64,000 nucleotides of DNA, taken from NCBI RefSeq assembly GCF_004153545.1, contig NZ_SDVA01000006.1, forward strand, positions 1-64,000, given 5' to 3'. This DNA is from Serinicoccus sediminis (GTDB lineage: Bacteria > Actinomycetota > Actinomycetes > Actinomycetales > Dermatophilaceae). Position numbers and translations under genes: made by a program. Positions within the stretch are counted from its first letter, which is position 1. Each line of letters begins with the position of its first letter. The notes beneath the pieces are model-generated. The model was not told where the DNA came from. It saw nothing but the letters and a program-made list of their open reading frames with translations, and searched no databases. Shown here in pieces: positions 1 to 64,000 of the stretch.

Positions 1-175
1 CCCGCCGGACGGCCAGGCGGAATCAGACACGGCGTACGAGCATCCATCAGGGCTCCTCCTCGAGTATATCGACGAGAGCAACAATGCTCCGCCAGTGACC
101 GAGAAGATCACCCACATATCAAGCATGACAGTGATGTATCGACCGTGCCCTTCCGCACTCTCGTGGTGGATACGG
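1..175. other. Gene-free edge of the integrated element
   Basis: No convincing gene is visible. The stretch is noticeably richer in A+T than the rest of the window (for example around 73-80 and 113-140), consistent with foreign or intergenic DNA next to the relaxase gene. It lies downstream of the relaxase stop codon, so any partner genes (coupling protein, replication, integrase) would be outside the window to the left. I see no strong terminator hairpin here. Confidence 0.4.
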
Positions 176-3100
176 TCAGCGTGACGGACCACGAGGTTGC
201 CGGGAAGCGCTGTCATGGAGTCGTTGGCGCTCGGCCAGTCGTTGACCGGACCGGAGCCTGTCGCTGGCCGCGTCTGCGGTGGCGGTAGAGGACACGGGTG
301 ACGGTTCTGCCAGCCGGTGCATGAGCCGAGACTGGTGCCTGGCTGCCTGGGGTTCTTTGGTCTGCGGCCCCGTCGGGTTGGGCTCGCTGGGTGGGATGTT
401 GTGGGCGGCTCGCCAGATGGCCAGGTCGCCGATGAGCTGGTCGTGAATGTTCGGGGGCAATGTCCGTCGCCATTGCGCCCGTCCCGTCGCGTCGACCTGC
501 TGTGCTTCGTGGGTGACGCGGTGCTGAAGGTCGTCGATGTGCTGGGTGAGCCGGTCGAGGTAGGCGTCCGTCTCTTGGTCTTGGCGGAGGACTGGTGGGA
601 CGGCGGGCAGCCAGGGCAGGGGCGCGTCCCGGTACGACGGTGGGGTGGTGCCGGCGATGCGCCAGGCGAGGGCGTCGGCGGGGTCGTCGGCCTCGCCGAG
701 TGATTGGCTTGCGCTGTACCAGGTCGCGTCCCGCAAGACGGTCTGTGGTGGGGTGCCGTCGACCCAGCGCAGCGCGAGCTGGCCGCGCAGGTGCGGGTAT
801 GCCGGTTGGTCGGTGAGGCCGGGCATCCACCGTTCGAGGGCGTCGTCCAGGGCTGTCATCTGCTCGTGCCCGAGGTGGTGCTGGGCCAGGACCGGGAGGG
901 CGTCCTGGTAGGCCAGCACGGCCTGGCGCAGCAGCTGGGCGGCGTCGCCGCGTTTGGTGGTCGTGGCCGAGTGGGCGCGGCCATCGCGGGCGAGGATGTC
1001 GGTGAGCACCTGTCGCGGCTCCACGGCCACGTCCTGGACCTCCAGCCCGACACCGTCACCGGTGGTTGTGGGTGTGGTCAGGTAGAGGTGGTTGGTGGCT
1101 CTGCCGCGGGAGAGGGCGACGTACAGGGCCTGTCGGGTCTCGGTGCCGGTGAGGACGGTGTGGGTGGTGTCGACGGTCGCGCCCTGGGCGCCGTGGATGG
1201 TGCTGGCGTACCCCAGCTGGACGTGCTCGGCCACATACCCGGCCGGTAAAACGAAGCTTGCGGGCTTCCTCGCTCCGTCGTCGTGGTGGCGTTGGACGCT
1301 GACGCCCCCATCGGGGTGGACGGCGGTGACCCGCCACCGGTCCCCGTTCTTGACCCACGACCCGTCCCCCGGGCCTAGGGTTCGGTCGTTGCGGCGCGTG
1401 ACCACGGTGTCACCGGCACTGGCACGGGTGCCGTCGCCCAGGGTCACCTCGCGCCCTGACGGCTTCACGGTGCTGTCGAGGCGGTCTTGGCGGGCGCGGT
1501 GGTTCAGCTCGCGCACGGTGTCCCGGGTCGCGGCCAGCAGCAGGCTGGACAGCCCGGCCTTCTGGTCGGCCTTCCAGGCCGCGTATGCGGCGTCGGTCAC
1601 GTCCTCGGTGTCGTCGGTGTGGACCCGGTCGCGGTCGACGTAGTGGTCGAGGGCGGCGGGGTCGCCGTCGCGGATCGCGAGGGTGGCTGCGCCTTCAGCG
1701 GGGTCGGTGAAGCGGTGCAGCTCGGTCAGCGTGGCGGTGGTGCCGTGAGCGTGACCCTGCTCGGCCAGGTCCCGGAGCACCCCACCGGCCGCGACCGCGG
1801 CCAGCTGCTGATCATCCCCCACCAGGCGCACACTGGCGCCGGCGTCTATGACGTGCCGGACCACGGCCGCCAGGTCGCGGGTGCCGGCCATCCCGGCCTC
1901 GTCGATGACCACCAGCGTCCCCGGCCCCACCGCACCACCCATGGTGGGCGGTGGATCCTTGCCGGCTGAGGCACCTGCCGTGACGTGGTCGTGGAGGTGC
2001 TTGGCAAGGGTGTCGGCGGGGATGCCAGTGGCCCGGCCGAGCTCGTCGGCGGCGACCGCGGTCGGCGCCAGACCCAGCACGGTGCCGCCGGAGGCCTCCC
2101 ACGCGCGTGCTAGTACACGTAGCGCCGCGGTCTTGCCCGCGCCGGCCGGTGCCAAAGCGACCTGCACCCGGCACCCGCTTGTGGCCAGGCTGCGGACCAT
2201 CGCGGCCTGAGACCGGTCCAGGCCCGGCCACTGTGTGTTCGCGGCGGCCAGGGCGGTCTCGACCGTGTCGGCACCGGTCTGGCGGCCGTCGCGGCGCAGC
2301 GCGAGGGACAGCAACTCGTCCTCGGCAGCCAGAATTGCCTTTGAGGTGTAGGCCTGGCTGCCGTGCACGGTGTGAGCTGACTGGCCGTCCGGGCGGCGCA
2401 GCGCCCCCGGCTCGCCCAGCTCCGGCGGCACCCCGACCGGGACCGAGAAGCCCTCCAGGACCCACCGTTCGACCTCACGGGCGTGCTCCTCCAGCGTGTC
2501 CAGGGGGACGTGGGCGGCGCGGAGCTGGCGTTGGGTCTCGGCGCGCACGTGCCACACCTGCCACGTCGCCCGCGACCCCTCCAGCACCGACACCACCCGC
2601 GACGCGAGGATCTGCGGACGCACCGCCCTGCGGCGTTGTACCGGTGGGCGCCCCGGCAGCGCCCCCAGCCGCGGACCAGGGGCGATACCCAGATGAGGGC
2701 CATCTTCCTGGGTGCGCCCCCGGCTCTCCGGTGGGCGCCCCCGCCCCGCCCCCAGTGCGCCCTCGACCATCCCCTCCGGGTTGCGCCCCTGCCGGGCGAG
2801 CACGGCGGTGGCCTGCGCCCACCAGGCCCGGCGTTGTTCGGCCTCGGAGCGGGGTTCGTGCTTGCCCGGGCGGGTCTCCAGGTTCGCCTGCTGCGCCAAC
2901 GCCAACGACTCCACCGCCGTCGGCGCCCGGCCGTGAGCATCCCGGAACGCGGTGGCCAGGTCGCGCTGCCGGGCCTCGATCGCCTCCCGCCGCGACGACC
3001 ACGTAGACAGCAACACGGGGTCGATGCCCTCGATCTCTCGCACCGCACGCTTCCCCTGCGGTGAGGGACGCTCGACGAACGCGACGCCGAGTCGCTGCGT

Positions 3101-4006
3101 CAGGCCCGCTTCGAGGTGGGTGTTGTAGTGCTCGGAGGCCATGACCTTGGCCTTGAACAGCATCCGCCCGTCCAACGTCAACCACCGTCCGCCCTCCTCC
3201 GGCAGCGACTGGACCTTGTTCGAGACCACGACGTGGGTGTGCAGGTCCGGGTCCCCGGTCCGCGAGTCGCGGTGGTCGAACGCCGCCGCCACCAACCCGA
3301 CCACGGGCACCTGCCGGATCCCGCCCTTGCCCACCCGCGTGAACGCGACCTCCTTCTCCAGCACGGCGAGGGTCGCGCGGACCGCGTCCCGGTGCGCGGC
3401 CTGCACCTGGCGGGCGATCTCCGGAGGGGCGAGGGCCCACAGGGTCGAGACCGACTTCACCGGCGAGAACGTCAGGTCGAACCCCGCCACCGGCACCTGC
3501 GCCGGCCGCGACGCCCGCGCGACGAACCTCGTCAGCTCGTCCTCGTCCACCGGTGCCCGACCGAGCTGTTCCACGAAGACGTCCCGGGCGACTCGGGTGC
3601 GGATCCGCGCCCGCTCGTCCGCCGGGATCGGAGCGTTCCACGCCAGACCCCTGGCGGTGTTGTGCTCGCTGAACGCACGAGCGGTGACCTGCCGCAAGGT
3701 CGTCTCCTCGAACGTCGGGAACGCCCGCCCCAACCCGCCCCACCCGTTCGCTGCCGCGTGGGGTTCACCGGAGCGCGGGTGGCGGCCCTGCCCAAACAGC
3801 AACCGCATCTGCTCCTCGGTCACCACGTCCCCGGGCTGCAGGTCGAGCCCGGCCAGGCCGGCCCCGAGCCACCGCCCCGGCGCCTCACCCTTCTCCTCGT
3901 AGTACGACGCCAACCCGGCCTGCCGGCGCTCCGTCGCATCGTGCTGGGCGACCTGGCCCGTCAGGTAGGTGTACCCACTCCCCGCGGCCAGTTTGTGCAA
4001 CGTCAT
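176..4006 (-). CDS. MobF-family conjugative relaxase with helicase domain (TraA/TrwC-like)
   Basis: About 1276 aa. It should nick one strand at a transfer origin, stay attached to the 5' end and unwind the plasmid or element for conjugation. The N-terminus MTLHKLAAGSGYTYLT is typical of actinobacterial MobF/TrwC relaxases. The metal-binding histidines are seen as FDHRDSR and LHTHVVV near residues 243-261. A RecD/TraI-like helicase follows: Walker A APAGAGKT near residue 620, Walker B VVIDEAGMAG near 700, and a late YASTIHGAQG motif. A Gly/Pro/Arg-rich linker (roughly residues 415-460) separates the two halves. I chose ATG at 4006 because family members begin with MTLHKL and a GGTAGG stands 4 nt upstream; in-frame TTG 4018 and GTG 4009 are alternatives. 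The domains look intact. No other transfer gene is visible, so this is the edge of a larger element or a remnant. Confidence 0.88.
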   Translation of the reverse strand: MTLHKLAAGSGYTYLTGQVAQHDATERRQAGLASYYEEKGEAPGRWLGAGLAGLDLQPGDVVTEEQMRLLFGQGRHPRSGEPHAAANGWGGLGRAFPTFEETTLRQVTARAFSEHNTARGLAWNAPIPADERARIRTRVARDVFVEQLGRAPVDEDELTRFVARASRPAQVPVAGFDLTFSPVKSVSTLWALAPPEIARQVQAAHRDAVRATLAVLEKEVAFTRVGKGGIRQVPVVGLVAAAFDHRDSRTGDPDLHTHVVVSNKVQSLPEEGGRWLTLDGRMLFKAKVMASEHYNTHLEAGLTQRLGVAFVERPSPQGKRAVREIEGIDPVLLSTWSSRREAIEARQRDLATAFRDAHGRAPTAVESLALAQQANLETRPGKHEPRSEAEQRRAWWAQATAVLARQGRNPEGMVEGALGAGRGRPPESRGRTQEDGPHLGIAPGPRLGALPGRPPVQRRRAVRPQILASRVVSVLEGSRATWQVWHVRAETQRQLRAAHVPLDTLEEHAREVERWVLEGFSVPVGVPPELGEPGALRRPDGQSAHTVHGSQAYTSKAILAAEDELLSLALRRDGRQTGADTVETALAAANTQWPGLDRSQAAMVRSLATSGCRVQVALAPAGAGKTAALRVLARAWEASGGTVLGLAPTAVAADELGRATGIPADTLAKHLHDHVTAGASAGKDPPPTMGGAVGPGTLVVIDEAGMAGTRDLAAVVRHVIDAGASVRLVGDDQQLAAVAAGGVLRDLAEQGHAHGTTATLTELHRFTDPAEGAATLAIRDGDPAALDHYVDRDRVHTDDTEDVTDAAYAAWKADQKAGLSSLLLAATRDTVRELNHRARQDRLDSTVKPSGREVTLGDGTRASAGDTVVTRRNDRTLGPGDGSWVKNGDRWRVTAVHPDGGVSVQRHHDDGARKPASFVLPAGYVAEHVQLGYASTIHGAQGATVDTTHTVLTGTETRQALYVALSRGRATNHLYLTTPTTTGDGVGLEVQDVAVEPRQVLTDILARDGRAHSATTTKRGDAAQLLRQAVLAYQDALPVLAQHHLGHEQMTALDDALERWMPGLTDQPAYPHLRGQLALRWVDGTPPQTVLRDATWYSASQSLGEADDPADALAWRIAGTTPPSYRDAPLPWLPAVPPVLRQDQETDAYLDRLTQHIDDLQHRVTHEAQQVDATGRAQWRRTLPPNIHDQLIGDLAIWRAAHNIPPSEPNPTGPQTKEPQAARHQSRLMHRLAEPSPVSSTATADAASDRLRSGQRLAERQRLHDSASRQPRGPSR

Positions 4007-4065
4007 CACACCTACCAAAAGCCGCGATCCCCAGCGCGGGCGTTCACCAATTTCGGGACGAACCT

Positions 4066-4124
4066 CACCGAGTGCACCAGGTGTGTTCCTCAGGTGGGGC
4101 GGGTGACGTCCTGGTGAGTGCTCG
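4066..4124. repeat. Imperfect inverted repeat upstream of the relaxase (possible oriT region)
   Basis: The left arm around 4070-4081 (CGAG then CACCAGG) and the right arm around 4110-4124 are complementary over CACCAGG and CGAG, with a small bulge and a loop of about 28 nt. MobF transfer origins often lie next to the relaxase gene and carry inverted repeats beside the nick site. No nic consensus is recognised, so this is only a candidate; it could be a promoter operator or chance. Confidence 0.25.
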
Positions 4125-4214
4125 ATATCCCTTGGACGCGTCTGCGGCTGCGCGCGGTTCCGCGACTATGTCGCGCGAAGGTGCCGACGAGGGAGGGGTG
4201 AGCGGGCGTCGCCG

Positions 4215-4931
4215 TCACGCTGGGCGGGTGGCCAGGTAGACCGTGCTCGTGGACTGTCCGCCTTGTAGCGGGTTGGGAAACGTAACGATGTCGGCGTGCA
4301 CGTCCGTGAACTCGGGTCGCAGCATCTCTAGGTAGCTCTCGTCCGGCGGGTCGTTGGACCAGAGTGCGTAGACGCCTGCGGGGCGGAGGAGACGAGCCAG
4401 GGCCTGGGTACCCGACGGTTGGTAGAAGGAGGTGCTGTCGTCGGCGAGTAGATGGCGCGGTGAGTGGTCGATGTCGACGATGATGGCGTCCACGGGGATG
4501 GCCACAGGGTCCGAGTGGAAGCCACCATCTCTCGACATGGCGAAGAAGTCCCCGTGGAGGAGCCGGCAGCGCGGGTCGGTGGTGAGCTGTTCACCGAGCG
4601 GGACCAGGTGCTCTTGGTGCCAGTCGATGACCGGTTGAAGAGTCTCGATGACAGTGAGCTCGCTGACCCGTTGGTCCTCCAGGACGGCCCGAGCGGTGTA
4701 GCCGAGACCGAGGCCGCCGACGACCACCCGGATATTCGTTCCGGTGATCCGTGCGAGGGCCCGGCGGGCGAGTTCCTCCTCGGAGACGGTGAACATGCTG
4801 GACATGAGGAACTCGTCACCGAGCTTGACCTCATGCACGTCGGTCCCGGTGACCGGCTCGCGCCGACGACGCAGGCTCACGTCGCCGATGGGTGTGCGGG
4901 CCCAGGCCAGCTCCTCGAAACGTGCGCTCAT
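4215..4931 (-). CDS. Spermidine-synthase-like SAM-binding protein
   Basis: About 238 aa. A Rossmann methyltransferase fold of the spermidine synthase type: VVVGGLGLGYTA forms the glycine-rich cofactor loop, followed by VIETLQPVIDWH (acidic residue after strand 2) and AIIVDIDHSP (Asp-rich strand 4). The family includes polyamine aminopropyltransferases and many uncharacterised relatives; the true substrate cannot be told from sequence. I start at ATG 4931 (MSARFEELAWARTPIGD) because the in-frame region upstream to 5159 has no domain features and looks non-coding. No clear Shine-Dalgarno is seen. It is divergent from the MFS gene and may share its control region. Confidence 0.65.
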   Translation of the reverse strand: MSARFEELAWARTPIGDVSLRRRREPVTGTDVHEVKLGDEFLMSSMFTVSEEELARRALARITGTNIRVVVGGLGLGYTARAVLEDQRVSELTVIETLQPVIDWHQEHLVPLGEQLTTDPRCRLLHGDFFAMSRDGGFHSDPVAIPVDAIIVDIDHSPRHLLADDSTSFYQPSGTQALARLLRPAGVYALWSNDPPDESYLEMLRPEFTDVHADIVTFPNPLQGGQSTSTVYLATRPA

Positions 4932-5142
4932 GTGATGTCCGATCTGGTCATGCTGCTCGTGCCCTGGTTGCTGTCGTCCATTCCCACCACAGGGGCAGGG
5001 TGAGTCTACTCTGACGCTTCGGTAGGGTTGCCCGGCCTGATCGTTCCGGCCCGCGCCTGCGCCGAGGTCGCGCGTCACCCATAGGTCAGTGGTCCGCCAT
5101 CGGACTGCTGACATCGTCCCGACCTCAGGAGGCTCATCTGTG

Positions 5143-6435
5143 ATGACCCGTGCCGACAAAGTACGCGGGGTGCGGTCACGACCGGGTGCCCGAACCCCGG
5201 GGGGCTTCTACGGCTGGCATGTCACTGCCTTCGCCGCCGTGGTCCTGGTGGCCACCGGGCCAGGGCAGACAGTTGGCGTCTCGACCTTCGTGGACCCGAT
5301 GATCGCCGACCTCGGCGTGGACCGGGCGACCATCTCGACGGCGTATCTGGTCGGCACCCTCACCGGCGCATTGGTCCTGCCCAGGATCGGCCGCCTGGTC
5401 GACCACTTCGGGGCCCGCCGGTGCATGCTCGTCATCGGCGCGGCCTTCGGCGCGGTCCTGGTGGCCATGTCCTTGATCGGAGGTCTGCTGGGTCTGCTCC
5501 TGGGCTTCATGGGAATCAGGTCGCTGGGTCAGGGGGCGTTGGGTCTGACCGCGACCACCGTGGCCGCCCACTGGTTCGACCGGCACCGCGGTCGAGCCCT
5601 GGGGCTGGTGTCGGCCGTCGGCAGCGCCGGCATCGCACTGGTCCCGCTCGCGGCCGAGCTGCTGATCAGCACCCAGGGCTGGCGGGTGGCATGGGTGGTG
5701 CTAGGCCTGCTGGTCTGGCTGATCGTCCTCCCGGTGGCCGGTTGGGGGATCCGTGATGACCCGGCCCAGCTGAGTCAGCTGCCGGACGGCGACCGTCCCG
5801 AGCGGGACTCGCCGACGCCACCGCGGTGGGGGATGACCCGCCGCCAGGCCTTCGCTCACCCCTACTTCTGGGTTCTCACGGCTGGCGTGGCCGTGTCGGG
5901 ACTCTTGACCACCGCGGTCGCTTTCCACCAGTTCAGCATCCTGGGGGAGCGAGGGCTGTCCAGCGCTGCAGCCGCCGCCAACTTTCTTCCGCAGACGGTT
6001 GCTGGGCTGCTGGCGACGCTGCTGGTCGGGCACCTGATCGACCGGGTCGATGTGCGTGTCGTGGTGGCGCTGTCCATGGGTCTGCACTCGGCAGCGCTGG
6101 TGGGGCTCACGTTCGTCAGCCCGGGCTGGTCAGCGGTCGCCTTCGGCGTGACGATCGGTGCGGCAAGCGCAGCCATCCGGATCACGGAGGCGGCGGCGGT
6201 GCCGGCGTGTTTCGGGTTGCTGCACCTGGGGGCGATCCGAGGTTTCGTGGCGTCCGTGGGCGTCGGGTCGACCGCCTTCGGGCCCTTGCTCTTCGCGCTC
6301 GGGCACGATCTGACCGGTTCCTACCGCGTCGTGGTCCTCCTGTGTGCCCTCATGCCGCTGGCCGTGGCCGCCGCCGGCGTGGTGCTGCACCCACCCGCAC
6401 CCGTGTCAGCCAAGACCGACCAGCCGCAACACTGA
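5143..6435 (+). CDS. MFS transporter (12 predicted membrane helices)
   Basis: About 430 aa. Alternating hydrophobic stretches fit a 12-helix major facilitator superfamily carrier. The segment GRLVDHFGARRCM after helix 2 is the MFS loop 2-3 motif and IDRVDVRVVV is its counterpart after helix 8. It resembles the broad MFS group with oxalate/formate antiporters and monocarboxylate-like carriers; substrate unknown. A strong AGGAGG at 5127-5132 places the start at GTG 5140 or the adjoining ATG 5143; an upstream in-frame start at 5089 is ignored. It is the only gene of its transcription unit; the next gene (MerR regulator) converges on it from the other strand. Confidence 0.8.
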   Translation: MTRADKVRGVRSRPGARTPGGFYGWHVTAFAAVVLVATGPGQTVGVSTFVDPMIADLGVDRATISTAYLVGTLTGALVLPRIGRLVDHFGARRCMLVIGAAFGAVLVAMSLIGGLLGLLLGFMGIRSLGQGALGLTATTVAAHWFDRHRGRALGLVSAVGSAGIALVPLAAELLISTQGWRVAWVVLGLLVWLIVLPVAGWGIRDDPAQLSQLPDGDRPERDSPTPPRWGMTRRQAFAHPYFWVLTAGVAVSGLLTTAVAFHQFSILGERGLSSAAAAANFLPQTVAGLLATLLVGHLIDRVDVRVVVALSMGLHSAALVGLTFVSPGWSAVAFGVTIGAASAAIRITEAAAVPACFGLLHLGAIRGFVASVGVGSTAFGPLLFALGHDLTGSYRVVVLLCALMPLAVAAAGVVLHPPAPVSAKTDQPQH

Positions 6436-6472
6436 AGCAGCAGACGGGCGAAGAAGGAGGGACCCTCGGTGC

Positions 6473-6895
6473 TCACCCAGGTGTAGGGCCGGACGCCGGT
6501 GAGGTGTGCACCCGACCGAGCCTGCGGGTGAAGGCCTCGGCCTTGGCGGTGGAGGCCTTCAGCTCGGCGATGCGCTCCTGGGCCACACCGCGGGTGTAAG
6601 CCACGAGGCTGTGGGCGGCGGTCCTGTCGTGCTCGCTGCTGTGGGGGTCGGCGAGGGCGTCCAGTGCGCGCAAGAGATCCCCGATCTGCTCGATGGAGAA
6701 GCCGAGCGGTTTCATCGGCATGATGAGCAAGAGCCGTTCAATGCCGGCCTCGTCGTAGAGGCGGAAGCCGCCCTCGGTGCGGGCTGCGGGCTCGACCAGC
6801 CCCATCTCTTCGTAGTAGCGGATGGTCCGGTGCGACAGCCCGGTGCGCTCGGCGACCTCCCCGATGTGGACGAGAGACTCCGCGGCATCGGTCAT
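6473..6895 (-). CDS. MerR-family transcriptional regulator
   Basis: About 140 aa. The N-terminal winged helix-turn-helix is clear: IGEVAERTGLSHRTIRYYEEMGLVEPAARTEGGFRLYDE, the classic MerR start with the RYYEE motif. A dimerisation coiled coil follows (residues about 75-125). There are no C-terminal cysteines or a large effector domain, so the inducer is unknown. Its ATG overlaps the TGA of prfC (ATGA at 6892-6895), giving translational coupling as the last gene of a three-gene operon. Being cotranscribed with release factor 3 is unusual; its target could be its own operon or the MFS gene facing it. Confidence 0.85.
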   Translation of the reverse strand: MTDAAESLVHIGEVAERTGLSHRTIRYYEEMGLVEPAARTEGGFRLYDEAGIERLLLIMPMKPLGFSIEQIGDLLRALDALADPHSSEHDRTAAHSLVAYTRGVAQERIAELKASTAKAEAFTRRLGRVHTSPASGPTPG

Positions 6896-8496
6896 GAGGG
6901 CCCCGGTCTGTCGGCGCGGAACATGGGGAGCAGGCTACCGTCCGGCAGCTGGGACTCGATCGTGCTCAGGCGCCACTTGTTCGTGAACAAGGCGACGAGG
7001 GTTCCGTCGGTGCGGCGCAGCACCTCGGCCCCGTGCTTGCCGTCCACGACCGGGGTAGCCGTCGGCGTGGTGCGGCGGGCGACCTCGTAGTCGAGCGACT
7101 CGAGGACGGCAGGGGCGCCGAACTCGTGCTCCAGGCGGTGGGCGGCGACCTCGAACTGCATCGGGCCGACGGCGGCGAGGACGGGAGCCTGGGCGCCGCG
7201 GCGGTCGGAGACAAGGACCTGCACCACCCCCTCCTGGTCGAGGAGGTCGATCCCGCGACGGAACTGTTTCGACCGGCCGGTGTCCCTCGGTCGCACGACG
7301 GCGAAGTGCTCGGGCGCGAAGCGCGGCAACGGCGGGTAGCGCACCGTCGCCCCCTCGTGGAGGGTGTCCCCGACGCTGAGGGCCTGGGCGTTGACCAGCC
7401 CGACGACGTCGCCGGGGTGAGCCTCGTCGATCGTCTCGCGCTCCCTGCCGAAGACGGACTGGGCGTACTTCGTCGGGAACAGCCGCCCGGTACCCGCGTG
7501 GGTGAGGACCACGCCGCGCTCGAACCGCCCGGAGCAGACCCTCATGAAGGCGACCCGGTCCCGGTGCGCGGGGTCCATGCCGGTCTGCACCTTGAACACG
7601 AACCCGGAGAAGGGACCGTCGACCGGCCGCTCCAGCCCGTCGACGTCGAGCCACGGGCGCGGGGGAGGCGCCAGACTGCGGACCGCGTCGAGCAGCTCGG
7701 CGACGCCGAAGTTCAACACGGCCGCGGTGAACAGCACCGGCGTGGCGAGCGCGTCGAGGAAGCTGTCCTGGTCGTGGACCTGCCCGGAGGAGGTGAGCAG
7801 TTCCAGCTCCTCCACCGCTGTGCGCCAGTCAGGTCCGTGCCGGCGCGCCGCCTCGTCCGGAGGGATCTTCTCCCGTCCGGCCAGGGTCGCACCGCCCGGG
7901 GTGCGGGTGAACTGCGTCATGGCGCCGGTGGCCGGGTCCAGCACCCCGCGGAAGTCCCCGGCGATGCCGACCGGCCAGTTCAGCGGTGTCGGCACGATCC
8001 CGAGACGTTGCTCGATCTCGTCCAGCAGCCCGAGCGGCTCCTGGCCAGGGCGGTCCCACTTGTTGATGACGGTGATGACCGGGGTGCGTCGCGCCCGGCA
8101 CGCCTCGAACAGCTTGAGAGTCTGCGGCTCCAGACCCTTGGCGGCGTCGAGCAGCATGACGGCGCAGTCGACGGCCGAGAGCACCCGGTAGGTGTCCTCG
8201 GAGAAGTCGGCGTGACCGGGGGTGTCGAGCAGGTTAAGCACCACATCGTCGACGGTGAGCTGCAGCACGGCGGAGGTGATCGAGATGCCCCGGGCCTGCT
8301 CCATGTCCAGCCAGTCCGAGACCACCCCGCGGCGCGAGCCCTTGCCGTGGACGGCGCCGGCCTCGGCGATCGCGCGGGCGTGCAGAGCCAGCGCCTCGGT
8401 GAGGGTGGACTTGCCCGCGTCCGGGTGAGAGATGACCGCGAAGGTGCGACGGCGCGCGGCCTCCGACTCCACGGTGGTCGGGGTGGTCGGACTCAT
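6892..8496 (-). CDS. prfC: Peptide chain release factor 3 (RF3)
   Basis: About 534 aa, usual RF3 size. RF3 is a translational GTPase that recycles RF1/RF2 from the ribosome after termination. GTPase motifs are visible: G1 SHPDAGKST near residue 22, G2/switch I with ARGISITS, G3 DTPGHADFSEDT, and G4 INKWDR. The domain order (G domain, domain II with VFKVQTGMDPAHRDRVAF, C-terminal domain with GPMQFEV) is that of PrfC rather than EF-G. Start ATG 8496 gives MSPTTPTTVESEAARRRTFAV and overlaps the preceding gene's TGA (ATGA). It sits between a zinc-ribbon protein and a MerR regulator, all coupled. Confidence 0.93.
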   Translation of the reverse strand: MSPTTPTTVESEAARRRTFAVISHPDAGKSTLTEALALHARAIAEAGAVHGKGSRRGVVSDWLDMEQARGISITSAVLQLTVDDVVLNLLDTPGHADFSEDTYRVLSAVDCAVMLLDAAKGLEPQTLKLFEACRARRTPVITVINKWDRPGQEPLGLLDEIEQRLGIVPTPLNWPVGIAGDFRGVLDPATGAMTQFTRTPGGATLAGREKIPPDEAARRHGPDWRTAVEELELLTSSGQVHDQDSFLDALATPVLFTAAVLNFGVAELLDAVRSLAPPPRPWLDVDGLERPVDGPFSGFVFKVQTGMDPAHRDRVAFMRVCSGRFERGVVLTHAGTGRLFPTKYAQSVFGRERETIDEAHPGDVVGLVNAQALSVGDTLHEGATVRYPPLPRFAPEHFAVVRPRDTGRSKQFRRGIDLLDQEGVVQVLVSDRRGAQAPVLAAVGPMQFEVAAHRLEHEFGAPAVLESLDYEVARRTTPTATPVVDGKHGAEVLRRTDGTLVALFTNKWRLSTIESQLPDGSLLPMFRADRPGPS

Positions 8497-9290
8497 GTGA
8501 TGCGCCCCTCCGGCAACCGCAGGGCGGCGGCCAGGTCGGTGGTGGTCCACCCCGAGGCGAGCCAGTGGTCGGCCAAGGTGGTGAGGGTATGCCGCGCGTC
8601 ACCCGACGTGTCCGCAGACCCCCAGGTGCTACGCACCCAGGTGGCCACCGCCGCCGGGTCGTGACCGGAGCGTTCCAGGGCGTCCAGCCGTGTGGTGGAC
8701 CCGAGGCGGGTGCCCAGCAGCAGCACGACGGTGGGGTCGAGCCTGGTGCCCTGGTCGGTGAGCTGCTCCTGCGAGCGCTGCAACGCCTGTCGGACCGTGG
8801 TGGGCGGGGCCGGCAGAGGGACTGCGGCCGGGACGGGTCGTGGCGGGGATACTCTGCGGTCCCCGACCCGTGCCGGGGCATCCGGGGATCTCGGGCACGA
8901 GGGTCGCTGGACAGGTCCGCCAGTCTGTGTGCGCACCGCGGGTGCCGGGGCGTGGCGGTCGACGACTGCCGCCGACACGCACTCCTCGGCCATCGGTGTG
9001 TCGGTGGTGCCGACCGACTCGATGACCTCGGTGTCGCAGGAGTGGCACAGCACGACATCACGCCAGCCCATGATCGAGAGCTGGGTGCCGCGGGAGTGGC
9101 GTCGCATCACCTGCGGACGGGTGGTCAGGTCCTCACCGCCGCAGGTCGCGCACCGCCGTCCTCCGCGCCACCACGACGTCCCACAGCGGGTGCAGGTCAG
9201 CTCGACGTCACCCGCCTCCCGGTCCGGCCGGCCGCGCACCTGGTCGTCGCTGCCGCAGGAGGGGCAGGTCGTGGACGACGGGGAGAACAT
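8493..9290 (-). CDS. Zinc-ribbon protein of unknown function, coupled to prfC
   Basis: About 265 aa, not recognised as a named family. The N-terminal 100 residues hold four CxxC pairs (CPSC, CTRC, CATC, CHSC) in the layout of two zinc ribbons. A Pro-rich low-complexity linker follows, then a C-terminal helical region containing LALRLPEGRIT-like helix-turn-helix sequence at the extreme end (AAALRLPEGRIT). It could be a DNA- or RNA-binding protein; no catalytic motif is seen. It is the first gene of the operon with prfC and merR. TAGACT (9298-9303, minus strand) lies 7 nt before the ATG, so the mRNA is probably leaderless. Confidence 0.7.
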   Translation of the reverse strand: MFSPSSTTCPSCGSDDQVRGRPDREAGDVELTCTRCGTSWWRGGRRCATCGGEDLTTRPQVMRRHSRGTQLSIMGWRDVVLCHSCDTEVIESVGTTDTPMAEECVSAAVVDRHAPAPAVRTQTGGPVQRPSCPRSPDAPARVGDRRVSPPRPVPAAVPLPAPPTTVRQALQRSQEQLTDQGTRLDPTVVLLLGTRLGSTTRLDALERSGHDPAAVATWVRSTWGSADTSGDARHTLTTLADHWLASGWTTTDLAAALRLPEGRIT

Positions 9291-9297
9291 GCGACCT

Positions 9298-9303
9298 AGT
9301 CTA
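9298..9303 (-). promoter_or_regulatory. -10 element TAGACT for the zinc-ribbon/prfC/merR operon
   Basis: TAGACT on the minus strand ends 7 nt before ATG 9290, the leaderless geometry seen repeatedly in this window. No clear -35 is seen. Confidence 0.5.
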
Positions 9304-9312
9304 ACGTTGCGG

Positions 9313-9318
9313 TAGAGT
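9313..9318 (+). promoter_or_regulatory. Possible -10 element TAGAGT for the SulP gene
   Basis: TAGAGT on the plus strand lies only 9 bp from the divergent TAGACT, so the two promoters would overlap. If used, the transcript would carry a 5' leader of about 125 nt containing the 9326-9352 hairpin. Confidence 0.35.
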
Positions 9319-9325
9319 TGATGAC

Positions 9326-9352
9326 GCAGCGATGGCGTGCAGCCATCGCTGC
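9326..9352. promoter_or_regulatory. Perfect 11-bp inverted repeat between divergent operons
   Basis: GCAGCGATGGC (9326-9336) and GCCATCGCTGC (9342-9352) are perfect inverted copies around a 5-nt loop. The site is in the control region between the prfC operon and the SulP gene. It may be a dimeric regulator's operator or an RNA hairpin in the SulP leader. Confidence 0.5.
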
Positions 9353-9451
9353 TGCGGTGTCCGGGCCCTGATGCCCTGTGCCCGCCCCCTGCTGACGCCG
9401 CCGTCGCCCCCAAATTCTTCGACCTGATCCCGCTATGCCCCGAGGAGCCCC

Positions 9452-11011
9452 ATGACCGAGCCGACCACCACCACGGTCGCCACCGAACCCCATACCCACG
9501 TGGTGCCCGAGGCCGGCGAGCGGGAGACTTCCACCCGCGCTGCCCTCCGCAACCCCCGCCGGCTCCGGACCGAGGTGCTCGCCGGTCTCGTCGTCGCCCT
9601 CGCACTGATCCCCGAGGCGATCAGCTTCTCCATCATCGCCGGGGTCGACCCGCGGGTCGGACTCTTCTCCAGCTTCGTCATGGCCGTCACCATCGCCTTC
9701 GTCGGCGGCCGCCCGGCGATGATCACCGCCGCGACCGGGGCCATCGCCCTGGTCATCGCCCCGGTCGCCCGCGAGTACGGGCTCGACTACTTCATCGCTA
9801 CCGTCCTGCTCGCAGGTGTGCTGCAGATCGTGCTCGCGGTCCTGGGGGTGGCCAAGCTCATGCGGTTCATCCCCCGCATGGTCATGGTCGGCTTCGTCAA
9901 CGCCCTGGCCATCCTCATCTTCATGGCCCAGATCCCCTACCTCATCGACGTGCCCTGGCTGGTCTACCCCATGGTCGCCCTGGGGCTGCTCATCATGGTC
10001 GGCCTCCCGCGCCTGACCACCGCCGTCCCCGCCCCGCTCGTCGCGATTGTCGTCATCACCGCCCTGGCCTGGGCGGCCGGCTGGCAGCTGCCCGACGTCT
10101 CCGACCAGGGCGAGCTGCCCCGCTCGCTGCCCGAGCTGTTCATCCCGAACGTGCCCCTCACCTTGGAGACCCTGCAGATCATCGGCCCCTACGCCCTGGC
10201 CATGGCCCTGGTCGGCCTGCTCGAGTCGCTGATGACCGCCAAGCTCGTCGACGGCGTCACCGACACGCACAGCAACAAGACCCGCGAGAGCTGGGGCCTG
10301 GGCGTGGCCAACCTCGCCTCCGGCTTCTTCGGTGGCATGGGCGGCTGCGCGATGATCGGCCAGACCATGATCAACGTCAAGGTCTCCGGCGCGCGCACCC
10401 GGATCTCGACCTTCCTGGCCGGGGTGTTCCTGCTCGCCCTCGTGGTCGGTGCCGGACCGGCCGTCGGCATGATCCCGATGGCCGCGCTCGTGGCCGTCAT
10501 GATCATGGTGTCCGTCGCCACCTTCGACTGGCACAGCGTCCACCCGGGCACCTTGCGCCAGATGCCCTACAGCGAGAACCTCGTCATGGTCCTCACCGTC
10601 GTGGTCACCGTCGTGACCCACAACCTCGCCTACGGCGTGCTCGTTGGCGTCAACGCCGCGATCATCCTCTTCGCCCGTCGCGTGGCCCACTTCGCCTCCG
10701 TCGACAAGGTGATCGAGACCGATGTCGACGGCGACGGAACCCCCGACGTCCGCACCTACAAGGTCTCCGGCGAACTGTTCTTCGCCACCAGCAACGATCT
10801 CACCTACCAGTTCGACTACGCCGGTGACCCGCAGAAGGTCGTCATCGACCTCTCGGACAGCCACATCTGGGACGCCTCCACCGTCGCCGCCCTGGACGCC
10901 GTCCAGACCAAGTACGACCGCCTCGGGAAGAAGGTCGAGATCACCGGCCTCAACTGGTCCTCCGCGGCCCGTCACGGACAGCTCACGGGCAAGCTGGGGG
11001 ACGGGCACTGA
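9452..11011 (+). CDS. SulP-family anion transporter with C-terminal STAS domain
   Basis: About 519 aa. The membrane part (residues about 40-400) is a SulP permease: [34 protein letters not shown] is the characteristic first-helix region. The C-terminal STAS domain (about 420-515) contains [20 protein letters not shown], the phospho-acceptor-like loop found in SulP carriers. Family members import sulfate, bicarbonate or dicarboxylates; the substrate is not decidable here. ATG 9452 is preceded by GAGGAG at 9442-9447, a good ribosome site. It is divergent from the prfC operon and has a long leader with a hairpin. The next feature downstream is the tRNA-Pro terminator. Confidence 0.9.
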
Positions 11012-11090
11012 GCCGGTGGACGACCGAATCGGCACCGGGCGCCCGCGTCCATGCCCCCTGATCTCCAGGCACGTTCAAGGCACGAAGCGC

Positions 11091-11138
11091 AAGAAAAGAG
11101 GGCCGTTGAACCCGCGTTTCCGCAGGTCAACGGCCCTC
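11091..11138 (-). terminator. Rho-independent terminator of tRNA-Pro
   Basis: A 12-bp perfect stem (arms 11098-11109 and 11127-11138, GAGGGCCGTTGA and its complement) is followed on the minus strand by TTTTCTT (11097-11091). It is placed directly downstream of the tRNA. Confidence 0.85.
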
Positions 11139-11146
11139 CCGTGCCA

Positions 11147-11223
<77 letters not shown>

Positions 11224-11323
11224 TGGCTCGTGCGCGGGCCCGACCGGGCCGCACGCAGCGTCCGCAAGGATAGCCCACGCCGACCGTCGCGGCTAAATCC
11301 GTGGGACTGTCCGAGGGCACCCG

Positions 11324-11329
11324 TAGGTT
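11324..11329 (+). promoter_or_regulatory. -10 element TAGGTT (leaderless start)
   Basis: TAGGTT ends 6 nt before ATG 11336 of the AAA ATPase gene, with no Shine-Dalgarno between them. Confidence 0.55.
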
Positions 11330-11335
11330 GGTGGC

Positions 11336-12781
11336 ATGGACGACGACGTCAGGGGGTTCCTCCACAGCTTCGCGGAGCTGGTGGAGATGGCGCACCGCTC
11401 GATGGGGGCGCAGGACGGTGAGCCGCTCGCGGACCGGTTGACGGCATACCTCGGCACCCCGGTCGCCGACGTGGCCGTCGTGACCGAGGAGGTGATGAAC
11501 CACCGGTACGCCGACTGGGACGTCGCGCTGGCGGAGGTCGCGGGGCGGGACCCGCAGGCCGCGGAGGTGGGGGTCGGTGGTGGTGACATGCGCCATCACG
11601 TGTCTCTCGGGGACCTCGTGGGCAGTGGCCACGGCCGGGCGTCCGTCGGCCAGGTGGACTACGTCTCCGTCGCGGTCGGCCCGCAGGAGCACCGGCGGGC
11701 GATCGGGCTGGGTCTGCGCCTCTTCCGGTATGCCGGGCACCCCGTCGTGGTGATGCAGCGCAAGGGCAACCCGCAGTACGGCCGTGACCGAGGGACCCTG
11801 GAGCTGCTGTGCGTCGACGAGGACACCCGGACAGCCCTTCTCGACGAGCTGCGCGCCGTGGCGCTGGAGCGCAGCGTGCTGCGGGGGCAGGTCATCGCCT
11901 TCGAGTCCTCGGGGTACGGCCCGGAGGCGCAGGGCGTGACCTTCCTCCCTCGACCCGACGTCGGCGAGGACCAGGTCGTGCTGCCGCACGGGTCGCTCGA
12001 CCGGATCACCGCGCACGTGAGCGGCATCGCCGAGCACGCCGACACCCTCCGACGTCACGGCCAGCACCTCAAGCGCGGTCTCCTCCTCTACGGTCCGCCG
12101 GGCACCGGCAAGACCCACACGGTCCGGCACCTCGTCTCCCGCAGCCCGGACCACACGGTGGTGCTGCTGGCCGGCGAGTCGCTGGGCTACATCTCGCTGG
12201 CCGCCTCGTTGGCCCGTGCCCTGCAACCCGCCGTCGTGGTCCTGGAGGACTGCGACCTGGTCGCCGAGGACCGGAGCATGGGGCCTGGTGGACGTCCGTT
12301 GCTCTTCGAGGTCCTCGACGCCATGGACGGCCTCGACAGCGACGCCGACGTGACCTTCCTGCTCACCACCAACCGGGCCCAGGCCCTGGAGCGCGCGCTG
12401 GTCCAGCGCCCCGGCCGGGTGGACCTCGCGGTGGAGATCCCGCTGCCCGACGAGGCAGGACGCCGCCGGCTGCTCGAGCTCTACCAGGCCGACCTCGCCT
12501 TCGGGGAGGAGGCGCTGGCGGAGGCCGCGCACCGGACGGAGGGGATGACAGCCTCCTTCGTCAAGGAGCTGGTGCGACGCGCCGTCCTGCTGGCGGCGAT
12601 GTCCGCGCAGGAGCCGGGGGACGAGCACCTGCGCGAGGCCCTCGACGGGCTGCTCACCAGCCAGGAGGAGCTCACCAGGGTCTTGCTCGGCAACAGCAGG
12701 CCCGGAGACGTCGAGGGTTCCATGGCACCGGGGATGACCGCCTGGGAGGAGGGAGGCGGGTGTGGCGACCCCTACGGCTGA
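11336..12781 (+). CDS. AAA+ ATPase, Cdc48/FtsH-like module
   Basis: About 481 aa. The first 220 residues have no recognised domain. Then a single AAA+ module: Walker [14 protein letters not shown] near residue 245, Walker B VVVLEDCDLVAED near 300, sensor-1 FLLTTNRAQALERAL and the arginine finger in QRPGRVD. The Walker B region reads LEDCD instead of the usual DEID. Such single-module proteins are ATP-driven unfoldases or chaperones with unknown clients; no protease domain is attached. The gene appears leaderless from TAGGTT. Its 3' end overlaps the convergent metallophosphoesterase gene by 10 bp. Confidence 0.8.
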   Translation: MDDDVRGFLHSFAELVEMAHRSMGAQDGEPLADRLTAYLGTPVADVAVVTEEVMNHRYADWDVALAEVAGRDPQAAEVGVGGGDMRHHVSLGDLVGSGHGRASVGQVDYVSVAVGPQEHRRAIGLGLRLFRYAGHPVVVMQRKGNPQYGRDRGTLELLCVDEDTRTALLDELRAVALERSVLRGQVIAFESSGYGPEAQGVTFLPRPDVGEDQVVLPHGSLDRITAHVSGIAEHADTLRRHGQHLKRGLLLYGPPGTGKTHTVRHLVSRSPDHTVVLLAGESLGYISLAASLARALQPAVVVLEDCDLVAEDRSMGPGGRPLLFEVLDAMDGLDSDADVTFLLTTNRAQALERALVQRPGRVDLAVEIPLPDEAGRRRLLELYQADLAFGEEALAEAAHRTEGMTASFVKELVRRAVLLAAMSAQEPGDEHLREALDGLLTSQEELTRVLLGNSRPGDVEGSMAPGMTAWEEGGGCGDPYG

Positions 12782-13761
12782 GCGCGCCCAGGCGCGGTGA
12801 GGGTCAGCAGCGTCGCCTCGGGCCGGCAGCAGAAGCGGAACGGCGTGTAGGGGTTGCCGCCGAGCCCGGCCGAGACGTGCAACCACGCGGCGCCCGGGGG
12901 CACGGCGCCGCGCGCTGACCGGGCGCGGCGTGGTGAGGGGGCCGAGCCCGCACCCGGCCACCAGCGGGACAGCCCTCGGGCCCGGGAGGTGTCGAGGTCG
13001 CAGTTGGTGACGAGCGCGCCATACCCCGGCACCCGCAGCTGCCCGCCGTGGGTGTGCCCGGCGATGAGCAGCCGGGCACCGTCCGCGGCCATCGGGTCGA
13101 GCACCCGTCGGTACGGCGCGTGCGTGACGCCGATGGTGAGGTCCGCGCCAGGATCGGCCGGTGCCGACACCCGGGCGTAGTCGTCGAGCCCGAGGTGGGC
13201 GTCGTCGGTCCCGACCAGCTCGAGGGTGACCCCGCCGGTCTCGATGCGGACGCGGCGGTGGGCGAGGTCGACCCAGCCGCGTGCCGTGAGCCCGTCGACG
13301 AGGTCCTGGGTGGGGAGCCGCTGCGGGGTGAGGTCGGCACCCTTGCGATGGCTGTCGTTGATGTAGCGCAGGGGGTTCTTCGCCGTGGGTGGGTAGTAGT
13401 CGTTCGAGCCCAGGACGAAGGCCCCCGGGCGGTCGAGCAGGGCACCGTAGGTGTCGAGCGCAGCCGGCACGGCGTCCAGGGCGGCCAGGTGGTCGCCGGT
13501 GTGGACCACGAGGTCGGGCTCCAGCTGGGCGAGGCCACGGACCCAGGCGCGCTTGCGGGCCTGCCGCGGCACGAGGTGCAGGTCGGACAGGTGCAGCACC
13601 CGCAGATCGGGCGCACCGGGCGGTAGGCAGGGCACGGTCTGCTCCCGCAGGGCGAACCACCGCGGCTCCACCCAGGTGGCGTAGGCCACCAGCCCCGCAC
13701 CGACGACCGAGCCGGCGGCGAGGGTGGTGCCGAGCGATCGGCGGACGGAGGAGGTCGTCAT
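12772..13761 (-). CDS. Membrane-anchored metallophosphoesterase
   Basis: About 329 aa. A hydrophobic N-terminal segment (residues about 7-28) suggests a membrane anchor. The calcineurin-like motifs are present: LHLSDLHL (D-x-H), VVHTGDHLA (GDx), LGSNDYY (GNx(H/D) position reads GSND) and AGHTHGGQLRVPGY (GHxH). This is the YkuE/Rv3683-like group of secreted phosphoesterases, some acting on UDP-sugars or lipid pyrophosphates; the substrate is unknown. It follows yqeY by 20 nt on the same strand, so the two are probably one operon. It overlaps the AAA gene tail to tail. Confidence 0.85.
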   Translation of the reverse strand: MTTSSVRRSLGTTLAAGSVVGAGLVAYATWVEPRWFALREQTVPCLPPGAPDLRVLHLSDLHLVPRQARKRAWVRGLAQLEPDLVVHTGDHLAALDAVPAALDTYGALLDRPGAFVLGSNDYYPPTAKNPLRYINDSHRKGADLTPQRLPTQDLVDGLTARGWVDLAHRRVRIETGGVTLELVGTDDAHLGLDDYARVSAPADPGADLTIGVTHAPYRRVLDPMAADGARLLIAGHTHGGQLRVPGYGALVTNCDLDTSRARGLSRWWPGAGSAPSPRRARSARGAVPPGAAWLHVSAGLGGNPYTPFRFCCRPEATLLTLTAPGRAQP

Positions 13762-13781
13762 CGGGTGCGCGCCGGGGACGC

Positions 13782-14246
13782 TCAGGCGCCCAGCGCCTGC
13801 CTCACCGCGGCGGCGACCCGGCCACCCTCGGCGCGGCCGGCCACCCGCGGCTGCAGCACCTTCATCACCCCGCCCATCCCGCGCATGTCGGTGGCGCCGG
13901 TCTCGGAGACCGCCGCGCGCGCGAGCTCGTCGAGCTCCTCGTCGCTGAGCTGGGCGGGCAGGTATGCCTCCAGCACCTCCAGCTCGGCCTCCTCCTGGGC
14001 CGCGAGCTCGGGACGGTTGGCCCCGGTATAGGCCTCGGCCGCCTCGCGGCGCTTCTTGGCCTCCTTGGTGATGACGCGGAGCACCTCGTCGTCGGAGAGC
14101 TCGCGCGCCTGCTTGCCGGCGACCTCCTCGGTCGTCACGGCGGAGAGCGTCATGCGCAGCGTGCCCGCCCGCACCTTGTCCTGCGCGCGCATGGCGGCGG
14201 TGAGGTCCTGCTGGAGGGTGGCCTTGAGGCCGGTCTGCTCGGTCAT
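13782..14246 (-). CDS. GatB/YqeY domain protein
   Basis: About 154 aa, usual YqeY length. LQQDLTAAMRAQDKVRAGTLRMTLSA and the C-terminal GATDMRGMGGVMKVLQPRVAGRAEGGRVAAAV are the conserved YqeY/GatB tail-like helices. The family resembles the tRNA-binding C-terminal domain of amidotransferase subunit B but is free-standing; its role is not firmly known. ATG 14246 has no clear Shine-Dalgarno. The gene is separated from the upstream penicillin-binding protein by a 22-bp tandem repeat region and is followed by the metallophosphoesterase. Confidence 0.88.
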   Translation of the reverse strand: MTEQTGLKATLQQDLTAAMRAQDKVRAGTLRMTLSAVTTEEVAGKQARELSDDEVLRVITKEAKKRREAAEAYTGANRPELAAQEEAELEVLEAYLPAQLSDEELDELARAAVSETGATDMRGMGGVMKVLQPRVAGRAEGGRVAAAVRQALGA

Positions 14247-14317
14247 GTCCGCCAGTGTCTCACCCCGGCCGGGAACCTTCTGCGGGATTCCGGAGGCCGT
14301 GAGTGGTCGCCTGTCAC

Positions 14318-14444
14318 GCGTCCGGTGCGGCCTGGCGGCGCGTCCTGTGCGGCCTGGCGGCGCGTCCGGTGCGGCCTGGCGGCGCGTCCGGTGCGGCCTG
14401 GCGGCGCGTCCGGTGTGACCTGGCGACGCGTCCTGTGCGAGATC
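14318..14444. repeat. 22-bp tandem repeat, nearly 6 copies
   Basis: The unit GCGTCCGGTGCGGCCTGGCG plus GC repeats from 14318 with period 22. Copies 1-4 are nearly identical (C to T changes), copy 5 is diverged, and copy 6 is partial and runs into the stop codon region of the penicillin-binding protein gene. No gene fits it. Confidence 0.85.
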
Positions 14445-17172
14445 AGCCGTTGCCGTTGCCGTTGCCGCCGCCGCCGTTGCCGCCGCCGTTGCCGTCGTCG
14501 TCCTGGCCGGGCGGGTCGGTGCCCGGCGGCTCGTCGGGCGGGCCGGGCGTCGGGGCCGGTGCCGGCTCAGGATCCTGGGTGGGTTCCGGCTCGGGCTCGG
14601 GCTCCGGCTCGGGGCTGGGCTCCGGCTCCGGAGAGGGCTGCGGCTGCGGGGACGGAGAGGGCTGCGGCTGCGGCGGGGGAGGCGGCTGCGGCTGGGTCTG
14701 CCGCGGGGCCGCCTGCGCGGGTGCCGGTGGCGGTGCCGCGGCCTGCTGGATCCCGTTGGACACGTGCAGGGTCAGGGGGTCGGACGTCCGCACGGAGGAC
14801 CCCACCCCCGGGGTGGTGTAGACGACCGTGCCCTCGGGGCGGCTCGAGGCGACCCGGACGACGGCGCCGGTCAGACCGGCGTCCTCCAGACGCTCCTGCG
14901 CCTCGTCGACCGGAAGTCCGACGACCCGGGGGATCGTCACGCGCTTGCCGTTGAGGATCTCGTTGGACGGCTCGTCCCACTCCTCGACGTCCATGCCCTC
15001 CGAGGCGACCTCCATGATCCGCTTCCACGTCGGCGCGGCGAGCGAGGACCCGAAGAGCGGACCCTCGATGTAGCGGCCGTTGATCGTGATGTCGACGAGG
15101 TCGTCGTCGTAGCGGGCGCCGGCGGGCACGTTGCCCACGAAGACCGCCGTCGACAGCTGGGGGGTGAACCCGGCGAACCAGGTGTTGGTCGAGTCGTTGT
15201 TGGTGCCGGTCTTGCCGCCGGCCGGACGGTCGTCGTCCAGGATGGCCTGCCAGCCCGAGCCCTCCATGCTGACGACGCCCTCCAGGAGCTCCACGGCGCC
15301 GAGCGCGACGTCCTCGTCGATGACCCGCTCGCACTCCGGCAGCTCCAGCGGCAGCTCCTCGCCGTCGGCGTCGAGCACCTGGGTGACCGGCACCGGCGGG
15401 CAGTAGATGCCGCCCGAGGCGAAGGTCGCGTACGACGCGGCCACGGTGAGCGGGCTGGCCGTGTCGGCGCCCAGCACCAGCGACGGGGCGAGGGTGGTCT
15501 CGGCGTTGCCGGGGTCGAGCCCGTAGTCCTGGCCGTTGGCGGCGTGCAGGCCCATCTCGGTCATGGTCTCGGCGATGTCGCACGTCCCGACCTGCGAGGC
15601 GAGGGTGGCGAACGCGGTGTTGACCGAGAGGGCCGACGCCTTGCGCAGGGTGATCTCGTCGACGTGGTTCTCGTCGTTGGCGTTGCGGACCGCCCAGTGG
15701 TCCTCGCCGATCGTGCAGCCCTCGTCGAAGTCGTCGCGGAAGAAGATGCCGGCCGGGAAGACCTCGTCGGCCGGGGGGTATGACGTGGGCCGGTCCTCCG
15801 GGTCCTCGAGCCAGACGTTGCCGAAGGTGCTGTCCTCCGGCTCGCGCACCCGGATGTCGGCCTCGACCGGCACGCCCTTCTCCAGCGCGTCCACCAAGGT
15901 GTACGCCTTCGCGATCGAGCCGATCGCCATACCCCCGGGGCCGCCGTAGGCGTTGTCGACGTTCCAGTTGACCGAGGTCTCCCGGACCTTGTCGTTGGTG
16001 CCCTCCAGGTCGTACTGGGAGGACTGGTTGAAGGCGAGGATCTTGCCGGTGCCGGGCTCCACGACGCTGGCGGCCGAGCCGAGGAAGTACTCGTTGCCCC
16101 GCGGGGTCGCGTCCCGCAGGATGTCCTTCATCTCGCCCGAGAGCTCGAGGTCGAGGGTGGTCTGGACGGTGAGCCCGTTGGTGGTGAGGTTCTCCAGCCG
16201 CTCGTCCCGGGTCTTGCCCAGGGCCGGCTGCTCCAGCAGCCAGGCCTCGACGTAGTCGCAGAAGTAGGGGTTGGCCGAGCGCAGGCAGGAGCGCTGGCTG
16301 TCCCGGATCTCGAGCATGTCCTCGACCTGCTGGGAGCGGGCCTCCTCCAGCTCCTCCTCGGTGATCATGCCCTGGTCACGCATGTTGCCGAGCACGACGT
16401 CGCGCCGGGCCTGGGCCAGCTCGGGGTTGGCCACCGGGTTGGTGTTGCTCGGCGAGCGCACGACCCCTGCCAGCAGCGCCGCCTGGGAGACCGTGAGGTC
16501 CTCGGCGTTGACGTTGAAGTAGTGCCGGGCGGCCGCCTCGACGCCGTAGACGTTGTCACCGTAGAACGCGAGGTTGAGGTAGCCGACGAGGATCTCGTCC
16601 TTGGTGAGCCGCTCCTCGAGGGTGATGGCGTACTTCAGCTCGCGCAGCTTGCGGACGTAGCCCTCCATCCCCGAGCGGGCCTGCGTCTGCGCGTAGGCCG
16701 CGGCGTCGTCCTCCTTGATCGCCTGCTGCTGCAGCGCCAGCTTGATGTACTGCTGCGTGAGGGTCGAGCCACCCTGCGTGGTGTCGGTCGTGGTGTTCTG
16801 GACCACCGCCCGCGCCAGCGCCTCGACGTCGGCACCGCCGTGCTGGAAGAAGCGCTCGTCCTCGATGGCGACCTGCGCGTCCTTCATGTTCTGGCTGATC
16901 TCGTCGCTCTCGACGATGATGCGGTTCTGCGTCGCCGGGGTGGCGAGGATGGTGCCGTCCGCGGCGAGGATGCGCGACTGCTGGGCCAGCGGGTTCTGCT
17001 CCAGGTCGCCCGGCAGCTCCTCGAACATGCTCACGCTCTCCCGGGCGGCGAGCCCGGTGGCCCCGACCACCGGCGCCAGCAGACCGGCGCCGATGATCCC
17101 CATGAGGACCGAGACGGCGAGGAAGACCCCGAGCAGGGAGGTCACCCGTGCGACAGTGAGAGCAGAGCGCAT
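14443..17172 (-). CDS. Class A penicillin-binding protein with PASTA domain (PonA-like)
   Basis: About 909 aa. A bifunctional peptidoglycan glycosyltransferase/transpeptidase. One membrane helix (residues about 10-40) is followed by the GT51 domain with EDERFF near residue 105 and GGSTLTQQ near 135. The transpeptidase has SIAK near 420 (active Ser), SVN near 517 and KTGT near 654. One PASTA domain follows (about 745-805), then a long Gln/Pro and Pro/Glu tail ending in a Gly/Asn-rich stretch. PASTA domains bind uncrosslinked wall fragments. I choose ATG 17172 because TACCGT (17180-17185, minus) lies 7 nt upstream, suggesting a leaderless mRNA; GTG 17181 is the alternative. Confidence 0.92.
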   Translation of the reverse strand: MRSALTVARVTSLLGVFLAVSVLMGIIGAGLLAPVVGATGLAARESVSMFEELPGDLEQNPLAQQSRILAADGTILATPATQNRIIVESDEISQNMKDAQVAIEDERFFQHGGADVEALARAVVQNTTTDTTQGGSTLTQQYIKLALQQQAIKEDDAAAYAQTQARSGMEGYVRKLRELKYAITLEERLTKDEILVGYLNLAFYGDNVYGVEAAARHYFNVNAEDLTVSQAALLAGVVRSPSNTNPVANPELAQARRDVVLGNMRDQGMITEEELEEARSQQVEDMLEIRDSQRSCLRSANPYFCDYVEAWLLEQPALGKTRDERLENLTTNGLTVQTTLDLELSGEMKDILRDATPRGNEYFLGSAASVVEPGTGKILAFNQSSQYDLEGTNDKVRETSVNWNVDNAYGGPGGMAIGSIAKAYTLVDALEKGVPVEADIRVREPEDSTFGNVWLEDPEDRPTSYPPADEVFPAGIFFRDDFDEGCTIGEDHWAVRNANDENHVDEITLRKASALSVNTAFATLASQVGTCDIAETMTEMGLHAANGQDYGLDPGNAETTLAPSLVLGADTASPLTVAASYATFASGGIYCPPVPVTQVLDADGEELPLELPECERVIDEDVALGAVELLEGVVSMEGSGWQAILDDDRPAGGKTGTNNDSTNTWFAGFTPQLSTAVFVGNVPAGARYDDDLVDITINGRYIEGPLFGSSLAAPTWKRIMEVASEGMDVEEWDEPSNEILNGKRVTIPRVVGLPVDEAQERLEDAGLTGAVVRVASSRPEGTVVYTTPGVGSSVRTSDPLTLHVSNGIQQAAAPPPAPAQAAPRQTQPQPPPPPQPQPSPSPQPQPSPEPEPSPEPEPEPEPEPTQDPEPAPAPTPGPPDEPPGTDPPGQDDDGNGGGNGGGGNGNGNG

Positions 17173-17179
17173 ACCAGAC

Positions 17180-17185
17180 ACGGTA
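17180..17185 (-). promoter_or_regulatory. -10 element TACCGT for the penicillin-binding protein gene
   Basis: TACCGT on the minus strand ends 7 nt before ATG 17172. It helps decide the start in favour of that ATG over GTG 17181. Confidence 0.5.
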
Positions 17186-17261
17186 CGTGAAGAAACTGGG
17201 AGGTCCCCGACCCACGCCGCCGCCCCGGCGGGCGGGCGGTCCGCGCGACGGTCCCGGCCGG

Positions 17262-17267
17262 TAGGGT
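17262..17267 (+). promoter_or_regulatory. -10 element TAGGGT (leaderless start)
   Basis: TAGGGT ends exactly 6 nt before ATG 17274 and heads the four-gene plus-strand run to 19641. Confidence 0.6.
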
Positions 17268-17273
17268 CGGCCC

Positions 17274-17441
17274 ATGACTGTGCAGCAGTGGGAGTACGCG
17301 ACCGTTCCCCTCATGATCCACGCCACGAAGCAGATCCTCGACCAGTGGGGCGAGGACGGCTGGGAGCTCGTGCAGGTGGTGCCGGGGCCGGGGGACGGCA
17401 CCAACCTCGTGGCCTACCTCAAGCGTCCCAAGAACGCCTGA
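17274..17441 (+). CDS. Small DUF4177-like protein
   Basis: 55 aa: it begins MTVQQWEYATVPLM and includes ILDQWGEDGWELVQVV, the WEY...LN.xGxxGWELV pattern of DUF4177-type proteins. Its function is unknown. It is conserved in actinobacteria next to RidA and NUDIX genes. It starts directly at a leaderless promoter. The following RidA gene begins 10 nt after its stop. Confidence 0.8.
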   Translation: MTVQQWEYATVPLMIHATKQILDQWGEDGWELVQVVPGPGDGTNLVAYLKRPKNA

Positions 17442-17451
17442 GCGGGCCGCT

Positions 17452-17940
17452 GTGACCGACCCGCGCCAGGGCGCCGTCGAGAGCCGGCTGGCCGACCTCG
17501 GGCACCGGGTGCCCGAGGTCGCCGCGCCGGTCGCCGCCTACGTCCCCGCCGTCCAGCACGGCGACCTCGTCTTCACCTCCGGGCAGGTGCCCTTCGTCGA
17601 CGGCCGGCTGGAGCTGACCGGCAAGGTCGGCGACGGGCCCGGCCTGGTCGACGCCGAGGACGCCGCGCGCCTGGCCGGGGTGTGCGCGCTCAACGCGATC
17701 GCCGCGATCCGGTCGGTCGTCGGGGACCTCGACCGGGTCACCAGGGTGGTCAAGGTCGTCGGCTACGTCGCCAGCGACCCCGCCTTCACCGGTCAGCCTG
17801 CGGTCGTCAACGGTGCGTCCGAGCTGCTGGGCCACGCTTTCGGCGAGGCCGGCGTGCACGCCCGGTCGGCCGTCGGTGTCGCCGCCCTGCCCCTCGACGC
17901 CCCCGTCGAGGTAGAGGTCGTCGTCGCCGTCCGGGACTGA
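17452..17940 (+). CDS. RidA/YjgF-family protein
   Basis: About 162 aa. RidA enzymes hydrolyse reactive enamine/imine intermediates produced by PLP enzymes. LVFTSGQVPFVDG and the C-terminal ARSAVGVAALPLDAPVEVEVVVAV are typical. The archetypal catalytic Arg appears within the HARSAVGV segment. It is longer than E. coli RidA (about 128 aa) and belongs to the actinobacterial subgroup found in this operon. GTG 17452 is 10 nt after the preceding stop. Confidence 0.88.
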   Translation: MTDPRQGAVESRLADLGHRVPEVAAPVAAYVPAVQHGDLVFTSGQVPFVDGRLELTGKVGDGPGLVDAEDAARLAGVCALNAIAAIRSVVGDLDRVTRVVKVVGYVASDPAFTGQPAVVNGASELLGHAFGEAGVHARSAVGVAALPLDAPVEVEVVVAVRD

Positions 17941-17941
17941 C

Positions 17942-18817
17942 GTGCCGGGGGACGTCGGCGCCGGGCGGGGCGCGAGCGCCTACCGCGACTTCGCCGTGCC
18001 CGAGGCGGTCGCGCGGCACTCCCGCGCCTGGCTGGCGGCTCCTCCCGAGGAGCGGCACGTGGCCGCGCCGCGACCCTCGGCGACGGTGATGCTGCTGCGG
18101 GAGGAGCCGCGGCTCGAGGTCTTCGTGCTGCGGCGGGCTGCCGGTATGGCGTTCGCCGCCGGCATGATCGCCTTCCCGGGGGGCGGCGTGGACCCGCGCG
18201 ACGCCGACGCCGAGGTGCCCTGGGCGGGGCCGGACGTCAGCGCGTGGGCGCAGCAGCTGGGGACGGACGAGGACGCGGCCCGGGAGCTGGTCACCGCCGC
18301 GGCCCGCGAGGTCTTCGAGGAGTGCGGGGTGCTGCTGGCGGGCCGCTCGCCGGACACCGTGGTCGACGACCTGCGCGACGAGGTATGGCGTCGCGAACGG
18401 GCCGGCCTGCTGTCCCGCGCCCACAGCTTCGCCCAGGTGCTGGCCCGGCACGGTCTCGTCCTGAGGACGGACCTGCTCAGCCTGCGCGGTCACTGGGTGA
18501 CCCCGGAGTGCGAGCCGCGCCGCTACGACACCCGCTTCCTGGCCGCCCGGATGCCGACCGGCCAGGTGGCCGACGACGAGAGCACCGAGGCCGCGGTCGC
18601 CGGGTGGCGCACCCCCGCCGAGATCCTGCAGGCCCAGCAGGAGGGTCGCGACGTGCTGCTGCCGCCCACGCAGGTCATGGTCGAGGAGCTCGCCCGGGTG
18701 GCGGACCTCGACGGGTGGCTGCGGCACCGGGCGCCGGTGCCGAAGGTCCTGCCCGTCCCCGTCGAGCACGGCGGCCGGCTGTGGATGCGGGCGCCGTCGC
18801 ACGAGGCGGTGCCGTGA
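17942..18817 (+). CDS. NUDIX hydrolase (NUDT19/RPP-like)
   Basis: About 291 aa. The NUDIX box is split by an insert: AFPGGGVDPRDAD near residue 75, then AAREVFEECGVLL near residue 120 (REVFEECG holds the metal-binding glutamates). Long NUDIX proteins of this form hydrolyse CoA or other nucleotide diphosphate derivatives, but the substrate here is unknown. GTG 17942 follows the RidA stop by 1 nt, and its stop overlaps the next start (GTGA at 18814). Confidence 0.85.
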   Translation: MPGDVGAGRGASAYRDFAVPEAVARHSRAWLAAPPEERHVAAPRPSATVMLLREEPRLEVFVLRRAAGMAFAAGMIAFPGGGVDPRDADAEVPWAGPDVSAWAQQLGTDEDAARELVTAAAREVFEECGVLLAGRSPDTVVDDLRDEVWRRERAGLLSRAHSFAQVLARHGLVLRTDLLSLRGHWVTPECEPRRYDTRFLAARMPTGQVADDESTEAAVAGWRTPAEILQAQQEGRDVLLPPTQVMVEELARVADLDGWLRHRAPVPKVLPVPVEHGGRLWMRAPSHEAVP

Positions 18818-19641
18818 GACCGGGTGGGGCGGCCGACCCGTCCTGGCAGGGGGGCGCCTGGGGCGAGCGGGCCCACGCGGTCCTGTGCCCGAACCCCTCT
18901 CCGATGACGCTGGAGGGCACCAACACGTGGGTGCTGCTCGAGCCCGGCAGCGCCGAGGCGGTCGTCGTCGACCCCGGTCCGATGCACGAGGCGCACCTGG
19001 CGGCCGTGCTCGACCACGTCGCGCAGCGGGACGCCCGGGTGGTGATGACGCTGCTGACGCACGGGCACGCCGACCACGCAGAGTCCGCAGACCGGTGGGC
19101 GCGGCTCACCGGCGCCCCGGTGCGACGGTACGGGGGCGGCCACGACGACCTCGAGGACGGGGAGCGTCTCGTCGTCGGCGGGCTGGAGCTGCTCGTCGTG
19201 CCGACACCCGGCCACACCGCCGACTCGCTGTCCTTCCTGCTGCCGGCCGAGCAGGTCCTGCTGACCGGGGACACCGTCCTCGGCCGGGGGGCCACGGTGG
19301 TCGCCTACCCGGACGGCGACCTCACGTCATACCTGGAGTCGTTGGAGCGGCTGCGCACCCTGACCGGCGCCGGGACCGCGACCAGCATCGCTCCCGGTCA
19401 CGGCCCGGTGGTGCCGGACGCGGCGGGGGTCGTGGAGCACTACTGGCGGCACCGTCACGAGCGGCTGGACCAGGTGCGCGAGGCGGTCGCCCGGGTCCGG
19501 GCGGAGGACGACGCGGGGCCGGGTGACCTCGCCGACCGGGTGGTGGGGACGGTGTATGCGGACACCCCGCGCGCGGTGTGGCCGGCGGCACGCCTGTCGG
19601 TGCTGGCGCAGCTGGACTACCTGGGGGAGCTCGACGACTGA
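18814..19641 (+). CDS. Metallo-beta-lactamase-fold hydrolase
   Basis: About 275 aa. The zinc motif THGHADHAES (HxHxDH), TPGHTADS, LTGDTVLG and APGHGPVV are all present, so both metal sites should form. This is the LACTB2-like group (RNase or thioesterase activities known in relatives). GTG 18814 overlaps the NUDIX stop as GTGA. It is the last gene before the convergent Crp/Fnr regulator; the 58-nt gap has a G+C-rich hairpin-prone stretch but no T run. Confidence 0.88.
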   Translation: MRPGGAADPSWQGGAWGERAHAVLCPNPSPMTLEGTNTWVLLEPGSAEAVVVDPGPMHEAHLAAVLDHVAQRDARVVMTLLTHGHADHAESADRWARLTGAPVRRYGGGHDDLEDGERLVVGGLELLVVPTPGHTADSLSFLLPAEQVLLTGDTVLGRGATVVAYPDGDLTSYLESLERLRTLTGAGTATSIAPGHGPVVPDAAGVVEHYWRHRHERLDQVREAVARVRAEDDAGPGDLADRVVGTVYADTPRAVWPAARLSVLAQLDYLGELDD

Positions 19642-19699
19642 ACCCTCCCCCGCAGGGGGCCGGGGCGAGGCGCGCGGAGCGGGAGGGGTCCTCGGTGGG

Positions 19700-20377
19700 T
19701 CAGCGGGCCCGGCGACGCAGCCGGTCGACGTCCATGAGGGTGACCGCCTTCGCGCCGAGGATGACCCAGCCACGCTGGGCGAAGTCGGCCAGCGCCTTGT
19801 TGACCGTTTCCCGGCTGGCGCCCACCAGCTGCGCCAGCTCCTCCTGGGTGAGGTCGTGGGAGACGACGAGACCGGCCTCCGACCGGCGACCGAAGCGGTC
19901 GGAGAGGTCCAGCAGCGCCTTGGCGACCCGGCCCGGCACGTCGGTGAAGACCAGGTCGGAGAGCCCCTCGTTGGTCTTGCGGAGCCGGTGCGCCAGCCCG
20001 GCGAGCATCTGCATGGCGACCTCCGGGTGGTGGCCGAGGAAGGCGCGCAGCGCGTCGTTGCCGAGGGAGATGAACTCGGTGTCCGACACGACGTAGGCGG
20101 TGGTGAGGCGCGGGCCCGGGTCGAAGAGGCTGAGCTCGCCGAACATCTCGCCCGGCCCCAGGACGGCCAGCAGGCTCTCGCGGCCGTCGGCCGAGGCGCG
20201 GGCGAGCTTCACCTTGCCCTTGGTGATGACGTAGAGCGAGTCCCCCGGGTCCCCCTCGTGGAAGACCACGTCCCCCCTGGCGAGGCGGCGCGGGCTCATC
20301 GAGTCCATGAGCCGGTCGGCCGTCGCGCCGTCGAGTGCGGCGAACAGCGGTGCTTTCATCACGACGTGCCGGTCCAC
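19700..20377 (-). CDS. Crp/Fnr-family regulator (GlxR/Cmr-like)
   Basis: About 225 aa. The N-terminal cyclic-nucleotide-binding domain has FHEGDPGDSLYVITKGKVKL and the phosphate-binding loop FGELSLFDPGPRLTTAYV. The C-terminal HTH has LTQEELAQLVGASRETVNKALADFAQRGWV, the Crp recognition helix. This is the single global cAMP-dependent regulator type found beside nth in actinobacteria, so cAMP is the probable ligand (inferred). Start is GTG 20377 or ATG 20359 (MKAPLFAAL); I cannot decide, as neither has a good Shine-Dalgarno. It is divergent from nth with 71 nt between. Confidence 0.9.
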   Translation of the reverse strand: MDRHVVMKAPLFAALDGATADRLMDSMSPRRLARGDVVFHEGDPGDSLYVITKGKVKLARASADGRESLLAVLGPGEMFGELSLFDPGPRLTTAYVVSDTEFISLGNDALRAFLGHHPEVAMQMLAGLAHRLRKTNEGLSDLVFTDVPGRVAKALLDLSDRFGRRSEAGLVVSHDLTQEELAQLVGASRETVNKALADFAQRGWVILGAKAVTLMDVDRLRRRAR

Positions 20378-20436
20378 CGCCTCATGGTGCCATGACCAGC
20401 GACGGAATGAGGTCCGGGTGTGTCGGCCCCCGACCG

Positions 20437-20442
20437 TAGGGT
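20437..20442 (+). promoter_or_regulatory. -10 element TAGGGT (leaderless start of nth)
   Basis: TAGGGT ends exactly 6 nt before GTG 20449. Confidence 0.6.
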
Positions 20443-20448
20443 GGAGGC

Positions 20449-21192
20449 GTGAGCGTCGACGACCAACCCGCCGGGCCCGGCCCGCAGACGCCGACGGGGG
20501 AGAGCCCGTTGGCGCTGACCCGCCGGGCGCGCAAGATGTACCGCCTGCTCCACGAGCACTACCCGGACGCGCGGTGCGAGCTGGACTTCGAGGACGCCTA
20601 CCAGCTCCTCGTGGCCACGGTCCTGTCCGCCCAGACGACCGACGTGCGGGTCAACGGCGTGACACCGACGCTGTTCGCGCGCTACCCCGACGCGCACGCC
20701 CTGGCCGCGGCGGACCGCACGGAGGTCGAGACGATCATCCAGCCGACCGGGTTCTTCCGGGCCAAGACGGAGTCGCTGCTCAAGCTGGGCGCGGGCCTGG
20801 TGGAGCGGTTCGGGGGGCAGGTGCCCGGCCGCCTCGCCGACCTCGTGACCTTGCCCGGCGTGGGTCGCAAGACCGCCAACGTCGTGCTGGGCAACGCCTT
20901 CGACGTCCCCGGCATCACCGTGGACACGCACCTCGGCCGGCTGGTGCGTCGCTTCGGCTGGACGCAGGAGACGGACCCGGTCGCCGTCGAGCACGCCGTG
21001 GGCGCGCTCTTCCCCCGCCGGGACTGGACGATGCTCTCGCACGTCCTGATCTTCCACGGCCGACGCACCTGCCACTCCCGGAAGCCGGCGTGCGGTGCCT
21101 GCCCGGTGGCTCGCCTCTGCCCGGCCTACGGCGAGGGGGAGACCGACCCGGTGGCTGCGGCGCGGCTGGTGCGCCCGGGGCCGCGGCGGTGA
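20449..21192 (+). CDS. nth: Endonuclease III
   Basis: About 247 aa. A base-excision repair DNA glycosylase/AP lyase for oxidised pyrimidines. The helix-hairpin-helix [12 protein letters not shown] carries the catalytic Lys, and [10 protein letters not shown] carries the catalytic Asp. A [4Fe-4S] cluster is formed by [17 protein letters not shown] (Cys spacing 6-2-5). The N-terminal 25 residues are extra and Pro/Gly-rich. It appears leaderless from TAGGGT. Its stop overlaps the next start (GTGA at 21189). Confidence 0.95.
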
Positions 21193-21863
21193 GCGAGCAG
21201 CCCACCGGCGGTTGGCCCCCGCCGCCCTGGTTGAGCGACCTCGTCGCGACGATCCCGAGCCTCCCCGGCGAGCGCTTCAGCCGCTTCCTGCCGCCGCCGG
21301 AGGGAGGACGGCGTCGCTCCGCCGTCCTGGTGCTGTTCGCGCCGGGGGTCGAGGACCCGGGTGACCCCGAGGCCACCACGGTGGTGATCACCGAGCGCGC
21401 CCACACGATGCGTTCCCACGCGGGCCAGCCCGCCTTCCCCGGCGGCGGGACGGAGGCGGGCGACGTCGACGCGGTGGCCACGGCCCTGCGTGAGGCCGCC
21501 GAGGAGGTGGGCCTCGACGGGTCGGGGGTCGAGGTCCTGGGCGAGCTGCCCACCCTCCACATCCCGGTGTCGGGCTACGACGTCACTCCGGTGCTGGCGT
21601 GGTGGCGCACGCCTGACCCGTCGTCGCTGTGGGCGAAGGACGTGAGGGAGGTCGCGCGGGTCCTGCAGCCACCCGTGCGGGAGCTCGTCGACCCTGCGCG
21701 ACGCTTCCGGGTGCACCACCCCAGCGGCTTCGTCGGGCCGGCGTGGGAGGTGGAGGGGCTACTGGTGTGGGGCTTCACGGCGGGCCTGCTGGACCGCATC
21801 CTGGACCTCGCCGGCATCGCACCGGACTGGCCCGACGCCCCCACCCGGCAGCTCGAGCTCTGA
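21189..21863 (+). CDS. NUDIX hydrolase, CoA pyrophosphatase-like
   Basis: About 224 aa. [17 protein letters not shown] followed by [13 protein letters not shown] matches the CoA-pyrophosphatase NUDIX group (NudL/Nudt7), which cleaves CoA to phosphopantetheine and ADP; CoA specificity is inferred. [20 protein letters not shown] at the end is typical of this group. Translational coupling to nth through GTGA is a common actinobacterial arrangement. It converges on the holin-like gene, with 15 bp between stops. Confidence 0.88.
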
Positions 21864-21878
21864 CCGGCGTCGCGGGCG

Positions 21879-22343
21879 TCAGTCGCGGGCGGTCTCCAGC
21901 GCGGCGCTGCGGTGCTGCCCCTGGGCGGCGGCCTTCACGGTCTCCACCGTCTCCTTGCCCTCGCGGATGGCCTTCTCCGGCTTGCCGTTGACCTTGGTGA
22001 CCTGGCCCTTGCCGACGAGAGCGAGGATGCCCGCGACGACGAACAGGACCGCGGCCACGATGAGCAGCGAGGCCCACCAGGGCAGCCAGATGGCGAGGAC
22101 CCCGGCCAGGCCGAGGAAGAGCAGGCCCAGGCCGTAGAGACCGAACAGGGCGGCCCCGGCGAACATCCCGGCACCCTTGCCCGCGTGGGTCACGTCCTGC
22201 TTGATCTCGGCCTTGGCGAGCTCGATCTCACCCCGCATGATCTGCGAGACGTCCAGGGTCACATCGGACACGAGCTGACCGAGCGAACGCTTGTCGGCGG
22301 ACGTGGCCGGTGCGGTGCTGTCGGTCTTGGCGGGAGTTGACAT
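21879..22343 (-). CDS. Phage-holin-superfamily (PF07332-like) membrane protein
   Basis: About 154 aa. An N-terminal soluble region (SLGQLVSDVTLDVSQIMRGE) and amphipathic helix precede two membrane helices (residues about 58-82 and 88-110), then a charged Lys-rich tail. This is the actinobacterial holin-3-like family, present as a chromosomal gene in most members and not evidence of a prophage. Function unknown. TACGAT (minus strand 22351-22356) lies 7 nt before ATG 22343. Confidence 0.8.
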   Translation of the reverse strand: MSTPAKTDSTAPATSADKRSLGQLVSDVTLDVSQIMRGEIELAKAEIKQDVTHAGKGAGMFAGAALFGLYGLGLLFLGLAGVLAIWLPWWASLLIVAAVLFVVAGILALVGKGQVTKVNGKPEKAIREGKETVETVKAAAQGQHRSAALETARD

Positions 22344-22350
22344 GCGGCCG

Positions 22351-22356
22351 ATCGTA
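22351..22356 (-). promoter_or_regulatory. -10 element TACGAT for the holin-like gene
   Basis: TACGAT on the minus strand, 7 nt before ATG 22343. Confidence 0.45.
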
Positions 22357-22690
22357 TCCCGGTCGCCGGGGTGGCGCAGGATCGGTGGACCGGCATCGGT
22401 GGTCAGCCGGGACCCACCCGCTCCCGGACAGCACGGTGCCCGCCCGGCACCCCCTGTTCAGTGCCGAGCGGGCACTCGTGTCGACAACCGGTCCCGTGAC
22501 AGCCGGCAGAGCCGCGCCCTCCGAGGAGGGGGCTCCTGGGTCGATGTGTCCAGTCTGCCAGTGGGCCGGCGGTGCCCTGAACCACTTTTGGCAAAGATTT
22601 GTTAAAGACTTCCCAGTAGTGTTTCCGCTGGTCAGAATGCCTCCCCCGTAGGGGTGAGGAAGCCATGCAGGCCTGGGTGCCGGCGGGTCC
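22357..22690. other. Intergenic region with hairpin and A+T-rich patch
   Basis: About 334 nt without a supported gene. It holds an imperfect hairpin at 22436-22475 (GTGCCCGC paired with GCGGGCAC, plus CGGCAC with GTGCCG). A strikingly A+T-rich patch at about 22584-22630 contains TTTTGGCAAAG and TTTGTTAAAGAC. Nothing else is this A+T-rich between 10 and 60 kb by eye. It could be a promoter or regulator-binding region for the downstream Fic-like gene, or a scar of lost DNA. Confidence 0.4.
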
Positions 22691-22696
22691 TAGGGT
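22691..22696 (+). promoter_or_regulatory. -10 element TAGGGT (leaderless start of the Fic-like gene)
   Basis: TAGGGT ends exactly 6 nt before ATG 22703. Confidence 0.6.
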
Positions 22697-22702
22697 GACC
22701 TG

Positions 22703-23566
22703 ATGAGCACTCCGCAGGACGCCCTCGAGGCGCTGGCCGCCCTCCCCGGCGTGCAGGAGGGGATGGACCGTGCACGGGAGGCCTGCACCGCTCTGTGCTG
22801 GCACGAGGGGCTGCGCCGTCGCACGGCCGAGGCGGCAGCCGAGTCCCGCGTCCGGGGAGCCACGGCGTCGGCCCTGCTGGAGGGGGCCGAGCCCGCCGGG
22901 TCGCAGGGCAGCGTGTCGGTGGTCCGTGACCTGATGCGCGGCGCCCTCGCGGACGCACCCGACGCCGACCCGCTCTGGCGGACCGTCCGCGCCGCCGCCC
23001 GGGTCACCGCCCGGACCGAGAGGGTGACCCAGGCCGAGCTGGGTGCACCTGCCCAGCTGCTGGCCGGTCTGCACACCGCCGCGGCCGCAGGTCTGGTCGC
23101 CCAGCACGAGGTGGGACGGCCCCGGGGGGCGGGTGAGCCCGGCGAGGGGGTGGCGGTGCTGGGGGACGCGCCGGACGCCGACGCCGCTCGAGCCCGGCTG
23201 CAGGCGGTGCACGGTCTGCTGCAGGCCGTCCCCACCGGTCGTCAGCCCGCCCTGCTCGTCGCCGCGGTCGCGCACGCGGAGATCGTCGTGGCGCGGCCCT
23301 TCGTCGTCGGCAACGGTCTGGTGGCCAGGGCGGTGGAGCGCGTCGTGCTCCGCGTGTCGGGACTGGACCCGACCGGGGTGGCGGTGCCGGAGCACGGGCA
23401 CGCCGACCGGGCCGGTCAGGACTACCGGGGCGCCCTGGTCGCCTACGCCTCCGGCACGCAGGACGGCGTGCGTCTGTGGCTGGAGCACTGTGCCGAAGCC
23501 GTCGTGCGCGGCGCTGCCGAGGGGGGTCGGGTCGCCGACGCCGTCCGTGCGGGGCGTCTGGGCTGA
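22703..23566 (+). CDS. Degenerate Fic-family protein upstream of the tad operon
   Basis: About 287 aa. The Fic core is recognisable but altered. The consensus HPFx(D/E)GNGRxxR reads RPFVVGNGLVAR (about residues 199-210), preceded by VAAVAHAEIVVA as in true Fic proteins. The catalytic His is Arg, the metal-binding acid is Val and the first phosphate-binding Arg is Leu, so AMP transfer is unlikely. Upstream, SALLEG (about residue 51) matches the class II inhibitory motif (S/T)xxxE(G/N). The C-terminal QDYRGALVAYASGTQDGVRLWLEHCAEAV also fits the Fic fold. The gene looks intact and leaderless. It occupies the position often held by tad-associated regulators; a scaffold or regulatory role is inference. 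Confidence 0.65.
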   Translation: MSTPQDALEALAALPGVQEGMDRAREACTALCWHEGLRRRTAEAAAESRVRGATASALLEGAEPAGSQGSVSVVRDLMRGALADAPDADPLWRTVRAAARVTARTERVTQAELGAPAQLLAGLHTAAAAGLVAQHEVGRPRGAGEPGEGVAVLGDAPDADAARARLQAVHGLLQAVPTGRQPALLVAAVAHAEIVVARPFVVGNGLVARAVERVVLRVSGLDPTGVAVPEHGHADRAGQDYRGALVAYASGTQDGVRLWLEHCAEAVVRGAAEGGRVADAVRAGRLG

Positions 23567-23606
23567 CGACGACGTGGTGCTGGTCCCGGAGGCACTGCCC
23601 GCGACG

Positions 23607-23705
23607 GGCGTTCCGGGCCGGCTCCCGACGTCCATGGTCGGCGTCCCGGGCCGGCTCACCACGTCCATGGGCCGCGTCTCTGACCGGCTGACCACGCCCA
23701 CCTCG
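23607..23705. repeat. 33-bp tandem repeat, 3 copies
   Basis: Copies begin at 23607, 23640 and 23673 (period 33), each with CCGGGCCGGCT-like and ACGTCCATGG-like blocks; copy 3 is the most diverged. A period divisible by 3 gives an 11-residue repeat in any frame, but no supported gene covers it. Confidence 0.75.
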
Positions 23706-23802
23706 AGCCGCTGCGGACGGCGCTCGTGAGCCAGTCGCTCGCCACGGCTCGGGTGCCCTGCCCGAGGTCCGTTCCGACACGCTCCGACAGGCCCTCCGCA
23801 GC

Positions 23803-23832
23803 TTGCATCGCGCCTCGTCAGTCATGCATACT
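23803..23832 (+). promoter_or_regulatory. Candidate promoter of the tad operon
   Basis: TTGCAT (23803-23808) and CATACT (23827-23832) are separated by 18 bp, a plausible sigma-A type promoter. The transcript would carry about 260 nt of leader before tadA, including the 23905-23933 hairpin. Confidence 0.35.
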
Positions 23833-23904
23833 GGTCGGACAGCGCTCCTCGAAAGAGTTGCAGCGCGGGTGTTCAGGGTCATCCCCCCCTGATCCTGGAC
23901 ACCG

Positions 23905-23933
23905 ACGGCCCCGGCTCCCCCCGCCGGGGCCGT
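23905..23933 (+). terminator. Hairpin in the tad leader (terminator or attenuator)
   Basis: A 10-bp perfect stem ACGGCCCCGG/CCGGGGCCGT with a 9-nt C-rich loop is followed by CCCCTTTCCCCC. It lies after the candidate promoter and before tadA, so it may attenuate the pilus operon or terminate upstream transcription. Confidence 0.5.
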
Positions 23934-24101
23934 CCCCTTTCCCCCTCCGTCCGCGAGCACCGTCACGTGTCGTGACCCCCTCGCGAGCCCACGGGCGATG
24001 CTCCGGCGGCATGGTCCACATGGTCGGCCTGCATCACGCCCGGTCCACAGATCGCTGGCGCTGCCTGGCGCAGCCCGGAGCGCACGGGCGAAGGTCGGGG
24101 C

Positions 24102-25142
24102 ATGACCACGCCGACGCGTCCGACGGGGCCGGACCTCCTGGCCGCACTGGGGCCGCTCGCTGCGCTGCTGGAGGACCCGCACGTCACCGATGTGCTCGTC
24201 AACGGGGAGGCCGGGGTATGGGTCGACCGGGGTCGAGGGGCGGAGCGCGCCTCGGCCCGCCTCAACGACGACCGCAGCGTGCGTCGACTCGCGGTCCGGC
24301 TCGCAGCCCTGGCCGGCCAACGGCTCGACGAGTCGAGCCCGTGGGTGGACGGGCTGCTGCCAGGAGGGTTGCGGCTGCATGCCCTCCTCCCGCCCCTGGT
24401 GGACGGCGGGGCGCACCTGAGCCTGCGGGTGCCGCGGACCGAGGTGCCCCGCCTGGAGGACCTGACCGCCTGGGGTGCCCTGGATGCGTCGGCCGCCCGG
24501 GTCCTGGAGGCCGTGGTGCGGTCCCGGGTCTCGTTCCTGGTCAGCGGCGGCACCGGCACGGGCAAGACCACGCTGCTCGGGGCGCTGCTGTCGCGCTGCG
24601 CGCCGAGCGAGCGGATCGTGGTCGTCGAGGACGTCCGTGAGCTCCGGGTCCGGCACCCCCACGTCGTGCACCTGCAGGGCCGGGCCGCCAACATCGAGGG
24701 GCGTGGCGAGGTGACGATGACGACCCTCGTGCGGCAGTCGCTACGCATGCGGCCCGACCGGGTCGTCGTGGGAGAGGTGCGGGGTGCGGAGGTGCGCGAG
24801 CTCCTGACCGCCCTCAACACGGGGCACGAGGGCGGGTGCGGCACCGTGCACGCCAACACGGCTCGTGACGTCGTCGCCCGGTTCACCGCGCTCGGTGCTC
24901 TCGCCGAGATGTCCGGTGACGCGGTGCGCGCGCAGCTCGTCAGCGCCATCGAGGTGGTCCTGCACCTCGACCGGGACGCCGACGGTCGCCGCCGGCTGCG
25001 CGAGGTGGCGATGCTGCGGTCCAGGGAGGACGGGCTGGAGTGTGTCGCCGCGCTGACAGGTGGCCCCGGCTCCTGGGCAGCCGGTCCTGCGTGCCGTGAG
25101 CTCGCCCGCCGCATCGGCCTGGCGCACGAGGAGCTGGTGTGA
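24102..25142 (+). CDS. tadA: Tad pilus assembly ATPase TadA/CpaF
   Basis: About 346 aa. The secretion ATPase powering Flp/Tad pilus assembly at the inner face of the membrane. It has the N-terminal domain region DPHVTDVLVNG, Walker A SGGTGTGKTT near residue 150, the Asp box VVVEDVREL, Walker B RPDRVVVGEVRG, and the His box GHEGGCGTVHANT. At 346 aa it is shorter than CpaF of proteobacteria, as usual in actinobacteria. It begins the tad operon; the stop overlaps tadB's start (GTGA at 25139). No TadZ/Ssd-like gene precedes it. Confidence 0.93.
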   Translation: MTTPTRPTGPDLLAALGPLAALLEDPHVTDVLVNGEAGVWVDRGRGAERASARLNDDRSVRRLAVRLAALAGQRLDESSPWVDGLLPGGLRLHALLPPLVDGGAHLSLRVPRTEVPRLEDLTAWGALDASAARVLEAVVRSRVSFLVSGGTGTGKTTLLGALLSRCAPSERIVVVEDVRELRVRHPHVVHLQGRAANIEGRGEVTMTTLVRQSLRMRPDRVVVGEVRGAEVRELLTALNTGHEGGCGTVHANTARDVVARFTALGALAEMSGDAVRAQLVSAIEVVLHLDRDADGRRRLREVAMLRSREDGLECVAALTGGPGSWAAGPACRELARRIGLAHEELV

Positions 25143-25981
25143 CGGCGCTGCCCGGGCCGGTCACCGGCCAGCTGCTGACGCTCGCCGTGCTGGCCGCTGC
25201 CGTCGTGCTGATATGGAGGAGCCCTGCCCACCCGGGAGCTGGTTCGGGGGACGGGCCGACCCGCGCCGGGGCCGGTGCGGGGGACGGGTCAGCCCGCCCG
25301 GACGCCGGTGCGGGCGACAGAGCAGCCCTGCCGAGCGCTGGTCCGGCTGACGGGCCGGCCCGGAGGTCCGGGGCATGGCTGAAGGCGGCCAGGCGGGTGC
25401 TCGCCCGCCGGCTGCGCTCGCCGGGGCTGGCCCCGGACGTCGAGGAGCTGCACGTCGTCGACACCGTCGCCGCGGCGCTGGAGGGCGGTCTGCCGGCGAG
25501 CCGCGCGGTCGGTCTCGCCCTGGACCGCGCCGTGACACACCCACGGGGCGGCAGCCCGGAGTGGGACATCGTCGTCCGGGCCGCACGGGAGGGTGATCCC
25601 CTGGCGCCGGCCTGGGAACGGCTGGCGCGCAGGTCGGGCACGCCCACCCTCGGCGCGGTGTCGCGGGCCTGGACGGTCGCGGCCCGCTCGGGTGCGCCGC
25701 TGGCCGAGGCCCTGCGGGTCAGCGCCCTCGTGGCACGGGAACGTCGACGCCTGGAGAGCGCCGTGGACGCGGCCAGCGCCGACGCCCGCGCGACCGCGAC
25801 CGTGCTGACCTGCCTGCCGCTCGCAGGGATCGCCCTCGCCGCGGTGCTGGGCGTACCACCCACGGTGCTGTACGCGAAGCCCGCCGCCTGGACCTGCCTG
25901 GCCGCGGGTGCCGCCCTACTGGTGCTCGGCCAGGTGCTGGTGCGCCGCCTCGTCGCGGACGTGCTGAGGAGCGCCCAGTGA
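25139..25981 (+). CDS. tadB: Tad pilus membrane protein TadB (T2SS F domain)
   Basis: About 280 aa. An N-terminal membrane helix is followed by a Gly/Ala/Asp low-complexity insert (residues about 33-78, repeated GAGxGDG-like units). Then comes the T2SSF domain (VVDTVAAALEGGLPASRAVGLALDRA ... ALRVSALVARERRRLESAVDAASADARATATVL) and two C-terminal helices. It forms the inner-membrane platform with TadC. GTG 25139 overlaps tadA's stop and its own stop overlaps tadC's start. Confidence 0.88.
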   Translation: MTALPGPVTGQLLTLAVLAAAVVLIWRSPAHPGAGSGDGPTRAGAGAGDGSARPDAGAGDRAALPSAGPADGPARRSGAWLKAARRVLARRLRSPGLAPDVEELHVVDTVAAALEGGLPASRAVGLALDRAVTHPRGGSPEWDIVVRAAREGDPLAPAWERLARRSGTPTLGAVSRAWTVAARSGAPLAEALRVSALVARERRRLESAVDAASADARATATVLTCLPLAGIALAAVLGVPPTVLYAKPAAWTCLAAGAALLVLGQVLVRRLVADVLRSAQ

Positions 25982-26538
25982 CCCCGGCCGCGTGGACCCT
26001 CGTCCTGCTGACCGCGGCTGCCGCAACCGTCCCATTGCTGTGGTGGCCTCCGACCCCGGTGCGTTGGACGCCCCGTCGGGTCCGGCGACACCCGGCGGCG
26101 CGCGCCGGCGCGGCAGCCGGGGTGCCCGAGGCGCTGGACCTGCTGGCGCTGGCCCTGCAGGGAGGCAGCTCCCTGGGGTCCGCCTCCCGCCAGGTCGCCT
26201 CGGTCCTGCCCCCGCCGCTGCGCGACGAGCTGGACGGCGTGGGGCAGGACCTGATGCTGGGCCTGGACCCGGCGCCCAGCTGGGAGGCGGCCGGCCCTCG
26301 CTGGCGTGCCGCCCGGCTGAGCATGGAGATCGCTGCGCTCGCCGGGGTCGCGCCGGGGCCGGCACTGCGGCAGGCGGCCACCGACCTGCGGCGTCACGCC
26401 GTCGCCAGGGTGGAGGTCGCGACCGCGCGGCTGGGGGTCCGGCTGGTGGTCCCGTTGGGGCTGGCCTTCCTGCCCGGGTTCGTGCTGAGCACGGTCGTGC
26501 CCCTCGTCCTCGCCCTCGTCCGGGACCTGTCCTGGTGA
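25978..26538 (+). CDS. tadC: Tad pilus membrane protein TadC (T2SS F domain)
   Basis: About 186 aa. A membrane helix at residues 5-24, a T2SSF core (EALDLLALALQGGSSLGSASRQVA ... RLSMEIAALAGVAPGPALRQAATDLR) and C-terminal hydrophobic helices (VVPLGLAFLPGFVLSTVVPLVLALV). It pairs with TadB as platform protein. GTG 25978 overlaps the tadB stop. An 81-nt gap with a strong ribosome site separates it from the pilin gene. Confidence 0.85.
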   Translation: MTPAAWTLVLLTAAAATVPLLWWPPTPVRWTPRRVRRHPAARAGAAAGVPEALDLLALALQGGSSLGSASRQVASVLPPPLRDELDGVGQDLMLGLDPAPSWEAAGPRWRAARLSMEIAALAGVAPGPALRQAATDLRRHAVARVEVATARLGVRLVVPLGLAFLPGFVLSTVVPLVLALVRDLSW

Positions 26539-26619
26539 GGGCCCCATCAGCTGACCGCACGCGGTCACCCAGGCGTGCGTCTCGCCGTGAGGCGCACCCA
26601 CCCACAAGGAGGGGAACCC

Positions 26620-26826
26620 ATGAAGAAGAACACCACCATCACTCTCGCGGCCGCCGTGCGGCAGCTGCGGGAGCGCCGGGAGGCCGGGATGACCACCGCG
26701 GAGTACGCCGTCGGCACGATCGCCGCCTGCGCCTTCGCCGCGGTGCTGCTGGCGATCCTGCAGTCCGGGGCCGTGCAGGGGGTCGTCACGTCGGTCATCA
26801 CGACCGCGCTGTCGGTGTCGTTGTGA
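26620..26826 (+). CDS. Flp-type pilin (DUF4244-like)
   Basis: 68 aa. A type IVb-like prepilin: the basic leader RERREAG ends at Gly, followed by MTTAEYAVGTIAACAFAAVLLAIL with Glu at position +5 of the mature protein, then a second hydrophobic stretch. This is the probable main pilus subunit. AAGGAGGGG (26606-26614) ends 5 nt before ATG 26620, much the strongest ribosome site in the operon, as expected for an abundant structural protein. Its stop overlaps the next gene (GTGA at 26823). No prepilin peptidase gene is in the window. Confidence 0.88.
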   Translation: MKKNTTITLAAAVRQLRERREAGMTTAEYAVGTIAACAFAAVLLAILQSGAVQGVVTSVITTALSVSL

Positions 26827-27188
26827 CCCGTCGCGGGCATCGCGGTGGCGACCGGGGGATGGTCAGCGCCGAGCTGGCCCTCACCGTCCCGTCGATCCTC
26901 CTGGTGCTCGCGATCTGCCTGACCGCCCTCAGCCTGGGGGTGGACCAGGTCCGGTGCGAGGACGCGGCGCGCGTGGCAGCGCGCGCCGCGTCCCGTGGCG
27001 AGGCCACCGACGCCGTTCGCGACGCGGCCCTGCAGCGGGCGCCCCAGGGGGCCAGTGTCGCCGTCGAGGAGGACGCCGTCGGGGTGCGGGTGGTCGTCGA
27101 GGCGCAGGCCCGCGACCGGCTCCTCCCCGGTCTCCCCGGCGCGGTGGCGACCGCGGAGGCGGTCTGGGAGCCCGGGGTGCGACCGTGA
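26823..27188 (+). CDS. TadE-like minor pilin
   Basis: 121 aa. Leader MTRRGHRGGDRG then MVSAELALTVPSILLVLAICLTALSLGV: a prepilin-type cleavage site with Glu at +5 and one hydrophobic helix. TadE proteins are pseudopilins or minor pilins of Tad systems. GTG 26823 overlaps the pilin stop; its own stop is overlapped by GTG 27185. Confidence 0.8.
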   Translation: MTRRGHRGGDRGMVSAELALTVPSILLVLAICLTALSLGVDQVRCEDAARVAARAASRGEATDAVRDAALQRAPQGASVAVEEDAVGVRVVVEAQARDRLLPGLPGAVATAEAVWEPGVRP

Positions 27189-27838
27189 GGAGTGAGGGCG
27201 GGCCGCGGGGGAGGAGGCATCAGCGGCTGCCCCCGCCGGGCGGCCAGGGGCACCGACCGACGCCGTCGATCGGTAGGGAGGACGCCCCGTCATCGTGGGT
27301 CGGCCACGGGCGCCGCCCGGCTACGTCGGCTGGGGAGGAGCACGACCCGCCGCTGCCCGTCGGCCTGGAGCGTGTCTCGCCGGAGAGACGTCTGGGCGAC
27401 GGCCGGGCGATGGTGGAGCGGAGCTGCGTCCAGGCCGGGGCAGGCTCATCCTGCGGATCGCGCCGGGCCCACCACGAACGCGGCTCGGCTGTAGTCATGG
27501 CGATCGGCGTGGTGGCCGGCCTCGTCACGATCCTGGTGCTGGCCCTGGGGCTGGTCGCGGTCCTGGTCGCCGGCCAGCAGGCGCGGACCGCTGCCGACCT
27601 GGGCGCGCTGGCGGCCGCGGGCCAGCTCGTGCAGGGGGTCGACGACACGGCCGCCTGCGCGCTGGCCGCGCGCGTCACCCAGCAGCACGGCGTGGAGGTG
27701 CGCGGCTGCGCCGTCACGCGTCGGGGAGTCTCGCCCCTGCCGGAGGTCACCCTCGAGGTGCACCGGGCCGTGGCAGGAACCCGGTGGACCGTCGACGTGA
27801 CGGCCCGGGCAGGGGCCTCCCTGGCCCGGACGGGGTGA
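27185..27838 (+). CDS. TadE-like helicase/secretion-neighbourhood protein
   Basis: 217 aa if GTG 27185 is used, following the GTGA coupling of this operon; 142 aa if ATG 27410 is used. The conserved part begins HERGSAVVMAIGVVAGLVTILVLALGLVAVLVAGQQARTAADLGALAAA, which matches the Rv3655c-like family that lies between tad genes and the DEAH helicase. The C-terminus has two Cys (ACALA and GCAVT) that could form a disulfide. Residues 1-75 are Gly/Pro/Arg/His-rich with rare codons (AGG, AGA, AGT, CAT, CGA), unlike the rest. So that stretch may be an insertion or simply non-coding, with the start downstream. Confidence 0.7.
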   Translation: MRSEGGPRGRRHQRLPPPGGQGHRPTPSIGREDAPSSWVGHGRRPATSAGEEHDPPLPVGLERVSPERRLGDGRAMVERSCVQAGAGSSCGSRRAHHERGSAVVMAIGVVAGLVTILVLALGLVAVLVAGQQARTAADLGALAAAGQLVQGVDDTAACALAARVTQQHGVEVRGCAVTRRGVSPLPEVTLEVHRAVAGTRWTVDVTARAGASLARTG

Positions 27839-27894
27839 GCACGCGAGAGCGACCTACCTCGTGCGCTGATGGCCTGCAGAAGACCGCCGCCGAC

Positions 27895-28062
27895 TGTGCG
27901 CCGTGGTGGCCCTGTGAGGGCCACGGAGGCGCACGGTGCTCACGGGGTGGCGGGGGCTGTGCGCGGTGGTGGCCCCGTGAGGGCTACGAACGCACACGGT
28001 GCATGAAGCCGCGGCGGGGACTGTGCGCGGTGATGGCCCCCTGAGGGCCACCATCGCGCACA
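27895..28062. repeat. Three tandem REP-like palindromes
   Basis: Units start at 27895, 27958 and 28022 (spacing 63 and 64). Each begins TGTGCGC, has a centre GTGGTGGCCC..GAGGGC and ends with a complement of its start. The third (28022-28062) has 18-bp arms with 16 matches around a 5-nt loop. They fill the gap between the tad operon and a convergent gene, so they can act as terminators or REP/BIME-like elements. Confidence 0.8.
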
Positions 28063-28114
28063 CTCGAGTTCGGCATGCTCACGCAAGCCGGGCAGGAGCG
28101 CCGGGGCGTGCGGA

Positions 28115-28567
28115 TCAGGCTCCGGGGCCGGTCGTGGGGCGCCCGGTGGTGCCGCCCTGACCGGTGCCGCTGCCGCTGCCGGGGGTCTGGCGCGGGAGGA
28201 TCGGGGTCGACGAGCGGTCCTCGGTGCGGGCCGGGTCCGTGCGCTGCCGGTTGTCGTCCGAGCTGCCCAGGCGGTCGGCGTCCCGCTGCCGCTCGGCACG
28301 TCGGTCGGAGTCCTTGGCCTGCCGGCGCAGCTCGCGGACCTCGCGGGCCCGGCGTGCCTTGGAGCGGGTGCCCACCGCGAGCAGCCACAGCCCGCTGGTG
28401 GCGGCGGCCAGGGCGATGCCGCCGATGGCGAACAGCCAGATCGGGGTGAGATCCACGTTGAGGACGCCGTAGGAGATCTGGACGGGGTCCATGCCCCGGG
28501 TGGCGAGCCACATGTAGATGATGACGGCCAGCGCGACGAGCAGCAGGACGACTCCGAAGACGACCAT
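28115..28567 (-). CDS. Small two-helix membrane protein
   Basis: About 150 aa. Helix 1 is VVFGVVLLLVALAVIIYMWL; helix 2 is IWLFAIGGIALAAATSGLWLLAV. A charged coiled-coil-like tail follows (RSKARRAREVRELRRQAKDSDRRAERQRDADR), then a Gly/Thr/Ser-rich disordered end. The layout resembles LapA/DUF1049-type proteins, but I do not assign a family. AAAGGAT 7 nt before ATG 28567 is a good ribosome site. The gene ends beside the palindromic repeats. Confidence 0.65.
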   Translation of the reverse strand: MVVFGVVLLLVALAVIIYMWLATRGMDPVQISYGVLNVDLTPIWLFAIGGIALAAATSGLWLLAVGTRSKARRAREVRELRRQAKDSDRRAERQRDADRLGSSDDNRQRTDPARTEDRSSTPILPRQTPGSGSGTGQGGTTGRPTTGPGA

Positions 28568-28671
28568 GGCAGATCCTTTCGAGGAGCAGGCTCGCAGATG
28601 ACCACGACGACGGGGCCTCCCCGTCCGGGCCGACACTAGCGCAGCGAGGACCCTCCGGCCGGGTGGGACAT

Positions 28672-28739
28672 CCGGTCGAGAGGAGACGTGTTCCAGCACC
28701 GCACCAAGGCGGTGCGGTGCAGCCGGTCGAGAGGAGACG
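28672..28739. repeat. 17-bp direct repeats flanking a hairpin
   Basis: CCGGTCGAGAGGAGACG occurs at 28672-28688 and again at 28723-28739. Between them is a hairpin GCACCGCAC/GTGCGGTGC (about 28696-28720). It lies just beyond the 3' end of the minus-strand helicase gene, where the hairpin could terminate transcription. The repeats also look like a small insertion or duplication. Confidence 0.6.
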
Positions 28740-28781
28740 GGCCCGAGCCCCGTAGCCGGGCGGGCAGCCAGCCGGGCGGGG

Positions 28782-31100
28782 TCAGCGGCTCGGCACGACG
28801 ACCGAGCGTTCGCTCAGCAGGTGCTCGAGGACGGCGACCGCGCCGGCCTTGTCGAGCGGCTCGTTGCCGTTGCCGCACTTGGGGGACTGCACGCACGCCG
28901 GGCAGCCCGCCTCGCAGCGGCAGCTCTCGACGAGGTCGCGGGTTGCCGACAGCCACCGGACGGCCTCCTCGAACGCGCGGCTGCTGAAGCCGGCGCCGCC
29001 CGGGTAGCCGTCGTAGACCATGACCGTCGGCAGCCCGGTGTCGGGGTGGAGCGCGGTCGAGACCCCGCCGATGTCCCAGCGGTCGCACGTCGCGAGCAGC
29101 GGGAGCATGCCGATGGAGGCGTGCTCGGCGGCGTGCAGCGCACCCGGGACGTCCTGCTCGGCCAGCCCGGCCAGGGCGAGCTCCTCCTGGGGCAGGGTCC
29201 ACCACACCGCCTGGGTGACGAGCGTGCGAGCGGGCAGGTCGAGCGGATGGGTGCCGATGACCGACCCGTCGGGCAGCACCCGCTGGAACGCCGTGACCTG
29301 CGTGGTCACCTCGACCCGGCCCCGCGAGAGGGTGGCCGACCCCCAGGTCAGCTCGGTGTGCCGCGCCCTGATGCGGAAGGTGCTCTCGCTGCGCGCACGG
29401 GTGGACCAGCCGGGGTCACCCTGGACCACCAGGGCGACCGAGCCCTCGAGGTCGAGCGCGGTCACGACGTAGGGCTCGCCCTGGTGGACGTAGACCGCGC
29501 CCTCGTGCACGGTGCTCAGCGCCCGGGCCTCGTCGACCGTGCCGAGGACCCGCCCGCTGCGCTGGTCCACGATCTGCACGGTCTGCCCCGCACCCCGCAG
29601 GGCGACGTGGTCGCTGGCCCGGTCCGGGCGCGCCCAGTACCACCCGGTGGGGCGCGCCCGCAGCACGCCGCCCACGACCAGCTGCTCGGCCAGCGTCCGC
29701 AGACCGGGGCCGAACCATCGCTCGTCCTCCGGGGTGAGCGGCAGCTCGGCGGCGGCCGCCGCGAGGTGCGGACCCAGCACGTAGGGGTTCTCCGGGTCCA
29801 GGACGCAGGACTCGACCGGCGCCTCGAAGATGAGCTCGGGGTGGTCCAGGAGGTAGGTGTCGAGCGGGTCGTCCGCGGCCACCAGCAGGGCCAGGGAGGG
29901 GGATCCGCTGCGCCCGGCCCGCCCCACCTGCTGCCAGAACGACGCGCGGGTGCCCGGCCAGCCGGCCATGACCACGGCGTCCAGCCCGGCGATGTCGATG
30001 CCCAGCTCCAGGGCGCTGGTGGCGGCGAGCCCCATGACCGTGCGGTCGCGCAGCGCCGACTCCAGCGCCCGTCGCTCCTCCGGGAGGTAGCCGCCCCGGT
30101 ATGCCGCCACCCGCGCCGGTGGGCCGAGCCGCGCGGCCCACCCGTCCCTGGCCCGGGAGGCGACCTGCTCCACCCCGACCCGCGACCGCGCGAAGGCGAC
30201 GGTCTGCACTCCAGCCGTCACGAGGTCGGTGAGCAGGTCGGCGGCTTCGCCCACGGTGCTGCGGCGGCGGCCGTCCTCGAGCTCGTCCGGCTGCCAGAGG
30301 GCCACGACGGTCTCCCGCCGCGGCGAGGCGTCGGCGGTCACCGCCACCACGTCCTGCCCGAGCAGGGCCCGCCCCAGCGGCTCCGGCTCGGCCACGGTGG
30401 CCGAGGCCAGCACGACGGTGGGGGACGCGCCATACCTCGCGGCGACGCGCAGCAGCCGTCTCAGCACGGCGGAGACGTGTGCCCCGAACACCCCGCGGTA
30501 GATGTGGCACTCGTCCACGACGACGTAGCGCAGCGACCGCAGGAAGGGCGCCCAGCGCTCGTGCCCGGGCAGCAGGGTGTGGTGCAGCAGGTCGGGGTTG
30601 GTCAGGACGTAGTGGGCGTGCTCGCGGATCCACCGCCGCTCCTCGCCCGGGGTGTCCCCGTCGAGGCGCGCCACCCGCACCTCCGGCACCGCGAGGTCCT
30701 GGAGCCTGGCCTCCTGGTCGGCGCCCAGCGCCTTGGTGGGCGCGAGGTAGAGGGCCGTGGCGCCGCGGCCGGTCACCGACCGGGTGCCCTCGCTCAGCGC
30801 GGTGAGCACCGGCATGAGGTAGCCCAGGGACTTGCCGGAGGCCGTCCCGGTCGACACGATGACGTGCCGGCCCGACCGGGCCAGCTCGGCCACCCTCGCC
30901 TGGTGCTCCCACGGCGCGTCGATGCCCTGACCGAGCAGGGCTGCCTTGACGGGCGCGGCGCACCACGGGGGCCAGGGCGCGGTCCTGCCCTCGCGGGCGG
31001 GCACCGTCCGCACGTGCCTCAGCCGACCGGCGCGCCCGCCCACGGCGAGGCGCTCCAGGGTGGTCTGCGGGTCGAAGGCCGCGGGGGTCGAGTCGTCCAT
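28782..31100 (-). CDS. DEAH-box helicase with DUF1998 (helicase/secretion-neighbourhood type)
   Basis: About 772 aa. A superfamily 2 helicase: Walker A STGTASGKSL near residue 84, motif II DECH (VVDECHIYRG), motif III ASAT, motif VI QQVGRAGRSG. The C-terminal zinc-binding domain has SCRCEAGCPACVQSPKCGNG. This is the family found next to Tad loci across actinobacteria; its role (probably DNA or RNA repair/processing, MrfA-like) is not known to involve pili. ATG 31100 has TAGCGT 9 nt upstream. It is divergent from the H+-pyrophosphatase gene. Confidence 0.92.
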   Translation of the reverse strand: MDDSTPAAFDPQTTLERLAVGGRAGRLRHVRTVPAREGRTAPWPPWCAAPVKAALLGQGIDAPWEHQARVAELARSGRHVIVSTGTASGKSLGYLMPVLTALSEGTRSVTGRGATALYLAPTKALGADQEARLQDLAVPEVRVARLDGDTPGEERRWIREHAHYVLTNPDLLHHTLLPGHERWAPFLRSLRYVVVDECHIYRGVFGAHVSAVLRRLLRVAARYGASPTVVLASATVAEPEPLGRALLGQDVVAVTADASPRRETVVALWQPDELEDGRRRSTVGEAADLLTDLVTAGVQTVAFARSRVGVEQVASRARDGWAARLGPPARVAAYRGGYLPEERRALESALRDRTVMGLAATSALELGIDIAGLDAVVMAGWPGTRASFWQQVGRAGRSGSPSLALLVAADDPLDTYLLDHPELIFEAPVESCVLDPENPYVLGPHLAAAAAELPLTPEDERWFGPGLRTLAEQLVVGGVLRARPTGWYWARPDRASDHVALRGAGQTVQIVDQRSGRVLGTVDEARALSTVHEGAVYVHQGEPYVVTALDLEGSVALVVQGDPGWSTRARSESTFRIRARHTELTWGSATLSRGRVEVTTQVTAFQRVLPDGSVIGTHPLDLPARTLVTQAVWWTLPQEELALAGLAEQDVPGALHAAEHASIGMLPLLATCDRWDIGGVSTALHPDTGLPTVMVYDGYPGGAGFSSRAFEEAVRWLSATRDLVESCRCEAGCPACVQSPKCGNGNEPLDKAGAVAVLEHLLSERSVVVPSR

Positions 31101-31183
31101 CTGCGTCCCACGCTACGCCGGTGGACCGACAGGGTCCGCGCACCGCGCGGCACGGGATGCTAGGCGCGCGGACGCGTGGTCAT

Positions 31184-31189
31184 TACAGT
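31184..31189 (+). promoter_or_regulatory. Possible -10 element TACAGT for the H+-pyrophosphatase gene
   Basis: TACAGT lies about 77 nt before ATG 31266; unlike many genes here, this one would have a leader and uses AGGAGG. Confidence 0.35.
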
Positions 31190-31265
31190 GGCCACGTCCG
31201 ATGGATGTCCAGCGGTCTCGACCGCGTCTCGCCCGCAACGGAGCGGGCCCTCCCAGGAGGCACAC

Positions 31266-33581
31266 ATGTCCCCAGTCGCTGCAGCGAGCGAGGTCTCGTT
31301 GTCGGGTGCCGACACCTCGATCGTCGTCGTCGTGCTCTGCATCGCCCTCGTCGCCCTGGTCATGGGCTTCATGTTCCGACGCGAGGTGCTCGCCGCCTCG
31401 CCCGGCACCGAGGCCATGCGGGAGATCGGCGCGGCGGTGCAGGAGGGCGCCTCGGCCTACCTCGGCCGGCAGTTCCGCACCCTCGCGGTGTTCGCGGCGG
31501 TCGCCTTCCTGCTCCTCCTGGCGCTGCCCGCCGACGACATGATGGTCCGGGTCGGGCGCTCGGTCGCCTTCATCTTCGGGGCCGGGTTCTCGGCCTCCAT
31601 CGGCTGGCTGGGGATGAACCTCGCCACCGCTGCCAACATGCGGGTCGCGGAGGCGGCCCGCACGACCGGGCGCGACGACGGCATGCGCATCGCCTTCCGC
31701 ACCGGCGGCACGGTGGGCATGGCCACCGTCGGCCTGGGCCTGTTCGGCGCCGCCCTGGTCGTCCTCATCTACCAGGGCGACGCGGCGAAGGTGCTCGAGG
31801 GCTTCGGCTTCGGCGCGGCGCTGCTGGCGATGTTCATGCGGGTGGGCGGTGGCATCTTCACCAAGGCCGCCGACGTGGGCGCCGACCTCGTCGGCAAGGT
31901 CGAGGCCGGCATCCCCGAGGACGACCCCCGCAACGCCGCGACCATCGCGGACAACGTCGGCGACAACGTGGGTGACTGCGCGGGCATGGCGGCCGACCTG
32001 TTCGAGTCGTATGCCGTGACCCTCGTCGCGGCGCTCATCCTCGGCACGGCGGCGCTCGGCGCGGAGGGCGGGCTCGTCTTCCCGCTCGTCATCCCGGCCA
32101 TCGGGGTGCTCACGGCGATCGTCGGCGTCTTCATCACCAAGGCCAGGGCCGGGGAGAGCGGACTGGCCGCGATCAACCGCAGCTTCTACATCTCCGCCGC
32201 CATCGCGGCGGTCGCCTCCGTCGCGGCGGCGTTCGTCTTCCTGCCCACCGAGCTCTCCGTCACCGGGGGCTTCGACCTGCTGGGTGCGGGTGAGGGCGGC
32301 CAGCAGGTGAACGCCGCCGTGGGCGCCGCGGCCTCGGTCGTCATCGGCATCGTGCTCGCCGCGTTCATCCTCTGGCTGACCGGCTACTTCACCGGCACCG
32401 AGAGCAAGCCCACCAACGACGTGGCGCGGACCTCGCTCACCGGCCCGGCCACGGTCATCCTCTCGGGCATCGGGGTCGGACTGGAGTCGGCGGTCTACAC
32501 CTCGGTGACCATCGCCGCGGCGATCTTCGCGATCTTCACCCTCGGGGGCGGATCGCTCATCCTGTCCTTGTTCTACGTCGCCCTCGCGGGGTGCGGCCTG
32601 CTCACCACGGTCGGCGTCATCGTGGCCATGGACACCTTCGGGCCGGTCAGCGACAACGCCCAGGGCATCGCCGAGATGTCCGGTGACGTGGACGGCGAGG
32701 CCGCCCAGATCCTCACCGAGCTGGACGCCGTGGGCAACACCACCAAGGCCATCACCAAGGGCATCGCCATCGCGACCGCCGTGCTCGCCGCGACCGCGCT
32801 GTTCGGGTCCTACCTCGACGCGATCCTGCAGGCGCTGGAGACGGCGGGTGACGCCACCGGGGACGTGCTGCAGTCCTTCCTCGTCTTCGACCCGCGCGCC
32901 CTCGTCGGGGTGCTCATCGGCGGCGCCGTGGTCTTCCTCTTCTCCGGGCTGGCGATCAACGCGGTCACCCGCGCGGCGGGTGCCATCGTCTTCGAGGTGC
33001 GCCGGCAGTTCCGGGAGAAGCCCGGCATCATGGACTACTCGGAGAAGCCGGAGTACGCCCGGGTCGTCGACATCTGCACCCGTGACTCGCTGCGCGAGCT
33101 CGCCACCCCGGGCCTGCTGGCCGTCTTCGCCCCGATCGCCGTCGGGTTCGGCCTCGGCGTGGGTGCGCTCGCCGGCTACCTCGCCGGGGCCATCGGCACC
33201 GGCGTGCTCATGGCGGTCTTCCTCGCCAACGCCGGCGGCGCGTGGGACAACGCCAAGAAGATCGTCGAGGACGGCAACTTCGGCGGCAAGGGCACCCCGG
33301 CCCACGAGGCCACCGTCATCGGCGACACCGTCGGCGACCCGTTCAAGGACACCGCCGGCCCGGCGATCAACCCGCTCATCAAGGTGATGAACCTCGTCGC
33401 CCTGCTCATCGCCCCCGCCATCATCGGCCTCACCTACGGCGAGGGCGCCAACGACCTGATCCGCTGGGGGATCGCCCTGGTGGCCCTGGCCGTCATCGTC
33501 GTCGCGGTCGTGGTGTCCAAGCGGCGCGACATCGCCATCGGTGAGAGCGACGACGTGCCGGCCACGGCGGTCGAGCGCTGA
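31266..33581 (+). CDS. hppA: K+-independent H+-translocating pyrophosphatase
   Basis: About 771 aa, 15-17 membrane helices. It couples pyrophosphate hydrolysis to proton pumping. Catalytic segments are visible: [35 protein letters not shown] near residues 205-240, and the second acidic set ending in [30 protein letters not shown] (Lys at about 494, Thr at about 497) is the signature of K+-independent enzymes; K+-dependent ones have Ala there. AGGAGG (31255-31260) ends 5 nt before ATG. The next gene's start overlaps the stop. Confidence 0.95.
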
Positions 33582-35080
33582 GCCTGCCACCGCCCTCGGT
33601 CGAGGACACCGCCCTCCTGCTCGGCCTGCGCGCCGACCTGGAGGAGGTCGGCTACACCGTCGACGCCCTCGCGGAGGCCCTCGGACCGGTGGCGGTGGCG
33701 GCGCTGCACCGCGAGCAGCCGCTGCCCGCGGTGCGGGTCACCGAGGGCTCCTCGGACCCGGTCGCCGTGCTGTGCCGGCTCTTCGCGCTGGGCCGCGAGG
33801 TCGGGCGCACGCAGCTCGACGACGCGCTGCCCCGGCTCGGTGCCGACGGTCTGCTCCGGCTGGGCCTGGTGGTCGAGCACGACGGCGTGCTCGCGGCGGC
33901 CTGCGACCTGCGCCCCTACGCCACCGAGCAGGAGTCGTGGTGGGTGGTCTCGGACCGCTCGGAGATGGCGACCGGGGGCCCGCTGCCGACGGACCACGTG
34001 CTCGGCATCGGGGGTGCCTCGACGACGCTCGCGAGCTGGGCGCCCCGGCCCCGCGTGGAACGGGCCCTGGACATCGGCACCGGCAGCGGGGTGCAGGTGC
34101 TGCACCTGGCCGGGCACGCGGCATACCTCGTCGCGACCGACGTCTCGCAGCGCGCCCTGGCCTTCGCCCGGTTCACGCTGGCGCTCAACGGGGTGGACGC
34201 GCAGCTGCGGCCGGGCAGCCTGCTGGAGCCGGTGGCCGGGGAGCAGTTCGACCTCGTCGTCAGCAACCCGCCCTTCGTCATCACCCCGCGCCGCACCGGG
34301 GTCCCGCTCTACGAGTACCGCGACGGCGGCCGCGCCGGGGACAGCCTCGTGGCGGGGCTGGTGCGCGACCTGCGGGACCACCTGCGGCCGGGCGGGGTCG
34401 GCCAGCTGCTCGCCAACTGGGAGCTGCGCCCGGGCGAGGACTGGACCGAGCACGTCCGTGGCTGGTTCGAGGGCACCGGGCTGGACGGCTGGGTCGTCCA
34501 GCGGGAGGAGCAGGACGTCGCCGACTACGCCGAGACCTGGGCGCGCGACGGGGGCCACCAGCCCGGGACCGCCGGGTTCGACGACCTGTATGCCGCGTGG
34601 CTGGACGACTTCGCCGAGCGCGGGATCGAGCGGCTCGGCTTCGGCGTCGTCACGGTGCAGCGGCCCGGCACGGAGCGCGAGCCGTGGCTGGACCTCATGG
34701 ACGTCCGCGGTCCGGTCGCCTCGCCCATGGGGCCGACGGTCCTCACCGGCCTGCGGGCCCGCACGTGGCTGGCCGAGCACGGCGACGACGACCTGCTGGA
34801 CACGCCCTGGCAGGTCGCCGACGACGTCACCGAGGTCCGGACCGGACGCCCGGGCGAGCCCGACCCGCAGGTCATCCAGGTCCGCCAGGGTGGTGGGCTG
34901 GGGCGCGCCGTACGGCTGGACACGCTGCCCGCCGGGCTGGTGGGCGCCTGCGACGGCGAGCTCACCGCGCGCCAGCTGTGCTCCGGGTTGGCGGTGCTCA
35001 CCGAGCACCCCGTCGCCGAGGTGGAGCAGGCCGTGCTGCCGACCCTGCGCGAGCTGGTCAAGGACGGCCTGCTGCGCTGA
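33578..35080 (+). CDS. Class I methyltransferase (HemK/RsmC-like), probable CTG start
   Basis: About 500 aa. The methyltransferase centre has RALDIGTGSGVQVLHL, VATDVSQRALAFAR and LVVSNPPFVITP; the NPPF motif points to an N-methyltransferase of nucleic acid or protein. An N-terminal helical domain precedes it and a small C-terminal domain (EVEQAVLPTLRELVKDGLL) follows. The N-terminal conserved region LRADLEEVGYTVDALAEALGPVAVAALHREQP extends upstream of the first GTG (33689). In that frame back to the previous stop the only usable start is CTG 33578, which overlaps hppA's stop as CTGA. Start confidence is moderate, gene confidence high. Confidence 0.8.
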   Translation: MSLPPPSVEDTALLLGLRADLEEVGYTVDALAEALGPVAVAALHREQPLPAVRVTEGSSDPVAVLCRLFALGREVGRTQLDDALPRLGADGLLRLGLVVEHDGVLAAACDLRPYATEQESWWVVSDRSEMATGGPLPTDHVLGIGGASTTLASWAPRPRVERALDIGTGSGVQVLHLAGHAAYLVATDVSQRALAFARFTLALNGVDAQLRPGSLLEPVAGEQFDLVVSNPPFVITPRRTGVPLYEYRDGGRAGDSLVAGLVRDLRDHLRPGGVGQLLANWELRPGEDWTEHVRGWFEGTGLDGWVVQREEQDVADYAETWARDGGHQPGTAGFDDLYAAWLDDFAERGIERLGFGVVTVQRPGTEREPWLDLMDVRGPVASPMGPTVLTGLRARTWLAEHGDDDLLDTPWQVADDVTEVRTGRPGEPDPQVIQVRQGGGLGRAVRLDTLPAGLVGACDGELTARQLCSGLAVLTEHPVAEVEQAVLPTLRELVKDGLLR

Positions 35081-35121
35081 CCCGCGCGGGACAGCCCTCG
35101 CGCGACCCGGACGGCCGACCC

Positions 35122-35901
35122 TCAGAGGGCCCCGAAGCGGTAGGCGCCCCGGGAGATGAAGAACGACCGGCCCAGCTCGGCGCTGCGGCACGTGACGCCG
35201 TCCTCGGAGGACAGGCAGGTGGTGTCCCCGACCCGCAGGGTCAAGCCGTACTCCAGCACCGCGGCGTCGGTGTCCTGCACCCCGGTCGTCGGCGCCCCGG
35301 CCGCGTCCGCCCACCATCCGCCCTGGTCGGCGGCGGCGATGCCCGAGAGCGGCTCTGGCGGGCAGGTCCAGGCGCCCCCGGCATCGGTGAGCACCATGGT
35401 GTCGGCCGTGTCGACCGGGCACTCGCCGACCCCGTCCTCCACCAGGTGGTCGGGATTGGGCGAGTAGGTCTTGTCGAGCAGCTGGCAGGACGCGCTCGGG
35501 CCGTTCAGCACGCAGGCGAGGTTGCCGGTGGGCGTGACGAACGCGGCCCGGTCGCCCTGCACGGTGATCGTCGAGCCGTCCTCGGAGACGCTGCGGTCGC
35601 CGCGCTCGGGCTCGATGTCGGCAGGCTCGGTGGGAGGGGGAGCCGGCTGCGTGTCGGGTGCGCCCCCGGTGCCGTCCGCCCCGTCGCCGGAGCCGTCGCC
35701 CTCGGCCTCGGGCGACCCGGTCGAGGCCGCACCCGCGTCGGACCCCGCCTCGTCCGAGCCCCCGCCCGCGTCGTCGTCGCAGCCCGCGAGCAGCACCGTG
35801 CCCAGCGCGAGGAGGACGGCGGCCGACCTCGCCCTGCGGGTCAGGGCACGGCCGCCGTACCGGGTCGTGCCGCTCGTCGGGGTCGTGCCGTTCGCCGCCA
35901 T
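35122..35901 (-). CDS. Secreted lipoprotein of unknown function
   Basis: About 259 aa. A signal peptide with lipobox LLAGC (Cys near residue 41) is followed by an acidic Gly/Ser/Glu-rich linker. The C-terminal globular part has six or more Cys (LACVLNGPSASCQLLD, GECPVD, WTCPPE, TTCLSSEDGVTCR) suggesting disulfides. No family is recognised with confidence. ATG 35901 is favoured because TACGCT (minus strand 35910-35915) lies 8 nt upstream. The gene is divergent from topA. Confidence 0.75.
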   Translation of the reverse strand: MAANGTTPTSGTTRYGGRALTRRARSAAVLLALGTVLLAGCDDDAGGGSDEAGSDAGAASTGSPEAEGDGSGDGADGTGGAPDTQPAPPPTEPADIEPERGDRSVSEDGSTITVQGDRAAFVTPTGNLACVLNGPSASCQLLDKTYSPNPDHLVEDGVGECPVDTADTMVLTDAGGAWTCPPEPLSGIAAADQGGWWADAAGAPTTGVQDTDAAVLEYGLTLRVGDTTCLSSEDGVTCRSAELGRSFFISRGAYRFGAL

Positions 35902-36004
35902 AGGGAGCCAGCGTAGCCCGCGGCTCACCATGGGCTACGGTGACGCCCGAGGTCCCGTGTCGGAGGTCGCGACGAATCCGCGGCACACGGGGCGAAGGAG
36001 AACC

Positions 36005-38731
36005 GTGGCACCTGGCACCAAGCTGGTCATCGTCGAGTCCCCGGCGAAGGCCCAGAAGATCGGCGAGTACCTCGGCAAGGACTTCCGGGTCGACGCGAGC
36101 GTCGGCCACATCCGGGACCTGCCGAACCCCTCAGAGCTCCCGGCGGAGATGAAGAAGGGGCCCTACGGCAAGTTCGCCATCGCCGTCGACGACGGTTTCG
36201 AGCCCTACTACGTCGTCGACGCCGACAAGAAGAAGAAGGTCACCGAGCTCAAGCGGGCGCTCAAGGACGCCGACGAGCTCTTCCTCGCGACCGACGAGGA
36301 CCGCGAGGGCGAGGCCATCGCGTGGCACCTGCTCGAGGTGCTCAAGCCCAAGGTCCCCGTGCGGCGCATGGTCTTCCACGAGATCACCAAGGAGGCCATC
36401 CAGCGGGCCGTCAACGACACCCGCGAGCTGGACACGCACCTCGTCGACGCGCAGGAGAGTCGGCGCATCCTGGACCGGCTCTTCGGCTACGAGGTGTCAC
36501 CCGTGCTGTGGCGCAAGGTCAAGCAGGGGCTGTCGGCCGGCCGCGTGCAGTCGGTGGCGACCCGCCTCGTCGTGGAGCGCGAGCGCGAGCGCATGGCCTT
36601 CACGGTGGCGTCCTACTGGGACGTCGAGGGGGAGTTCGCCCCCGGCGGCAACAGCGGCCAGGGGTTCGAGGCCAAGCTCACCGGCATCGACGGGTCCAAG
36701 GTCGCCAGCGGCCGTGACTTCGCCGACGACGGGACCCTGAAGACGAGGAACGCCGTGCAGCTGGACGCCGCGGCGGCCGAGGCGATCGCCGCCGGCACCC
36801 GGGAGGCCGACGTCGTGGTCCGGGAGGTGTCGGAGAAGCCCTACACACGCCGTCCCTCCGCGCCCTTCACCACCTCCACCCTGCAGCAGGAGGCCTCGCG
36901 CAAGCTGCGGATGAACAGCCAGAGCACCATGCGCACCGCGCAGCGGCTCTACGAGAACGGCTACATCACCTACATGCGCACCGACTCGACCAGCCTGTCG
37001 AGCCAGGCGGTCAGCGCCGCCCGCAGCCAGGCCCGGGACATGTACGGCGCCGACTTCGTGCCCGAGACCCCGCGGACCTACGGCAAGAAGAGCAAGAACG
37101 CCCAGGAGGCGCACGAGGCGATCCGCCCCGCGGGTGACTCCTTCCGCACCCCGGCCCAGGTGGCCGGGGAGATCCGGGGCGGGGAGTACGCCCTCTACGA
37201 GCTCATCTGGAAGCGCACCGTCGCCTCGCAGATGGCCGACGCCAAGGGCTCGACCGCCAGCGTCAAGCTCACCGCCACCCTGCCCGAGGGCACCCGGGCC
37301 GGCGGCACGGCATACTCCAGCGCCGAGTTCTCCGCCTCGGGGACCGTCATCACCTTCCGCGGCTTCCTCGCCGCCTACGAGGAGGGTCGCGACGAGAGCC
37401 GCTACGGCGAGGACAGCGCGATGGGTATGCGGCTGCCGAAGCTGGGCGAGGGCGTCGCGCTGGAGACGCTGCGGGCCGACGCGCAGGGCCACCAGACCAG
37501 CCCGCCCGCCCGCTACACCGAGGCCACCCTGGTCAAGGCGCTGGAGGAGCGCGGCATCGGCCGGCCCTCGACCTACGCGGCGACCGTCGGCACCATCCAG
37601 GACCGTGGCTACGTCCACAGCCGCGGCTCGGCGCTGGTGCCGACCTGGCTGGCCTTCGCGGTCACCCAGCTGCTCGAACAGCACTTCCCGCGGCTGGTCG
37701 ACTACGACTTCACCGCGTCGATGGAGACCGACCTCGACAAGATCGCCAACGGCGAGGAGCAGCGGGTCGCCTGGCTGCAGCGCTTCTACTTCGGCGACCA
37801 GGCGAGCAGCACGCAGGGCCTGCGCGACCTCGTGGCCGACCTCGGCGACATCGACGCCCGCGCCGTGTCCGCGGTGACGACCGGCGACGGCACGGTCGTG
37901 CGCGTCGGCCGCTACGGCCCCTACGTCGAGCTGCCGGGCGAGGACGGCGAGACGCCGCGGCGGGCGACGGTGCCCGACGAGATCGCCCCGGACGAGATGA
38001 CCGCGGCCAAGGCCGAGGAGCTGCTCGCGGCCGCCGCCGACGACGGGCGGGTGCTCGGCACCGACCCCGAGACCGGCCGGGAGATCATCGCCAAGAACGG
38101 CCGCTACGGCCCCTACGTCACCGAGGTGGTCGAGGACGAGGACGGCGAGGCCAAGGGCGCGAAGAAGAAGGCCAAGGTCAAGCCGCGCACCGGGTCGCTC
38201 TTCGCCGACATGGACCTCGCCACCATCGAGCTGGACACCGCGCTGCGGCTGCTCTCGCTGCCGCGGGTCGTCGGCCAGGACGCCGAGGGCGTGGACATCA
38301 CCGCGCAGAACGGCCGGTACGGGCCCTACCTCAAGAAGGGGACCGACAGCCGCTCGCTGGAGACCGAGGCGCAGATCTTCGACATCACCCTCGAGGAGGC
38401 GCTGGCGATCTACGCCCAGCCCAAGCAGCGCGGTCGCGGGGCGGTCAAGCCACCGCTCGCGGAGTTCGGCGAGGACCCGGTGTCGGGCCGCAAGGTCGTC
38501 GTCAAGGACGGCCGGTTCGGGCCCTACGTCACCGACGGGGAGACCAACGCCACCCTGCGCCGCGGCGACGACCCGGAGACGCTGACCGAGGAGCGGGCCT
38601 TCGAGCTCATCGCGGAGAAGCGGTCCAAGGGGCCGACGACCCGCAAGAAGCCGGCGACCAGGTCCAAGACCACGCGCAAGGCCCCCGCGAAGAAGAGCAG
38701 CACGACCAAGGCGTCGCCCAAGAAGTCCTGA
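36005..38731 (+). CDS. topA: DNA topoisomerase I
   Basis: About 908 aa. It relaxes negative supercoils. The Toprim domain starts at LVIVESPAKAQKIGEYLG with the acidic triad ATDEDREGEA. The active-site Tyr is in GYITYMRTDSTSLS near residue 320. The C-terminal half has three repeats (GRYGPYV-containing) without zinc fingers, then a Lys/Ser/Thr-rich basic tail (residues about 870-908) typical of actinobacterial TopA and thought to aid processivity. GTG 36005 follows AAGGAG at 35995-36000. Its gene is convergent with the PLP enzyme, with 13 bp between. Confidence 0.96.
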   Translation: MAPGTKLVIVESPAKAQKIGEYLGKDFRVDASVGHIRDLPNPSELPAEMKKGPYGKFAIAVDDGFEPYYVVDADKKKKVTELKRALKDADELFLATDEDREGEAIAWHLLEVLKPKVPVRRMVFHEITKEAIQRAVNDTRELDTHLVDAQESRRILDRLFGYEVSPVLWRKVKQGLSAGRVQSVATRLVVERERERMAFTVASYWDVEGEFAPGGNSGQGFEAKLTGIDGSKVASGRDFADDGTLKTRNAVQLDAAAAEAIAAGTREADVVVREVSEKPYTRRPSAPFTTSTLQQEASRKLRMNSQSTMRTAQRLYENGYITYMRTDSTSLSSQAVSAARSQARDMYGADFVPETPRTYGKKSKNAQEAHEAIRPAGDSFRTPAQVAGEIRGGEYALYELIWKRTVASQMADAKGSTASVKLTATLPEGTRAGGTAYSSAEFSASGTVITFRGFLAAYEEGRDESRYGEDSAMGMRLPKLGEGVALETLRADAQGHQTSPPARYTEATLVKALEERGIGRPSTYAATVGTIQDRGYVHSRGSALVPTWLAFAVTQLLEQHFPRLVDYDFTASMETDLDKIANGEEQRVAWLQRFYFGDQASSTQGLRDLVADLGDIDARAVSAVTTGDGTVVRVGRYGPYVELPGEDGETPRRATVPDEIAPDEMTAAKAEELLAAAADDGRVLGTDPETGREIIAKNGRYGPYVTEVVEDEDGEAKGAKKKAKVKPRTGSLFADMDLATIELDTALRLLSLPRVVGQDAEGVDITAQNGRYGPYLKKGTDSRSLETEAQIFDITLEEALAIYAQPKQRGRGAVKPPLAEFGEDPVSGRKVVVKDGRFGPYVTDGETNATLRRGDDPETLTEERAFELIAEKRSKGPTTRKKPATRSKTTRKAPAKKSSTTKASPKKS

Positions 38732-38744
38732 GCCGGCCCGCGCC

Positions 38745-39947
38745 TCACACCGACGTGGTCACGGGGCGCTGGCCGCGCGCGAGCACGGCCAGCGCCTGCT
38801 CCAGGTCGTCGATGAGGTCCTCCGGTGCCTCCAGGCCCACGGACAGGCGCAGGATGCCGGCTCCCGGCCGGGCCTCGGCGGCCACCGGTCGGTGGGTCAG
38901 GGCCGCGGGGTGCTGGACGAGGGAGTCGACCCCGCCGAGGGAGACGGCGTGGGTGATGAGGCGGCAGCCCTGGGCGACCGCGGCGGCGGCCTCGTAGCTG
39001 CCGAGGTCGATCGCCAGCACGGCGCCGGGGCCGGCCATCTGGCGACCGATGAGCCGGCGCGGGTCGCCGTCCGCCCCGGGGTAGTAGAGCCCTTGCACGG
39101 CGGGGTGGCCGCGCAGCCACCGGGCCAGCACCTGGGCGCCCTCCTGCTGGGCCCGCACCCGCAGCGGCAGGGTCTGCAGGCCGCGGTGCGCGAGGTAGGC
39201 CGACAGCGGGTGCAGCACGGCGCCGGTGACGGCGCGGACCGGGCGGATCCGCTGCGCCCACGCCTCCGAGGTGACGACGGCCCCCGCGAGCACGTCGCCG
39301 TGCCCGGCGAGGAACTTCGTCACCGAGTGCAAGACGATGCTCGCCCCCAGCTCCAATGGGCGCTGCAGCACGGGGGTCGCGAAGGTGTTGTCCACGAGGA
39401 CGGGCACGTCGCCGGCGGCCGCGACGACCTCGCGCAGGTCCACCAGGTCCAGGGTGGGGTTGGCCGGGGTCTCGACGACGACCAGACCGGTGTCGGCCTC
39501 GATCGCCCCGGCCACCCCCTCGGGGTCGGCCCAGGTCACCCGGGTGCCCAGCAGGCCGGTCGCCAGCAGGTGGTCCGAGCCGCCGTAGAGCGGCCGCACC
39601 GCGACCACGTGGGGGGTGCCGGCGCCCGTGCACGCCAGCAGCACGGCGCTGAGGGCGGCCATGCCGGAGGCGAAGGCCACCCCGGCCTCGCCGCCCTCGA
39701 GCTCGGCGAGCGCCTCCTCGAAGCGCGCGACGCCCGGGCTCCACAGCCGCTGGTAGACGGCCGACTGCCCGTCCAGGCGCGCTCCGCCCCCGGCCATCTG
39801 GTCGTAGGCCTCACCACCGGACTCGACGTCCGGCAGGGGGTAGGTGCTGGACAGGTCGATGGGCGGGACGTGCACCCCGAGCGCGGTGAGGTCGGCGCGG
39901 CCGGCATGGACGGCGCGGGTGTCGAGGTCGGGACGGGGAAGTGCCAT
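38745..39947 (-). CDS. Cys/Met-metabolism PLP enzyme (cystathionine gamma-synthase/lyase-like)
   Basis: About 400 aa. A fold-type I PLP enzyme of the Cys/Met group: ASGMAALSAVLLA near residue 95, VVVETPANPTLDLVDL, VLVDNTFATPVLQRPLELGASIVLHSVTKFLAGHGD (Lys in SVTKF binds PLP), and SVGLEAPEDLIDDLEQAL. It could be a cystathionine gamma-synthase, gamma-lyase or methionine gamma-lyase; the sequence does not decide. It is divergent from an Lrp-type regulator 173 bp away, which plausibly controls it in response to an amino acid (inferred). Confidence 0.85.
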   Translation of the reverse strand: MALPRPDLDTRAVHAGRADLTALGVHVPPIDLSSTYPLPDVESGGEAYDQMAGGGARLDGQSAVYQRLWSPGVARFEEALAELEGGEAGVAFASGMAALSAVLLACTGAGTPHVVAVRPLYGGSDHLLATGLLGTRVTWADPEGVAGAIEADTGLVVVETPANPTLDLVDLREVVAAAGDVPVLVDNTFATPVLQRPLELGASIVLHSVTKFLAGHGDVLAGAVVTSEAWAQRIRPVRAVTGAVLHPLSAYLAHRGLQTLPLRVRAQQEGAQVLARWLRGHPAVQGLYYPGADGDPRRLIGRQMAGPGAVLAIDLGSYEAAAAVAQGCRLITHAVSLGGVDSLVQHPAALTHRPVAAEARPGAGILRLSVGLEAPEDLIDDLEQALAVLARGQRPVTTSV

Positions 39948-40108
39948 ACCGCCATGATGGAGAAACTGCGTCGAAAGTTCAAGGACGCCACAGGATCAGC
40001 GGTACGATCCGCGTCCTGACGATGTTCGTCCCGGAACGCCACGCGTCGGCCGTAGCATCAGCGCCTCGATCCGGACCGGCGCGGCGCCCGGCCGGGTGAG
40101 GGGCGGCA

Positions 40109-40114
40109 TACCCT
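40109..40114 (+). promoter_or_regulatory. -10 element TACCCT (leaderless start of the Lrp-type gene)
   Basis: TACCCT ends exactly 6 nt before GTG 40121. It is part of one copy of the GGCATACC octamer. Confidence 0.55.
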
Positions 40115-40120
40115 GATCCC

Positions 40121-40660
40121 GTGCCGAAGAATCCTCGTGACGACAAGCCCCTCGACGACACCGACCTGGCGCTGGTGCGCCTGCTCGAGGTGGACGGGCG
40201 CATGTCGAACGCCATGCTGGCCCGCGAGGTCGGCATCGCCGAGTCCACCTGCCTGGTCCGCGTCCGGTCGCTGCGCGAGCGCGGTGTCGTCCGCGGCATC
40301 CACGCCGACATCGACCCCGTCGCGGTGGCGAGACCGGTCGAGGCGATGATCGCCATCCGCTTCGGCGGCCACCGGCGCGCCAACTTCGAGGAGTTCACCC
40401 GCGAGGTGCCGCTGCTGCCGGGGGTGCTCGGCGCGTTCCACGTCTCGGGTGCCATCGACTACTACGTGCACGTCGCGGTGCCGAGCGCGGACGCGCTGCG
40501 CGACTTCGTGCTCGACCACCTCACCAACCGGCCCGGCGTGCTGCACGCCGAGACCAGCCTCATCTTCGAGTCGCTGCGCGGCAGGGGCACCCTGACGGCC
40601 GAGGACGAGGGCCCCGCCGACGAGGGCCCCGCCGACGAGGGCCCCGCCGACGAGGCTTGA
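40121..40660 (+). CDS. Lrp/AsnC-family regulator
   Basis: About 179 aa. The N-terminal HTH is LDDTDLALVRLLEVDGRMSNAMLAREVGIAESTCLVRVRSLRERGVVRGIHADIDP; the RAM effector-binding domain follows (AFHVSGAIDYYVHVAVPSADALRDFV). The last 18 residues are an acidic repeat, DEGPA three times, encoded by a 15-bp DNA repeat (about 40612-40656), a likely slippage product. Divergent orientation to the PLP enzyme suggests local control by an amino acid. Leaderless from TACCCT. Confidence 0.88.
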   Translation: MPKNPRDDKPLDDTDLALVRLLEVDGRMSNAMLAREVGIAESTCLVRVRSLRERGVVRGIHADIDPVAVARPVEAMIAIRFGGHRRANFEEFTREVPLLPGVLGAFHVSGAIDYYVHVAVPSADALRDFVLDHLTNRPGVLHAETSLIFESLRGRGTLTAEDEGPADEGPADEGPADEA

Positions 40661-40687
40661 CCCTCACGCTCCGTGAGGCTGCACGCT
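40657..40687 (+). promoter_or_regulatory. MerR-type promoter/operator before the TipA-like gene
   Basis: TTGACC (40657-40662) is followed by a perfect palindrome CCTCACG-CTC-CGTGAGG (40662-40678). A weak -10 (CACGCT, 40682-40687) would give the 19-bp spacer typical of MerR-regulated promoters. The overlap of palindrome and spacer suggests autoregulation. Confidence 0.5.
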
Positions 40688-40694
40688 GGGGCGG

Positions 40695-41468
40695 GTGACG
40701 CAGATGACGACGCAGGAGACGTGGACGGTCGGCCAGGTGGCCGCCGAGGTGGGCGTGAGCATCCGCACGCTGCACCACTACGACGAGATCGGTCTGGTGG
40801 TGCCGGGCGGGCGCAGCCTCGCCGGCTACCGCCTCTACACCCCGGCGGACCTCGCCCGGCTCCGGCACGTCGTGGTCTACCGCCGGCTCGGCTTCGGGCT
40901 GGAGGAGATCGCCGCGCTGCTGCACCAGGACGCCGACGTGGTCGGCCACCTGCGGCGGCAGCGGGCGAGCGTCACGGACCGGATCGGGCAGCTGCACGAG
41001 CTGACCCGGTTGATCGACGCAGCACTGGAGGACGAGATGAACGACAACCAGGTGAGCACCGAGGAGATGCGGCGGATCTTCGGCGACGACTTCGACGACG
41101 ACTACGCCGTGGAGGCGGAGCAGCGCTGGGGTGACACCGAGGCGTGGACGCAGAGCCGTGAGCGCGCCGCGGGCTACACCGCGCAGCAGTGGCAGCAGGT
41201 CAAGGACGAGCAGGACGACCTCAACGCGCGCTTCGTCGCGGCGATGCGCGAGGGGCGGGCGCCCGACTCGGCGACCGGCACCGAGCTCGCGGAGGAGGCC
41301 CGCCAGCAGATCTGCCGGTGGTTCTACGACTGCCCGCGGGAGATGCATGCCGCCATCGCGCAGATGTACGTCACCGACCCGAGGTTCACGAAGACCTACG
41401 AGGACATCGCCCCGGGGCTGGCGCAGTACGTCCACGACGCGGTCGTCGCCAACGCCGCCCGCGGGTGA
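40695..41468 (+). CDS. TipA-type MerR regulator with TipAS domain
   Basis: About 257 aa. MerR HTH: WTVGQVAAEVGVSIRTLHHYDEIGLVVPGGRSLAGYRLYTPADL, then a coiled coil (about 75-120), then a TipAS domain (about 140-255) with DPRFTKTYEDIAPGLAQYVHDAVVANA. TipAS domains bind thiopeptides and other multidrug ligands. GTG 40695 or ATG 40704 may start it. It carries a MerR-type palindromic operator upstream, suggesting it activates itself. No drug pump is linked. Confidence 0.88.
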   Translation: MTQMTTQETWTVGQVAAEVGVSIRTLHHYDEIGLVVPGGRSLAGYRLYTPADLARLRHVVVYRRLGFGLEEIAALLHQDADVVGHLRRQRASVTDRIGQLHELTRLIDAALEDEMNDNQVSTEEMRRIFGDDFDDDYAVEAEQRWGDTEAWTQSRERAAGYTAQQWQQVKDEQDDLNARFVAAMREGRAPDSATGTELAEEARQQICRWFYDCPREMHAAIAQMYVTDPRFTKTYEDIAPGLAQYVHDAVVANAARG

Positions 41469-41514
41469 GCCGGAGCTCTGTGGATCGCCGGGAGGGGACG
41501 TCATACCCGTCCCG

Positions 41515-41520
41515 TAGGCT
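41515..41520 (+). promoter_or_regulatory. -10 element TAGGCT (leaderless start of tmk)
   Basis: TAGGCT ends exactly 6 nt before GTG 41527. Confidence 0.6.
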
Positions 41521-41526
41521 TCCCAC

Positions 41527-42192
41527 GTGACCGAGCCGACCCCGCCCACCACCGCCGCACGCGGTGCCGGGCGGGGTCTGTTCATCGCCGTCGAGGGCGG
41601 GGACGGCGCGGGGAAGTCGACGCAGTCCGCGCGGCTGGGGAAGTGGCTGGAGGGCGAGGGGTATGTCGTGCGCCACACCCGCGAGCCGGGCGGCACCGCC
41701 CTGGGGCGCACCCTGCGCGAGCTGGTGCTGCACGGTGAGGACGGCTCGGTGTCCCCGCGCGCGGAGGCGCTGATCTTCGCGGCCGACCGCGCGCACCACG
41801 TCGCGACCGTGGTCCGGCCCGCCCTGGACCGGGGCGAGGTCGTCATCACCGACCGCTACCTCGACTCCTCGGTGGCCTACCAGGGGGCGGCCCGCGCGCT
41901 GGGGCACGAGGAGGTGCGCGCGCTGTCGCTGTGGGCGACCGAGGGGCTCCAGCCCCACCTCACCGTGCTGCTCGACGTCAGCGCCGAGCAGGGTCGGGCG
42001 CGGCGCGGCCGCGTCCACGACCGGCTGGAGCGGGAGGCCGACGCCTTCCACGACCGGGTGCGGCAGGGCTTCCTCGACCTCGCCTCCCGCGACCCCGACC
42101 GCTACCTCGTGCTCGACGCGCACGCCGACGCCGGCCGGCTCGCCGAGCAGGTCCGCGAGCGTGTGACCCCGCTGCTGGGGCACCTCCGGTGA
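41527..42192 (+). CDS. tmk: Thymidylate kinase
   Basis: About 221 aa. It phosphorylates dTMP to dTDP. The P-loop VEGGDGAGKSTQ near residue 23, HTREPGGTALG, and DRYLDSSVAYQGAARALG (the DRY/H motif) are clear. The LID region RARRGRVHDRLEREADAFHDRV follows. The P-loop lacks an early basic residue, as in type II enzymes with basic residues in the LID. The stop overlaps holB's start (GTGA at 42189). Confidence 0.95.
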   Translation: MTEPTPPTTAARGAGRGLFIAVEGGDGAGKSTQSARLGKWLEGEGYVVRHTREPGGTALGRTLRELVLHGEDGSVSPRAEALIFAADRAHHVATVVRPALDRGEVVITDRYLDSSVAYQGAARALGHEEVRALSLWATEGLQPHLTVLLDVSAEQGRARRGRVHDRLEREADAFHDRVRQGFLDLASRDPDRYLVLDAHADAGRLAEQVRERVTPLLGHLR

Positions 42193-43352
42193 GCGTCTTC
42201 GCCCAGCTCGTGGGTCAGCCCCGGGTGGTGCAGACGCTGCGCCGGGCCGCCGGCGACCCGGCCGCGATGACGCACGCCTGGCTGTTCACCGGGCCCCCCG
42301 GGTCGGGACGGTCGGTCGCCGCCCGCACCTTCGCCGCCGCGCTGCAGTGCGAGCAGCTGGAGGGCGGCCCGGAGCAGGTGGGGTGCGGGCGGTGCCAGCC
42401 GTGCCGCATGGTCATGGCCGGCAGCCACCCGGACGTCCGCATCGTCGACACCGAGCAGACCTTCATCAAGGTCGACGAGGCCCGAGAGCTCGTGCTCGAG
42501 GCGCAGGCGCGGCCCAGCCTCGGCCGGTGGCGGGTGATGGTCGTCGAGGACGCGGACCGGCTCAACGACCACTCGGCCAACACGCTGCTCAAGTCCCTCG
42601 AGGAGCCGACGGCACGCACGGTGTGGATGCTCTGCGCCCCGTCCCTGGAGGACGTCCTGGTGACCATCCGCTCGCGCTGCCGGCACGTGCGGCTCGGCAC
42701 CCCCTCCGCCGGGGCGGTCGCCGACCTGCTCATCGAGCGCGACGGGATCGACCCGGCGATGGCGCACTACGCGGCGCGCGCCGCGCAGAGCCACATCGGC
42801 ATCGCGCGGCGGCTGGCGACCGACGAGCACGCCCGCGCCCGCCGGCGCGAGATCACCGGCATACCCCTGTCGCTGGTGACCCTGGGCGACGCCCTGCGGG
42901 CCGCGCAGGATCTCGTGGACGAGGCCGGGGAGGGTGCCAAGGCGACCTCGGCCGACCACGCGGAGGAGCAGCGGCGCGACCTGCTGGAGCAGCTGGGGGC
43001 CGATGCGTCCGCCCGGACCCAGCCGCCCTCGGTGCGGGCCCACCTGCGCCGCCTCGACGACCGGCTCAAGGCGGAGGCCAAGCGGCAGCAGCACGACAGC
43101 ATCGACGCCGCCCTCACCGACCTCGCCTCGGTCTACCGCGACGCGCTGCTCGTGGCGGCCGGCGCGTCGGTGGAGCGCATCAACGCCAGCGAGCCGGAGC
43201 AGATCGAGCGGCTCGCACGTTCCTTCACCGCAGAGGGCCTCCTCGGGGCGCTGGAGACGATCGGCGAGGCGCGCCGGCGGCTCGTCGCCAACGGCGCGCC
43301 GCTGCTGGTCCTGGAGGCCATGATGATTGGGTTGCTCTTGCCCCGGGGGTGA
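42189..43352 (+). CDS. holB: DNA polymerase III delta' subunit
   Basis: About 387 aa. Clamp-loader subunit. It has the AAA-type fold with TGPPGSGRSVAA (Walker A with Arg replacing the Lys, so probably no ATP hydrolysis, as in other delta' proteins). A zinc module CGRCQPC near residue 63, VVEDADRLNDHSANTLLKSLEEP and TIRSRCRHVRL (SRC motif) follow. The C-terminal collar domain is long. It is coupled to tmk by GTGA, the standard pair in bacteria. The downstream hydrolase starts 25 nt later. Confidence 0.93.
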   Translation: MSVFAQLVGQPRVVQTLRRAAGDPAAMTHAWLFTGPPGSGRSVAARTFAAALQCEQLEGGPEQVGCGRCQPCRMVMAGSHPDVRIVDTEQTFIKVDEARELVLEAQARPSLGRWRVMVVEDADRLNDHSANTLLKSLEEPTARTVWMLCAPSLEDVLVTIRSRCRHVRLGTPSAGAVADLLIERDGIDPAMAHYAARAAQSHIGIARRLATDEHARARRREITGIPLSLVTLGDALRAAQDLVDEAGEGAKATSADHAEEQRRDLLEQLGADASARTQPPSVRAHLRRLDDRLKAEAKRQQHDSIDAALTDLASVYRDALLVAAGASVERINASEPEQIERLARSFTAEGLLGALETIGEARRRLVANGAPLLVLEAMMIGLLLPRG

Positions 43353-43377
43353 GACGAGACGGGAAGGGACACACCAC

Positions 43378-44964
43378 GTGCGAAGCTCGATGACGATGAG
43401 GCTGGTCGCCGGCCTGAGCGCGGCCGCGCTGCTGGCCGCCTGCACCGACGACGCCCCTGAGGCGGACGCCCCCGCGGACGCCGACGCGAGCTCGTCACCG
43501 TCGACCGCCGCGGAGGGCGACCAGCCGGAGGCCGCCACCTCCACCCCGCTCGCCGAGGACGCGCCGGAGGGGCTCGAGGACTTCTACTCCCAGGAGCTGG
43601 TCTGGAGCGGCTGCGAGGGCGGCTTCGAGTGCGCCTCGCTGACGGTCCCGCTGGACTACGCCGAGCCGGACGGGCAGACCATCGACCTGGCGCTGCTGCG
43701 CGACCCGGCCGGGGGCGAGGCGCGGGGCTCCCTCGTGGTCAACCCCGGGGGGCCGGGGGGGTCGGGCGTCGACTACGCCATGAGCGCCGGTATGGCGATC
43801 TCCGCCCCGGTGCGCGAGGCCTACGACGTCGTCGGTTTCGACCCGCGCGGGGTCGCCCGTTCCGCCCCCATCACCTGCTTCGACGACGCACAGATGGACG
43901 AGTTCCTCTCCTCCGACCCCTCCCCGGACGACGCCGCGGAGGAGGAGGCCTCCCAGCAGCTGGTCGAGGACTTCGCGCAGGCGTGCGGCGACAACGCGCC
44001 CGACCTCATCGACCACCTCTCCACCGTGGAGGCCGCCCGCGACGTCGACGTGCTGCGGGCCGCGCTCGGCGACGAGGAGCTGACCTACTTCGGCGCCTCC
44101 TACGGCACCTTCCTCGGGGCGACCTACGCGGCGCTGTTCCCCGAGCAGGTGGGCCGCCTGGTGCTGGACGGCGCCATCGACCCCGAGCTCACCGGTGTCG
44201 AGATGGGGCTCGGCCAGGCCGAGGGCTTCGAGCGGGCCACCCGCGCCTACGTCGAGGACTGCGTCGCCGGCGGTGAGTGCCCGCTGGGCTCGGACGTCGA
44301 GTCGGCCATGGCCCGCATCCCCGCCTTCCTCGACGAGCTGGACGCCGCGCCGCTCCCGGTCGGCGAGGACGCCGCGGGCGAGCTGACCGAGGGCTGGGGG
44401 ATGTACGGCATCATCGTCGCGATGTACGACCAGAACGCGTGGCCGATCCTGTCCCAGGCCTTCGAGCTCGCCTTCCAGGGCGACGGGACGATGCTCATGT
44501 ACCTCGCCAACCTCTACGCCTCGCGCAGCAGCGACGGCAGCTACGACGGCAACGGCATGCAGGCCATCTACGCGGTCAACTGCCTCGACCGTCCGGCCGA
44601 GGACGGCGGCGAGGACCTGGACTCGGCCGCGGTCGAGGAGCAGTTCGAGGAGGTGTCGCCGACCTGGGGCCGCTACCTCGCCGGCGACGGCGCCTGCGAG
44701 TACTGGCCGGCGCAGGCCAGCGAGACGGTCGAGGACTACTCGGCCGAGGGGGCCGCCCCCATCCTCGTCATCGGCACCACCCGCGACCCGGCCACGCCCT
44801 ACGAGTGGGCCGAGGGGCTCGCCGAGACGCTGGACTCCGGCGTGCTGCTGTCCTACGACGGCGACGGCCACACCGCCTACGGCCGCTCCAACGACTGCGT
44901 CGACGACGCCGTGGACGCCTACCTGCTCGAGGGGACCGTCCCGGCCGACGGCACCACCTGCTGA
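43378..44964 (+). CDS. Secreted alpha/beta hydrolase, TAP-like tripeptidyl aminopeptidase lipoprotein
   Basis: About 528 aa. A signal peptide with lipobox LLAAC (Cys near residue 22) and an acidic Ala-rich linker lead into the hydrolase domain. VVNPGGPGGSG is the oxyanion region, VGFDPRGVARS follows, the nucleophile is in YFGASYGTFLG, and the C-terminal His is in DGDGHTAYG. This is the SlpD/SlpE/Caa-type family, which cuts N-terminal peptides outside the cell. GTG 43378 follows AAGGGA by 8 nt; ATG 43390 is an alternative. Confidence 0.88.
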   Translation: MRSSMTMRLVAGLSAAALLAACTDDAPEADAPADADASSSPSTAAEGDQPEAATSTPLAEDAPEGLEDFYSQELVWSGCEGGFECASLTVPLDYAEPDGQTIDLALLRDPAGGEARGSLVVNPGGPGGSGVDYAMSAGMAISAPVREAYDVVGFDPRGVARSAPITCFDDAQMDEFLSSDPSPDDAAEEEASQQLVEDFAQACGDNAPDLIDHLSTVEAARDVDVLRAALGDEELTYFGASYGTFLGATYAALFPEQVGRLVLDGAIDPELTGVEMGLGQAEGFERATRAYVEDCVAGGECPLGSDVESAMARIPAFLDELDAAPLPVGEDAAGELTEGWGMYGIIVAMYDQNAWPILSQAFELAFQGDGTMLMYLANLYASRSSDGSYDGNGMQAIYAVNCLDRPAEDGGEDLDSAAVEEQFEEVSPTWGRYLAGDGACEYWPAQASETVEDYSAEGAAPILVIGTTRDPATPYEWAEGLAETLDSGVLLSYDGDGHTAYGRSNDCVDDAVDAYLLEGTVPADGTTC

Positions 44965-45039
44965 GCGACCGGGCCCAGCCCGTGTCCCCACGAGATGCAC
45001 CGTGGGTATGCCGCAGCTGGAGCAGGCGGCGCACCACGG

Positions 45040-45072
45040 ACGACGCCCCCGACCGGTGGTCGGGGGCGTCGT
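45040..45072 (-). terminator. Hairpin terminator of tRNA-Thr
   Basis: A 15-bp perfect stem (45040-45054 with 45058-45072) and a 3-nt loop lie just downstream of the tRNA on the minus strand. There is no T run. It could also end the plus-strand hydrolase transcript. Confidence 0.65.
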
Positions 45073-45086
45073 GGGTGCTGCAGCGG

Positions 45087-45160
45087 AGCCGCCTACCGGA
45101 ATCGAACCGGTGACCTATTCATTACGAGTGAATCGCTCTGGCCGACTGAGCTAAGGCGGC
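45087..45160 (-). tRNA. tRNA-Thr (anticodon CGT)
   Basis: On the minus strand the gene begins GCCGCCT and ends AGGCGGC plus discriminator T. The D arm contains AGCTCAGTCGG, and the anticodon stem ATTCA/TGAAT encloses CTCGTAA, giving anticodon CGT (Thr, codon ACG). The T arm has GGTTCGATTCC. The CCA end is not encoded. Confidence 0.94.
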
Positions 45161-45222
45161 GTGTCACCCGCCCGGGCAACTCGACGAGGATACCCGACCT
45201 GCTCGGGGCCCCCAAAACCAGC

Positions 45223-45296
45223 GACCCCCGGTGGCGCGGCTCCGTCGGGCCTGCCACCGGGGGTCTGCCGGTGCCCCGGGCGGTCGTCGCCCGGGG
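45223..45296 (-). terminator. Two tandem hairpins ending the DUF3352 gene
   Basis: Nearest the gene: CCCCGGGCG/CGCCCGGGG (45274-45282, 45288-45296). Next: a 13-bp perfect stem (45223-45235, 45253-45265) followed on the minus strand by GCTGGTTTTGG, a short T run. Together they form a convincing terminator. Confidence 0.75.
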
Positions 45297-45301
45297 GTGG
45301 G

Positions 45302-46840
45302 TCACTCCGCGTCGGCGTCGGCGACCATCCGGAGGGTGAAGCGGCTGTCGCCGCCCTCCTCGGTGACGTTCGAGATGCCGACCGCGGCGAGCTTCTCCAG
45401 CGCGGTGCGGGCGTTCTCGTCCTCGACCTCGGGCAGGTAGTACTGCTCGAAGGGTGCGACGTCGACGAAGAAGGTCGACTGGGCCTCGTCCGCGTCCGCG
45501 ACCGCCCGGGTGAAGAGCTCGCTGTCGCCCAGCGTCTCACCGCCGGCCTCGGCCGCCGCGTCGACGTAGGCCTGGTCGGTGCCGAGCGAGAGGGTCCCGT
45601 CGTCCTCGCGGACCACGAGCACCCCGGCGCCCATGCCGTTGTCGTTGAGCAGCTCCTGGGCCCGCGCGGTGTCGGTCGTGGCGCGGTAGACCAGGGGGAG
45701 CTCGGGCACCGACGGGTCGGTCTGGGAGATGCCGGTCACGGCGTCGACGATGCCCGGCCCGACGGCCAGGGTCATCGACTCACCGAGGAGCACCTTGAGG
45801 TCGTCGGGGAGCGAGAAACCCTGCTCGGCCGCGGCGTCCGTGGCCTGCTGCAGCTCCTCGGCGTAGTCCTCGCCGTAGAGGTCCCACAGCGACTGGACCA
45901 TCTCGTCGCCGTGCTCCAGCGACATGGCCACGGCGGTGTCGGCGGGGAGCTGGGTCACGAGGTTGTCGGCGTTGCCGCCGGCGGGCAGCGACGCCATACC
46001 GGTGACGTCGCGGCTGATGCCGTGCATCTCGATCGCGTCCGCGGTGAGCCGCACGGTGGCGGCCATGCGCCCGGCGACCTCCGGTCGCTCGGCCCCCATG
46101 CCGAGCTCCTCCTGGGTCATCTGCAGGCTCGGGTCGAAGGCCGCGGGGTCGATCTCGTCGGACTGCGCCAGGTCGGCCCACATCGCCATGACCCCCGGCT
46201 CGCCGAGGTCGTCCATGTCGGAGGTGAAGTCGTCGTTGTCGGCCAGGGTCCCGGACTGGGCGGCCGAGCGGACGGCCTCGATCGTGTCGGCCTCGCTGAA
46301 GACGACGTAGTCGCTCTCCAGGTAGTAGCCGACCTCCTCGGAGTCCTCCGTGACGTGCTCGTCGAGGAAGGCCATCGCGGCGTCGCCGTCCTTGACCTGC
46401 AGCGCGACGGCGACCACCGGCTCCTCACCCTCGCCGGCCCCCATGACGACCATCCCCGCGCGGTCCCCGAGCCAGGGCTCGATGTCCTCCTGGAAGGACA
46501 CGTCACCGGGGACGTCGCCCTCCTCCTCGATCTGCTCCCAGACCCACTCGCGCCACTCGCCGTCGGACAGGCGCTCGTCCATCTCGGCGTCCAGGCCCTG
46601 GAAGAAGCGCACGGCCGCGACCTTCTGCCCCGCCGAGGGGTCGAGGTCGACCTGGGCGTAGGCCGCGACGTCGCCGGGCAGGACGCTGTCGGGGCGGTCC
46701 CCGCCGCCACCCAGCATGAGCGCCGCCGCCGTGCCACCCCCGATGAGAGCGGCTGCCGCGACACCCCCGCCCACGAGCAGCCACGGCGTCTTCCGCCCGC
46801 CCTCGCTGACCTCACCGGTCGTCTCGTTCACCGTTGTCAT
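45302..46840 (-). CDS. Membrane-anchored DUF3352-type protein
   Basis: About 512 aa. A short cytoplasmic N-terminus, one membrane helix (TPWLLVGGGVAAAALIGGGTAAALML, about residues 19-43) and a large acidic extracellular region. DSVLPGDVAAYAQVDLDPSAGQKVAAVRFFQ and later FTRAVADADEAQSTFFVDVAPFEQYY match the DUF3352 pattern of repeated alpha/beta units. The function is unknown. AGGGG lies 8 nt before ATG 46840. A terminator follows. Confidence 0.75.
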   Translation of the reverse strand: MTTVNETTGEVSEGGRKTPWLLVGGGVAAAALIGGGTAAALMLGGGGDRPDSVLPGDVAAYAQVDLDPSAGQKVAAVRFFQGLDAEMDERLSDGEWREWVWEQIEEEGDVPGDVSFQEDIEPWLGDRAGMVVMGAGEGEEPVVAVALQVKDGDAAMAFLDEHVTEDSEEVGYYLESDYVVFSEADTIEAVRSAAQSGTLADNDDFTSDMDDLGEPGVMAMWADLAQSDEIDPAAFDPSLQMTQEELGMGAERPEVAGRMAATVRLTADAIEMHGISRDVTGMASLPAGGNADNLVTQLPADTAVAMSLEHGDEMVQSLWDLYGEDYAEELQQATDAAAEQGFSLPDDLKVLLGESMTLAVGPGIVDAVTGISQTDPSVPELPLVYRATTDTARAQELLNDNGMGAGVLVVREDDGTLSLGTDQAYVDAAAEAGGETLGDSELFTRAVADADEAQSTFFVDVAPFEQYYLPEVEDENARTALEKLAAVGISNVTEEGGDSRFTLRMVADADAE

Positions 46841-47050
46841 CCCACTATCCCCTGTCGTATGCCGCGCGCCTGCACGCCACGGACGTCGTCGTCGCCGGTG
46901 GCCCGGTGCGGGCCATGGTACCGCGAGCGGCACGGGTGTCGGCCCCGTGCACCGGTACGACGAGGGGAGGCCTCGGATGGTTCCGCAGGAGGTCAGGTGG
47001 CCTGCCACCTTCGGCCCGGCCGGGGCCGGCGGACGGTCCGGCGGGTGGGC

Positions 47051-47569
47051 TCAGTGCTGCGGCATCGGCCAGCGGGCCGTCGACATGCCCTCGTCCTTGG
47101 CCCGCTTCACGGCCTCGAGGTAGCACTGCTCGGCCTCCTCGCGGCCCGCCCAGTGGGCGCCCTCGACGGACTTGCCGGGCTCGAGGTCCTTGTAGACCTC
47201 GAAGAAGTGCTGGATCTCCAGCCGGGTGTGGGTGCCGATGTCGTCCAGGGTCTGGATGCCCAGCTTGCGCGGGTCCTCGGCCGGCACGCAGATGATCTTG
47301 TCGTCACCGCCGGCCTCGTCGCGCATGTGGAACATGCCGATCGGTCGGGCGAGCACCAGGCAGCCCGGCCAGGTCGGCTCGTCCAGCAGCACCAGGGCGT
47401 CCAGGGGGTCGCCGTCCTCGCCCAGCGTCTCCTCGATGTAGCCGTAGTCCGCCGGGTAGCGGGTGGCGGTGAAGAGCATGCGGTCCAGCCGGATCCGGCC
47501 GGTCGCGTGGTCGACCTCGTACTTGTTGCGGCTGCCCTGCGGGATCTCGATCGTCACGTCGAACTGCAT
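47051..47569 (-). CDS. ppa: Inorganic pyrophosphatase (soluble, family I)
   Basis: About 172 aa. It hydrolyses pyrophosphate to phosphate with Mg2+. [52 protein letters not shown] (the acidic metal-binding motif) and [15 protein letters not shown] are the family signatures. Start ATG 47569 gives [12 protein letters not shown], the actinobacterial norm. It is divergent from dacB. A second pyrophosphate-using enzyme (HppA) is at 31.3 kb. Confidence 0.96.
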
Positions 47570-47660
47570 CTGGTGCTCTCTCTGGCTCGGGGGACGGCAT
47601 AGGCTCGGCCACCAGTGTCCCTCATCCTGGGGGTCGTGGACGAGGGAGGTCGACACGCCG

Positions 47661-49199
47661 GTGAGACGTCTGGCCAGCACGCCCCGCCGCAGCCCACGGT
47701 ATGCCCTCGCGCCGGTCGCCGCGCTCGCGGTGGTCGTCGGGGTGGTCGCGCCGGCGACGTCCGCCCCGCTCGCCGGCGCGACCGCGCGAGCGGGCGCCAC
47801 CCAGGAACCGGCCTCGGGCGCCACCCAGGAGCCGGCTCCCGAGGACCGGGCCGACGTCACCGCCGAGCCCCCGCCGACCCCGGGCGAGGTGCGCCCGCGG
47901 ATCGCCGCGTCCACCAGCCCGCTGCGCCCGGTCACCGCGGCCCCGGTGCCGGACCGGGGGGCCGTGTCGGGGCAGGTCAGCGACGAGCTGGACAGCACCT
48001 GGCTGGGCGGCACCACCCGCCGGGCCGTCGCCATCCGGGACGCGCTGACCGGCGAGCCGCTGGGCGACCGCTACTCCTCGCGCCTCGTCACCCCCGCCTC
48101 GACCACCAAGCTCCTGGCGGCCGCGGCCGTCGTCACCGCCCTCGAGGGCGACCGCACCTTCACCACCCGGGTGGTCGCCGGCGCCGACCCGGACGAGGTG
48201 GTCCTCGTGGCCGGCGGGGACATGCTCCTCGCCGACGGCGACGGGGACCCGGAGGCCGTCGCCGGCCACGCGGGCATCGCCGACCTCGCCGGGCAGACCG
48301 CCGCCTCGCTCGCCGGCGGGGACGGGCAGGACGCCCCCGAGGGCCCGGTCCGGGTGAGCCTGGACCTGACCTACGCCGAGGGGCCGGACGCCGTGCCCAC
48401 GTGGATCGACCGGTGGGTCGCGGAGGGCTTCGCCGGGCGGGTCGTCCAGCTGGGCCGCTCCGGGGACCGGGCCCGACCGTTCAACCCCTCGCCCCGCTCG
48501 CCCGAGCAGCAGGTGGCCAGGGTCTTCCGGGAGGCGCTCGCCGAGCAGGGCGTCGAGGTCGCGGGCGCCGGCGACGACGAGACGCGGGCCCCGGAGGTCG
48601 AGGTGCCGGCGGAGGCGCGCGAGCTCGCGAGCGTGGAGTCCGCGGCCGCCCGGGACGTGCTGGCCCTGGCGCTGGCGACGAGCGACAACGCCATGGTCGA
48701 GCAGCTGGCCCGCCAGGCGGCGGTGGCCGACGGCGAGGCCGCGGACCAGGAGTCGGTGACGGCGTGGATCCGGCAGACGATGGTCGACGACTACGGCCTG
48801 GACATGACCGGCGTCCGGATCGTCGACGCCAGCGGGCTGTCCGACGGCACCCTGATCCCGGTCGCCGCCGTCGCCGACGTGCTCGTCGCCGGTGCCGACG
48901 GCTCCCACCCGCGGCTGCAGGAGGTGCTGGCCGCCGGCGGCCTGCCGATCGCCGGCTACACCGGCACCCTCGCCACCCGGTTCCACCTCGAGGTGCACGA
49001 CCCGGCCGTGGGCAACGCCCGGGCCAAGACCGGGACGCTGCCCGGCGTCAGCTCCCTCGCCGGCACCGTCGTCACGCGGGACGGACGCCTGCTCGTCTAT
49101 GCCATGACCGCCGACGACATCGACGAGGGTTCCGCGGCGATCGAGGCGGCGTCGGTGCTGGACGAGGTGGTCGCCGACCTCGCCCGCTGCGGCTGCTGA
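47661..49199 (+). CDS. dacB: D-alanyl-D-alanine carboxypeptidase/endopeptidase (PBP4, S13)
   Basis: About 512 aa. Exported: a basic start with hydrophobic helix [17 protein letters not shown] and a Pro/Ala/Thr linker containing a duplicated GATQEPA unit. The penicillin-binding motifs are STTK (PASTTKLL, active Ser), SDN ([10 protein letters not shown]) and KTG (RAKTGTLPG). S13 enzymes trim or cut peptidoglycan peptide crosslinks. I chose GTG 47661 (GGGAGGT 10 nt upstream) because the preceding in-frame residues look like non-coding DNA. It heads the conserved run to hpt. Confidence 0.9.
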
Positions 49200-49234
49200 C
49201 CCGTCCCGGGTCGCCGCCGGGGCGCGCGAGCGCA

Positions 49235-49240
49235 TACCGT
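49235..49240 (+). promoter_or_regulatory. -10 element TACCGT (leaderless start of the DUF2342 gene)
   Basis: TACCGT ends exactly 6 nt before ATG 49247. Confidence 0.55.
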
Positions 49241-49246
49241 CACCAC

Positions 49247-50392
49247 ATGAGCGACCATCCCGCCACCACCGGTGACGACACCACCGCCCCCGCCGTCGAC
49301 GAGGTGCGCGGCAGCGCCCTCGTGGACTGGGACTTCGCCGCCGCGGCGGCGGCGCGTCTCGCCCCTCCCGGGCCGCGGGCGAGCCGCCGGGAGATCACCG
49401 AGCTGGTCGCCGACCTGAGGTCCGCGGCCGCGCGGGCGGTGGACCCGGTCGCCACCACGGCCCGGCTGTCGACGCCTCCCGGCACCCCGGACGCCCTGGT
49501 CGTCGACCGGGCCGGGTGGATCCGCGCCAACTGCGCGTCCATGGACGCGATGCTGGCGCCCGTCCTCGACGAGGTCGTCCGCAAGAAGCGCGCCTCCGAC
49601 CGGGCCCGGGCCGAGCGCGCCGGGCGGGAGCTGCCCGACCTCGGTGCGACCTCGCAGGCCATCTCGGCCAAGGTGACCGGCACCGAGGTGGCCGGCCTGC
49701 TGTCCTGGATCTCCACCAAGGTGCTGGGCCAGTACGACCTGGCGCCGCAGGGCACCCCGGGGCTGATGTTCGTCGCGCCCAACATCCTGGCGGCCGAGCG
49801 CGAGCTCGAGGTCGACCCCGGCGACTTCCGGCTCTGGGTCGCCATGCACGAGGAGACCCACCGCGTGCAGTTCACCGCGGTCCCCTGGCTGCGCGAGCAC
49901 CTCATCGAGCGGGCCCGCAGCATGGGCACCCGGATCATGCCCGAGCCGGAGGACCTCGGCCAGCGGCTGATGGAGATCGCCACCGCCCTGCCCGGCGTCA
50001 TCCGCGGCGAGGAGGACATCACCCAGGTCGTCGCCACGCCGGAGCAGCGGGAGAAGCTGGCCGAGGTGACCGCGGTCATGTCGCTGCTCGAGGGGCACGC
50101 CGACGTGGTCATGGACGAGGTCGGGCCCAGCGTCATCCCCACGGTCGCCGACATCCGCCGCAAGTTCACCCAACGGCGCAAGGGCGCCGGCAACGTCGAC
50201 AAGCTCCTCCGCCGGCTCCTGGGCATGGAGGCCAAGATGCGGCAGTACCGCGACGGCGCGATCTTCGTCCGCGCCGTCCAGGACCAGGTCGGGGTCGAGG
50301 GCTTCAACCAGGTGTGGACCTCGCCGGAGACCCTGCCGCGCCCGGCGGAGATCGCCGACCCGCAGGCCTGGGTCGCCCGCGTCCACGGCTGA
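49247..50392 (+). CDS. Zinc-dependent metalloprotease-like protein (DUF2342)
   Basis: About 381 aa. The helix VAMHEETHRVQF carries an HExxH zinc motif (about residue 203) and a downstream EGHADVVMDEVG supplies a further ligand. It belongs to the zincin-2/DUF2342 family, sometimes labelled F420 biosynthesis-associated. Its substrate is unknown. It lies between dacB and tilS as in many actinobacteria. TilS starts 4 nt after its stop. Confidence 0.88.
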   Translation: MSDHPATTGDDTTAPAVDEVRGSALVDWDFAAAAAARLAPPGPRASRREITELVADLRSAAARAVDPVATTARLSTPPGTPDALVVDRAGWIRANCASMDAMLAPVLDEVVRKKRASDRARAERAGRELPDLGATSQAISAKVTGTEVAGLLSWISTKVLGQYDLAPQGTPGLMFVAPNILAAERELEVDPGDFRLWVAMHEETHRVQFTAVPWLREHLIERARSMGTRIMPEPEDLGQRLMEIATALPGVIRGEEDITQVVATPEQREKLAEVTAVMSLLEGHADVVMDEVGPSVIPTVADIRRKFTQRRKGAGNVDKLLRRLLGMEAKMRQYRDGAIFVRAVQDQVGVEGFNQVWTSPETLPRPAEIADPQAWVARVHG

Positions 50393-50396
50393 GCCG

Positions 50397-51395
50397 GTGC
50401 CCGGACCGCCGCCGGCGCTGGCCGCCGCGCGGGTCGCAGTGCGGCGGTGGCTGCACGACGCCGGCCCGGAGCCGGGTGCGCTCCTGGTGCTCGCCTGCTC
50501 CGGCGGCCCCGACTCCCTCGCCCTCGTGGCTTCCGCCGGGTTCGTCGCACCGCGGGAGGGGTACGCCGTCGCCGCGGTCGTCGTCGACCACGGGCTGCAG
50601 CCGGGCTCGGAGGAGACCGCGCGGGGGGCGGCGCAGCACTGCCGCCGGCTGCTCCCGGACGGGTCGGCCGTGGAGGTGGTCCGGGTGTCCGTGGGGAGCA
50701 CGGGCGCCGGGCCGGAGGCGGACGCCCGGGAGGCGAGGTATGCCGCGCTGCAGGGAGCCGCGAGCCGGCTCGGTGCCTCCGCGGTCCTGCTGGGCCACAC
50801 CCGCGACGACCAGGCCGAGCAGGTCCTGCTCGGCCTGGCCCGGGGGTCCGGGACCCGCTCGCTGGCCGGTATGCCCGACCGGCGCCCCCTCGGCGAGGGG
50901 CTGCTGCTCGGCCGGCCGCTGCTGGGGCTGTCCCGGGAGCAGACCGAGACCGCCTGCGCCGAGCTGGGTCTCACGCCGTTCCACGACCCGCACAACGAGG
51001 ACCGCCGCTTCGCGCGGGTCCGCGCCCGGCAGGCGCTCGCCACCCTCGAGGCCGATCTCGGCCCCGGCCTCGCCGCCAACCTGGCGCGCACCGCCGACCT
51101 GGCCCGCGACGACGCCGACGCGCTCGGCGCCCTGGCGGACACGGCATACCTCGAGCTGGGGGAGCAGCCCTGGGCGGTCGGGGCGCTCGAGGCGCTGCCC
51201 CGGGCGGTCCGCACCCGGCTGTGGCGCCGGCTGGCGCTGGAGAAGGGCAGCCCCGGCACCGACCTCACCGGCGAGCACCTGCGGGCGGTCGACGCCCTCG
51301 TCACGCACTGGCGCGGGCAGGGCCCGCTGCACCTGCCCGGCGGGGTGCGGGCCGCCCGGACGGGGGAGGGGGTGCAGGTGCGGCGTGAGGCATAG
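50397..51395 (+). CDS. tilS: tRNA(Ile)-lysidine synthase
   Basis: About 332 aa. It modifies C34 of tRNA-Ile(CAU) to lysidine with ATP and lysine. The PP-loop SGGPDSLAL is at about residues 34-42; VVDHGLQPGSEETA and LLGHTRDDQAEQVLLGLARGSG complete the N-type ATP pyrophosphatase fold. The protein is shorter than E. coli TilS and lacks most of its C-terminal domains, as usual for actinobacteria. GTG 50397 is 4 nt after the DUF2342 stop. Confidence 0.93.
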   Translation: MPGPPPALAAARVAVRRWLHDAGPEPGALLVLACSGGPDSLALVASAGFVAPREGYAVAAVVVDHGLQPGSEETARGAAQHCRRLLPDGSAVEVVRVSVGSTGAGPEADAREARYAALQGAASRLGASAVLLGHTRDDQAEQVLLGLARGSGTRSLAGMPDRRPLGEGLLLGRPLLGLSREQTETACAELGLTPFHDPHNEDRRFARVRARQALATLEADLGPGLAANLARTADLARDDADALGALADTAYLELGEQPWAVGALEALPRAVRTRLWRRLALEKGSPGTDLTGEHLRAVDALVTHWRGQGPLHLPGGVRAARTGEGVQVRREA

Positions 51396-51465
51396 TTGGA
51401 TGGTCCTCGACGCGGGCGCGTGACCACCCGGGTCGACAGCGCCGGACGACGAAGGAGCAGGCTGC

Positions 51466-52017
51466 GTGGACGCACAGCACATGGGTGAGGACCTGGCCGA
51501 GGTGATGTACACCGAGGAGCAGATCCAGGGTCGCCTCGCCGAGCTGGCCGAGGAGGTGTGGGCCGACTACCACGACAAGGACGTCCTCCTCGTCGGCGTG
51601 CTCAAGGGCGCGATCATGGTCATGGCCGACTTCATGCGGGCCCTGCCCGGCTCGGCGGAGATGGACTGGATGGCCGTCTCCAGCTACGGCTCCGGCACCA
51701 AGAGCAGCGGCGTCGTGCGGATCCTCAAGGACCTCGACACCGACATCACCGGGCGCCACGTCCTCATCGTCGAGGACATCATCGACTCCGGCCTCACCCT
51801 GTCGTGGATCAGCGCCAACCTGCGCTCCCGGGGCCCGGCGAGCCTGGAGATCTGCACCCTGCTGCGCAAGCCGGAGGCCGCCAAGGTGGAGATCGACACG
51901 CGGTACGTCGGCTTCGACATCCCGGACGCCTTCGTCGTCGGCTACGGCCTCGACTACGCCGAGAAGTACCGCAACCTGCGGGTCATCGGCACCCTGGCCC
52001 CGCACGTCTACAGCTGA
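51466..52017 (+). CDS. hpt: Hypoxanthine phosphoribosyltransferase
   Basis: About 183 aa. Purine salvage. [40 protein letters not shown] and the PRPP-binding motif [16 protein letters not shown] (EDIIDSG) are diagnostic; the C-terminal [19 protein letters not shown] is also conserved. GTG 51466 follows AAGGAG (51452-51457) by 8 nt. TilS-hpt-ftsH is the widespread bacterial order, interrupted here by a minus-strand LLM gene. Confidence 0.95.
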
Positions 52018-52098
52018 GCCCCGGTGGGCGGCCGGCCCGCGGGCGGGCGGCCGGGCGCGTCGGGCACGAGGTGGATCCGGCCACGAGGGTGGCGACAG

Positions 52099-52920
52099 CT
52101 AGGGCGTGCCGGTCGCCGCGAGCAGCTCGCGAGCGCGGCCCAGCGCCGGGACGACGTCCAGGAGCGCGGGGCCGGGCTCCGGGGGCCCGCCCGGGGCCGC
52201 GACCACGGTGACGGCCACCCGCCGTGCCCCCTCGGCGACCCGGGCGCGCACCAGCTCGGCGACCTCCTCGGCGGAGGTCCCGACGGCCACGGGCTGGAAG
52301 ACCAGCACGTCGGGCTCTCCCTCCCGACCCGCGCGGGCCCGGGCGTCGCGCACGGCGGTCACCGCCCTCGGCAGGTGCTCCACCACGTCCACGACCACGC
52401 CGTCGCCGAGCTCGCCGGCAAGGGCCAGGGTCCGCGGCCCCTGGGCACCGACGAGCAGCGGCGGCACCTGCTGCGGCGGCCAGTCCAGGGCGACCTCGGC
52501 GAGGGTGACGTAGCGCCCCTGCCGCGACACCTGCTCGCCGTGCAGCAGGCTCTGCAGCGCCTCGACCTGCTCGCGCAGGAGCGTCAGGGGTGAGGCGACC
52601 CCGGCACCGGTCTGCCCCATCCAGCTCTGCACCCCGTGCCCGACCGCCGGCAGGAAGCGCCCCGGGAAGAGCCGGGCCAGCGTCGCGATCTCCATCGCGG
52701 TCAGCGCGACGTTGCGCAGAGGCACCGGCATGAGGGCGATGCCCACCCGGAGGGTCGAGGTCCAGGCGAGGGCGGCCGCCGCGGGCGCGACCCCGCTCTC
52801 CTTGAAGCAGTCCTCCCACAGCCACAGCTCGTCCAGCCCGGCCGCCTCCGCGGCCACGGCCGCCTCCCGCAGCCGCTCCGGGGGCTGGTCCGGCGGGAAG
52901 ATCAGGCCGAGGGGCGTCAT
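52099..52920 (-). CDS. LLM-class flavin-dependent oxidoreductase
   Basis: About 273 aa. TPLGLIFPPDQPPERLREAAVAAEAAGLDELWLWEDC, RVGIALMPVPLRNVALTAMEIATLARLFPGRFLPAVGHGVQSWM and PPLLVGAQGPRTLALAGELGDGVV fit luciferase-like monooxygenases, probably F420- or FMN-dependent. Substrate unknown. ATG 52920 has TACGGT (minus strand 52928-52933) 7 nt upstream. It is inserted between hpt and ftsH, convergent to hpt. Confidence 0.85.
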   Translation of the reverse strand: MTPLGLIFPPDQPPERLREAAVAAEAAGLDELWLWEDCFKESGVAPAAAALAWTSTLRVGIALMPVPLRNVALTAMEIATLARLFPGRFLPAVGHGVQSWMGQTGAGVASPLTLLREQVEALQSLLHGEQVSRQGRYVTLAEVALDWPPQQVPPLLVGAQGPRTLALAGELGDGVVVDVVEHLPRAVTAVRDARARAGREGEPDVLVFQPVAVGTSAEEVAELVRARVAEGARRVAVTVVAAPGGPPEPGPALLDVVPALGRARELLAATGTP

Positions 52921-52927
52921 ACGCGTC

Positions 52928-52933
52928 ACCGTA
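52928..52933 (-). promoter_or_regulatory. -10 element TACGGT for the LLM gene
   Basis: TACGGT on the minus strand, 7 nt before ATG 52920. Confidence 0.5.
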
Positions 52934-53080
52934 GCCGGGGTGCGGGCGCGCCGAGGGTGCCACGAGCGGACGCACCAGGGTGCTGGTGAGGTGGGGGTCT
53001 GGGGCGAAGCCCCGGCGGGGGTGCCCGACGGCGGAGCCCCCGGGGGAGGTGGAACACTGTCCATCTGCCGCGCGTTGACG

Positions 53081-53098
53081 GGCAGAAGATTCACTGCC
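53081..53098. promoter_or_regulatory. Small inverted repeat in the ftsH control region
   Basis: GGCAG-N8-CTGCC follows TTGACG (53075-53080), a possible -35 for ftsH; a regulator site is possible but short arms make chance likely. Confidence 0.3.
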
Positions 53099-53130
53099 GG
53101 ACCACCGACCAGGAGGACCGGGGGACTCCC

Positions 53131-53153
53131 GTGGGCCCCCGAACGTCACTGAT

Positions 53154-53157
<4 letters not shown>
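53131..53157 (+). promoter_or_regulatory. Possible 8-codon leader ORF overlapping the ftsH start
   Basis: GTG 53131 begins an 8-codon frame ending TGA 53155-53157, which overlaps ftsH's ATG as ATGA. GGGGGA stands 5 nt before the GTG, whereas ftsH itself has no close Shine-Dalgarno. Translation of the leader could deliver ribosomes to ftsH. No direct evidence. Confidence 0.3.
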
Positions 53158-55176
<2,019 letters not shown>

Positions 55177-55199
<23 letters not shown>

Positions 55200-55794
55200 G
55201 GCCGGGGCGGGCGAGCCGCCCGCACACCGACCGGTCGACCACCCCCGCATCGAGGCGGCGGTCCGCGAGATCCTGCTCGCGGTCGGCGAGGACCCGGACC
55301 GGGACGGGCTGCGCGGCACGCCCGCCCGGGTCGCCCGGTCCTACGCCGAGATCTTCGCCGGGCTGCGGCAGGACCCGCGCGAGGTGCTGGGCACGACCTT
55401 CGACGTCGACCACGACGAGATGATCCTCGTCAAGGACATCGAGCTCTACAGCGTGTGCGAGCACCACCTCGTCCCCTTCCACGGCTCGGCCCACGTCGCC
55501 TACATCCCCGGGCGCGACGGCAGGGTCGTCGGGCTGTCCAAGCTGGCCCGGCTCGTCGACGTCTACGCCCGCCGCCCGCAGGTGCAGGAACGGCTGACCA
55601 CCCAGGTCGCGGACGCCCTGGTCGACCACCTCGCCCCGCGCGGCGTGCTCGTCGTCGTCGAGGCCGAGCACCTGTGCATGTCGATGCGCGGGGTGCGCCA
55701 GCCCGGGGCGCGGACCGTCACCTCCACCGTCCGCGGCCAGCTGCGCAACCAGGCCACCCGCGCCGAGGCGATGAGCCTCGTCATGGGCCGCTGA
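55177..55794 (+). CDS. folE: GTP cyclohydrolase I
   Basis: About 205 aa. First step of folate synthesis. [32 protein letters not shown] (zinc Cys and His), and [15 protein letters not shown] (second zinc Cys) are diagnostic. ATG 55177 lies inside ftsH; the first 20 residues are extra. It begins the operon folE-folP-folBK-DUF3180. Confidence 0.96.
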
Positions 55795-55801
55795 GGCCGT
55801 C

Positions 55802-56644
55802 GTGACGCGGCAGCACACCTCGATCATGGGCGTGGTCAACGTCACCCCCGACTCCTTCAGCGACGGGGGTCGCTTCACGGACGTCGACGCGGCGGTCGCC
55901 CGTGGTCGGGAGCTCGCCGCTGCCGGCGCCGACGTCGTCGACGTCGGCGGCGAGTCGACCCGGCCCGGCAGCAGCCGGCCCGAGGAGCAGGAGGAGCGCG
56001 AGCGGGTGCTCCCGGTCGTCTCCGCCCTCGCGCAGCTGGGGTATGCCGTGTCCGTCGACACCATGCGCGCGTCCGTGGCGCAGGCCGCCCTGGAGGCGGG
56101 GGCGGTCCTCGTCAACGACGTGTCCGGAGGGCTGGGGGACCCGGAGATGGGGCCGATGGTCGCCCAGACCGGCGCCCGGTACGTCGTCATGCACTGGCGC
56201 GGGCTGCTGAGCGACCCCGCTGCCACCCACCACTACGACGACGTCGTGGGGGAGGTCTGCGCCGAGCTCACCGACCGGGTCGACGTGCTCCTGGGCCACG
56301 GGGTGCGGGAGGAGCAGCTGGTCCTGGACCCGGGGCTCGGCTTCTCCAAGGACGCCGGTCACAACTGGGCCCTGCTGGCCGGGCTGGACCGCGTCGTCGC
56401 CCTGGGTCTGCCGGTGCTCGTCGGGGCCTCCCGCAAGCGGTTCCTGGGCCGGCTGCCGGCCCGGCCGGGGGAGGCGCTCCCGGACGAGCCCAGCGCGCCG
56501 CAGGAGCGTGACGCCGCGACCGCCGCCACGAGCCTGCTCGCCGCGCAGGCCGGGGCCTGGGCGGTGCGCGTGCACGAGGTGGCGCCGACCCGCGACGCGC
56601 TGGCCGTGTGGGAGCTCGTGGAGGAGGCCCGCGGTGCGCGGTGA
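55802..56644 (+). CDS. folP: Dihydropteroate synthase
   Basis: About 280 aa. It joins dihydropterin pyrophosphate with p-aminobenzoate; target of sulfonamides. IMGVVNVTPDSFSDGGRF, VDVGGESTRPGS and the final VRVHEVAPTRDALAV are hallmark segments. GTG 55802 is 7 nt after folE's stop. The 3' end overlaps folBK by 11 nt. Confidence 0.95.
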   Translation: MTRQHTSIMGVVNVTPDSFSDGGRFTDVDAAVARGRELAAAGADVVDVGGESTRPGSSRPEEQEERERVLPVVSALAQLGYAVSVDTMRASVAQAALEAGAVLVNDVSGGLGDPEMGPMVAQTGARYVVMHWRGLLSDPAATHHYDDVVGEVCAELTDRVDVLLGHGVREEQLVLDPGLGFSKDAGHNWALLAGLDRVVALGLPVLVGASRKRFLGRLPARPGEALPDEPSAPQERDAATAATSLLAAQAGAWAVRVHEVAPTRDALAVWELVEEARGAR

Positions 56645-57533
56645 CCTCATCCGCCTCACCGGGGTGCGGGCCCGCGGGCACCACGGGGTGTTCGCGCACG
56701 AGCGCCGCGACGGGCAGGACTTCGTCGTGGACGTGACCATGGAGGTCGACCTCGCCCCCGCGGGCGCCAGCGACGAGCTCAGCAGGACGGTCGACTACGG
56801 CGCGGTGGCCGCCGACGTCGTCGCCGTGGTCCAGGGCGAGCCGCGCGACCTCGTCGAGACGGTCGCCGAGGAGATCGCCGCGCGCGTGCTGGCGCGCCCC
56901 CTCGTCGAGTCCGTCGAGGTCACCGTGCACAAGCCGCAGGCACCCGTGGGGGTGCCCTTCCACGACGTCGCCGTGGTGGTGCGTCGGCGCACGGACGTGC
57001 CCGTCGTCATCGCGCTGGGGGCCAACCTGCCCGGCCCGGACGGGGCGGAGCCGGCGCAGACGGTCCGGCACGCCGCCCAGCGGCTGCGCCGGCTGCGGGG
57101 CCTGCGCGGTGTGCGGGTGTCCCGTTCCTTCCGGACCGCCCCGGTGGGTGGGGAGGCTGTCGCCGGGCAGCCGGACTACGTCAACGCGGTCGCCGTGGGC
57201 CGCACCAGCCTGGCGCCCGCCTCGCTGCTCGCGGCCCTGCACCGGGTGGAGGACGACCTCGGCCGCACCCGGGACGTGCGGTGGGGGGCGCGGACCCTCG
57301 ACCTCGACCTCGTGCAGTACGGCGACCCCGCCACCGGCGCCGACGTGCGCAGCCACGACCCGGAGATCACGCTGCCGCACCCGCGGGCCCACGAGCGTGC
57401 CTTCGTCCTCGTCCCCTGGGCCGACCTCGACCCCGGGGCGAGCCTGCGCGTCGGCGAGGGCGTCGTGCTGGTGCGCGACCTCATACCCGCTGCTGCGGAG
57501 CAGCCCGTCGCACCGGTCGAGGAGACCGGGTGA
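56634..57533 (+). CDS. Fused dihydroneopterin aldolase / HPPK
   Basis: About 299 aa, two enzymes in one chain. Residues about 1-120 are dihydroneopterin aldolase (FolB): LTGVRARGHHGVFAHERRDGQDFVVDV and RTVDYGAVA. Residues about 123-285 are 6-hydroxymethyl-dihydropterin pyrophosphokinase (FolK): VVIALGANLP and WGARTLDLDLVQYGD with LPHPRAHERAFVLVPWADL. No stop or frame change separates them; the join has the sequence VRRRTDVPVV. GTG 56634 lies inside folP. The stop overlaps the next start (GTGA). Confidence 0.93.
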   Translation: MRGDLIRLTGVRARGHHGVFAHERRDGQDFVVDVTMEVDLAPAGASDELSRTVDYGAVAADVVAVVQGEPRDLVETVAEEIAARVLARPLVESVEVTVHKPQAPVGVPFHDVAVVVRRRTDVPVVIALGANLPGPDGAEPAQTVRHAAQRLRRLRGLRGVRVSRSFRTAPVGGEAVAGQPDYVNAVAVGRTSLAPASLLAALHRVEDDLGRTRDVRWGARTLDLDLVQYGDPATGADVRSHDPEITLPHPRAHERAFVLVPWADLDPGASLRVGEGVVLVRDLIPAAAEQPVAPVEETG

Positions 57534-58033
57534 GCGGGCAGGACGGCGTGCGGGGCGGGACGGGTGCCGTCGTGGCCGTGCTCAGCGGCATGGCCAGCTG
57601 GTTGCTGCTGCAGGTGGTGCGCTCGCTCGGCGGCGGCTACCCGACGATCTCGTGGATCGGCCTGGTGCCGCTCGTCGCCGTCGCGCTGCTCGTGCTCGTC
57701 ATGTGCTGGCAGATCCGCCGCTACCTGCAGGGCCGGGGGGGCCTGCGCCCGTCCCCGCAACGCGGTCGCGGCACCCTCGTCGGGGCACAGGCGGCGGCGC
57801 TGGGTGGCGCCGCGCTGCTGGGCTGGTATGCCGCGAACGCCCTGGTCCACCTGCCGAACGCCGACGTCCCCAGCGAGCGGGCGCAGCTGGTGTGGGGTCT
57901 CGTGCACGCCGCCGTGGCGCTCGGGCTGTCGGTGGCCGGCTACCTCGGCCAGGCGTGGTGCCGGATCCCGCCGACCGAGCACGACGACGACGATGACGAC
58001 GGGGTCGGCGACGGCGACCTCGCCTACGGCTGA
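57530..58033 (+). CDS. DUF3180-type membrane protein
   Basis: About 167 aa. Four hydrophobic helices: VVAVLSGMASWLLLQVV, IGLVPLVAVALLVLVMCW, a third in GAQAAALGGAALLGWYAANAL and a fourth near LVHAAVALGLSVAGYLG. The tail is Asp-rich (HDDDDDDGVGDGD). It is regularly the gene after folK in actinobacteria; function unknown. GTG 57530 overlaps folBK's stop. Confidence 0.85.
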   Translation: MSGQDGVRGGTGAVVAVLSGMASWLLLQVVRSLGGGYPTISWIGLVPLVAVALLVLVMCWQIRRYLQGRGGLRPSPQRGRGTLVGAQAAALGGAALLGWYAANALVHLPNADVPSERAQLVWGLVHAAVALGLSVAGYLGQAWCRIPPTEHDDDDDDGVGDGDLAYG

Positions 58034-58096
58034 CGGCCGGCCGGAAGCCCACCGGGTCTGCGGGCGGACGTGCCGGTCCTGCCCACCTACCCTTCG

Positions 58097-58138
58097 GGAC
58101 ATCGCTTTCTGGGGAACGGGTCCCAGAAAGCGATGTCC
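58097..58138. terminator. Perfect 17-bp stem hairpin between convergent genes
   Basis: GGACATCGCTTTCTGGG (58097-58113) and its exact complement (58122-58138) enclose an 8-nt loop. It lies between the stops of DUF3180 (plus) and nuoD (minus), so it can serve both, though T runs are weak. Confidence 0.75.
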
Positions 58139-58142
58139 AGAA

Positions 58143-59312
58143 CTACTTGTCGATGTCCCCGACGACGAAGAACATCGACCCGAGGATCGCCACCATGTCG
58201 GCGACGACCGTGCCCGGCAGCATCTCGCGCAGCACCTGCACGTTGTTGAAGGACGCGGAGCGCAGCTTGAGCCGGTGCGGCACGGTGTCGCCGCGGCTGA
58301 CGAGGTAGTAGCCGTTGAAGCCCAGCGGGTTCTCCGCCGCGAACCAGTGCTCACCGGCCGGCACCTTGAGCTTCTTGGGGAGCTTCGTGCTCACCGGTCC
58401 CGCACCGAGCTCGCGCAGCCGGGCCGTGCACGCCTCGACGAGGTCGAGGCTGACCTCGACCTGCTCGGCCAGCACCTCCAGCCGGGCGTAGCAGTCACCG
58501 GCCTCCCGGGTCACCACCCGCCCGGGGCCGCCCTCGGTGAACAGCTCGGCGTAGGCGAGGTAGGGCTCGTCCCGCCGCAGGTCCACGTCCAGCCCCGAGG
58601 CGCGGGCGATGGGCCCGGACACGCCGTAGGCCAGCACCGTCTCGAGGTCGAGCACACCGACCCCGCGGGTGCGCCCCTGCAGGATCTCGTTGCCCAGCAG
58701 CAGCCCCAGCAGGTCGGGCAGCCGCCCGCGGACCGTCGCGACCGCCGCGTCGACGCGGTCCAGCCAGCCCTCGGGGAGGTCGTGCAGCAGCCCGCCGACC
58801 CGGGTGGCCATGTAGTGCATGCGGCCGCCGGAGTACTCCTCCATGACGGCCTGGATCTCCTCGCGCTCGCGGAAGGAGTAGAACATCGGGGTGATGGCGC
58901 CGAGCTCGTGCGGGTATGACCCGAGGAACATGAGGTGGTTGAGCACGCGGCCGAGCTCGCTGAGCAGGGTCCGCGTCCAGGTCGCCCGCTCGGGCACCTC
59001 CATGCCGAGCAGGTGCTCGACGGTGAGGGCCACGCCGACCTCGTTGTTGAAGGCCGAGAGCCAGTCGTGGCGGTTGGCCAGCACCATGATCTGCCGGTAG
59101 TCGCGGACCTCGAAGAGCTTCTCGGCGCCCCGGTGCATGTAGCCGATGACCGGCTCGGCCGCGGTGATGCGCTCGCCGTCGGCGGTGATGCGCAGCCGCA
59201 GGACGCCGTGCGTCGCCGGGTGCTGCGGGCCGATGTTGAGCACCATCTCGGTGGTGGACAGGCCGCCCACACCGGTGGCGCCGAGGGTCACGTCCACGTC
59301 TCGGGTGCTCAC
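58143..59312 (-). CDS. nuoD: NADH-quinone oxidoreductase subunit D homologue (stand-alone)
   Basis: About 389 aa. The 49-kDa subunit family of complex I, related to hydrogenase large subunits. [48 protein letters not shown] and the C-terminal [21 protein letters not shown] are typical. No other nuo gene is within reach, so it is a paralogue outside the nuo operon or a replacement copy. It follows a MidA-type methyltransferase gene by 4 nt on the same strand. TAGGGT (59319-59324, minus) ends 6 nt before GTG 59312 and overlaps that gene's stop. Confidence 0.92.
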
Positions 59313-59316
59313 GCCC

Positions 59317-60366
59317 TCACCCTATGCCCGGGTCGCGCCCGTCACCGGGCTGCGCACCGACCGGCACCAGCAGCCACCAGAAGTCGCCCAGCGCACCGCT
59401 GGTGAGGGTGGTGAGGGCCGCCCGGCGGGCCAACGCGTCGAGGTATGCCTGGGGGTCGGTCCGCGCGAGGGCGTGCGGCACCGGCGGGCCGGGGTCGCCC
59501 AGCAGGTCGTGCAGGACCTCGCGCTGGCGGACGAGCTGCGGCGGGTCCGTCGCCGGGCTGGTGCCGAGGGAGGCGAGGAGGGCGTCCACCGCGACGTGGG
59601 CGGTGAGGTCGCAGGTGCCGTCCGGCACCGGGGTGACCTCGCGGCCGGCGCGGAAGCCGGTGAGGGTGCCGCCCCGCGGCCGGTCGTCCGCGGTGTGGCC
59701 GTAGTCGACCACCACCACCAGGCCGCTGCGCACCCGGCCCAGGAGGTCGGCCAGCGCGGCCTCGCGGGGCCGGCCCACCTCGCCACGCCGGTCCGGGGCG
59801 CGATCCTCGGCCCGGCCAGGCCCGTCGTCGAGCCAGCGGCGCACCCAGGCGAGGTCCTCGCCGTGCACGACCGGGCCGAGCTCCTCGGTGCCGTCCGGGG
59901 CGACGTCGAGCGAGCGCCATACCCCGGCGTCGTCGCGGGCGACCACCGGGCAGGGCACGACGTCGAGCCACTCGTGCGCCACCACCAGCGTCCGCTCGAG
60001 GTCACGGAGGCCGCGGGGCAGGGCCGCGCCACCGGGGGAGACCAGCCAGGCGTCCACCTCGAGCGTCGACGGCCGGGGGACGACGTCGACCCCGGTGAGG
60101 TGCAGGGACGCGTCGAGGGTGCGGACCTGCGCCAGCAGCTCGCCGCGCCCGCAGCCGACGTCGACGACCCGGTCGCACCCGTGGCGGTGCGCCAGGGCGA
60201 CGACCGCCTCGGCGAGCAGCGGGCCTGCCCCCGGGATGCCCCGGGCGGAGGTCGCGAAGTGCGCGGCGGGCGCTCCCTGCCGGTAGAACCCGTCGGCCGC
60301 GTAGAGCGCCTCCTGCCACGCCCGGTCCCAGGGCGTCGCGCTGTCGGGAGGTGCCGGGGCGCTCAT
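59317..60366 (-). CDS. MidA/NDUFAF7-like SAM-dependent methyltransferase
   Basis: About 349 aa. The N-terminus [25 protein letters not shown] is the substrate-side start of MidA proteins. The cofactor loop is [15 protein letters not shown], followed by [16 protein letters not shown] (the NE.LDALP-like motif, here HEWLDVVP) and [22 protein letters not shown]. In mitochondria the family member NDUFAF7 methylates an arginine of NDUFS2, the NuoD homologue. Here the gene is directly upstream of nuoD, 4 nt apart, supporting a substrate link (inference). It is divergent from the CaCA gene, with 19 bp between starts. Confidence 0.82.
59319..59324 (-). promoter_or_regulatory. -10 element TAGGGT overlapping the midA stop codon
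   Basis: TAGGGT on the minus strand ends exactly 6 nt before GTG 59312 of nuoD; its last bases are part of the upstream gene's TGA. Confidence 0.5.
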
Positions 60367-60371
60367 CGCAC

Positions 60372-60377
60372 TAGGGT
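60372..60377 (+). promoter_or_regulatory. -10 element TAGGGT for the CaCA antiporter gene
   Basis: TAGGGT ends 8 nt before GTG 60386. Confidence 0.45.
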
Positions 60378-60385
60378 GCCGCATC

Positions 60386-61510
60386 GTGGACCTTCTCGAC
60401 ATCGCCCGGATCGTGGGCGGCCTCGTCCTGCTCGTCGTGGGGGGCGAGCTCCTCGTGCGCGGGGCCTCCAACCTCGCCTCCCGCCTCGGCCTGAGCCCGC
60501 TGGTCGTCGGCCTGACCGTGGTGTCGGTCGCGACCTCGGCACCCGAGTTCGCGGTCACCGTCGGCGCGGTGCTCGGCGGCCAGCCCGAGCTCGCGGTCGG
60601 CAATGTCGTGGGCTCCAACATCGCCAACATCCTGCTCATCCTCGGCATCGCGGCGCTGGTGCTGCCGCTCGCCGTGCGCGAGCAGCTGGTGCGGATCGAC
60701 GTCCCCGTCATGATCGGCCTCTCCGTCGCGCTGCTGCTCGTCGCGCGGGACGGGAGCATCTCCACCGTCGAGGGTCTCGTGCTGCTCACGGCGATGGTCG
60801 CGCACACCGTCCTCACCGTCGTCGTCAGCCGTCGGGCGCAGCGCCGTGAGCTGCGCAAGCGTCGCGCGCCCGCGGCCCGCGAGGGCGAGCCGATGAAGGT
60901 CCTCCCGGCCCTCGGCCTGGTGGTCGGCGGGGTCGCGCTCCTCGTGCTCGGGGCGAACCTGCTGGTCGCGGGTGCGGTGAACATCGCCGAGGCGCTCGGG
61001 GTCAGCGGCCTGGTGGTCGGGCTCACCGTGGTGGCCGTCGGCACCTCGCTGCCCGAGCTGGCGGCCTCGGTCATCGCCGCGGTGCGCGGCGAGCGCGACC
61101 TCGCGGTCGGCAATGTCGTCGGCAGCTGCATCGCCAACATCGGCCTCGTGCTGGGGGTGCCCGCGATCATCTCCTCCGGCGGGCTCCCGGTGCCCTTCCC
61201 GGCCATCGCCTTCGACATCCCGCTCATGGTCGCCGCCTCGGTCGCGCTCGCGCCGGTGGTCTTCACCGGCTTCACCGTGAACCGCTGGGAGGGTGGTCTG
61301 TTCGTGCTGCTGTACGCCGCCTACACCGCTTTCGTCGTGCTCAACGCGACCCGGCACGAGGCGCTGCAGGGCTTCGAGGTCGTCATGGTCATCTTCGTCC
61401 TGCCGCTCGTCGGCCTGACCCTGCTCGTCACCGCGACCTACGAGGTCGGCGTGCTCACCGAGCGGCGCCGGGTGCGCGAGAAGGTGGCCGCGGGCGAGCC
61501 CGTGCCGTGA
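60386..61510 (+). CDS. Calcium/sodium antiporter (CaCA, YrbG-like)
   Basis: About 374 aa, about 10 membrane helices in two inverted halves. The alpha repeats are visible: VSVATSAPEFAVTVG with AVGNVVGSNIANILLILG, and VAVGTSLPELAASV with AVGNVVGSCIANIGLVLG. The paired Glu residues (APE, LPE) are the cation ligands. The first repeat has Ala where GTS is usual. It exports Ca2+ against Na+ or H+. A Lys/Arg-rich loop (SRRAQRRELRKRRA) joins the halves. Confidence 0.93.
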   Translation: MDLLDIARIVGGLVLLVVGGELLVRGASNLASRLGLSPLVVGLTVVSVATSAPEFAVTVGAVLGGQPELAVGNVVGSNIANILLILGIAALVLPLAVREQLVRIDVPVMIGLSVALLLVARDGSISTVEGLVLLTAMVAHTVLTVVVSRRAQRRELRKRRAPAAREGEPMKVLPALGLVVGGVALLVLGANLLVAGAVNIAEALGVSGLVVGLTVVAVGTSLPELAASVIAAVRGERDLAVGNVVGSCIANIGLVLGVPAIISSGGLPVPFPAIAFDIPLMVAASVALAPVVFTGFTVNRWEGGLFVLLYAAYTAFVVLNATRHEALQGFEVVMVIFVLPLVGLTLLVTATYEVGVLTERRRVREKVAAGEPVP

Positions 61511-61559
61511 TGTCGTTTTCCTGCTAGACCGCGTGCTTCGGGTGCCGCACCATGGAGGA

Positions 61560-63155
61560 GTGCGCACCTCCCGCCTCCACCTCGACCACGACCGCTGCGC
61601 TGCGGCCGTGCGCAGCAGGGACCCCCGCTTCGACGGCTGGTTCGTCACCGGGGTGCTGAGCACCGGCATCTACTGCCGGCCCAGCTGCCCGGCCATCACC
61701 CCCCGGGTGCGCAACATGCGCTTCTACCCCAGCGCGGCGGCGGCCCAGGGCGCCGGGTTCCGCGCCTGCAAGAGGTGCCTGCCGGACGCCACCCCCGGGT
61801 CGCCGGAGTGGCACGTCCGCGGGGACGTCGTGGCCCGGGCGGTGCGGCTGGTCGCGGACGGGGTGGTGGACCGGGAGGGCGTCGGGGGGCTCGCCACCCG
61901 GCTCGGCTACTCCGTGCGGCAGCTGGAGCGGCTCGTGCATGCCGAGCTGGGCGCCGGTCCGCTGGCCCTGGCGCGGGCGCAGCGGGCCCAGGCCGCCCGC
62001 CTGCTCGTCGAGGGCACCGGCCTGTCCATGGTCGACATCGCCCACGCCGCCGGCTTCTCCAGCACCCGCTCCTTCAACGCGACGGTGCGCGAGGTGTATG
62101 CCGCCTCGCCCTCCGAGCTGCGCGCGGCCGCGGCGCGCCGCAAGGGGACCGGGTCGGGATCGACGGCGGGCGGGTCGGGTGCCACGGGGGCGGGGGCCCC
62201 GGTGACCATCTCCCTCCGGCTGCCCTTCCGCCCGCCGCTGCACGTGCCCAGCCTCTTCGGCCACCTGGTCGCGACCTCGGTCCGCGGGCTGGAGGACTGG
62301 TCGGACGGGGAGCTGACCCGCGCCGTGCGGCTGCCCGGTGGGCCGGCGCTGCTGGTGCTGCGCCCGGGCGACGAGGGGGAGCGGCACGTGCACGTCACCC
62401 TGCGGCTCACCGAGGTGGCCGACCTCGGTGCCGCCATCGGCCGCTGCCGCCGTCTCCTCGACCTCGACGCCGACCCGGTCGCCGTCGACGAGCACCTCGG
62501 GGCCGACCCGGCGCTGGCGCCGCTCGTCCGCGACCACCCGGGGGTGCGGCTGCCGGGAACCGTCGACGCCGGCGAGCTGGCGCTGCGGGTGGTCCTCAGC
62601 CAGCAGGTCTCCACGGCCGCCGCGGGCACGCACACGGCCCGGCTCGTCCGGGCGCTCGGCACGCCGCTGCCGGAGCCGATGAGCGGCCGGGTGACCCACC
62701 TCTTCCCGACCCCGGCCCAGGTCGCCGCGGCAGACGCGGAGGACCTCCCGGCCATGCCGGCCTCCCGGCAGCGGACGCTGCGCACGGTCGCGCAGGCGCT
62801 GGCCGAGGGCGGCCTGCGGCTCGACCAGGGGACGGACTGGCAGGAGGCGCGCGAGTCCCTGCTCGCGCTCCCCGGCGTCGGCCCGTGGACGGCCGAGATG
62901 GTCCTGCTGCGCGGGCTCGGCGACCCGGACGCCTTCCCGGCGACCGACCTGGGGGTCAAGGTCACCGCGGCCGCCGCCGGCCTGCCGACCGGCCCCCGGC
63001 TCATCGGGCACGCCGAGCACTGGCGGCCCTGGCGCAGCTACGCCACCGCCGTCCTCTGGGCCGCCTCGGACCACGCGGCCGCCCGCCTGCCCACGCACGC
63101 GCCCCCGCCCCGCCCGGGCGACGGCATACCCCCCACCACCCAGGAGACAGCATGA
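61560..63155 (+). CDS. Ada metal-binding/AraC-HTH/AlkA fusion DNA repair protein
   Basis: About 531 aa. Three parts: an Ada N-terminal zinc domain (GIYCRPSCPA and FRACKRCLPD, four Cys), an AraC-type HTH (about residues 95-185, GLATRLGYSVRQLERLVHAELG), and an AlkA 3-methyladenine glycosylase (about 205-500) with helix-hairpin-helix LPGVGPWTAEMV and catalytic Asp in ATDLGV. It senses methyl phosphotriesters, activates repair genes and removes alkylated bases. The start is uncertain: GTG 61560 fits family N-termini (RTSRLHLDHDRCAAAV), GTG 61533 is the longest. Its stop overlaps the next start (ATGA). Confidence 0.9.
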   Translation: MRTSRLHLDHDRCAAAVRSRDPRFDGWFVTGVLSTGIYCRPSCPAITPRVRNMRFYPSAAAAQGAGFRACKRCLPDATPGSPEWHVRGDVVARAVRLVADGVVDREGVGGLATRLGYSVRQLERLVHAELGAGPLALARAQRAQAARLLVEGTGLSMVDIAHAAGFSSTRSFNATVREVYAASPSELRAAAARRKGTGSGSTAGGSGATGAGAPVTISLRLPFRPPLHVPSLFGHLVATSVRGLEDWSDGELTRAVRLPGGPALLVLRPGDEGERHVHVTLRLTEVADLGAAIGRCRRLLDLDADPVAVDEHLGADPALAPLVRDHPGVRLPGTVDAGELALRVVLSQQVSTAAAGTHTARLVRALGTPLPEPMSGRVTHLFPTPAQVAAADAEDLPAMPASRQRTLRTVAQALAEGGLRLDQGTDWQEARESLLALPGVGPWTAEMVLLRGLGDPDAFPATDLGVKVTAAAAGLPTGPRLIGHAEHWRPWRSYATAVLWAASDHAAARLPTHAPPPRPGDGIPPTTQETA

Positions 63156-63655
63156 CCGTCCACCTCACCACCGACTCGCCCGTCGGGCCCCTGCGCCTGG
63201 TCAGCGACGGAGAGCAGCTCACCGGGGTCTTCTTCGCCGAGCACCGGCACGCCCCCGACGACCTCGGCGCCGAGGTCGACGAGGCGCAGGCCCCCCCGGT
63301 GCTGCGGGAGACCGTGCGGCAGCTGCGGGAGTACTTCGCGGGCGAGCGCACGGACTTCGACCTGCCGACCGGCGCCCCGGGCACCGACTTCCAGCAGCGG
63401 GTCTGGGCCCGGCTGCGGGACATCCCCTACGGCCGGACCTGGTCCTACGGCGAGCTGGCGCGGGCCCTCGGCCGGCCCGGGGCGGCGCGGGCCGTCGGTC
63501 TGGCCAACGGTCGCAACCCGCTGTCGATCGTCGTGCCCTGCCACCGCGTGGTCGGTGCGGACGGCGCGATCACCGGCTACGGCGGCGGAATGGAGCGCAA
63601 GCAGCTGCTGCTGGACCTCGAGCGGTCGCGGACCGCCCCCACCCTGCCCGTCTGA
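63152..63655 (+). CDS. ogt: Methylated-DNA-protein-cysteine methyltransferase
   Basis: 167 aa. It transfers the methyl group from O6-methylguanine to its own Cys in [58 protein letters not shown] is the DNA-binding part. ATG 63152 overlaps the glycosylase stop, so the two alkylation-repair genes are cotranscribed. Together with the Ada/AlkA fusion this reconstitutes the adaptive response in two proteins. Confidence 0.95.
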
Positions 63656-63713
63656 GCGGGGTCGACGGCGGGGCGTCGCGCGACGCGATGCCGGTGGTGC
63701 GCCCGGCGCCGAC

Positions 63714-63719
63714 TACCCT
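63714..63719 (+). promoter_or_regulatory. -10 element TACCCT (leaderless start of lysS)
   Basis: TACCCT ends exactly 6 nt before GTG 63726. Confidence 0.55.
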
Positions 63720-63725
63720 GGGAGG

Positions 63726-64000
63726 GTGAGCGAGCCGACCCGTCCGAGCGTGCCCGAGACCGACCTGCCCGAGCAGATCGCGGTCCGGCAGGGCAAGCGC
63801 CAGGCGATGCTCGAGGCCGGGGTCGACCCCTACCCCGTCGAGCTCCCGGTCACCCACACCCTCGCGCAGGTGCGGGCGGGCTGGGCGCACCTGGAGACCG
63901 GCGAGGAGACCGGCGACGTCGTCGGTGTCGCCGGACGGGTCATGTTCGTCCGCAACACCGGCAAGCTCTGCTTCGCCTCGCTGCAGGCCGGCGACGGCAC
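63726..64000 (+). CDS. lysS: Lysyl-tRNA synthetase, N-terminal part (cut by window end)
   Basis: The first 91 residues are visible. [34 protein letters not shown] then [27 protein letters not shown] is the OB-fold anticodon-binding domain of class II LysRS. GTG 63726 is chosen because TACCCT lies 6 nt upstream. The catalytic domain is outside the window. Confidence 0.9.

What the first reader, a model, noticed from the sequence alone, without database searches (positions are those of the whole stretch)
796..63130. Octamer GGTATGCC/GGCATACC strongly over-represented across the window
Counting by eye I find at least 18 exact copies: 796, 8586, 11443, 11727, 13961, 30098, 34120, 40105, 42858, 45005, 47698, 50737, 50878, 51143, 56040, 57825, 59442, 63123. 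With about 73% GC and independent bases I estimate about 2 for both strands together. Copies occur in both orientations, mostly inside core genes, with none between 14 and 30 kb. It could be a Chi-like recombination site, a nucleoid or segregation protein site, a methylation target or an uptake-like sequence.
Basis: partly seen in the sequence, partly recalled or inferred. Interest (0 to 1): 0.7.

Follow-up and report, generated by a model that had tools for sequence, protein, structure and literature searches.

The report
Family-wide, orientation-spaced genomic DNA mark
A short DNA word is repeated hundreds to thousands of times per genome in many members of one family of bacteria, copies pointing the same way keep their distance from each other, and some related genera use a completely different word instead, so it looks like a mark that the cell reads one DNA strand at a time.

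Summary
In detail: 18 exact GGTATGCC in the window, 1,363 in the 3.55-Mb genome against 18 of the reversed string, and 20 times more in genes than synonymous-codon shuffling gives. The core is GTATGCC, usually followed by G. It is abundant in 105 of 186 genomes of the family (tally) and in none of 290 sampled outside it. Two genera that lack it (19 of 19 genomes) carry 797-1,939 copies of an unrelated word, CGAAGGGGG; the other 167 have at most 80. For both words, copies in the same orientation repel each other within about 1 kb while opposite copies do not. Neisseria and Pasteurellaceae uptake sequences show no significant such bias beyond 60 bp; E. coli Chi clusters instead. Strands are balanced along a single-contig relative. 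RecC, PilM and N6_N4 methyltransferase do not track the word; ComEC and PDDEXK_1 nucleases are near-universal. Best reading: a self-DNA mark read strand by strand, most likely for directional DNA uptake, next a Chi-like site.

The parts
796..803 (+). GGTATGCC copy, antisense in gene 176-4009 (Ala-Tyr codons)
8586..8593 (+). GGTATGCC copy, between called genes
11443..11450 (-). GGTATGCC copy, in gene 11336-12781
11727..11734 (+). GGTATGCC copy, in gene 11336-12781
13961..13968 (+). GGTATGCC copy, in gene 13782-14246
30098..30105 (+). GGTATGCC copy, in DEAH-box helicase gene 28782-31100 (TIGR03817)
32009..32015 (+). core GTATGCC without 5' G, in pyrophosphatase gene 31299-33581
34120..34127 (-). 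GGTATGCC copy, in gene 33689-35080
34588..34594 (+). core GTATGCC without 5' G, in gene 33689-35080
37309..37315 (-). core GTATGCC without 5' G, in topA 36005-38731
40105..40112 (-). GGTATGCC copy, between called genes
42858..42865 (-). GGTATGCC copy, in DNA polymerase III delta' gene 42189-43352
45005..45012 (+). GGTATGCC copy, between called genes
46857..46863 (+). core GTATGCC without 5' G, between called genes
47698..47705 (+). GGTATGCC copy, between called genes
50737..50744 (+). GGTATGCC copy, in gene 50439-51395
50868..50875 (+).
51143..51150 (-). GGTATGCC copy, in gene 50439-51395
56040..56047 (+). GGTATGCC copy, in gene 55802-56644
57825..57832 (+). GGTATGCC copy, in gene 57530-58033
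59442..59449 (+). GGTATGCC copy, in gene 59317-60366
62096..62102 (+). core GTATGCC without 5' G, in gene 61560-63155
63123..63130 (-). GGTATGCC copy, in gene 61560-63155

Best explanation
GTATGCC(G) is a genome-wide self-DNA mark that a still unidentified, specificity-switching protein reads on one DNA strand at a time. The most likely process is natural transformation. A receptor or nuclease recognises the asymmetric word in incoming DNA; one strand is imported and integrated from there over roughly 1 kb; alleles that carry the word are therefore converted into the population more often than alleles that lack it. This molecular drive builds the word up, to about 1.5 core copies per kb in the densest stretch seen, wherever protein coding tolerates it. 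A second copy in the same orientation within the same import tract adds nothing, so same-orientation copies thin out, while opposite copies serve the other strand and are independent. Shown: abundance, conservation above neighbouring sequence, orientation-specific spacing, balanced strands, a different word in two genera, absence in others. Inferred: the strand-wise reader, the drive, and that the process is DNA uptake.
For: Abundance 20-fold over synonymous shuffling; 105 of 172 TAT codons in the G000 sample sit in the word. Sites are kept in relatives more than neighbouring in-frame heptamers (13 of 20 against 0.26, 12 of 19 against 0.19 in two of five comparisons), and changed sites differ at many positions, so not by one mutation type. 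Same-orientation pairs under 1 kb: 195 observed against 339 expected; opposite 388 against 336 (sums of the bins). Replicated in 400 contiguous kb of another genus, 93 against 182 same and 220 against 183.5 opposite, and for the second word, 50 against 92 same and 103 against 92 opposite. Balanced strands in 20 stretches along G012. Density between genes 1.2-2 fold that in genes for GGTATGCC and 3.7-5.3 fold for the second word; inverted pairs within 60 bp, as reported for known uptake sequences (PMC7811141 passages). The flanks vary between species and the word is a different one in two genera. ComEC in 180 of 186 family genomes and a Tad/Flp pilus locus in the window, the pilus type that transformation needs in Micrococcus luteus (PMC4322843, abstract and section list). 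One low-GC stretch has 4 copies in 20 kb where the other 19 twenty-kb stretches of this genome have 5-21.
Against: ComEC, and where I looked ComEA and the Tad locus, are also present in word-poor genomes or loci, so no competence gene tracks the word. Neither known uptake sequence shows significant orientation-specific spacing at 60-1000 bp. The one paper search naming these genera with transformation or uptake terms listed nothing on transformation in them. In the window itself the alternation is not visible (16 plus and 7 minus for the core, two same-orientation copies 131 bp apart). Taken alone, the GGTATGCC form gives weaker alternation in G000 (z -1.8) and in the mixed set (z -1.1) than the core (z -4.1 and -2.5), and the 8-base form of the second word gives z -1.9. 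In G012 the GTATGCCG form is rarer between genes than within. In the most distant relative compared, site conservation is hardly above background (5 of 18 against 0.20).
Confidence: 0.38

Rival explanations
1. Chi-like break-processing site. A helicase-nuclease other than RecBCD (AdnAB is the obvious candidate, recalled) degrades DNA from broken ends until it meets the word on one strand. Two-ended breaks, for instance those made by the actinobacterial mismatch nuclease NucS (recalled), need a site in each orientation within about 1 kb at both ends, hence balanced strands but orientation-specific spacing.
For: An orientation-specific function fits the spacing directly. The PDDEXK_1 nuclease domain is in all 186 genomes. 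One low-GC stretch is word-poor. Non-polarised candidate Chi sites are reported in Vibrio (PMC8022716 passages), so polarity may not be obligatory.
Against: RecC does not track the word: no match in word-rich G035-G037 and G039, a match in word-poor G038 and in 15 of 16 genomes of g27. Two adjacent full-length open frames that I take for AdnA and AdnB are present in word-poor G038 and G114. E. coli Chi clusters in one orientation, 28 observed against 16.2 expected, and is 88:32 in the sampled stretches. Density here is well above E. coli Chi, about one per 5 kb (PMC8022716 passages).
Confidence: 0.25
2. A HIP1-like mark: an orphan methyltransferase modifies the asymmetric word on one strand, and methyl-directed repair can discriminate or nick each strand only at words on that strand, so each orientation is needed within a repair-tract length. 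A change of methyltransferase changes the word.
For: Abundance resembles HIP1, and in cyanobacteria alternative HIPs replace HIP1 with a matching methyltransferase (PMC4390886 abstract and section list). The unrelated second word and the ~1 kb strand-specific range fit.
Against: N6_N4_Mtase (PF01555) has no match in word-rich genomes including G000, G003, G004, G012, G013, G020 and G030. HIPs are palindromes; these words are not. Soft, species-drifting flanks look more like a binding preference than a methylation site. Other methyltransferase families were not searched and no methylation data were at hand.
Confidence: 0.2
3. A nucleoid-associated or segregation protein binds the word.
For: Genome-wide occurrence with balanced strands.
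Against: No reason for same-orientation repulsion with opposite copies free; a polar KOPS-like guide does not fit balanced strands in 20 stretches along G012.
Confidence: 0.08
4. Composition, codon-pair usage or repeat elements produce the count.
For: Markov models of order 5-6 absorb the word. The reversed string is itself raised in a few genomes; in G039 the word is only about twice the reversed string (245 against 118).
Against: Synonymous shuffles give 6.5 against 128. In 104 of the 105 rich genomes the word is more than 5 times the reversed string (my tally). 67 of 186 genomes of the family are poor in it. Differences between species are mostly substitutions; 5 of 92 involve gaps.
Confidence: 0.02

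Closest known systems
DNA uptake sequence (DUS) of Neisseriaceae and its dialects
   Same: Hyperabundant asymmetric word (0.59 distinct sites per kb in the control loci), both orientations, inverted pairs, family-wide dialects with word-less members (PMC3630211 passages).
   Different: DUS dialects share a CTG core (PMC3630211 passages); the two words here share no core. DUS shows no significant orientation bias at 60-1000 bp (168 same, 199 opposite, p = 0.12; the 60-120 bin alone is 8 to 19, p = 0.05). The type IVa pilus marker PilM_2 has no match in 179 of 186 genomes here.
Uptake signal sequence (USS) of Pasteurellaceae
   Same: Hyperabundant asymmetric word with inverted pairs that act as terminators (PMC7811141 passages).
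   Different: 45 same against 41 opposite at 60-1000 bp (96 of 99 fetched loci), with the 250-500 bin leaning the other way (14 to 3).
Chi (GCTGGTGG) of E. coli RecBCD
   Same: Asymmetric octamer, read on one strand.
   Different: 88:32 strand bias and clustering in one orientation in 550 kb; RecC does not track the word here.
HIP1 and alternative HIPs of cyanobacteria
   Same: High abundance, rare or replaced in some relatives (PMC4390886 abstract).
   Different: HIPs are palindromic and tied to methyltransferases; these words are asymmetric and the one methyltransferase family tested does not track them.

Membership tests
DNA uptake sequence | Hyperabundant asymmetric word in both orientations with balanced strands | tested here: met
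DNA uptake sequence | Inverted pairs within tens of bases, intergenic excess | tested here: met
   (exception: the GTATGCCG form in G012 is rarer between genes)
DNA uptake sequence | Spacing indifferent to orientation beyond the hairpin range (as measured for DUS and USS) | tested here: not met
   293 same against 569 opposite at 60-1000 bp, p = 3.5e-21; DUS 168:199, USS 45:41
DNA uptake sequence | Word raises DNA uptake in competent cells | not testable with these tools
   needs an experiment
DNA uptake sequence | Type IVa pilus with a word-binding minor pilin | tested here: not met
   PilM_2 in 7 of 186 genomes, 6 over cut-off; Tad/Flp locus in the window. The minor pilin itself was not searched for
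Chi site | Strand bias along replichores and same-strand clustering (as measured in E. coli) | tested here: not met
Chi site | Cognate RecBCD | tested here: not met
   RecC in 89 of 186, not tracking the word
Chi site | Attenuates an AdnAB/AddAB-type helicase-nuclease | not testable with these tools
   PDDEXK_1 in 186 of 186; both presumed subunits open in word-poor G038 and G114
HIP (highly iterated palindrome) | Palindromic word | tested here: not met
   GTATGCC and CGAAGGGGG are asymmetric
HIP (highly iterated palindrome) | Word-specific orphan methyltransferase present when the word is abundant | tested here: inconclusive
   PF01555 does not track; other methyltransferase families not searched
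KOPS / FtsK guide | Orientation from origin to dif | tested here: not met
   strands balanced in 20 stretches of G012; the origin itself was not mapped

The most novel reading that the evidence does not exclude
Probability: 0.4. Interest if true: 0.9.

Novelty: new variant of a known kind. Interest (0 to 1): 0.75.

Why it matters
Few hyperabundant functional DNA words are known (recalled: uptake sequences, Chi, HIP1). The orientation-specific spacing offers a simple genomic test that may separate strand-wise readers from double-strand readers. If it is an uptake mark, it would be new for Gram-positive bacteria as far as the listings of my paper searches show, and would show species barriers to gene exchange in a large family.

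Tried and rejected
RecBCD/Chi as reader: rejected. Type IVa pilus receptor: PilM nearly absent. ComEC presence as the switch: rejected, near-universal. ComEA: by eye, a helix-hairpin-helix end (motif recalled) is readable upstream of comEC in three word-poor genomes (G160, G156, G050) as in word-rich G026; the other four of the eight loci were not resolved. N6_N4 methyltransferase: rejected. Loss of AdnAB: not seen in word-poor G038 and G114; the identification rests on size, adjacency, a Walker motif and mutual similarity; in the third word-poor genome, G009, the contig ends inside the locus. All-plus strand lists for long contigs: one such contig (G001:C1) read directly is mixed in its first 20 kb, so I take the lists for an artefact of ordering. 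A single mutational source: changed sites differ at positions 1, 2, 3, 4, 6 and 7; T to C at position 4 is the commonest single change (12 of 49). Direct-repeat deletion as the cause of the repulsion: disfavoured, because DUS of similar length and density does not show it. Controls in the same codon contexts mostly show a same-orientation excess or no bias; exception GTGTGCC, one base from the word (6 same, 18 opposite at 60-1000 bp), and GTACGCC is 2 to 9 under 60 bp but 14 to 14 at 60-1000. Word-poor G160 (g46), G184 (g53) and G114: no comparably strong replacement word among the top-ranked 7- to 9-mers of 100 kb each; other word-poor genera were not examined.

Paper searches: GGTATGCC as letters: 400 papers hold it, 20 listed, none on this subject by title; GTATGCCG as a whole word: none. 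CGAAGGGGG was not searched in papers. Only PubMed Central papers under three open licences are covered; I read abstracts or passages, no whole paper.

Limits: the DUS and USS controls come from IMG/VR contigs chosen because they hold an inverted pair, so their under-60-bp bin is biased and is not used; site density is uneven there, which affects both orientations alike. The E. coli control is 550 kb of one chromosome. Gene calls are from my own simple caller. Rich, intermediate and poor are my own cut-offs on the table, counted by hand. The 92 changed sites pool five comparisons, so one site can count more than once.
Full report
1. The observation. GGTATGCC occurs 18 times in the window, 12 on the plus and 6 on the minus strand; none of 100 dinucleotide shuffles exceeds 3. 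The core GTATGCC occurs 23 times. Of the 18, 14 lie in called genes and 4 between genes. The genome that holds the window (3,547,192 bases, 97 contigs) has 698 forward and 665 reverse copies, against 10 and 8 of the reversed string. In 464 kb of it (window plus 20 stretches of 20 kb) there are 167 copies; Markov orders 0-3 expect 5-15, order 4 expects 82, orders 5-6 expect 164-169. I take the high orders as absorbing the word, since they contain its own inflated sub-words.

2. Not codon usage. With proteins and codon usage held and synonymous codons shuffled (60 shuffles), genes of that sample should hold 6.5 copies and hold 128; for GTATGCCG 165 against 7.3. Tyr codon TAT, rare in this sample (172 TAT, 2,300 TAC), sits in the word in 105 of 172 cases; in relative G012 in 155 of 227. 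The word appears in all six reading relations to genes, most often as Tyr-Ala or Ala-Tyr.

3. What the word is. By order-3 excess the strongest octamer is GTATGCCG (203 against 13), then GGTATGCC (167 against 9.9); the next base is mostly C or T. In most of the genera sampled the 3' G is near-invariant and the 5' G optional, while G012 prefers the 5' G and tolerates other 3' bases. So the word has a fixed core, GTATGCC, and drifting flanks.

4. Where it is found. Named relatives place the window in or beside Serinicoccus (82-92% identity over a 772-aa helicase). In the genus, 30 of 31 genomes have 285-2,180 copies of GGTATGCC and one, G009, has 38. In the family, GGTATGCCG counts in 186 genomes of 53 genera fall, by my tally, into 105 rich (190 or more), 14 intermediate (60-189) and 67 poor (under 60). 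The reversed string stays at 118 or fewer; 104 of the 105 rich genomes exceed it more than 5-fold, G039 only about 2-fold (245 against 118). Outside the family, none of the 290 genomes in a class-wide sample of 296 exceeds about 52 copies of GTATGCCG per Mb, against 427 per Mb in G000.

5. A second word. In 100 kb each of four poor genomes, three show no word of comparable strength among the top-ranked, but G082 has CCCCCTTCG 38 times against 2.3. Its complement CGAAGGGGG has 797-1,939 copies in 16 of 16 genomes of genus g27 and 3 of 3 of g36, and at most 80 in the other 167. All 19 have 20 or fewer GGTATGCCG, and none of the 105 rich genomes has the second word in excess. The two words share no core. 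The window has none of the second word. The remaining 48 poor genomes have neither.

6. Orientation-specific spacing. In 841 copies of GTATGCC (G000, G012, and 18 stretches of 17 other genomes), same-orientation pairs are missing at short range: 0 against 20.4 expected under 60 bp, 6 against 21.1 at 60-120, 17 against 44.5 at 120-250, 49 against 85 at 250-500, 123 against 168 at 500-1000, and about 1.0 beyond. Opposite pairs under 1 kb are 388 against 336. Neighbours alternate: 275 of 782 same, permutation mean 376.6, z = -7.5; by set, G000 -4.1, G012 -6.4, mixed -2.5. The longer form GGTATGCC gives -1.8, -5.2 and -1.1. In 400 contiguous kb of G141, same-orientation pairs of GTATGCCG under 1 kb are 93 against 182 and opposite 220 against 183.5. 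The second word behaves likewise: 50 against 92 same, 103 against 92 opposite, z = -2.7 for alternation; its 8-base form CGAAGGGG is weaker, z = -1.9.

7. Controls for the spacing. Seven other octamers and eleven heptamers, several in the same codon contexts and some with few sites, show no bias or a same-orientation excess, except GTGTGCC, one base from the word, 6 same against 18 opposite at 60-1000 bp. Neisseria DUS in 119 IMG/VR loci (619 distinct sites) gives 168 same and 199 opposite at 60-1000 bp (p = 0.12; the 60-120 bin alone is 8 to 19, p = 0.05). Pasteurellaceae USS in 96 of 99 loci gives 45 and 41. The first word gives 293 and 569 (p = 3.5e-21), the second 48 and 79 (p = 0.0075). 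E. coli Chi in 550 kb is 88:32 and clusters: 28 same-orientation pairs under 1 kb against 16.2, opposite 6 against 10.5. The pattern therefore separates these words from three known yardsticks. It is not visible in the window alone, which is too small.

8. Other properties. In 20 stretches spread over the single 3.6-Mb contig of G012, GGTATGCC is 70 plus and 82 minus in the first eleven stretches and 60 and 60 in the last nine (my sums); the origin was not mapped. Density between genes is 1.2-2 times that in genes for GGTATGCC and 3.7-5.3 times for the second word; in G012 the GTATGCCG form goes the other way (0.27 against 0.52 per kb). Of 34 neighbouring pairs of the core within 60 bp, all 34 are inverted, some forming long hairpins; close inverted USS pairs at gene ends act as terminators in Haemophilus (PMC7811141 passages). 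In five relatives of 78-88% aligned identity, window sites are conserved in 11/19, 13/19, 13/20, 12/19 and 5/18 cases, against 0.37, 0.40, 0.26, 0.19 and 0.20 for in-frame neighbouring heptamers; the most distant relative shows little excess. Of 92 changed sites pooled over the five comparisons in both directions, 49 differ by one substitution, at positions 1, 2, 3, 4, 6 and 7 (T to C at position 4 in 12), and 5 involve gaps.

9. ComEC (PF03772) is in 180 of 186; RecC (PF04257) in 89 of 186 without relation to the word; PilM (PF11104) in 7 of 186; N6_N4 methyltransferase (PF01555) in 75 of 186 and without a match in rich genomes such as G012 and G020; PDDEXK_1 (PF12705) in all 186. The Tad/Flp locus lies in the window at about 22.7-28 kb (TadA ATPase and TadE-like pilins), and homologues of its genes lie beside the same helicase in Phycicoccus and Janibacter loci that hold no GTATGCCG. 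No tested gene tracks the word. A change of specificity in a conserved protein, or an untested gene, is the remaining possibility.

10. Interpretation. Balanced strands suggest that both directions are needed equally. Directional uptake and integration, Chi-like end processing, and strand-specific repair marking all predict this. I rank uptake first because abundance at so many weakly selected sites is easiest by molecular drive, and because inverted pairs, intergenic excess, dialects and word-less relatives match the known uptake systems; but the spacing differs from those, no competence gene tracks the word, and I give this only 0.38.

Noticed in passing
L165-L179 (G094, 300 kb): A separate near-palindromic family, AAAACCCTAGG / ACCCTAGGGT, occurs about 20-45 times in 300 kb with almost no expectation; not explained.
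   Followed up: no
L050 (Granulicoccus phenolivorans, 22 kb): Palindrome GCGTACGC is strongly over-represented (printed as 22 against 2.5; both strands of a palindrome were counted, so about 11 places), a possible HIP-like word in another actinobacterial family.
   Followed up: no
L012 (G000:C7:1-20000): GC 0.649 against about 0.74 in most other stretches, few called genes and only 4 copies of the core: probably acquired DNA.
   Followed up: partly
window 22703-27838: Tad/Flp pilus locus (TadA ATPase TIGR03819, TadE-like pilins) beside a TIGR03817 helicase; it lies in the 14-30 kb stretch without GGTATGCC.
   Followed up: partly
   Followed up: partly
genus g4 (G035-G037, G039): The reversed string is also raised there: GCCGTATG has 462 copies in G036 and GCCGTATGG 118 in G039; not explained.
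   Followed up: no
G000, ComEC: ComEC is found as two matches (best E 3.2e-32) in the window's own genome where most relatives give one match near 1e-45; split by a contig end or broken, not examined.
   Followed up: no
L140-L144 (G114, 100 kb): CTGGCCAA 16 against 1.0 expected, a moderate excess in a word-poor genome.
   Followed up: no
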